22,032 nucleotides of DNA from a virus, in the IMG/VR virus record IMGVR_UViG_3300002835_007209, positions 1-22,032 of that record; one strand, given 5' to 3'. Positions 1 to 22,032 of this stretch are shown piece after piece. Both the position numbers and the translations under genes were made by a program. Numbering within the stretch: the stretch's first letter is position 1; every line of letters starts with the position of its first letter. Under the pieces are notes generated by a model. That model saw only the letters and a program-made list of their open reading frames with translations, searched no databases and was not told the DNA's origin.

Positions 1-1008
1 AAGATCACTGCATACCTTATGGAAGCCCAGCGTTTGGGGTTAACCATATATGGTCCCGACATTAACAAGTCTGTTGAGTTCTTTTCCATGTCACTCCCAG
101 GCGAAGAAGATGGTATTCGCTTTGGTCTTTCCAATGTCACTGGCTGTGGTAGCAGTGCTATCAAGGAAATTTTCCAAAAGAGACCGTTTAATTCATTTGA
201 GGAGTTTACTAATAAGTGTTCCAAATCATCTATTAAAGCTCCGCTAAGGGAAAGCTTTGATAAGGTTGGTGTATTCAAGTCTATTGGTCATGTATCGCAA
301 TTTGATCACGAGAAATATTACTTACCTATACTCGGGTTCCCTATTGCTGCTAGTTCTCATAAAACAGAGATTGATGAGTTCGTAGAGGATGCTAATGAAT
401 TCCACGAAACAATGTCAAACATTACACTTATTAAGGCAGTGGTGCGTTCTACAAAGAAAGCTACAGGATACCTGAGAGTTGAATTTGAAGATCACTCGGG
501 GTCTTGCACCGTGTTTGGCGAGCGTAATACCGAGCTGGCGCAGAGAGATTATGTTTACGCTTTGATCGGTGATAGGACACTACATGCTTACTGTGATGTC
601 TATGAAGCCGAAGATTCCAACCTGTTCAATATTATGATGCTTAAGAAGCACGGCATTGATCATAAATATGCTTGGCTTTACGATCACGGCATTGGTTATG
701 TAAGCGATGAAAAAACTCTTGCATATATTTTTAATATTAGAAATTTCATTACATCATCTGGAAAAGAAATGGCAAGCGTGTACTGCTGGGATGGAAAGCA
801 ATTCTTTAAGATTGTAGTATTCGCAGCAGTTTACAAGAAGGTAAAACAAATGCTGAAAGAGCATATGTGGTATGCCATTCGTCTTACAGCTGTTGAGGAT
901 AAGAATAGTTTAAACAGGCTTGACTCGTTCAAACTTGAGTCAGCGGATAAGATTATCCCCATTGATGATTATATAAAGAGGAAGAATCTAGTGGAGGTAG
1001 CAGTCTAG
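1..1008 (+). CDS. dnaE: DNA polymerase III alpha subunit (DnaE-like), C-terminal part
   Basis: This is the 3' end of a C-family replicative DNA polymerase; the frame is open from base 1, so the start and the catalytic PHP and palm domains lie upstream of the window. The visible 335 residues begin with the family's stretch leading into 'GPDINKS' (compare PPDVNxS), followed by a helix-hairpin-helix region containing 'IRFGLSNVTGCG' and 'FNSFEEF'. Two OB-like segments follow: one around bases 421-590 ('LRVEFEDHSGSCTVFG') and a second around 745-945 ('KEMASVYCWDG ... IVVFAAVYKKV'), the latter matching the usual DnaE OB fold. The ATG at 19 is internal to the conserved region and is not the true start. 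The stop overlaps the next gene's GTG by one base, so the two are probably cotranscribed. The family call is firm; the function (phage genome replication) follows from the family. Confidence 0.9.
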   Translation, partial: KITAYLMEAQRLGLTIYGPDINKSVEFFSMSLPGEEDGIRFGLSNVTGCGSSAIKEIFQKRPFNSFEEFTNKCSKSSIKAPLRESFDKVGVFKSIGHVSQFDHEKYYLPILGFPIAASSHKTEIDEFVEDANEFHETMSNITLIKAVVRSTKKATGYLRVEFEDHSGSCTVFGERNTELAQRDYVYALIGDRTLHAYCDVYEAEDSNLFNIMMLKKHGIDHKYAWLYDHGIGYVSDEKTLAYIFNIRNFITSSGKEMASVYCWDGKQFFKIVVFAAVYKKVKQMLKEHMWYAIRLTAVEDKNSLNRLDSFKLESADKIIPIDDYIKRKNLVEVAV

Positions 1009-1730
1009 TGTTACTTACAATCTACATCCCGACATATAGGAGGGATTCCTTAGATGACTGTTTAAACAGTATAATACATCAAACTAATTCTGATATTGAA
1101 ATTATTGTATCTGATAATGACCAAGACGGGTATGCAAGAGATATAGCTTACAAATATAAGAATTATGTATCTGACTACTCCATCAGGAAACAAAACATTG
1201 GTTGCGATGGTAATTGTTTACATGGCATTACCGCTGGCTCTGGTGACTATGTTTGGGTTATTGGTGATGATGATGTGTTGATTCCTGGAGCGATTGACAC
1301 TATAATGCCCATGCTCAATGGAGTTGATCGTGTAATGCAATTTTCTCCGTATTCTGGAGAAGTATTACCTGGTTTTTCTGGTACAATGATTGAGTTGATA
1401 AATAATCTTAACGATAAATCATATGTAATTGCTGCAACATTGGCGAGCATGAATGTATGGAAAAGAGAAGTCATGGATTTCAGAACTGGGGTAAAGCATC
1501 TTGATTCTAGAAATGTTTTAGCTTGGGCTGGTATTGGTTGCAAAACAGTAAGCGTTCCAGAGGTTCCTACTGTCATTGTTAATGATACAAATCACTTTCA
1601 GTTTAAAGAATTTGATAGTGTAATGTTTGAGTACTGTGATGCTCTATCCAGTATTGATGGTGTTGAGAAGTTTACATTTCATAATGCTAATAAATGGAAT
1701 TTTGTTAATGCATCAGTGGAGGCAAAATGA
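1008..1730 (+). CDS. GT2-family (GT-A fold) glycosyltransferase
   Basis: A 240-residue protein that probably transfers a sugar from a nucleotide-sugar donor. The N-terminus 'LTIYIPTYRR' and the following 'EIIVSDND' (residues 31-38) are the nucleotide-binding start of GT2 enzymes, and 'VIGDDDVL' (DDD at 87-89) is the metal-binding DxD region. The C-terminal half is less conserved and the acceptor cannot be predicted. The start is GTG, overlapping the polymerase stop by one base (TAGTG), with a GGAGG at 993-997 before it. The 3' end overlaps the cytidylyltransferase gene by four bases (ATGA), so translation is probably coupled. No membrane segment is visible, so it is probably cytoplasmic. The polymerase and RecA neighbours make DNA glycosylation one possibility, with virion or host-surface modification as alternatives. 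Confidence 0.85.
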   Translation: MLLTIYIPTYRRDSLDDCLNSIIHQTNSDIEIIVSDNDQDGYARDIAYKYKNYVSDYSIRKQNIGCDGNCLHGITAGSGDYVWVIGDDDVLIPGAIDTIMPMLNGVDRVMQFSPYSGEVLPGFSGTMIELINNLNDKSYVIAATLASMNVWKREVMDFRTGVKHLDSRNVLAWAGIGCKTVSVPEVPTVIVNDTNHFQFKEFDSVMFEYCDALSSIDGVEKFTFHNANKWNFVNASVEAK

Positions 1731-2161
1731 TTGTATATACAGGTGGGACATTTGATTTATTTCACTCTGGTCATGCTAGATTGTTGGAGAGATGTAAGAA
1801 GGCGGCTGGTGACGATGGCTACTTGGTCGTGTCCGTCAACCCCGATGAGTTCTGCTCTCAATACAAAGAGCCTCCAATCTGCAGTTTAGCTGAAAGAATG
1901 GAAGTTGTTTCTTCGTGCAAATGGGTGGACAAAGTAATTGTAAACTCGGGCGGTGCTGATTCTAAACCTGCTATCATGGAGGCAAAAGCTGATCTTGTAA
2001 TTGTTGGTTCCGACTGGCAAAGCAAAGATTACTATAAGCAAATGGGATTCACACAAGGATGGCTTGATGAGAATAATATCGGAGTGATGTTTGTTCCGTA
2101 TACAGAAGAGATTTCAACAACAATTATTAAATCAAGAATACTAGACAGGATGTTTCAATGA
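1727..2161 (+). CDS. HxGH nucleotidyltransferase (glycerol-3-phosphate cytidylyltransferase / RfaE-like)
   Basis: A 144-residue protein with the complete signature of the small cytidylyltransferase-like family. 'YTGGTFDLFHSGH' at the N-terminus carries the HxGH nucleotide-binding motif (HSGH at 13-16), and the C-terminal 'ISTTIIKSRI' (129-138) is the second family motif, in which ISTT contacts the phosphates. Length fits TagD-type enzymes, which activate a sugar or polyol phosphate with CTP; RfaE/HldE-type domains use ATP for heptose phosphate. The residues seen do not settle the substrate. It lies between a GT2 glycosyltransferase, with which it shares an ATGA overlap, and a RecA-like gene. 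The likely role is to make an activated donor such as CDP-glycerol or an NDP-sugar for the neighbouring transferases; this is inference from context. Confidence 0.85.
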   Translation: MIVYTGGTFDLFHSGHARLLERCKKAAGDDGYLVVSVNPDEFCSQYKEPPICSLAERMEVVSSCKWVDKVIVNSGGADSKPAIMEAKADLVIVGSDWQSKDYYKQMGFTQGWLDENNIGVMFVPYTEEISTTIIKSRILDRMFQ

Positions 2162-2170
2162 AGGAGAAAT

Positions 2171-3085
2171 ATGTTACTTGTAGATAAAAGAAAAGGCGAT
2201 ACAATGCCGATCCATGATGTTATCCCGACCCCTAGCGTTGGGCTTAATCGTGCATTAGGTGGTGGATTAAATACTGGTGCGACTCATCTATTTTGGGGTA
2301 CACCTTCTGTGGGCAAAACAACTATGTGCTTTAGAATTATGGCTGAGGCGCAGAAGATGGGGTATCGCCCAGTCATTGTTGATTCTGAGTCTTCGTACAG
2401 TGATGTGTATGCAGAGAAGTGTGGTCTAGATATTTCCGATGTGGTGGTGATTCAGTCTACTATTGTTGAAGATATTATGAAAAGTTTGATCGGGTATTTG
2501 ACTGATGATAAAGAAAAACATATTTTTTTGTTTGATTCGTTGTCTAATATCGTGAAGGAAGAGTTTTATGATAAGCCCGAAGGTGGTAAGGCGATGGGCT
2601 TGTCTGCTCGCTCGCAGGGTTACTTCTTACAGAAACTTGTAAATTATCTTCATAAGGAGCGTAATATCATGCTGTTTGTTGCTCATCAAACGGTTGACTT
2701 GAGTGGTATGTTCGCAATCACTAAGGCTAAGATGGGTAATGTTGTGCATCACAACATGCATAATGTCATCAAGCTTTTTCTTTCTATGTCTAAAGGAGAG
2801 ATGGAGCGTGAGGCGAATAATATGATTACTTCGCAACGGGCTGTGTGGACTATTGAAAAAACTAAGCAGTTACCTACTATTGGCTCTACTGGTTATTATT
2901 ATGTCCTCCCCCAATTAGGGCAGATTGATAGTCGGCGTGAGTTGATTGATATTGCGATTGAGATGAATGTTATTGTTCGTAAGGGCGCTTGGTATACTTA
3001 TGAGGATAGTAAGTGGAACGGCATGGGAGCTATTGAATTGACTGAGAAGCAAGTCAAGGAGATTCAAAAGCTTATCAAGGAATGA
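2171..3085 (+). CDS. recA: RecA/UvsX-like recombinase
   Basis: A 304-residue RecA-fold ATPase expected to form filaments on single-stranded DNA and carry out strand exchange. The Walker A motif GTPSVGKTT is at 43-51, the glutamate after the second strand (VDSES, E73) matches RecA's activating glutamate region, the Walker B strand FLFDS is at 119-123, and 'FVAHQT' fits the strand ending in the ATP-sensing glutamine. The protein is shorter than bacterial RecA (about 350 residues) and lacks an obvious extended C-terminal domain, as in many phage RecA/UvsX proteins. The start is the ATG at 2171, five bases after an AAGGAG. An in-frame ATG at 2204 has no comparable site. The stop overlaps the next gene by four bases. 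Recombination-dependent replication or repair is the likely role, together with the Cas4-like and resolvase genes downstream. Confidence 0.85.
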   Translation: MLLVDKRKGDTMPIHDVIPTPSVGLNRALGGGLNTGATHLFWGTPSVGKTTMCFRIMAEAQKMGYRPVIVDSESSYSDVYAEKCGLDISDVVVIQSTIVEDIMKSLIGYLTDDKEKHIFLFDSLSNIVKEEFYDKPEGGKAMGLSARSQGYFLQKLVNYLHKERNIMLFVAHQTVDLSGMFAITKAKMGNVVHHNMHNVIKLFLSMSKGEMEREANNMITSQRAVWTIEKTKQLPTIGSTGYYYVLPQLGQIDSRRELIDIAIEMNVIVRKGAWYTYEDSKWNGMGAIELTEKQVKEIQKLIKE

Positions 3086-4317
3086 TCTTTTCGGTTCATA
3101 CCGATCAGCATATTAAAGACGCTGTAAATATTTTTGGCTATGCCTATGGCTATACCAATATTGTAAAACATTTTAATCAGTTCACTTATCGTGGTAAGCA
3201 GTTAGAGGTCGTTGAGAATGATCCTGCTGCTCAGATACAAATGTTTTACATGGAACCTGAATGGCATCATCCTGTAACTGGTCAAGATTTTCGCCAGCCT
3301 GGTTTTAAAAAACATTATGACCATCAATATAAGATTAATGGTACATACCTAGAGGCTACTCGGGCTTGGGATTGGTGGATTCCTACCATGAAGTCATTTG
3401 ACGAAATCTGGGTAGGCAATCAATTCTCTGCAGATGCAGTTGCTAACTCTGGTGTTGATACACCTACATATATTTTTGAATTAGGTATTGATGATATGTG
3501 GACACCTTTTAAAAGAGGTAATCGGGGAAAGATTCGGTTTCTTCATGTTGATTCAGGTAGCCCCCGTAAGAGGGCTGATTTGGTTGAGAAAGCATTTACC
3601 ACTCTGTTTAAAGACAGAGATGATATTACGCTTACGCTTAAGTATCATGGCAACAATGAGATGAGCGTTATGGACTTGTTTAAGATAGAAGAGTCCTCCA
3701 GTAAAAATATTATAAGGATTCATAAAACATTGAGTCAACCTGACATGGTTAAACTTTACCATAACCACGATATTTTAATTTACCCTACAGAGGGTGAAGG
3801 GTTTGGGCTAATACCTCTGCAAGCTTTAGCTACGGGTATGCCAACAATATCAACAAGTCGGTGGTGTTCGTATGAAAAATATCTTGGTAACAATATCATT
3901 GAATCAACACTAGGCAGGACACAGCACACTGGTTATCACACTGGGGATGTTATTCTCCCAGATTTTGATTCAACTGTTGAACTTATGAGGAATGCAGTAG
4001 AGAATTTTGATGCTCAGTGTGATTACTACTATAAGCAGGCTCCTGCGGTTATTAAGGAATATAATTGGCAAAAACAGTGTGATAAGATGCTTAACTCTTT
4101 AATTAAGCGTGTGGGCATATCTATGTTTAAGCCAGTTGAGGCGATTAATAGGGACAAATATATATATTTCCAAAATGGCACTGGTTACATTACTGGATCT
4201 GGTATTGTCTTCTCAAGGGAGAACCCTGTACAGAGAGTATCTAATGATGAGTATAATTTATTAATTAGGAATTCTAATTTCAGAAGTCCAACAGATCAAG
4301 AAATAAGGAGCAAGTAG
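3082..4317 (+). CDS. GT4-family (GT-B fold) glycosyltransferase
   Basis: A 411-residue protein with the two-domain layout of GT-B retaining glycosyltransferases. The N-terminal domain contains 'DEIWVGNQFSADAVANSGV' and 'FELGID', typical of the acceptor domain and linker. The C-terminal donor-binding domain has 'LHVDSGSPRKRADLVEKAF' and then 'YPTEGEGFGLIPLQALATG' near residue 237. In the family this motif is usually EX7E; here the second position is glutamine (E239, Q247). The last ~70 residues, after about position 340, look like a separate small extension. The start ATG overlaps the recA stop by four bases and has little room for its own SD, so translational coupling is likely. It resembles the second GT4 at 8461 in motifs. 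The sugar and acceptor are unknown. Confidence 0.85.
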   Translation: MIFSVHTDQHIKDAVNIFGYAYGYTNIVKHFNQFTYRGKQLEVVENDPAAQIQMFYMEPEWHHPVTGQDFRQPGFKKHYDHQYKINGTYLEATRAWDWWIPTMKSFDEIWVGNQFSADAVANSGVDTPTYIFELGIDDMWTPFKRGNRGKIRFLHVDSGSPRKRADLVEKAFTTLFKDRDDITLTLKYHGNNEMSVMDLFKIEESSSKNIIRIHKTLSQPDMVKLYHNHDILIYPTEGEGFGLIPLQALATGMPTISTSRWCSYEKYLGNNIIESTLGRTQHTGYHTGDVILPDFDSTVELMRNAVENFDAQCDYYYKQAPAVIKEYNWQKQCDKMLNSLIKRVGISMFKPVEAINRDKYIYFQNGTGYITGSGIVFSRENPVQRVSNDEYNLLIRNSNFRSPTDQEIRSK

Positions 4318-4682
4318 TGAGTTACCTAGAAGATGAAATTGAAGAAGTTCGGTCATATATTTCCGAGCCGTTCTTCCAGAGCATTGATTGTAATCAGGGC
4401 TGGCATCAACTGATTGTTGATTGCCATAGAGAGCTGTCTGCTATTGATCCTGATTATAAGCTTTACCAAGTCAAAGAGAAGTTTGGTGGGTTAAGGTATT
4501 ATATAGATTCAAATTCAAAAGATTATTATGCGATGCGTGATGTAATTAACAAGTTTGAAAGTCTTTCTTTGCAAACATGTGAATACACTGGAGAACCTGG
4601 AGTCTTGGCTAAAGGGAAAGGCGGGTGGATGAAAACCTTGTCTACGAAAGTGATGTCGGAGTATGGCTATGAAAAAGCATAA
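4317..4682 (+). CDS. Conserved phage hypothetical protein (KEKFGGLRYY motif)
   Basis: A 121-residue protein of a type often seen in phages and plasmids, with no assigned biochemical role. The recognisable block is 'GWHQLIVDCHRELSAIDPDY' followed by 'QVKEKFGGLRYYID' (about residues 52-65). It is followed near residue 87 by 'CEYTGEPGVL' and 'GGWMKTL', where relatives often have a cysteine-containing knuckle; here only one cysteine of that part is left, so a complete metal site is unlikely. The start is GTG at 4317, sharing one base with the preceding TAG stop and preceded by AAGGAG seven bases upstream. It belongs to the same polycistronic run as the glycosyltransferase before it. I recognise the family pattern but cannot give a function. 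Confidence 0.7.
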   Translation: MSYLEDEIEEVRSYISEPFFQSIDCNQGWHQLIVDCHRELSAIDPDYKLYQVKEKFGGLRYYIDSNSKDYYAMRDVINKFESLSLQTCEYTGEPGVLAKGKGGWMKTLSTKVMSEYGYEKA

Positions 4683-4743
4683 TATTGTTGTTGTTGTTGG
4701 AGCTATTGTTTATTTATTTTTTCTTATTAAGATGTTTCTATGA
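4669..4743 (+). CDS. Single-span membrane microprotein, 24 residues
   Basis: A very short gene encoding MKKHNIVVVVGAIVYLFFLIKMFL. After a positively charged N-terminus (KKH) almost the whole peptide is one hydrophobic helix, long enough to span a membrane, with a lysine near the C-terminal end. GGAG at 4658-4661 lies seven bases before the ATG, and the stop overlaps the ATG of the next gene in an ATGA arrangement like other junctions in this operon. An in-frame ATG six bases upstream (4663) has poorer spacing. Small membrane proteins in phages can act as holin-like, superinfection-exclusion or membrane-protein regulators; nothing in the sequence chooses between these. The main doubt is its size: it could be a chance frame, but the SD and stop-start overlap argue for a real gene. 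Confidence 0.55.
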   Translation: MKKHNIVVVVGAIVYLFFLIKMFL

Positions 4744-5039
4744 AAAGAACTGAACAGGAAGAGATCAAGAGAGACAAAGCGAAGGCTGTAAAGAACTCTG
4801 GTCGTGGTCTAAGAAAGGGCGATGCTTCGTTGAATAAATTCTTACTTGATTACAAACATAACGAAAGAACTTTTACTCTTACATTAAAAGCTTGGAACAA
4901 AATGCGCAAAGATGCATGGAATGCTAATTATAAATATCCATGCATTTCTGTTGTATTTGGTGAGAACTCCGAGACAAAGGTTGCTATAATAGACTGGGAA
5001 GTGTTCCAAGAGCTGGTGAAAGGAAGCGAGTATGAGTGA
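4740..5039 (+). CDS. Small PD-(D/E)XK nuclease-like protein (Holliday junction resolvase-like)
   Basis: A 99-residue protein whose layout resembles the small archaeal Hjc/phage resolvase-like PD-(D/E)XK fold. There are glutamates in the N-terminal helix (E5, E7, E8), then 'NSGRGLRKGDA' (D28), a strand ending in 'LLDYKHN' (D37, K39) that would be the ExK-equivalent motif, then 'TFTLTLKAWNKMRKDA' and strands 'PCISVVFG' and 'VAIIDWEVFQELV'. That order, acid, GD, [D/E]xK, helix, two strands, is what this family shows. If active it would cut branched DNA during replication or packaging. The start overlaps the microprotein stop (ATGA), and the 3' end overlaps the next gene by eight bases. The assignment is by motif order only and remains tentative; a second, RuvC-like resolvase is encoded downstream. 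Confidence 0.5.
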   Translation: MKRTEQEEIKRDKAKAVKNSGRGLRKGDASLNKFLLDYKHNERTFTLTLKAWNKMRKDAWNANYKYPCISVVFGENSETKVAIIDWEVFQELVKGSEYE

Positions 5040-5181
5040 AAAATATAAATATAGTTTATTTTGTGACAAGTTGTCTGGTTATAAATCAATTGGTTTTGGC
5101 ATTGGGCATGATGATGGATATATCGGATTGTATATATTGTTCTGGATGGTCGGAATTCAAAGAAAGAAGGTAGAAGCATGA
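5032..5181 (+). CDS. Small hypothetical protein, 49 residues
   Basis: A short gene in the same run, with AGGA at 5021-5024 seven bases before its ATG, an eight-base overlap with the preceding gene, and an ATGA overlap with the following one. The product begins MSEKYKYSLFCDKLSG and has a middle segment 'YIGLYILFWMVGI' that is hydrophobic enough for a short membrane helix, followed by the basic end 'QRKKVEA'. This makes a small inner-membrane protein possible, but the segment is only about 13 residues and could equally be a buried strand. No family was recognised. The tight overlaps on both sides are the main argument that it is translated. Confidence 0.5.
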   Translation: MSEKYKYSLFCDKLSGYKSIGFGIGHDDGYIGLYILFWMVGIQRKKVEA

Positions 5182-5519
5182 ATCAGTACGGGAACCCAAT
5201 GTTCTTTCAGATATTAGAGGAGCTACGAGCGCTCCACACAAAGAAAGGGCAGGACTATGGCACTGCGAGTGATCCTCTTGCCAATGTTCGTGCGTCAGTT
5301 GACTGGGGCGTTCCAGGCTGGGTTGGTACATTAATCCGAGCAAATGATAAAGTAATTCGCCTGCAAAGTGCCGCTAAGGGGAGTAAATTAGTTAATGAAG
5401 GCGTTGAGGATTCCCTTATAGACCTTGCATCATACGCAATTATTGCTCTTGCACTTTACCGTGAAGAGAATGAAATGAAACAGGCTATGGTTGTTACTGA
5501 AGATTTAAGGAAGAAATAA
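5178..5519 (+). CDS. MazG-like / DUF1599-like all-alpha nucleotide-associated protein
   Basis: A 113-residue helical protein with the features of phage MazG-like proteins related to DUF1599 (named a nucleotide-modification-associated domain). The key positions are 'KKGQDYG' (K22, K23, D26-Y27-G28), 'DPLANVRAS' (N36), 'LIRANDKVIRL' (R54, D57-K58) and 'VEDSLIDLASYAIIAL' (E77, D78, D82). The two acidic clusters on separate helices are those that bind magnesium and nucleotide in this superfamily. Members can hydrolyse nucleoside triphosphates or appear beside modified-base pathways; which applies here is not visible. Its place beside polymerase, recombinase and glycosyltransferase genes would fit a nucleotide pool or modification role. 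The ATG overlaps the preceding stop (ATGA). Confidence 0.7.
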   Translation: MNQYGNPMFFQILEELRALHTKKGQDYGTASDPLANVRASVDWGVPGWVGTLIRANDKVIRLQSAAKGSKLVNEGVEDSLIDLASYAIIALALYREENEMKQAMVVTEDLRKK

Positions 5520-5520
5520 T

Positions 5521-5838
5521 ATGGCTGATATCATAATTAATAAAGAGATGCTATTGGAGCAAATGGGTGATAAAGCAGAAGAATTCATGGAATGTCTTCG
5601 TATAGTTGAAGATATAATTGAAAATCCTGATCACTATTTAGGAATGCAGGCTGTCAAGTATGCTAATATATTAGCAGCGTATAGAACACTAATGATTGTA
5701 AAATCGCAAGCTTTTAAAAGAAAGTCTGCTGTTATGAATGATCAAGACAAATTTGTTAATGACATATGGAAAACAATGTATGAAGCATTAGCGGAAAACA
5801 TAAATGCTCTAAAACTCGCTGGGAAAGGCGGATATTAA
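5521..5838 (+). CDS. Helical hypothetical protein, 105 residues
   Basis: A predicted almost entirely alpha-helical protein with no recognised domain. The segments 'KAEEFMECLRIVEDIIENP' and 'AVKYANILAAYRTLMIVKSQAFKRKS' have a heptad-like spacing of hydrophobic residues, suggesting a helical bundle. It contains no cysteine pair or nucleotide-binding motif. AAGGAAG about eight bases before the ATG supports the start at 5521, one base after the preceding stop, and its own stop shares a base with the next ATG (TAATG). It sits directly before the Cas4-like exonuclease, so a role as a DNA-binding or accessory recombination protein would fit (for instance as a single-strand annealing or exonuclease partner), but the sequence does not prove it. 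Confidence 0.6.
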   Translation: MADIIINKEMLLEQMGDKAEEFMECLRIVEDIIENPDHYLGMQAVKYANILAAYRTLMIVKSQAFKRKSAVMNDQDKFVNDIWKTMYEALAENINALKLAGKGGY

Positions 5839-6566
5839 TGAAATCATTGAAGGTACTTAAACAACCAAAGAAGATTGCAGTTGTTGCTGAGGAATTTTCA
5901 GACGCAGATTTAGTAGATAGTCTATCCAAAGCAATTGATGATTCATTGGCAGAGCGTAATCAGCCTGAATTTAAAAAAGTGAATGGGTTTCACCCAAGCT
6001 ATACGAATCAATGCCCGAGATACTGGAATTACTTGTTTACTGGCGTGAGCGTTACGCCAGACTTCAGACCGCAGACTTATCGTATCTTTGATAATGGTCA
6101 TGCAGTTCACGACAGGATTTATAAATACTTTAGAGACATGGGCATCCTTGTTCAAGAGGAAATCCCAGTATCGTATTCATCACCACCAATTGAAGGCACA
6201 GCTGACGGTATTATCAATTGGTACGGGGAAAAATTGATTGAATTAAAATCAATTAGCTCCGAGGGCTTTCATTACAGGAAGCTTCATAACAAACCAAAGG
6301 ATGAGCACTATAGGCAAGCGCAAATCTATATGGAATGTTTAAATCTTGATAGCGGTTTTGTTATTTATGAATGTAAGAATAATCAAGAAATTCTGCCTAT
6401 TTTTATAAAAAAAGATCAAGACTATATTGATAAATTATTTAAGAAATATAGAACTATTTATGGGAGTTACACAAGCGGTGACATCCCCGACAGACCATAC
6501 AAGAGAACATCTAAGCATTGTTCTGATTGTAATGTTGCTGCTTTATGCTGGGGAGAAAGTGGTTAA
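5838..6566 (+). CDS. Cas4/RecB-like PD-(D/E)XK exonuclease with Fe-S cysteines
   Basis: A 242-residue nuclease of the Cas4/RecB-like branch. The catalytic layout is 'NGHAVHDRI' (H91), 'GTADGI' (D123), 'LIELKSIS' (E135-x-K137) and 'YRQAQIYM' (Q160-M165), the expected sequence of H, D, ExK and QxxxY motifs. One cysteine lies near the N-terminal side (C59, 'NQCPRYW') and three near the C-terminus (C228-x2-C231-x5-C237). These four flank the nuclease core exactly as the 4Fe-4S ligands of Cas4 and AddB do. There is no Cas1 or Cas2 nearby and no CRISPR array, so a phage recombination exonuclease that resects DNA ends for the RecA-like protein is the likely role. The ATG at 5838 shares one base with the preceding stop; AAAGG lies upstream. 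Confidence 0.85.
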   Translation: MKSLKVLKQPKKIAVVAEEFSDADLVDSLSKAIDDSLAERNQPEFKKVNGFHPSYTNQCPRYWNYLFTGVSVTPDFRPQTYRIFDNGHAVHDRIYKYFRDMGILVQEEIPVSYSSPPIEGTADGIINWYGEKLIELKSISSEGFHYRKLHNKPKDEHYRQAQIYMECLNLDSGFVIYECKNNQEILPIFIKKDQDYIDKLFKKYRTIYGSYTSGDIPDRPYKRTSKHCSDCNVAALCWGESG

Positions 6567-6867
6567 TGAAGAAAAAAGAATTTGTAGCAATCCAGATTGC
6601 GCAAAACAATTTATAGCAAAAGTTTATAATAGTATTTATTGCTCTGCTGAGTGCAGAAAGATTATTACTAACAAAAAGTTATTAGCAAATTATTACGAAA
6701 AAAAAGCTAATAAAAACAAAAAAAGAATTTGTAAGACAAAAACATGCACTGTGGTTCTTTCTGTATACAATAAAGAATTGATTTGTGAAAAATGCAAACG
6801 AGAAAGGTTTGTTCAACGATTAGTCGGCTGGGGTTGGGATGAGACCAAAGTGCGAGATGGTATGTAA
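6559..6867 (+). CDS. Small double zinc-finger protein, 102 residues
   Basis: A basic protein with two four-cysteine motifs. The first is C9-x4-C14-x13-C28-x3-C32 ('RICSNPDCAKQF ... IYCSAECRK'), of the CxxC...YCSxxCR type seen in small treble-clef fingers, and the second is C58-x4-C63-x12-C76-x2-C79. A lysine/asparagine-rich linker connects them, so nucleic-acid binding is likely. I chose GTG at 6559 because GGGGAG lies just before it and because it gives an eight-base overlap with the nuclease gene, the same overlap size as three other junctions in the window. An in-frame ATG at 6532 has no SD. The stop shares a base with the next gene's ATG. No specific function is recognised; it could be an accessory protein for the flanking nucleases. 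Confidence 0.65.
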   Translation: MVNEEKRICSNPDCAKQFIAKVYNSIYCSAECRKIITNKKLLANYYEKKANKNKKRICKTKTCTVVLSVYNKELICEKCKRERFVQRLVGWGWDETKVRDGM

Positions 6868-7430
6868 TGAACCTTAAGAATATTGTACACAAGAACGATA
6901 GCAAGGTGTTATCAATAGACCCGTCATCTCACTCTTTAGGGTGGGCAGTTATTGATTTTAGTAGCGGTCTTAAATTAGTAGATTGCGGTAAAATAAAGTT
7001 TACAAAAACTAATGATATTTCAATTAAATTTAATGAGATTAATTCTGGCATTAAAGAAATATGCAAGGAACATAACCCATCTGTTTGTGTAATTGAACAA
7101 TCAGTTTACATTCAAAACTTCCAAACAAGCCGTGTTATATCTTACATAATCGGTTACACCTGGGGAATTGTTCAGACTTACTGTTTCAAAGTAATTGATA
7201 TTAACCCAATTTTGTGGAAACGGGGCATTGGGTATAAGAATATATCCAAGAATGATAAGATAGAATTGAATACGGAAGCAAAGAAAAAGAAAGAAAGAAA
7301 AGATCGTGTTCGGCAAATTGTGATAGAATACTTCCATATGTCAAATGAAGATTTAGCAGATGATGATATTGTTGATGCAGTAGGCATTGGTCTTTGGTAT
7401 TATCTCATGGCGGTTTCTCATGGCTCTTGA
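6867..7430 (+). CDS. RuvC-like Holliday junction resolvase
   Basis: A 187-residue RNase H-fold nuclease of the RuvC group. The first catalytic aspartate is in 'LSIDPSSHSLGWAVID' (D18), the glutamate in 'VCVIEQSV' (E77), and the C-terminal acids in 'LADDDIVDAVGIG' (D166-D167 and D170), which is the expected order and spacing for RuvC. The middle segment, near residues 122-150, is strongly basic (a run containing KKKKERKDR) and would contact DNA. The enzyme would resolve recombination or replication branches before packaging. The ATG at 6867 overlaps the zinc-finger stop by one base, and the 3' end overlaps the HTH gene by 11 bases. The length is close to that of bacterial RuvC (about 170 residues). 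Confidence 0.85.
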   Translation: MNLKNIVHKNDSKVLSIDPSSHSLGWAVIDFSSGLKLVDCGKIKFTKTNDISIKFNEINSGIKEICKEHNPSVCVIEQSVYIQNFQTSRVISYIIGYTWGIVQTYCFKVIDINPILWKRGIGYKNISKNDKIELNTEAKKKKERKDRVRQIVIEYFHMSNEDLADDDIVDAVGIGLWYYLMAVSHGS

Positions 7431-7713
7431 GCCGTACAAGGATAAGTCTTGGCTGTACGAGCACTATGTCAAGAAGAGAATGAATTTAACTGATGTTGTT
7501 AAGTTACTAAAACAAACTTACAACATTGAAATAACACCACAAGGTTTGTATAACTGGTGTAAGAAATATGATTTATTAAAATTTAGAGGTAAGGGAAGAA
7601 ACCTTGCTGTAACTTCTAAGAAACCAAAGTCTCCTATGCAACAAGCGGCTGAGCGTAGGAAGCGTGAATTGAGAAAACAACGAGATATGAAAAAGAAAGG
7701 TATGGGTAGATAA
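7420..7713 (+). CDS. Helix-turn-helix DNA-binding protein, 97 residues
   Basis: The protein begins MALEPYKDKSWLYEHYVKKR and contains an HTH-like unit, 'MNLTDVVKLLKQTYNIEITPQGLYNWCKKYDL', in which the second part ('TPQGLYNWCKKY') looks like the recognition helix. The C-terminal 40 residues are highly basic (many K and R), which would add non-specific DNA contact. The start at 7420 gives an 11-base overlap with the resolvase gene; a longer reading with ATG at 7387 would lie further inside the resolvase and adds residues without HTH character. An SD is weak here, so translation is probably coupled. The stop shares a base with the next ATG. The target is unknown; regulator, resolvase accessory protein or homing-type relic are all possible. 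Confidence 0.65.
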   Translation: MALEPYKDKSWLYEHYVKKRMNLTDVVKLLKQTYNIEITPQGLYNWCKKYDLLKFRGKGRNLAVTSKKPKSPMQQAAERRKRELRKQRDMKKKGMGR

Positions 7714-8468
7714 TGCAAAGAAGTATTACGGCAGGAGATTTAGGTTTATTTGCTGAGTTGAATATTGTATATAATCAAGCTCGGGTAATTGAGGCGAATC
7801 AGAATAAGACTAAGTATAAGTGTTTGGGCTCGGGTCATTGTTGCACTATTGGATTAACAATTCCAATGGCAGAATGTGCGAACATTGCTTTCAATTTAAC
7901 TCAACAATTTTATTTGTACTTAGAAGATAAAGGTCAGGAGCATGCGGATGAATGGCTTAAGTCTGTTATTGATTCCTTAAAAGATGCAATGCATGATAAA
8001 GATCTTAAATTCGGGGGTGAAACAACTCGTAAGTGTGCTTTCTATAAAGGCGGTTGTACTATTTATGGCTTTAGACCGCTAGTTTGCAGAAGCTACGGAG
8101 CATTCGTTGGAGTTGATGATGTATGCCCTCGGGAGAGAAATATTTACGGTAATGTTGATTTCTTTACTGGTACGCCAGTTGAAGGAATGGTTCGGCACTA
8201 TCAGGAGATATTGGAAAAGTATTCAAAAGATAAAGGCGAGAATTATGATGTTGTTGTGTATATGCCTTTGGGTGTTCTCAGCTTCCTTCTGACAACAGAG
8301 GATCTTCAGGAGTTAGCAGATACTACCGATGCAAGCATTTGGCGAGCAGTTGAAGGTTGGTATAATTACAGAGTTGAGTATACAAAAGTTCACGGACTAC
8401 CATTGCCTAAATTAAGATCAGCTGCTGAAAGTGCAGGAAAGAAAATTGCTTTTTCTGTAGATGAGTAA
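7713..8468 (+). CDS. YkgJ-like cysteine cluster protein
   Basis: A 251-residue protein with the cysteine pattern of the YkgJ/UPF0153 family, thought to bind zinc or an iron-sulfur cluster. The core is 'CLGSGHCC' (C37, C43, C44), then 'RKCAFYKGGCTIYGFRPLVCRSYG' split around C108, C115 and C125 with the invariant 'RP..CR' (R121, P122). This is the order CxxxxxCC ... C ... C ... RPxxC that marks the family. The N-terminal 30 and C-terminal 100 residues are outside the core and unassigned. The biochemical role of the family is poorly known, and its place in a phage replication operon is unusual. It shares single-base and eight-base overlaps with its neighbours, so it belongs to the same transcript. 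Confidence 0.8.
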   Translation: MQRSITAGDLGLFAELNIVYNQARVIEANQNKTKYKCLGSGHCCTIGLTIPMAECANIAFNLTQQFYLYLEDKGQEHADEWLKSVIDSLKDAMHDKDLKFGGETTRKCAFYKGGCTIYGFRPLVCRSYGAFVGVDDVCPRERNIYGNVDFFTGTPVEGMVRHYQEILEKYSKDKGENYDVVVYMPLGVLSFLLTTEDLQELADTTDASIWRAVEGWYNYRVEYTKVHGLPLPKLRSAAESAGKKIAFSVDE

Positions 8469-9519
8469 AGTAGAGTGGAATGATGCAGGCTCCCATGTGG
8501 CGGGCACTGGGTATGCTGATGCTGCCTATCCTATATATGAAGCGTTATTCAAAAATGGATTGGTTTCCAAGACATATGTTGAGCATCTTGCTCCAGAGAT
8601 TCCTGGCGTTGGGTATTCATTAAGGAATACTAAATTTACTAATCCCGTTGTGATTAACAATACACTCCCTGAATATTATGTTATTGGTTCTGAGTATTCA
8701 ATTGGCTTTACATATTGGGAAACCAATCGTATAAGCGATGACAGCGTTGATGGAATGAACAAGATGGATGAGATTTGGACTACATCTGAATTTATGAAAA
8801 ATGTATTTATAAACTCTGGTGTGACCAAGCCAGTGTATGCCTTTAATTTGGGTGTTAATCCAGATCTTTACTACCCTCATAAAAGGAAGCCTCATAAGCC
8901 GTTTACATTCTTAAGCATGGGGTCTCCTTCAACGAGGAAGAATTCTCAAATGTCTGTTGATGCGTTCATGCATCTTTTTGGTCGTGATGAAAATTATAAA
9001 CTAATTTACAAATCTAACGGGGCTCCAGACGCTCGCTTTCATAAAGGTACGAGCAATCAGTCATCTATTCACGGGCATCCTCGTATTGAAGTTATAGATT
9101 GGAAATTAAGTGAAAGCCTTCTTTCTGCGCTATACGATGAATCAGACTGCTTACTATACCCAACAAGTGGCGAAGGATGGGGGCTGATACCATTTCAGGC
9201 AATAGCAAAAGGTATTCCAACGATCTGCACTAACGCTACTGCCTGCGAGGAGTATGCAGAAATGTCTGTACCTTTAGATTACAAATGGTCTAGCAAGAAC
9301 ATGGATGGTGTATATAAAGATACTGGGGAGTGGGCAGAGCCAAGTTTTGATGATTTGTGTGATAAAATGTTATATGTAGTTAAAAACTATGATGCTGTCT
9401 CAAATAAGACATTAGAAGGTGCTAAGTACATAAATGAGAATATGACTTGGGACAAAGTAACAAAGGACTATGTAGATAGATTATGTCAAATATTGAACAT
9501 GTTAAACAAAAAAGTTTAG
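8461..9519 (+). CDS. GT4-family (GT-B fold) glycosyltransferase, second copy
   Basis: A 352-residue GT-B glycosyltransferase. The N-terminal domain has 'GSHVAGTGYADAAYPIYEAL', a glycine-rich acceptor-domain opening, then 'TYWETNRI' and 'DEIWTTSEFMKN', and 'NLGVNPDLYYP' near the linker. The donor domain has 'FLSMGSPSTRKN' and 'YPTSGEGWGLIPFQAIAKG' with E238 and Q246; as in the first GT4, glutamine replaces the second glutamate of the usual EX7E. Shared phrases ('DEIW', 'GEGxGLIPxQA', 'ATG'/'AKG', 'WDK/WQK') suggest the two GT4 genes may be distant paralogues. It overlaps the YkgJ-like gene by eight bases and its own 3' end overlaps the terminase small-subunit candidate by 37 bases. Sugar and acceptor are unknown. 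Confidence 0.85.
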   Translation: MSKVEWNDAGSHVAGTGYADAAYPIYEALFKNGLVSKTYVEHLAPEIPGVGYSLRNTKFTNPVVINNTLPEYYVIGSEYSIGFTYWETNRISDDSVDGMNKMDEIWTTSEFMKNVFINSGVTKPVYAFNLGVNPDLYYPHKRKPHKPFTFLSMGSPSTRKNSQMSVDAFMHLFGRDENYKLIYKSNGAPDARFHKGTSNQSSIHGHPRIEVIDWKLSESLLSALYDESDCLLYPTSGEGWGLIPFQAIAKGIPTICTNATACEEYAEMSVPLDYKWSSKNMDGVYKDTGEWAEPSFDDLCDKMLYVVKNYDAVSNKTLEGAKYINENMTWDKVTKDYVDRLCQILNMLNKKV

Positions 9520-10088
9520 TAGAGAAAATTAGAGATGTTGAACAAGTTGGTCTTTTGCATGTAAAAGGTTATTCAATGAGGGAAATATCTTCACTCATGA
9601 CATTGCCGATTAATGATGTTAAAGAGTACATTGATGAATATAAGTTAATATTAAATCAAACTATTGAGGAAGACCCGTTTTTTCTTGAAAAAGTACAATT
9701 TAATACAATTAAAGCTCTTACTGAATTTGATGAATTAAGTAAGGAAGCTTGGGAAACAATTAATATAGCAACAGATAACGGCATGGTTGCTGCCAGAATT
9801 CAGGCAATCAAGCTGGCTGGGGATCTTGCTACTAAGAAAGCTCAACTCCATAAGCTTATGGGTGGGAATCAAACAGATGGTGAATATATTGCCAGAATGC
9901 AGAAGGCTGAGAATGTTAATCAAATTTTATCAAAAATATTAAGAGATGTTATCTCAAAGCATCCATCTATTGCCGAGGAAGTTCGCAAGGAGCTTGAAAT
10001 TGCTTTTGAGATTATGACAGGAAAACACACTGACATTGTAACCAACACTGCATTCACGGTAGAAGAAGATGAAGAACAGGGCTCATAA
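9483..10088 (+). CDS. terS: Probable terminase small subunit
   Basis: A 201-residue protein placed directly before the large terminase gene. The N-terminal 20-55 region, 'VEQVGLLHVKGYSMREISSL' followed by 'INDVKEYIDEYK', reads as a helix-turn-helix, as expected for the DNA-recognition domain of small terminases. The middle ('FNTIKALTEFDELSKEAWET', 'RIQAIKLAGDLATKKAQL') is long and helical and could form the oligomerisation region, and the end is acidic. Small terminases are too divergent for a firm call by motif, so position is the main argument. The start at 9483 overlaps the glycosyltransferase by 37 bases; the next in-frame ATG (about 9576) would cut into the HTH. Its stop lies inside the first 36-bp repeat at 10083. 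Confidence 0.6.
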   Translation: MSNIEHVKQKSLVEKIRDVEQVGLLHVKGYSMREISSLMTLPINDVKEYIDEYKLILNQTIEEDPFFLEKVQFNTIKALTEFDELSKEAWETINIATDNGMVAARIQAIKLAGDLATKKAQLHKLMGGNQTDGEYIARMQKAENVNQILSKILRDVISKHPSIAEEVRKELEIAFEIMTGKHTDIVTNTAFTVEEDEEQGS

Positions 10089-10190
10089 TTTGAGATCTTT
10101 TGAAAACGCCTATAGAGATCATAATTTGAGATCTTTTAAAAAAGCCTATAGGGCTCATAATTTGAGATCTTTTCAAAACGCCTATAGGGT
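10083..10190 (+). repeat. Three tandem 36-bp repeats between terS and terL
   Basis: Three head-to-tail copies of a 36-bp unit start at 10083, 10119 and 10155. Each begins TCATAATTTGAGATCTTTT, then one variable base (G, A, C) in a TTTTnAAAA palindrome, then ACGCCTATAG with small changes (AGCCTATAG in copy 2, and the last three bases vary). Inside each unit lie several dyads: CTCA-taatt-TGAG in copies 1 and 3 (ATCA in copy 2), AGATCT, TTTTnAAAA, and CCTATAG(G). Each unit also contains TTTGAG and TATAGA/G 16 bases apart, a weak -35/-10 pair. The first copy overlaps the terS stop. Possible roles are a packaging (pac/cos) recognition site for TerS, an operator array, or tandem promoters for terL. 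Confidence 0.9.
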
Positions 10191-10201
10191 AGTATAGAAA
10201 C
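10190..10201 (+). promoter_or_regulatory. Probable terL promoter -10 box for a leaderless transcript
   Basis: TAGTAT at 10190-10195 fits the TANNNT -10 pattern and ends exactly six bases before the terL ATG, so the expected transcription start is the A of the ATG. There is no SD-like sequence at usable distance, whereas almost all other genes here have one. The same TATAGAAAC 9-mer (10193-10201) recurs at 12153-12161 before the gene at 12170. The element lies at the end of the third 36-bp repeat. Transcript mapping would be needed to confirm it. Confidence 0.5.
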
Positions 10202-11935
10202 ATGTCTGATTTCTTAGGTATCAATCTTGAATTTAATGATTTTGATAGATTATTGCGCCAAGATGAATTTATGGAAGAACCTGTTTCTATTGAAACTTTT
10301 GTTCAAGATAAACACTATCTCGGTCTCCCCCCTCTATCTGAGATTCAGTTGGAGATTGTAAAGCATAGCACACAGATATTCAAAGAACACACTTTAATAA
10401 AATTATATGGCGAAGAAAAGGGAAAAGAGATTTACAAGAAATACACAGACAATGAAGTGATTTGTATGCTCGGCAAAGGATCTGGAAAAGACCATTGTGC
10501 CAGAATATCTATGGCGTATACCGTATATCTATTACATTGCTTAAGAGATCCTCTTGGCTATTATGGTAAAGCTCACGGTGTTTATATTGACCTTCTAAAC
10601 CTTGCTGTAAACGCTCAGCAAGCTCAGAGAGTGTTCTTTGAACCATTAAAGAACTTATTGCTATCATCTCCTTATTTTAATAATGTGGGGTTTGAACCTA
10701 GAGTATCAGAAATATTTTTCTTTTCCAGACCTGTAAGATTATTCTCTGGTCACTCTGAATCTGAAGGTTGGGAAGGTTATGAAGTAATGACAGTTATTCT
10801 TGATGAGATATCTGCATTTAAAACAGATAGCGAATTGAAAGGTGAAGTGAGATCAAAGGGATCAGCATCTGCAATTTATAACATGAGTAAGCTATCCGTA
10901 ATGTCACGGTTTCCAGAAATTGGTAAGGTTATTCTATTGTCATTCCCACGCTATAAAGGTGACTTTATTCAGCAGAGATATTTCAGCTCTAGAGAAAAGA
11001 ATGAACCTAAAACTTGGTCAATTAAAGCAGCAACATGGGAAGTTAATCCAACAATTAAAAGAGAGCAATTAGAATCTGAGTATATTAGGAATCCAATTGA
11101 AGCAGCATCTCGTTTTGAATGTGAACCTCCAACAATGGAAGATGCTTACTTTAGAGATGAAGAATTAGTAAGAAAAGCTTTTATATATTCAGATGACCCT
11201 ATGGATGAAGAAGGTAGATATAAGCCGTGGTTTAATAATACTGATGGTCATCAAAGATTTATTCATATAGACTTAGGTTTTAAAAGAGATAGAACAGCAT
11301 TATGTATGACGCATTGTTCTGGATTTAAAGAAATAGTTACATCAATGGGTGTTGAAAGGCTGCCAGTTATTAATGTTGATTTAATACATTCCTGGAAGGC
11401 TGAACCTGGTAAAGAAATTAACTTTGCTTCTGTGAGACAGCTTATTGTTGATCTCTGTAGAAGGTTTGATGTTGCTAAAGTTACTTTTGATAGATGGCAA
11501 TCTATTGAAATGATTCAAAGCTTGAAAGCTCAAGGTATTAATGCAGACTTTCACAGCGTTAAGAAAACTGATTATGATACATTGATGACATCTATTTATG
11601 ACACAAGGCTTCGTGGGTATTGGAATCATGTTCTTGTTGAAGAAGAATTGTTGAAGTTAAGATTATTTAGTAACAATAAAATAGATCACCCTAATTCTGG
11701 ATCTAAAGACTTAGCTGATGCTCTTGCTGGGTCGGTATTTAATTCTGTGCAAAATATGGGTGTTGAACAAGAAGTTGAAATAGAAATACTAGGTATTGAT
11801 GCCCCAGATGGTGAAGATTTTGAGGATTATGGTACAGTGACAGTATATAATCGTGATATGAATGCATATGTGCCAGGTTTTAATAAAACACAAATTCCAG
11901 TAGAGGAGGTGGGTGTATGGATGGAGAACATTTAA
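10202..11935 (+). CDS. terL: Terminase large subunit
   Basis: A 577-residue DNA-packaging motor with both terminase domains. The ATPase part has Walker A 'GKGSGKD' (91-97) and Walker B 'MTVILDE' (196-202, with catalytic E202); a C-terminal RNase H-like nuclease part has 'HIDLGFKRDRTAL' (D357), 'VTFDRW' (D430) and 'SKDLADALAG' (D503, D506) as the metal-binding acids. It would cut concatemeric DNA and pump it into the prohead together with TerS and the portal. Length and motif order fit the family. The ATG at 10202 lacks an SD and follows a -10 box by six bases, suggesting a leaderless message. Unusually, no portal or capsid gene follows; the next genes are small and then a terminator. The start of the next gene lies inside its 3' end. 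Confidence 0.95.
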   Translation: MSDFLGINLEFNDFDRLLRQDEFMEEPVSIETFVQDKHYLGLPPLSEIQLEIVKHSTQIFKEHTLIKLYGEEKGKEIYKKYTDNEVICMLGKGSGKDHCARISMAYTVYLLHCLRDPLGYYGKAHGVYIDLLNLAVNAQQAQRVFFEPLKNLLLSSPYFNNVGFEPRVSEIFFFSRPVRLFSGHSESEGWEGYEVMTVILDEISAFKTDSELKGEVRSKGSASAIYNMSKLSVMSRFPEIGKVILLSFPRYKGDFIQQRYFSSREKNEPKTWSIKAATWEVNPTIKREQLESEYIRNPIEAASRFECEPPTMEDAYFRDEELVRKAFIYSDDPMDEEGRYKPWFNNTDGHQRFIHIDLGFKRDRTALCMTHCSGFKEIVTSMGVERLPVINVDLIHSWKAEPGKEINFASVRQLIVDLCRRFDVAKVTFDRWQSIEMIQSLKAQGINADFHSVKKTDYDTLMTSIYDTRLRGYWNHVLVEEELLKLRLFSNNKIDHPNSGSKDLADALAGSVFNSVQNMGVEQEVEIEILGIDAPDGEDFEDYGTVTVYNRDMNAYVPGFNKTQIPVEEVGVWMENI

Positions 11936-12069
11936 TGGATAAGGATACGGTAGATATACAGTTAGTTCTTAAAATTATGAGTGATAAAGTGTCTGAATTG
12001 ACATTGCAAAATGCTGTTTTAATTGCGCAATTAGATTCAATCAGAAGATCCTCTCTGAAAAATATTTAA
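11917..12069 (+). CDS. Small coiled-coil protein, 50 residues
   Basis: A short gene overlapping the end of terL in another frame, with a very strong SD (GAGGAGGT at 11903-11910) six bases before its ATG. The product starts MDGEHLMDKDTVDIQLVLKI and continues with a heptad-like stretch 'VSELTLQNAVLIAQLDSIRR', so a short coiled coil is likely. A second in-frame ATG at 11935 has no comparable SD. Small proteins of this shape are common after terminase genes, but the function is not known. The good SD makes it a convincing gene despite its size. Confidence 0.7.
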   Translation: MDGEHLMDKDTVDIQLVLKIMSDKVSELTLQNAVLIAQLDSIRRSSLKNI

Positions 12070-12128
12070 TAAAATATTTATAGACGAAGGTTGTTTCTAG
12101 TAAAGTTACTGATAAGTTGTATGTCAAG

Positions 12129-12161
12129 CCGATAGGCGTTATTCAAAACCAATATAGAAAC
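12129..12161 (+). promoter_or_regulatory. Inverted partial copy of the 36-bp repeat and TATAGAAAC box
   Basis: On the minus strand, 12132-12148 reads TTTTGAATAACGCCTAT, which matches TTTTGAAAACGCCTAT of the first 36-bp repeat near terL with one extra T. Directly downstream on the plus strand is TATAGAAAC (12153-12161), identical to the nine bases before the terL ATG. This suggests the same protein or sigma factor acts at both sites. No experiment is implied; the match is by eye. Confidence 0.45.
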
Positions 12162-12169
12162 GAGAGAAA

Positions 12170-12514
12170 ATGCAAATTAAAGAAGCAAGTTCATTCCCAG
12201 TAATCTCAAGAAGTGGTCGTACATCTGCTGAATTGCAAATGATTATTGATACCTTGAACCTATCTAGTCAAAGTGGAAAGCCTTATTCAATTGAGGGAGT
12301 TCAAGCTGGTAAGAAATACAATTCAATGCAACAGAGAATTCGTGCCCAAGCTCGTAAGATTAATGTAAGCGTTGAGATTCATTACAATAAAGAAACTGAA
12401 ACTCTCTATTTTAGAGTGCCAGTATCGTCAGGAATAGAGACCTCTTTGGTCCCCGATAAGGTTGTAAAATCAAAAGATATTAAGAGTGTCAAGACTTTTG
12501 TAAAAAATAAGTAA
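12170..12514 (+). CDS. Basic hypothetical protein, 114 residues
   Basis: A small basic protein reading 'ISRSGRTSAELQMIIDTLNLSSQSGKPYSIEGVQ' in its first half and 'NSMQQRIRAQARKINVSVEIHY' then 'TLYFRV' in its second. The helix-rich front and 'RIRAQARKINVSVEIHY' suggest a small alpha/beta, possibly DNA-binding, protein; no named domain was recognised. The ATG follows a TATAGAAAC box (12153-12161), also found in front of terL, and only a weak GAGAG lies between box and ATG, so the leader is very short. The 100 bases before it hold no other gene. A strong terminator follows ten bases after the stop, so this is the last gene of the terL transcript, or a monocistronic unit. Confidence 0.6.
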   Translation: MQIKEASSFPVISRSGRTSAELQMIIDTLNLSSQSGKPYSIEGVQAGKKYNSMQQRIRAQARKINVSVEIHYNKETETLYFRVPVSSGIETSLVPDKVVKSKDIKSVKTFVKNK

Positions 12515-12523
12515 TATTAAAAT

Positions 12524-12560
12524 AAAAAAAGGGCTGGGAGCGATCTCAGCCCTTTTTTTT
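12524..12560 (+). terminator. Strong intrinsic, probably bidirectional terminator
   Basis: A-tract at 12524-12530, then a stem GGGCTGGGA / TCTCAGCCC with one G-T pair and a GCGA loop (12531-12552), then eight T at 12553-12560. The nine-base GC-rich stem with a U-run is the classical rho-independent form, and the A-run makes it work in both directions. It ends the transcript that includes the gene at 12170 and separates it from the promoter-like box that follows immediately. Confidence 0.9.
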
Positions 12561-12563
12561 ATG

Positions 12564-12575
12564 TATACTATAGGC
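12564..12575 (+). promoter_or_regulatory. Extended -10 promoter for a leaderless transcript
   Basis: TATACT at 12564-12569, preceded by TG, is a close match to the -10 consensus, directly after the terminator. It ends six bases before the ATG at 12576, the same arrangement as before terL, so the transcript probably starts at that ATG with no leader. There is no SD before 12576. The -35 region overlaps the terminator hairpin and has no clear match. Confidence 0.6.
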
Positions 12576-13394
12576 ATGGGACTTTTTGAAACACAATCAA
12601 TAGAAATTAATCAAGATCAATTGGCAAAATGGAATGTTCTTTTTGCTATTCCTTGCTACGATCAGCAAATATCAGAACCAACAATGATGAGTCTAATTAA
12701 GACTCTAATGTATTTTAGAGATCATAGCATGAAGTTTGCAGTAGCAACTATCACTGATTCATTGATCAATCGTGCTAGGAACAATATGTCGGCTAAATTT
12801 ATGGGTAATGAACAATTTACTCACATGATGTTTATTGATGCCGATATCTCCTGGGAACCTGAAGACATTATAAAATTGCTATGGCATGATAAAGAAGTAA
12901 TGACTGTTGCTTATCCTATTAAATCAATTGATTGGGAAAAAGTTGCTAAGAATGTAAAAGACGGAGTTGCTGTTGAAGAACTTGCGGCTAAGAGTGTTAG
13001 ATTTGTTGTTAACCCAGTTAAGGATCAAACTACTTTAAATGTTGAAAACGGGGCAATTGAAATATTTGATGCTGGCACTGGTTTTATGCTTATAAAAAGA
13101 GAAACATTTTTAAAGCTTATAGAAGCCCACCCTGAATTAAAGTATGATGATGATACTGGCTCTCTTGCTAAAAATGAAAAACCGTGGACATACGCATTTT
13201 TTAATTCTTATATTGATGCCCATAAAAATAGATTCTTATCTGAAGACTATGGCTTTTGTAGATATTGGCAGAATATTGGTGGAAAAGTTTGGGTAGATCC
13301 TGCTATTACTTTAGGTCATCTTGGTCGTATGAAATATACTGGAACAATGATGTCCTTTATTGAAGAGAATGCCAAGATCGTTGATAAATCGTAA
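12576..13394 (+). CDS. GT-A-type glycosyltransferase (phage family with DAD and SEDY motifs)
   Basis: A 272-residue protein like the GT-A-type transferases found in many aquatic phages. The N-terminus 'VLFAIPCYDQQISEPTMMSL' is the nucleotide-binding opening; 'MMFIDADISWEPEDIIKLL' supplies the DxD (D88, D90) that holds the metal and nucleotide-sugar; 'GTGFMLIKRETF' and 'LSEDYGFCRYWQNIGG' (E223, D224) form the later catalytic region. The C-terminal 'DPAITLGHLG' also fits the family. I chose ATG 12576 because a TATACT box ends six bases before it; the ATG at 12561 would lie upstream of that box. It follows a strong terminator, so it seems to be expressed independently of the upstream genes. This is the fourth glycosyltransferase of the window. 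Confidence 0.8.
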   Translation: MGLFETQSIEINQDQLAKWNVLFAIPCYDQQISEPTMMSLIKTLMYFRDHSMKFAVATITDSLINRARNNMSAKFMGNEQFTHMMFIDADISWEPEDIIKLLWHDKEVMTVAYPIKSIDWEKVAKNVKDGVAVEELAAKSVRFVVNPVKDQTTLNVENGAIEIFDAGTGFMLIKRETFLKLIEAHPELKYDDDTGSLAKNEKPWTYAFFNSYIDAHKNRFLSEDYGFCRYWQNIGGKVWVDPAITLGHLGRMKYTGTMMSFIEENAKIVDKS

Positions 13395-13445
13395 ATCGGT
13401 TGGAAATTTGGAATTATACTCTACCTTGTGTATTGAGAAAAAATA

Positions 13446-13451
13446 TATACT
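13446..13451 (+). promoter_or_regulatory. Possible -10 box for the right-hand block or an RNA gene
   Basis: TATACT in an AT-rich stretch, with CTTGTG about 15 bases upstream as a weak -35. The expected transcription start near 13458 would place the folded sequence at 13481-13547 in the first 25-90 bases of the transcript. A similar TATACT at 13415-13420 has no better -35. The evidence is a consensus match only. Confidence 0.4.
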
Positions 13452-13480
13452 AAATTTCGTAGAATAATAGTAAAAAAAGC

Positions 13481-13547
13481 GTGGAGTTCATAAACATTTT
13501 AATAATGTTTAGCCTTTGTTGAATCATTTGACGATCTATGAACTCAC
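13481..13547 (+). ncRNA. Possible structured RNA with three-way junction
   Basis: Two arms 13481-13492 and 13537-13547 pair as an outer stem: GAGTTCATA with TATGAACTC (nine perfect pairs) plus two more pairs past a bulged G. Inside, AACATT/AATGTT (13493-13498 with 13504-13509) makes a hairpin with a TTAAT loop, and TTGTTGA/TTGACGA (13516-13522 with 13528-13534) makes a second hairpin with three G-U pairs and a five-base loop. The flanks GCG(T) at 13479 and ACGC at 13553-13556 may extend the outer stem across a bulge. A T-run follows at 13569-13577. It could be a small RNA, a 5' leader element, or a chance fold in AT-rich DNA. Confidence 0.4.
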
Positions 13548-13772
13548 TAATTACGCACATAGATCTCCTTTTTTTTTAACGGATAGATCTCAAATTTAAT
13601 ACGATCTCGCTTATGATCTTATTTAACAGTTTTCTGCGACCTTAATATCAGTTTAATGAATTTTCAAATAACTTTCAATTATCTATTTCCCCCCTGATAA
13701 ACTGATCTCGTCGGATAATTCTATGACGAAATAAGTAATTATTTAATTAATTAATTAACAAAGGAGATAGCA

Positions 13773-14129
13773 ATGAGTAATTTTAATGTTGATAATAATG
13801 TTGATAATAATGATGACGCTATTCGTGCTAAATTGTTGGGCTTAGAAATAGAAAATGGTTCAATTAATTATGGGACAGTAAGTAATTTTAAGTATGAGTT
13901 TACTGGTTACGAAACTATAATGATTGCTTTGACTGATAAGGGTAATGAAATTGATTGTCATCAGTTATTGCGATTTATGTATTTGATTGATATGAAAAAT
14001 AATGGTAAACAAATAGTTTATCCAGATGGCACAGATTATTCAAATCGTGTATTTGGTCCTCAACGAAAACGAAATGCCAAAGTGTTGAATAATTCAAGTT
14101 ATATTAGCCCACATAATCTTATTTCATAG
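13773..14129 (+). CDS. Acidic/asparagine-rich hypothetical protein, 118 residues
   Basis: The first gene of the right-hand block. It starts MSNFNVDNNVDNNDDAIRAK, with a duplicated VDNN unit encoded by a repeated 12-base GTTGATAATAAT, so the N-terminus is disordered and low in complexity. The middle 'YEFTGYETIMIALTDKGNEIDCHQLLRFMYL' looks like a folded alpha/beta core, and the end is basic ('GPQRKRNAKV'). No family was recognised. AAGGAGAT at 13761-13768 gives a clear SD five bases before the ATG. The preceding 378-bp control region makes it a good candidate for an early, strongly expressed gene. Confidence 0.65.
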   Translation: MSNFNVDNNVDNNDDAIRAKLLGLEIENGSINYGTVSNFKYEFTGYETIMIALTDKGNEIDCHQLLRFMYLIDMKNNGKQIVYPDGTDYSNRVFGPQRKRNAKVLNNSSYISPHNLIS

Positions 14130-14142
14130 AAAGGTGATAACA

Positions 14143-14652
14143 ATGACAAATACAGCATTATTTACAAAAGTTAATCTTAATGACATTACTAATATTGATT
14201 ACAGTGTCAATAACCATATTCCTCAACCAAAAGTTGAAAGAAGTGGTTTTGTTAAAGTAAATCTTAGTGATGTTAAAAATCTATCAAGAAGAAAATCTCA
14301 AGAAGTAATTAAATTGTCATTTGATACTATTTGTACAAATTATGATACTAATGAAGAATTAGAATTGATCACTTCTTTAGTTAAGATTACTGCTATTAGA
14401 AAGAATTCCCAAGGTATTGACTATGATCTTTCTCAGGATAGAAGGTTTATCCGAATGAATAAGATTCATCAAATTAAAGTTGTAATATCTATATTAGATA
14501 TGGGTATTGATGTATTAGTTGATGGTTGTAAAGAAGTAGCAACTATTGATAACATCAATAGTTTAAATAAAGTACTTGTTAAGTTGGAATTGAATAAGTT
14601 GGAAAAAGATAAAGTAGTGCGATCAAATATGGAAATATTCACTAGAAGATAA
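14143..14652 (+). CDS. Hypothetical protein with two similar N-terminal segments, 169 residues
   Basis: An unknown protein. It contains two similar short segments, 'FTKVNLNDITNID' at the start and 'FVKVNLSDVKNLS' about 35 residues later, suggesting a small internal duplication. The rest is helical and charged ('INSLNKVLVKLELNKLEKDK'). I use the ATG at 14143 because the AAGGTGAT SD at 14131-14138 lies at the right distance; the GTG at 14134 is part of that SD. Near 14541-14563 the coding DNA holds a perfect 10-bp inverted repeat with a three-base loop. The neighbours are in the same orientation and closely spaced, so they are probably cotranscribed. Confidence 0.6.
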   Translation: MTNTALFTKVNLNDITNIDYSVNNHIPQPKVERSGFVKVNLSDVKNLSRRKSQEVIKLSFDTICTNYDTNEELELITSLVKITAIRKNSQGIDYDLSQDRRFIRMNKIHQIKVVISILDMGIDVLVDGCKEVATIDNINSLNKVLVKLELNKLEKDKVVRSNMEIFTRR

Positions 14653-14664
14653 TGAAAGGGACAA

Positions 14665-15078
14665 ATGAAAACTCATTCTGAAATTACAAAAGTTGACTTT
14701 AATCGTTATGTTACCCCAGTTTCTAATTTAGAAGTTGGTGATATCATTAACTGGATCGGTATTTATGATGCTGGTAAAGAAGTCTATTTTGATACAATTA
14801 CTTTATTAAAGTATGATCGTCCTATTGCTTTTAAGATTGTTGATATTGATTACAATCCAAATAAGCCAGACGATATCATATTTGAATTTGATAAAGTATT
14901 AGTTCCAACTAATTCAAAAGTTATTACAATAAATAAAGATAGGTTCGCTGGAACTAATATTAAAAACACAAAATCAAATGGCAAGTCATTGTTTGATATT
15001 GAGCAAGAAATGTACCGTATTCAGTGGTTAATGAATGCTGAAAAATTTGATCTACAAGAAAACAACGAAGGAGAATAA
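14665..15078 (+). CDS. Hypothetical protein, 137 residues
   Basis: An unknown protein beginning MKTHSEITKVDFNRYVTPVS, with a beta-rich middle ('VGDIINWIGIYDAGKEVYFD', 'PIAFKIVDIDYNPNKPDDI') that could form a small beta-barrel or SH3-like fold. Its opening 'ITKVDFNRYVT' resembles the 'FTKVNLNDITN' of the previous gene, which hints at a shared targeting or interaction segment. AAAGGGA at about 14654 sets the start. No catalytic motif is visible. The stop is one base before the next gene's ATG, so the two genes are read together. Confidence 0.6.
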   Translation: MKTHSEITKVDFNRYVTPVSNLEVGDIINWIGIYDAGKEVYFDTITLLKYDRPIAFKIVDIDYNPNKPDDIIFEFDKVLVPTNSKVITINKDRFAGTNIKNTKSNGKSLFDIEQEMYRIQWLMNAEKFDLQENNEGE

Positions 15079-15079
15079 A

Positions 15080-15283
15080 ATGAAAATTGAATCTGGAGCG
15101 GTAATTGATACAAAAGAACACGGCTGTATTCCTATGAATAAGATTAGTCTACTGGAATTGGCAATTGAAATGAATCACAGAACAAATAGCATTATGGATG
15201 TTCTTGAGTTTAATCAAACAATGATCGTTAAAATGCAATCTAAAATTATTGAATTAGAAACAGCATTACTGGAGTTTTTATAA
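15080..15283 (+). CDS. Helical hypothetical protein, 67 residues
   Basis: A short protein starting MKIESGAVIDTKEHGCIPMN, then a long helix 'LLELAIEMNHRTNSIMDVLE' and 'TMIVKMQSKIIELETALLEF' with coiled-coil spacing. GAAGGAG at 15067-15073 lies six bases before the ATG at 15080; a longer in-frame reading from 15035 would start inside the previous gene without such a site, so 15080 is preferred. The stop shares a base with the next ATG (TAATG). It may be an oligomeric or partner-binding protein; function unknown. Confidence 0.6.
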   Translation: MKIESGAVIDTKEHGCIPMNKISLLELAIEMNHRTNSIMDVLEFNQTMIVKMQSKIIELETALLEFL

Positions 15284-15513
15284 TGGCTGAGTGTATATAT
15301 TGTAAATCAATATTTATTGACGAAAGATTTGAAGCAGGATATGAATACTGTTTAGATGAAGATTGTCAAAAAATTGGTTTGGATATATCAGAAAGAGCAT
15401 TTAGGAGAATATATACTCCTGCTCTATTACATAAAAGTAATTATTTCTGGGTTAAAAAAACTGAGTTAAAGTCATTAAATGTCAGAGCAGATCTATTAGA
15501 ACAATCAGATTGA
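15283..15513 (+). CDS. Small CxxC zinc-binding protein, 76 residues
   Basis: The N-terminal third holds a four-cysteine motif, C4-x2-C7-x15-C23-x4-C28 ('CIYC ... YEYCLDEDC'), consistent with a treble-clef or zinc-ribbon site. Proteins with the pattern 'CxYCx(n)RFExGYEYC' are common among small actinophage hypotheticals. The remainder ('SERAFRRIYTPALLHKSNYFWVKK') is helical and basic. GGAG at 15271-15274 precedes the start. It could be a transcription-associated or nucleic-acid-binding adaptor, which is inference only. Confidence 0.65.
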   Translation: MAECIYCKSIFIDERFEAGYEYCLDEDCQKIGLDISERAFRRIYTPALLHKSNYFWVKKTELKSLNVRADLLEQSD

Positions 15514-15524
15514 AAGGGGTAGAA

Positions 15525-15710
15525 GTGGAAAACAGAAATCAAGTATTAAATGAACTAGAAAAGTTAACTAGTCAAATGGATATTCCATTCTCTAGGTTAA
15601 AGGATTACAATTGGCTTTTGCGTAACGCAGCAATTAATAATCCAGATAGTCTTAAGTTAAAAAAAGTAATAATGATATGTCAACTACTAGTGAAAGGTGA
15701 TACACAATGA
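15525..15710 (+). CDS. Hypothetical protein, 61 residues
   Basis: A small helical protein reading MENRNQVLNELEKLTSQMDI from GTG at 15525, chosen because the SD AAAGGGGT (15513-15520) ends four bases before it. A longer reading from TTG at 15510 would overlap the previous stop and place the SD inside the gene. The middle 'FSRLKDYNWLLRNAAINNPD' has no known domain. It overlaps the next small gene by four bases at its stop. Function unknown. Confidence 0.55.
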   Translation: MENRNQVLNELEKLTSQMDIPFSRLKDYNWLLRNAAINNPDSLKLKKVIMICQLLVKGDTQ

Positions 15711-15856
15711 ATGATAATCATGAAAAAGAAGAAGTTTATGATTGGGCTTTGGATACAGATATGAATCCTGATTGGAATACTTGGGAAGAAGAATTAAATA
15801 TGATTGAACGAGAGTTTCCACAATCAAAAAAGTTCTTTGGTAAAAAGAAAAAATAA
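15707..15856 (+). CDS. Small acidic protein with basic tail, 49 residues
   Basis: The gene opens with ATG overlapping the stop of the previous gene (ATGA) and has GAAAGGTGA upstream. It encodes MNDNHEKEEVYDWALDTDMN followed by 'DWNTWEEELNMIEREF' and a lysine-rich end 'KKFFGKKKK'. The body is strongly acidic and tryptophan-rich, the tail strongly basic. Acidic miniproteins of phages can mimic DNA or bind host polymerase or nucleases, but this is only a class resemblance. A frame shifted start at 15711 would give a much shorter product. Confidence 0.55.
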   Translation: MNDNHEKEEVYDWALDTDMNPDWNTWEEELNMIEREFPQSKKFFGKKKK

Positions 15857-15878
15857 ATACCTTTTGAAAGGGGTAAAT

Positions 15879-16250
15879 ATGGACATTTTAAAATTATTTA
15901 AATCAACAGATGATGGGCAATATATTTTATTGCTTGAGAAACTTTGGCTAAAGCAAAATCATGAAGATAATGATGGCTATACTCCAAGACCAATTCCAGA
16001 GAATAGATTCAAATTTGTATTTATCGGTAAAATGCAAGAGTATCTATCAACTGATTACAATATCACAAGTTATGTTGGTCAGAATCTAAAAGTTGATACT
16101 TTTAAAAATAAATACAAGTATGCTATTCAAATGTCATATCCATATCTTGGAACTGATGACAATAAATTGGGTAAAAGCGTTATATCACTTTATCTTGTAA
16201 GGAATAATGATGAAGTATTTCACTATCAAAGGATATGGGAGGAACTATAA
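15879..16250 (+). CDS. Hypothetical protein, 123 residues
   Basis: An unknown protein whose start is set by GAAAGGGG at 15866-15873. It begins MDILKLFKSTDDGQYILLLE and has beta-rich segments 'RFKFVFIGKMQEYL', 'YAIQMSYPYLG' and 'VISLYLVRNNDEVFHYQRIW', consistent with a small alpha/beta fold. There is no cysteine cluster or catalytic motif. Its stop shares a base with the next ATG. An upstream in-frame reading would merge into the preceding small gene and is not supported by an SD. Confidence 0.55.
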   Translation: MDILKLFKSTDDGQYILLLEKLWLKQNHEDNDGYTPRPIPENRFKFVFIGKMQEYLSTDYNITSYVGQNLKVDTFKNKYKYAIQMSYPYLGTDDNKLGKSVISLYLVRNNDEVFHYQRIWEEL

Positions 16251-16702
16251 TGAGTAAATATTATGGATCAACAATAACGGTATACAAGAAAGATTGGAAT
16301 ATGTGTGATGGTTGTAATATACCATTAAAACCAGTTTTTTGGGAAACAATAGATGGTATTCCAGTTGATGAACAAATAGTTATAGTCAATGATTTTTCTA
16401 AAGGAATATTAAATAATATTGACAGTGGACTTACTATTTCACTTATGGGTGGATATGCTGAATTTGTAGATCAAATGTTTATTGATGAAGATGAACAAAT
16501 AGAATTGTATCTTTGTCACGATTGTGTAGTAAAAATGTTTTCTATGTATAACAAAACAAAAAAATTAAAACAATGTCATCCAACAACACACGAAGCAAAA
16601 AGCAAAGATAATTTGTTTTGTTGTGATTGGTCTTGGAATTTGATTAACAATAAAGTTGTTCACCCTGAAGAAGATATTGATGATTACAGGAAAGGAGAGT
16701 AG
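16250..16702 (+). CDS. Conserved phage/plasmid hypothetical with CxxC and CHxC motifs
   Basis: A 150-residue protein with 'MCDGCNIPL' (C19, C22), 'LMGGYAEFVD' (about 65-74) and 'LYLCHDCVVKMF' (C89, C92), and a late 'HP ... FCCDWSW'. The pairs C19-C22 and C89-C92 could form one four-cysteine zinc site separated by a beta-sheet insertion. The combination of CDxC, GGYxEFVD, LCHDC and CCDWxW is one I recognise from small proteins of actinobacterial phages and plasmids, without an assigned role. GGGAGGA at 16238-16244 precedes the ATG. It is followed within three bases by the next small gene. Confidence 0.65.
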   Translation: MSKYYGSTITVYKKDWNMCDGCNIPLKPVFWETIDGIPVDEQIVIVNDFSKGILNNIDSGLTISLMGGYAEFVDQMFIDEDEQIELYLCHDCVVKMFSMYNKTKKLKQCHPTTHEAKSKDNLFCCDWSWNLINNKVVHPEEDIDDYRKGE

Positions 16703-16704
16703 TT

Positions 16705-16863
16705 ATGAATAATTTTGAATTATTGGAATTAAGTGATCTTGATGAAAAATCAAAACAAATGATCATTAGCACATTGAAGCAATTAAACGAATCAATCATT
16801 AAAGCAGAAATTGAATTGTTTAAACTTGATATTGAATTGTTTGAAGCAGAAAGGCTTGGGTAA
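16705..16863 (+). CDS. Acidic coiled-coil miniprotein, 52 residues
   Basis: A small helical protein, MNNFELLELSDLDEKSKQM followed by 'IISTLKQLNESIIKAEIELF' and 'LDIELFEAERLG'. Repeated leucine/isoleucine spacing with E and K between them gives an amphipathic, coiled-coil pattern. A strong SD, AAAGGAGAG at 16691, precedes the start by about six bases, and the stop is three bases before the next ATG. It may dimerise or bind a partner protein; no family is recognised. Confidence 0.6.
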   Translation: MNNFELLELSDLDEKSKQMIISTLKQLNESIIKAEIELFKLDIELFEAERLG

Positions 16864-16866
16864 TTA

Positions 16867-17001
16867 ATGAAAGTATACCAATGGATAAAACAAGAACCCG
16901 AGTTTCAGTATTACTGGACTAAGGATAAAGGTTGGGTTCAAAAAGATATAGAAGAAGTATGGAAAGCCATAGAGATAGGGGAAACACAAAATGGGTATTG
17001 A
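16867..17001 (+). CDS. Tryptophan-rich miniprotein, 44 residues
   Basis: A short protein MKVYQWIKQEPEFQYYWTKD then 'GWVQKDIEEVWKAIEIGE', with four tryptophans in 44 residues. The SD is weak, so expression may depend on coupling with the previous gene, whose stop is three bases upstream. It overlaps the next gene by 11 bases, an overlap size also seen at 7420. The codon use is like that of its neighbours. Function unknown; reality is less sure than for genes with a good SD. Confidence 0.45.
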   Translation: MKVYQWIKQEPEFQYYWTKDKGWVQKDIEEVWKAIEIGETQNGY

Positions 17002-17338
17002 TTATATGGAAATAGGATCATCTCCAAGTGATGAAGATTGTGCTCAATTAGGTTCTGATAATTATGATAAGTTATCCAGAATTCAATTGAATGCATATGT
17101 TCATCAATTGGAAAGGATGTTCCCTTATGTAAAGAATTCAGATTCATTAAAATTTGCTGCTAAAAGATTTAATCACGACTTCGGTACTTATGCCGAAGTT
17201 GTTATTTATTTTGATACAGCTAATGAATTTGAATATAATTGTGCAATTGATATTGAACACAATCTCCCAATGTATTGGGATGAAGAAGCTAAGGAAGAAA
17301 TTAAAAACAAACTACAAACAGAAAAGGATAAATCATGA
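16991..17338 (+). CDS. Conserved phage/plasmid hypothetical (EDCAQLGSxxY type)
   Basis: A 115-residue protein with the recognisable block 'GSSPSDEDCAQLGSDNY' near the N-terminus and 'FNHDFGTYAEVVIYFD' in the middle. Both are the hallmarks of a small hypothetical family spread widely over phages and plasmids of many bacteria, usually near other accessory genes. The function is not known; the pattern of a DFG-TY-EV strand and acidic surface suggests a compact alpha/beta fold. AGGGGA about seven bases before the ATG supports this start over later ones. It overlaps the neighbours by 11 and four bases. Confidence 0.7.
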   Translation: MGIDYMEIGSSPSDEDCAQLGSDNYDKLSRIQLNAYVHQLERMFPYVKNSDSLKFAAKRFNHDFGTYAEVVIYFDTANEFEYNCAIDIEHNLPMYWDEEAKEEIKNKLQTEKDKS

Positions 17339-17502
17339 ACAACATAGTGTTTCAACATTATAGAAATGCAAAGAACTGGGGTGACAGTTGGCTATTTAGT
17401 ACAAAAATGCTATTACAAGGTCATCTGCTAACAGATAAGAAATACGAAAAAGCAATCAAAAACATACTTAACAACCAAAATGAAAATGGAGAAACAAAAT
17501 GA
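17335..17502 (+). CDS. Basic miniprotein, 55 residues
   Basis: A short gene starting in an ATGA overlap with the previous stop and ending in another with the next ATG; AAAGGA lies before the start. The protein reads MNNIVFQHYRNAKNWGDSW then 'LFSTKMLLQGHLLTDKKYEK' and ends lysine/asparagine-rich. No domain recognised. The double stop-start overlaps support translation. Confidence 0.55.
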   Translation: MNNIVFQHYRNAKNWGDSWLFSTKMLLQGHLLTDKKYEKAIKNILNNQNENGETK

Positions 17503-17975
17503 AAAAACTATCAGAGAAGCAATTTGTAACAGTAGTAGAAAATATTCATAATAAAATTAATTACTCATTTGATTCAAAGCATTGTGAAGCATTTGGCGTT
17601 CTCATTGACAAGGAATTAAATGTTCAAATTGAAAAGATTGATAGCAGTTCTGATATTTACGATATGCTTGATACCGATAATGATGATCTACTAAATCAAA
17701 TTAATGACTACGATATGATATCTTTTGCAACTAACGGTTGGGCTGCCCCTACTGGTAAAGATGATGAATATAGTGATTTAGCACCATCTCAACACCCTGA
17801 AAAAAGAAGAGTTCGTCTTCTTAGTTCAGCAAATATTCATAATCAAGTTGGTAGTTCAATTTTGTTTAGTGACGATATTGATTCACCTGTATATGATTAT
17901 GGTGATGCTCGTGGAACTATGGCTACAGCAATCATTGAACTTATGGACAAAGCAAAAGATTTGCAGGTCAAATGA
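17499..17975 (+). CDS. Conserved actinobacterial-type hypothetical (NGWAAP...SQHPEKRRVRL)
   Basis: A 158-residue protein with a central block 'FATNGWAAPTGKDDEY' and 'PSQHPEKRRVRLLSSA', then 'YDYGDARGTMATAIIEL' near the end. I recognise this block from hypothetical proteins of actinobacteria and their phages, where it also lies in small-gene clusters; no biochemical role is known to me. The N-terminal third is helical. The start overlaps the previous stop (ATGA) and has GGAG upstream; the end overlaps the next gene by four bases. A role in host takeover or counter-defence would suit the location, but nothing in the sequence shows it. Confidence 0.7.
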   Translation: MKKLSEKQFVTVVENIHNKINYSFDSKHCEAFGVLIDKELNVQIEKIDSSSDIYDMLDTDNDDLLNQINDYDMISFATNGWAAPTGKDDEYSDLAPSQHPEKRRVRLLSSANIHNQVGSSILFSDDIDSPVYDYGDARGTMATAIIELMDKAKDLQVK

Positions 17976-18679
17976 GTAAATTTGGCGAAAGCGGATATGT
18001 CAAAAACATAGAAAAATATGCCAAACAAGCAACTACAAGACCTGATGATTTTGGTTATTGGGGTTCTGATGATATGTTTAAAACTTGGGGCTTTACTAAT
18101 ATTGATCAGAACAGAGACTCTGATGTATTAGCAAAGTCAAATTTTAAATATATTACTGAAGAGTTGATGGATATCTTCCCTGATGATTATAGAATTGAAA
18201 ATTATGCTCATTGGGCTGTTGGTAATGTTGATAGATTGGTTTGTCGTGTTTATGATGATGATGATAAAAAGATTATTTCATCTTCATTCTATTTAGCAAT
18301 GGAATGGTTAGACAAATTAGATGACTATCCAGTTGCTGATGAAGATTCATATCAAACAATGTTGGGTCTTGATAATATTGAAAGTCTTGACTTTTGGGCT
18401 GATATTTGTCCTGATTATGTTGATATTGAAAAGTATCCCGATTGGGCTGGCGATGTTCTTTATGAATTAGAAGTCAATATGAATATAGAGTTCCATCTAG
18501 ATTCAGGTTCACCTAAAGATGAAGATATTATCCAGGCTATTTATAATCTTCAATATTGGAATGCAGCAGGTTATGTAAAGTGGTTTGAATTCTGTGATCG
18601 TAATAATTTAGAAAGACCACAGTTTTTAGTAAATGATATATCAAAAAATAATCCTAATCAATTAGAAATGGAGTTTTAA
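17972..18679 (+). CDS. Conserved phage hypothetical, acidic, 235 residues
   Basis: A large acidic protein among small ones. The recognisable part is 'SDVLAKSNFKYITEELMDIF', then 'YAHWAVGNVDRLVCRVYDDD' and 'AMEWLDKLDDYPVADEDSY', which reads like a known hypothetical family of plasmids and phages characterised by 'xSNFxxxxxxL ... HWxxGxVxxxLV ... LxDYPVxDExxY'. The C-terminal half is rich in D, E, W and Y and ends 'NQLEMEF'. The excess of acidic residues would permit DNA mimicry, but the family pattern argues for a folded domain. It overlaps the preceding gene by four bases and is one base from the next. The SD is weak (AGGTC). Confidence 0.65.
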   Translation: MSKFGESGYVKNIEKYAKQATTRPDDFGYWGSDDMFKTWGFTNIDQNRDSDVLAKSNFKYITEELMDIFPDDYRIENYAHWAVGNVDRLVCRVYDDDDKKIISSSFYLAMEWLDKLDDYPVADEDSYQTMLGLDNIESLDFWADICPDYVDIEKYPDWAGDVLYELEVNMNIEFHLDSGSPKDEDIIQAIYNLQYWNAAGYVKWFEFCDRNNLERPQFLVNDISKNNPNQLEMEF

Positions 18680-18680
18680 A

Positions 18681-19271
18681 ATGCCAAATCATTGTAATAA
18701 CACTTTAGGTGTCTTAGGTAAGACATCTGATGTAGAGAAGTTTGTAGAATTTGTAACAAATAAGGGTGAAGATAAAGAACAAAATAAGTATGAGTTATTT
18801 AAAAGTTTAATTCCAATGCCAAAAGAATTGGAAGGAACTACTTCACCATCTAAATTAAGCAATGAAGAGTTGATTAAGAAATATGGAACTGATAATTGGT
18901 ATGATTGGTGCAATAGTAATTGGGGAACTAAATGGGGTGATTATGATATCACTAAAAGTGACCTTGCCAATTTAATTCAATATTCTTATCCATTTAAAGA
19001 AGATGGTATTAAGGATTATGATAATGCTATTGAAGATACGAGTAATTCATATGTACATTTTTATTATGATACTGCTTGGGCTCCAGGTAGTGATGAAATT
19101 TCTGCTGCTCTTTGTAATCAATTCCCAGAATTAAATTTTAATTTGTATTTTGAAGAACCTGGAATGGGTTTTGCTGGTCAAGTTAAAATTCAAAAAGGTG
19201 AAGTAATTTATAATGATAGTTGGGACTTTCATCAAGATTGTGACGATATATCCGAAATAGACTTTAGTTAA
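18681..19271 (+). CDS. DUF1281/YubB-like ferredoxin-fold protein
   Basis: A 196-residue protein with most signatures of the DUF1281/YubB-like family of plasmids and phages: an opening 'MPNHCNNTLGVLGKTSDV' (MPNxCxNxLxVxG), 'FKSLIPMPKEL', 'WYDWCNSNWGTKWGDYD', 'YYDTAWAPGSDEISAAL' and a late 'YFEEPGMGFAG'. The domain is predicted to have a ferredoxin-like alpha/beta fold and not to be an iron-sulfur ferredoxin; no enzymatic role is known. In plasmids such genes lie near transfer and anti-restriction functions. The ATG lies one base after the previous stop. Family assignment is firm, function unknown. Confidence 0.85.
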   Translation: MPNHCNNTLGVLGKTSDVEKFVEFVTNKGEDKEQNKYELFKSLIPMPKELEGTTSPSKLSNEELIKKYGTDNWYDWCNSNWGTKWGDYDITKSDLANLIQYSYPFKEDGIKDYDNAIEDTSNSYVHFYYDTAWAPGSDEISAALCNQFPELNFNLYFEEPGMGFAGQVKIQKGEVIYNDSWDFHQDCDDISEIDFS

Positions 19272-19286
19272 CAAAGGGGAAATGAT

Positions 19287-19772
19287 ATGGGATTAGATAA
19301 TATGCCTATGGTTTATCCATGTGAAGGTATAGCAGTTAAAGATAGTGATGGTAGAACTGATTGTGTTGCTACAGCGCAGTGTGGTAATTGTGGTTGGAAA
19401 AATGCAATTGAATCAGATCCATTAGTAAAAGACTTGAAACCAGTATTAGGTATTTTTGGTGCTGATTGCTGGTATAGAGGAAAGTATGGAAATTATCTTT
19501 TAAGTGTATTAGAAGATAAAGAAGATACTTATTTTGATGATGCTACTTGGACTTTCTATGGTAGTGGTCATGTAAATGGAGATGAAGGTATTGATTCAGA
19601 TGATTGTATTTCAATGTCTGAATTCATGAAAGACAATGCAGAATTATTTGCATATAAAGCAGGTACAAAATATCCAGATCAATCAAAAGAATTAATTAGC
19701 GATTGGATTTATGCCAGTTGGTGGTTAAATTTTGTTGGTGAGAAATGCAAAGGTTCAGCAATATGGTACTAA
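19287..19772 (+). CDS. Conserved phage/plasmid hypothetical (GADCWYRGKYGN)
   Basis: A 161-residue protein with the family-like opening 'MGLDNMPMVYPCEG', a cysteine pair 'AQCGNCGWKN' and the highly conserved-looking block 'LGIFGADCWYRGKYGN' near residues 54-69. I recognise this from small proteins of actinobacterial phages and plasmids, of unknown function. Together with the C-x2-C pair the first part could bind a metal. The rest is acidic ('DEGIDSDDCISMSEFMKDNA') and tryptophan-rich at the end. AAAGGGGA at about 19273 precedes the start. It belongs to the same cassette as the three genes before it. Confidence 0.7.
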   Translation: MGLDNMPMVYPCEGIAVKDSDGRTDCVATAQCGNCGWKNAIESDPLVKDLKPVLGIFGADCWYRGKYGNYLLSVLEDKEDTYFDDATWTFYGSGHVNGDEGIDSDDCISMSEFMKDNAELFAYKAGTKYPDQSKELISDWIYASWWLNFVGEKCKGSAIWY

Positions 19773-19784
19773 TAAAGGAGCAAT

Positions 19785-20150
19785 ATGTTTAATATGGATG
19801 ATTTCAATAATGACAATAGTTTAAGAATTCCAAGTGGTTTTAGTAATGATATTGAATTTGTTTACATAATGCAATCAGTAGCGAATGTTGTTTGCAGAAC
19901 TAATCATAGTGATCCTAAGGATAGAGAAAGGTTATCTATGAGTTTGATAAATATAGCATGCGGAGATAAAGAAGATGTAGTTGCTGATAGAGCAGTAAGC
20001 ATTATTTTGTCATTGGTGCATCATTTGTCAACAATTATTGAGGCAACAGAAGTTGATCTTGATGAATATCATAAAGCTTACAATGATGAAACATTAAGCA
20101 ATTTGTATGATAACCCAAATATACCTTATTACGAGGATGACAATGATTGA
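19785..20150 (+). CDS. Helical acidic hypothetical protein, 121 residues
   Basis: A helical protein MFNMDDFNNDNSLRIPSGF with 'DIEFVYIMQSVANVVCRTNH', 'RLSMSLINIACGDKEDVVAD' and 'AVSIILSLVHHLSTIIEATE', ending with an acidic tail. AAAGGAGC at about 19774 gives a clear SD. No domain was recognised. The 3' end overlaps the WhiB-like gene by eight bases, so the two are translated together and may act in the same process. Confidence 0.6.
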   Translation: MFNMDDFNNDNSLRIPSGFSNDIEFVYIMQSVANVVCRTNHSDPKDRERLSMSLINIACGDKEDVVADRAVSIILSLVHHLSTIIEATEVDLDEYHKAYNDETLSNLYDNPNIPYYEDDND

Positions 20151-20466
20151 TGAAAATAAGGAATCATGGAGAGATGAAGCAAATTGTATAAAAGCTCCTT
20201 TAAATATATTTTTCCCTGAAGATGAAACTGGTAGCACCAGTAAGAGAAAAATTGATAGAGCGAAAATAATATGTGAAAATTGTTCAGTCCAACATAAATG
20301 CTTAATATATTCTTTAAATGAAAATATTGATCATGGAGTTTGGGGTGGACTTTCATCCAGGGAAAGAAAAGCATTGAAGAAAAATGTTGATGCAATGGAT
20401 TATACAAGCACAGTTTATTTATTGTTAAATAAAACAATCCCAATCATAAGTAAGAGAAAGAAATAG
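20143..20466 (+). CDS. whiB: WhiB-like iron-sulfur transcription regulator
   Basis: A 107-residue protein of the WhiB-like family, which is restricted to actinobacteria and their phages and is therefore the main evidence for the host. The four cluster-binding cysteines are C15, C44, C47 and C53 (C-x28-C-x2-C-x5-C). The family's other marks are present: 'WRDEANC', 'IFFPED', then 'GVWGGLSSRERK' (65-76), the glycine turn followed by a basic helix that contacts the AT-rich promoter or sigma factor. Such proteins bind sigma A region 4. I chose ATG 20143 because GAGGA at 20133-20137 precedes it by five bases and because it gives an eight-base overlap; the upstream reading lacks this. It may regulate host or phage transcription. 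Confidence 0.92.
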   Translation: MIDENKESWRDEANCIKAPLNIFFPEDETGSTSKRKIDRAKIICENCSVQHKCLIYSLNENIDHGVWGGLSSRERKALKKNVDAMDYTSTVYLLLNKTIPIISKRKK

Positions 20467-20475
20467 GAGAAAGCC

Positions 20476-21414
20476 ATGAACAATCAAACGAGAGTGGAAG
20501 AGATAGTAGAGGAAGTTTTAACCAGCAAAGATGTTAAATCTATGCATATCCCCATTAAAACCAATAGCCAGCAAGAAATGTTTGGAGCATCATTTAACAG
20601 TGGTCATGTTTCAAAGATATCTTCTTTGGTTAAAGTATCTGATCTGGTAATTGATTACACATACCAGCGTCAGCCGCTTATTAAGAAAGTAAATAAGATT
20701 GCAAAGAACTTTGACTCAGATATTCTTGGAGTCATTATTTGCTCAATGCGTGAAGATGGATCATTGGCTGTAATTGATGGTAGCCATAGAGTTCATGCTA
20801 TGCGTGAAAAAGGAATGAATGATTACTCAGTAAATGCTCTTATCTACTTTGATTTAGATATCAAAGACGAAGCAAGAATATTTGCGATGCTTAATCAGGA
20901 ACACACAAAGCCAAATACAACAGATATCTTTAAAGCTGGAATTGTTTCTGGTGATGAAGAAACGATTGCAATTAATAAAATCCTTAACGGTTTGGGTTTG
21001 ATTATTGGAGTTGGACCTGGTGATAATAAGGTTCGTGCTATTTCTACAATTAGGCGTGTTTATCGTAATGCTGGAGATAAAGTATTGCGTGACACATTGT
21101 ATACGATTAAATCAGCTTATGGTGACTCATCTAGCACAATGCGTGATGTTTTGATTTCTGCTGTTGCAATTATCTATAATCGTTATGGTGCAAAAGTTGA
21201 AGTATCTCGTATGGTTACTACATTGCAAAAGTTTGGTAATCCAAATACGCTTATTGCAAATGCAAAATCAATTGGTGTAAATGCAAGTTCTGTTACAGCA
21301 TCTGCTTTACCATTTGTTATTGTAAATGCTTATAATCAAAGATTAACAACAAATCGCCTTAGCGATTACCCAATGAATTTACTTGCTCAGCAAGTATGGG
21401 TTTCAATTAAATAA
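20476..21414 (+). CDS. ParB-like nuclease domain protein (DUF6551-type)
   Basis: A 312-residue protein with a ParB/sulfiredoxin-like N-terminal domain. The block is 'IDYTYQRQPLIKKVNKIAKNFD' with 'LGVIICSMREDGSLAVIDGS' and 'HRVHAMREKGM' (about 58-110), in which YQR and DGSHR are the family motifs; the variant with YQRxL and 'DGxHRxxAxxxxG' is common in actinophages. The C-terminal half is helical ('STIRRVYRNAGDKVLRDTLY', 'DVLISAVAIIYNRYGAKVEV') and probably binds DNA or partners. No separate HTH is obvious. AGGAGAAAG lies before the ATG. It is the last gene before a hairpin and may regulate, segregate or nick DNA; the exact role is unknown. Confidence 0.8.
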   Translation: MNNQTRVEEIVEEVLTSKDVKSMHIPIKTNSQQEMFGASFNSGHVSKISSLVKVSDLVIDYTYQRQPLIKKVNKIAKNFDSDILGVIICSMREDGSLAVIDGSHRVHAMREKGMNDYSVNALIYFDLDIKDEARIFAMLNQEHTKPNTTDIFKAGIVSGDEETIAINKILNGLGLIIGVGPGDNKVRAISTIRRVYRNAGDKVLRDTLYTIKSAYGDSSSTMRDVLISAVAIIYNRYGAKVEVSRMVTTLQKFGNPNTLIANAKSIGVNASSVTASALPFVIVNAYNQRLTTNRLSDYPMNLLAQQVWVSIK

Positions 21415-21421
21415 TAGATTT

Positions 21422-21455
21422 GGGGTTGGGTTAGACTGATCGCTAACTCAACCCC
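21422..21455 (+). terminator. Hairpin after the ParB-like gene, no T-run
   Basis: GGGGTTGGGTTAG (21422-21434) pairs with CTAACTCAACCCC (21443-21455) in a 13-bp stem with one G-T pair and an eight-base loop. It starts seven bases after the stop. The stem is GC-rich and stable, but the following ATTTAAGTCCC has no run of T. It could be a weak terminator, an mRNA-end stabiliser or an attenuator between the ParB-like gene and the next one. Confidence 0.6.
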
Positions 21456-21487
21456 ATTTAAGTCCCTCTAAACAAAAGGAGAATGAT

Positions 21488-21859
21488 ATGAATAATTATC
21501 CACCTGGGGTAACTGGTAATGAATATGAAATTGCTGGTGGTGAAGAAACAGAAGAGTATTGGCAATGTGAAGGTATGGTATCAGCAATTACTGTAAGTAT
21601 ACCAACTATTCAAGATATGAGTGAACAAATCTTTAATGTATTTACTAAATTAAAAGAGCATAGTTATACTTCATATCAAGAGTGGATTAATCAAAATGTA
21701 AGAAGTATAAAAAGAACATTAGAGGATCTAATTCATTCTGACGAAGTGGTTGAAGTTGATTGCGGTTTTAATGGAACTGTTTTAATGGAACGATACAAGA
21801 ATAAAAAATGGTGGTCTTGCCCAAATTGTAGGGCAGAGCATGAAGTTGAACTTGATTAA
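21488..21859 (+). CDS. Actinophage-type zinc-ribbon hypothetical protein, 123 residues
   Basis: A protein opening MNNYPPGVTGNEYEIAGGEE with 'YWQCEG' (C27), a long helical middle, and a C-terminal ribbon-like motif, 'VDCGFNGTV ... WWSCPNCRAEHE', giving one C, then CPxC, with a late HE. The layout 'PxGVTGxEYxIAGxxxE ... CGFxGxV ... WxCPxCxxEHE' is typical of short hypothetical proteins of actinophages. The cysteines probably bind zinc. AAAAGGAG just before the ATG sets the start. It lies after a hairpin, so it may have its own regulation or be read through. Confidence 0.7.
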   Translation: MNNYPPGVTGNEYEIAGGEETEEYWQCEGMVSAITVSIPTIQDMSEQIFNVFTKLKEHSYTSYQEWINQNVRSIKRTLEDLIHSDEVVEVDCGFNGTVLMERYKNKKWWSCPNCRAEHEVELD

Positions 21860-21955
21860 TATTGTGATCAGAAAGCACACTCAAGTTTGTAGTTTTAAGA
21901 ATATAAAAATGGCGGGAGTTCAATGTATATACCAAACAAAATAGATGGAGGAATC

Positions 21956-22032
21956 ATGGAAGATATTAAACTACATAGCGTTAAGAATTTAAGGGGTGGG
22001 TATTTTGTTCCTGAGTTTATAGATAAGAAATT
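21956..22032 (+). CDS. Start of a hypothetical gene, truncated by the window end
   Basis: An open frame from ATG 21956 to the end of the window, MEDIKLHSVKNLRGGYFVPEF and on, with GGAGG at 21947-21951 four bases before the ATG. An upstream in-frame ATG at 21923, preceded by GGGAG at 21914-21918, would add eleven residues (MYIPNKIDGGI); the two SDs are equally good, so the true start is open. The visible part is too short for a family call. The 96 bases before it hold no other gene. Confidence 0.45.
   Translation, partial: MEDIKLHSVKNLRGGYFVPEFIDKK

Follow-up and report, generated by a model that had tools for sequence, protein, structure and literature searches.

The window analysed here, a stretch of 22,032 nucleotides, carries five genes for predicted sugar enzymes, namely a GT2-family glycosyltransferase (GT), an HxGH nucleotidyltransferase (NT), two GT4 glycosyltransferases (GT4-1 and GT4-2) and a GT-A-like protein. 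These are interspersed with genes for DNA polymerase III alpha (polIII-alpha), RecA, a Cas4-like protein, RuvC, the terminase large subunit (TerL) and a gene in the TerS position. An earlier note on this DNA had named the same five enzymes and described their placement among replication and packaging genes, and both descriptions stand: all five genes are intact open reading frames, the GT-A assignment being weakly supported. The GT genes belong to the replication/packaging block and lie outside the structural block. The GT2 start overlaps the polIII-alpha stop, NT and GT2 overlap by 4 bases, and the GT4-1 start overlaps the RecA stop.

Table 1. Features of the window, with supporting profile matches (E-values unless otherwise given).
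Feature	Position	Strand	Support and remarks
Window	1..22032		IMG/VR record IMGVR_UViG_3300002835_007209, positions 1 to 22,032
Studied block	1008..13394		
DNA polymerase III alpha, C-terminal part	1..1008	+	phrog_405 9.4e-21; full-length relative 1133 aa
GT2-family glycosyltransferase, 240 aa	1008..1730	+	PF00535 2.8e-15
HxGH nucleotidyltransferase (NT), 144 aa	1727..2161	+	PF01467 2.4e-20; phrog_7878
RecA/UvsX-like recombinase	2171..3085	+	phrog_97 2.2e-39
GT4-1 glycosyltransferase, 411 aa	3082..4317	+	PF00534 2.9e-11; phrog_2170 3.8e-46
GT4-1 C-terminal domain, residues ~356-408 (~55 residues)	4147..4305	+	homology to post-capsid protein C-terminal domain
DUF1599 / Nucleotide modification associated domain 1 protein	5178..5519	+	PF07659 8.2e-6; 26.5 vs cut-off 25 bits
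CxxCxxCC protein	7713..8468	+	PF03692
GT4-2 glycosyltransferase, 352 aa	8461..9519	+	PF20706 5.7e-13; PF00534 5.2e-8; phrog_2170 5.6e-37
Terminase large subunit (TerL)	10202..11935	+	neighbour gene, isolate matches
GT-A-like protein	12561..13394	+	phrog_1574; two genes behind TerL

The source is an environmental, probably freshwater virus that infects bacteria, and it is an uncultured distant relative of the Streptomyces Stanwilliamsviridae, which supply the closest isolate matches to its TerL (42-44% identity). The capsid and portal proteins of its relatives are 51% and 46% identical to those of Gilson, which marks a relationship. Megablast of the window against phage records returned no match. 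A search for TerL in bacterial genome contigs found a single 3-kb contig from a Flavobacteriales MAG, probably misbinned, and no host was assigned.

Across 48 related contigs, with protein identity falling to about 50%, the genes stand in the same order, and in the close pairs tested the GT4 genes show dN of 0.01-0.09 against dS of 0.09-0.55, indicating purifying selection. Because the order is conserved and GT4 dN lies well below dS, the arrangement of the sugar genes is not a product of chance. Wherever a contig covers their position, GT4-2 and the GT-A gene are present. The GT2 and NT pair is accessory among relatives, one of which (L019) has GT2 without NT and another (G002) neither gene; a near-complete 109-kb relative carries all five sugar genes.

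In relatives, the gene immediately after the major capsid gene encodes a small protein, here called the post-capsid protein, and its C-terminal domain is homologous to that of GT4-1. Across 2177 open reading frames, a hidden Markov model of the GT4-1 tail matches only GT4-1s and the post-capsid protein, the latter in 7/7 contigs (E 3e-6 to 8.5e-16). In the opposite direction, a model of the post-capsid domain recovers six of the seven GT4-1 tails with E between 1e-12 and 1e-15 and the seventh with 0.006, and matches the tail from the window at 7.7e-13; the best of 30 column-shuffled control models reached E 0.03. Direct alignment of the two domains with hhalign gives 99.2%. A model combining both also finds gp32 of Streptomyces phage Gilson (E 8e-4), which is encoded directly behind the Gilson capsid gene, and tblastn with the post-capsid protein yielded no match in isolates. 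Some lineages, G002 among them, encode a GT4-1 without the C-terminal domain, so the domain is not needed for GT4-1 activity, and it could serve a purpose other than head docking.

Genes related to the sugar enzymes also lie among head genes. Five diverged phages, whose capsids are 43-62% identical, have a GT4, a GT2-like gene and NT directly between the PF05065 capsid and a gp6-like connector, with one or two extra genes before the connector in two of the five; these GT4s are relatives of those in the window at the superfamily level only. Outside the virus's own family, the connector is present in 13 of 47 NT loci. Within the family, a third GT4 lies upstream of the ribonucleotide reductase (RNR)-portal-protease-capsid genes in all seven contigs covering this part; Gilson, Jay2Jay and Weasels2 likewise have a GT4 ahead of RNR. 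The near-complete 109-kb relative has family matches to an FkbM/RfbT-type methyltransferase and a sulfotransferase, which are possible glycan-tailoring enzymes.

The NT, whose motif region reads FDLFHSGH, is predicted to make a nucleotide-activated donor. A GT neighbour is kept beside it in 63 Streptomyces and four Arthrobacter phage records and in environmental relatives, and a search of a single viral collection confirmed more than 560 loci for related NTs. Cyanophage relatives of NT adjoin genes for a carbohydrate kinase, phosphoheptose isomerase and epimerase, with a GT alongside in one and virion genes alongside in another.

GT4-2 is predicted by AlphaFold to adopt a GT-B fold (pLDDT 83.8). 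Its residues 1-75 are hypervariable, at 23-36% identity versus 57-88% in the sugar-donor half; GT4-1, unlike GT4-2, has no hypervariable N-terminus, and by their domain identities the two enzymes have evolved very differently. In the E-x7-E donor motif expected of a GT4, Q or N replaces the second acid (as in EGWGLIPFQ) in every row compared apart from L050. The CxxCxxCC protein, which overlaps GT4-2 by 8 bases, is always its upstream neighbour and had no match among phage isolates; it is a possible GT4-2 partner. The GT-A-like protein is the weakest of the five calls, its only match being to Anp1 (E 3e-4, under the Pfam cut-off). That match recurs in 11 of 12 relatives, with D93xD95 invariant, and the gene is widespread in aquatic phages, with more than 570 related loci confirmed in that same collection. 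An AlphaFold model of this protein was set aside for its pLDDT of 36.6.

The earlier note had proposed three targets for these enzymes: DNA, capsid or tail, and host surface. Capsid or tail appears the best supported of the three, because GT4-1 and the post-capsid protein have a domain in common and because NT relatives occur inside head operons. We propose, with a probability of roughly 0.6, that the sugar enzymes constitute a phage-encoded virion glycosylation system in which GT4-1 is targeted to the head. The proposal draws on gene identities, conserved synteny, the common domain, the position of NT relatives in capsid operons and domain-specific variability, all read from sequence. NT would activate a phosphorylated sugar or polyol, generating a nucleotide donor for the adjoining GT2. 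GT4-1 would add a sugar to a head component, to which its C-terminal domain may bring it as a docking module, and GT4-2 and the GT-A enzyme would presumably follow by extending or diversifying the glycan. Co-translation of the GT genes with replication and packaging genes would make the enzymes available before and during head assembly. More tentatively, and with the odds somewhat against it, GT4-1 may be a capsid-docked GT whose acquired head-protein module couples shell glycosylation to assembly, while GT4-2 may diversify its acceptor-binding half in the manner of a surface-antigen enzyme.

The alternative that survives best, which we nonetheless consider unlikely, assigns the enzymes separate targets: the head for GT4-1, something else for GT4-2 with the CxxCxxCC protein, and a small molecule or cofactor for GT2 with NT. 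The independent gain and loss of the GT2 and NT pair and the divergent evolution of the two GT4s are consistent with such a division, but other phages carry NT, GT4 and GT2-like genes as a single block following the capsid gene.

Somewhat less probable again, the enzymes would remodel the surface of the infected host (teichoic-acid-like or other cell-wall glycans, for instance) and so block superinfection or adsorption to debris. Phages are known to use GT2 enzymes for GtrB-type O-antigen conversion, the hypervariability of GT4-2 could let it follow variation in host glycans, and NT resembles glycerol-3-phosphate cytidylyltransferase (GCT; TIGR01518, E 1e-19; 1COZ, E 3e-17). The TIGR01518 score of 70.7 bits, however, falls far under the equivalog cut-off of 165.4 for a TagD/GCT identity. 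The HxGH motif is present, but the arginine of the RTxGISTT signature is absent (the window reads PYTEEISTT); the Streptomyces and Arthrobacter relatives retain R..G.S.T. Against the GtrB-like PHROG, the window GT2 scores no better than E 0.047, and a non-systematic inspection of annotated neighbourhoods revealed no obvious flippase or integrase of the kind that serotype conversion would place beside the GTs. The common domain and the capsid-operon placement point instead to the virion.

DNA protection is a role often assumed for phage glycosyltransferases, and GT4-like GT-B enzymes are able to act on DNA. The RB69 arabinosylation-associated module sits between DNA polymerase and UvsX (PMC6024577), and the GTs here are co-translated with replication genes. 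The earlier note had taken the DUF1599 gene as added weight for DNA modification and had suggested looking for thymidylate synthase-like or TET-like genes in the rest of the genome. DUF1599 proved a poor marker, being missing from relatives that retain every GT, the near-complete 109-kb genome included. No PF00303 hydroxymethylase-type enzyme was found in 23 relative records, which included that genome and two complete Streptomyces phages and for which positive controls worked. The TET/JBP model, which had no positive control, gave nothing above cut-off in the 109-kb genome or ten other long relatives and a single 14-bit sub-threshold match in G016. A C5-methylase occurred in one of 15 records, and the near-complete relative yielded no base-modification pathway. 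The weight placed on DNA fails because DUF1599 is not linked to the GTs and because the relatives lack both a detectable dCMP/dUMP-hydroxymethylase-type enzyme and an above-cut-off TET/JBP. Moreover, a constant base would not be expected to need a variable acceptor-side domain, and the T4 enzymes AGT and BGT are absent from the 50 best Foldseek matches of GT4-2. Glycosylation of the phage's own bases against restriction, as in T4 or RB69, with GT2 and NT supplying or transferring the sugar, is the least probable of the readings considered.

For this virus and its relatives, sequence evidence thus favours a role in the virion over DNA protection, the function that a recent freshwater-phage paper proposes from GT presence alone (PMC10202952). 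The domain common to a GT and the protein made beside the capsid provides a testable link, and isolates with the GT-before-RNR-and-head arrangement exist in Gilson and Jay2Jay. If virion glycosylation is correct, it would account for the way in which a soluble GT locates its virion substrate and, given the numbers of GT-A and NT loci, would suggest that such glycosylation is common in aquatic phages. Docking of GT4-1 would then represent a way of targeting virion glycosylation in phages that the papers we found do not describe.

Chloroviruses glycosylate their own major capsid protein, and GT4-2 finds its closest counterpart, by structure (Foldseek E 1.5e-15) as well as by profile (hmmsearch 6.5e-15), in B736L of chlorovirus NY-2A (3OY2; 14% identity), whose acceptor is unproven. 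We discount this match as a hint of a capsid target, since T4 alpha-GT also strongly matches B736L (PMC6024577). The locus resembles RB69 and T4, which make arabinosyl-hmC and glucosyl-hmC, in that a GT-related module separates DNA polymerase from UvsX/RecA; it differs in its lack of a detectable hydroxymethylase-type enzyme and in the fold matches of GT4-2. The Stanwilliamsviridae Gilson, Faust and Jay2Jay, like the window virus, have one or more GT4s before RNR and the head genes as well as a GT and NT pair, which in Gilson and Faust lies between RuvC and TerL. Their NT partner, however, belongs to a different, Pas34-like GT family without detectable homology to the window GT2, and GT-A (phrog_1574) had no match in these three phages. 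According to Freeman 2023, as reported in PMC12363180, mycobacteriophages use GTs of their own to glycosylate capsid and tail tube; no mycobacteriophage was among the organisms listed for the tblastn matches. A GT with a domain in common with a post-capsid protein is not described in the mycobacteriophage glycosylation papers that we found (PMC12363180, PMC12619734). As reported there, glycans have been measured and the GT identified in the mycobacteriophage system, whereas the system proposed here is predicted from sequence. Che8, Corndog and Myrna are likewise of actinobacteriophage type with GTs of their own, and for the present virus too a capsid or head target is proposed.

Among relatives in the window's branch, the glycosyltransferase GT4-1 carries a C-terminal extension that recurs in a small protein encoded directly behind the capsid gene (the post-capsid protein). 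A model made solely from four GT4-1 tails and run over 2177 ORFs matches seven GT4-1 ORFs and the post-capsid protein in 7 of the 7 contigs holding the capsid region, with no other match at E 0.05. In reverse, a model made from the post-capsid protein recovers six of the seven GT4-1 tails at 1e-12 to 1e-15 and the remaining one at 0.006. Alignment of the tail with the post-capsid domain by hhalign gives 99.2% over 55 columns; the best of 30 column-shuffled control models gives 0.03. The combined model also matches gp32 of Streptomyces phage Gilson (8e-4), likewise encoded directly behind the capsid gene. Since GT4-1 of the relative G002 terminates at residue 350 without the extension, the latter is a clade-specific addition. 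GT4-1 would be directed to the phage head, docking through the domain that it has in common with the post-capsid protein. Weighed against glycosylation of DNA bases and remodelling of the host surface, virion glycosylation with such head targeting is our best reading, at a probability of about 0.6. What is observed is the set of genes, their synteny, the domain in common, the operon setting and the variability; the acceptor, docking role, sugar order and donor are inferred.

Positions of the sugar genes and their neighbours in the window
Feature	Position	Strand
DNA polymerase III alpha (polIII)	1-1008	
GT2	1008-1730	+
HxGH nucleotidyltransferase (NT)	1727-2161	+
RecA	2171-3085	
GT4-1	3082-4317	+
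DUF1599	5178-5519	
CxxCxxCC (PF03692) gene	7713-8468	
GT4-2	8461-9519	+
TerL	10202-11935	
GT-A-like	12561-13394	+
Mostly unknown small genes	13773-21859	
WhiB-like	20107-20466	

The five sugar enzymes named in the earlier note are all present, the GT-A call being based on an invariant DxD and on a match to Anp1 that stays below threshold and is seen in 11 of 12 relatives. The first base of GT2 is the last of the polIII stop codon; overlaps of 4 bases join NT to GT2 and GT4-1 to RecA, and one of 8 bases joins GT4-2 to the CxxCxxCC gene. Overlapping in this way, these sugar genes are translated together with replication genes. Across 48 relatives, scored only where a contig covers the position, GT4-2 is invariably flanked by the CxxCxxCC gene and the gene in the TerS position, GT-A is without exception the second gene after TerL, and GT4-1 mostly adjoins RecA. 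What fills the polIII-RecA slot differs: GT2 plus NT is the window type, the relative L019 has GT2 alone, L039 has a GT4-2-like gene, and a small Methyltransf_24-type gene replaces both in G002. GT4-2 homologues occur in 15 of 15 long relatives and NT in 5. The CxxCxxCC protein, always encoded directly upstream of GT4-2 where covered, is 55-94% conserved with invariant cysteines, and no homologue was found in phage isolates; the flagellin methylase FliB belongs to the same family.

Glycosyltransferases also accompany head genes elsewhere. A gp6-like connector gene lies at 13 of 47 NT loci outside the window's family, and five longer contigs there read portal, protease, capsid, GT4, GT2-like, NT, connector and then tail genes, two of them with one or two additional genes between NT and connector, and with TerL ahead of portal wherever the contig extends that far. 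In one of these contigs the assignments of TerL, portal, S78 protease, capsid (E 1e-54) and connector are borne out by Pfam, as is that of the capsid in a second. Because the five capsids share just 43-62% identity, the arrangement is old. In the window's family, a third GT4 precedes RNR, portal, protease and capsid in seven contigs; a GT4 precedes RNR and head or lysis genes in Gilson and Jay2Jay, and RNR in Rhodococcus phage Weasels2. The family's RNR is of two types at this one locus (L053, L172 and L175 versus L166, L173, L174 and L176), with ~33% identity between groups and 82-83% within one; it would represent gene replacement in place.

NT homologues in isolates come mainly from Streptomyces (63 records) and Arthrobacter (4). 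A Pas34-like GT, present in the same record numbers in both, abuts NT in each record looked at closely, yet no homology between it and the window GT2 can be detected; the same NT has therefore had more than one kind of GT as partner, with adjacency retained. Window-type GT2 lies directly upstream of NT at 34 of 80 environmental loci, a recognised GT lies within 3 kb at 30 of 47 loci outside the family, and cyanophage NT neighbours encode a carbohydrate kinase, phosphoheptose isomerase and epimerase. These pairings and sugar-gene contexts support a role for NT as feeder of a glycosyltransferase. The R of the RTxGISTT signature is absent from the window NT, which also scores far under the equivalog cut-off for GCT (glycerol-3-phosphate cytidylyltransferase). 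In a further context, RuvC is followed by NT and a GT25-domain protein of ~475 aa, in many cases with TerS- and TerL-like genes next (L214-L222, L233, L236, L242, L252, L253 and L256).

The AlphaFold model of GT4-2 (pLDDT 83.8, pTM 0.85) adopts a GT-B fold, with chlorovirus B736L as best PDB match (E 1.5e-15), followed by MshA, BshA, SdgB and others. Residues 1-75 are 23-36% identical in relatives that retain 57-88% over residues 141-290; in the relative L024, identity is 95% over the first 80 residues of GT4-1 but 36% over the first 75 of GT4-2. GT-B enzymes usually bind the acceptor through the N-terminal half, and since the variable residues fall there, GT4-2 probably meets changing acceptors, which a protein or glycan target fits better than a constant DNA base. 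In an alignment of both GT4 families (A1), the second acid of the GT4 donor motif E-x7-E is Q (N in one row), as in EGWGLIPFQ and EGFGLIPLQ, and E is kept only in the distant L050; the substitution may mark an unusual donor.

Glycosylation of DNA bases has a fair point in its favour, in that the arabinosylation-associated module of RB69 occupies the slot between polymerase and UvsX (PMC6024577). DUF1599, which the earlier note took as added weight for DNA, does not travel with the GTs, being missing from G002, G003 and G015, which retain GT4-1, GT4-2 and GT-A. The search proposed there for thymidylate synthase-like or TET-like genes lends no support either: PF00303 occurs in 0 of 23 relative records, with controls detected, and no TET/JBP match exceeds the cut-off (one sub-threshold match of 14 bits lies in the relative G016), the model's control genomes themselves lacking TET/JBP. 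A C5-methylase is present in 1 of 15. G015 (108,840 bases), whose two ends match at 127 of 133 bases and split one tail gene, is for that reason a near-complete, circularly permuted genome of the window's family. A family scan of its unlabelled proteins, apart from the two largest in the tail region and from ORFs that are very small or span segment boundaries, found FkbM/RfbT methyltransferase, sulfotransferase and generic 2OG oxygenase families and no base-modification pathway. The first two (in L164-L169) are candidate glycan-tailoring enzymes. Genes for a nucleoside 2-deoxyribosyltransferase and for a C5-cytosine methylase have been inserted between GT4-1/RecA and Cas4 genes in the distant G002 alone (L055:12961-14818), with Dam and ThyX families elsewhere on that contig.

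The window, a virus fragment of 22,032 bases, has a DNA match to none of 50,697 phage records, and GT4-2 relatives are carried by 48 IMG/VR contigs. Its host is probably an actinobacterium, as the nearest TerL isolates are Streptomyces phages of Stanwilliamsviridae (42-44%) and a WhiB-like gene lies in its second half. There, a run of small genes, most of them unknown, extends over ~8 kb and keeps its order in relatives, with single matches to WhiB, DUF6551, DUF3846 and an Api92-like domain. The proposed virion glycosylation system of the window would work like that of mycobacteriophages.
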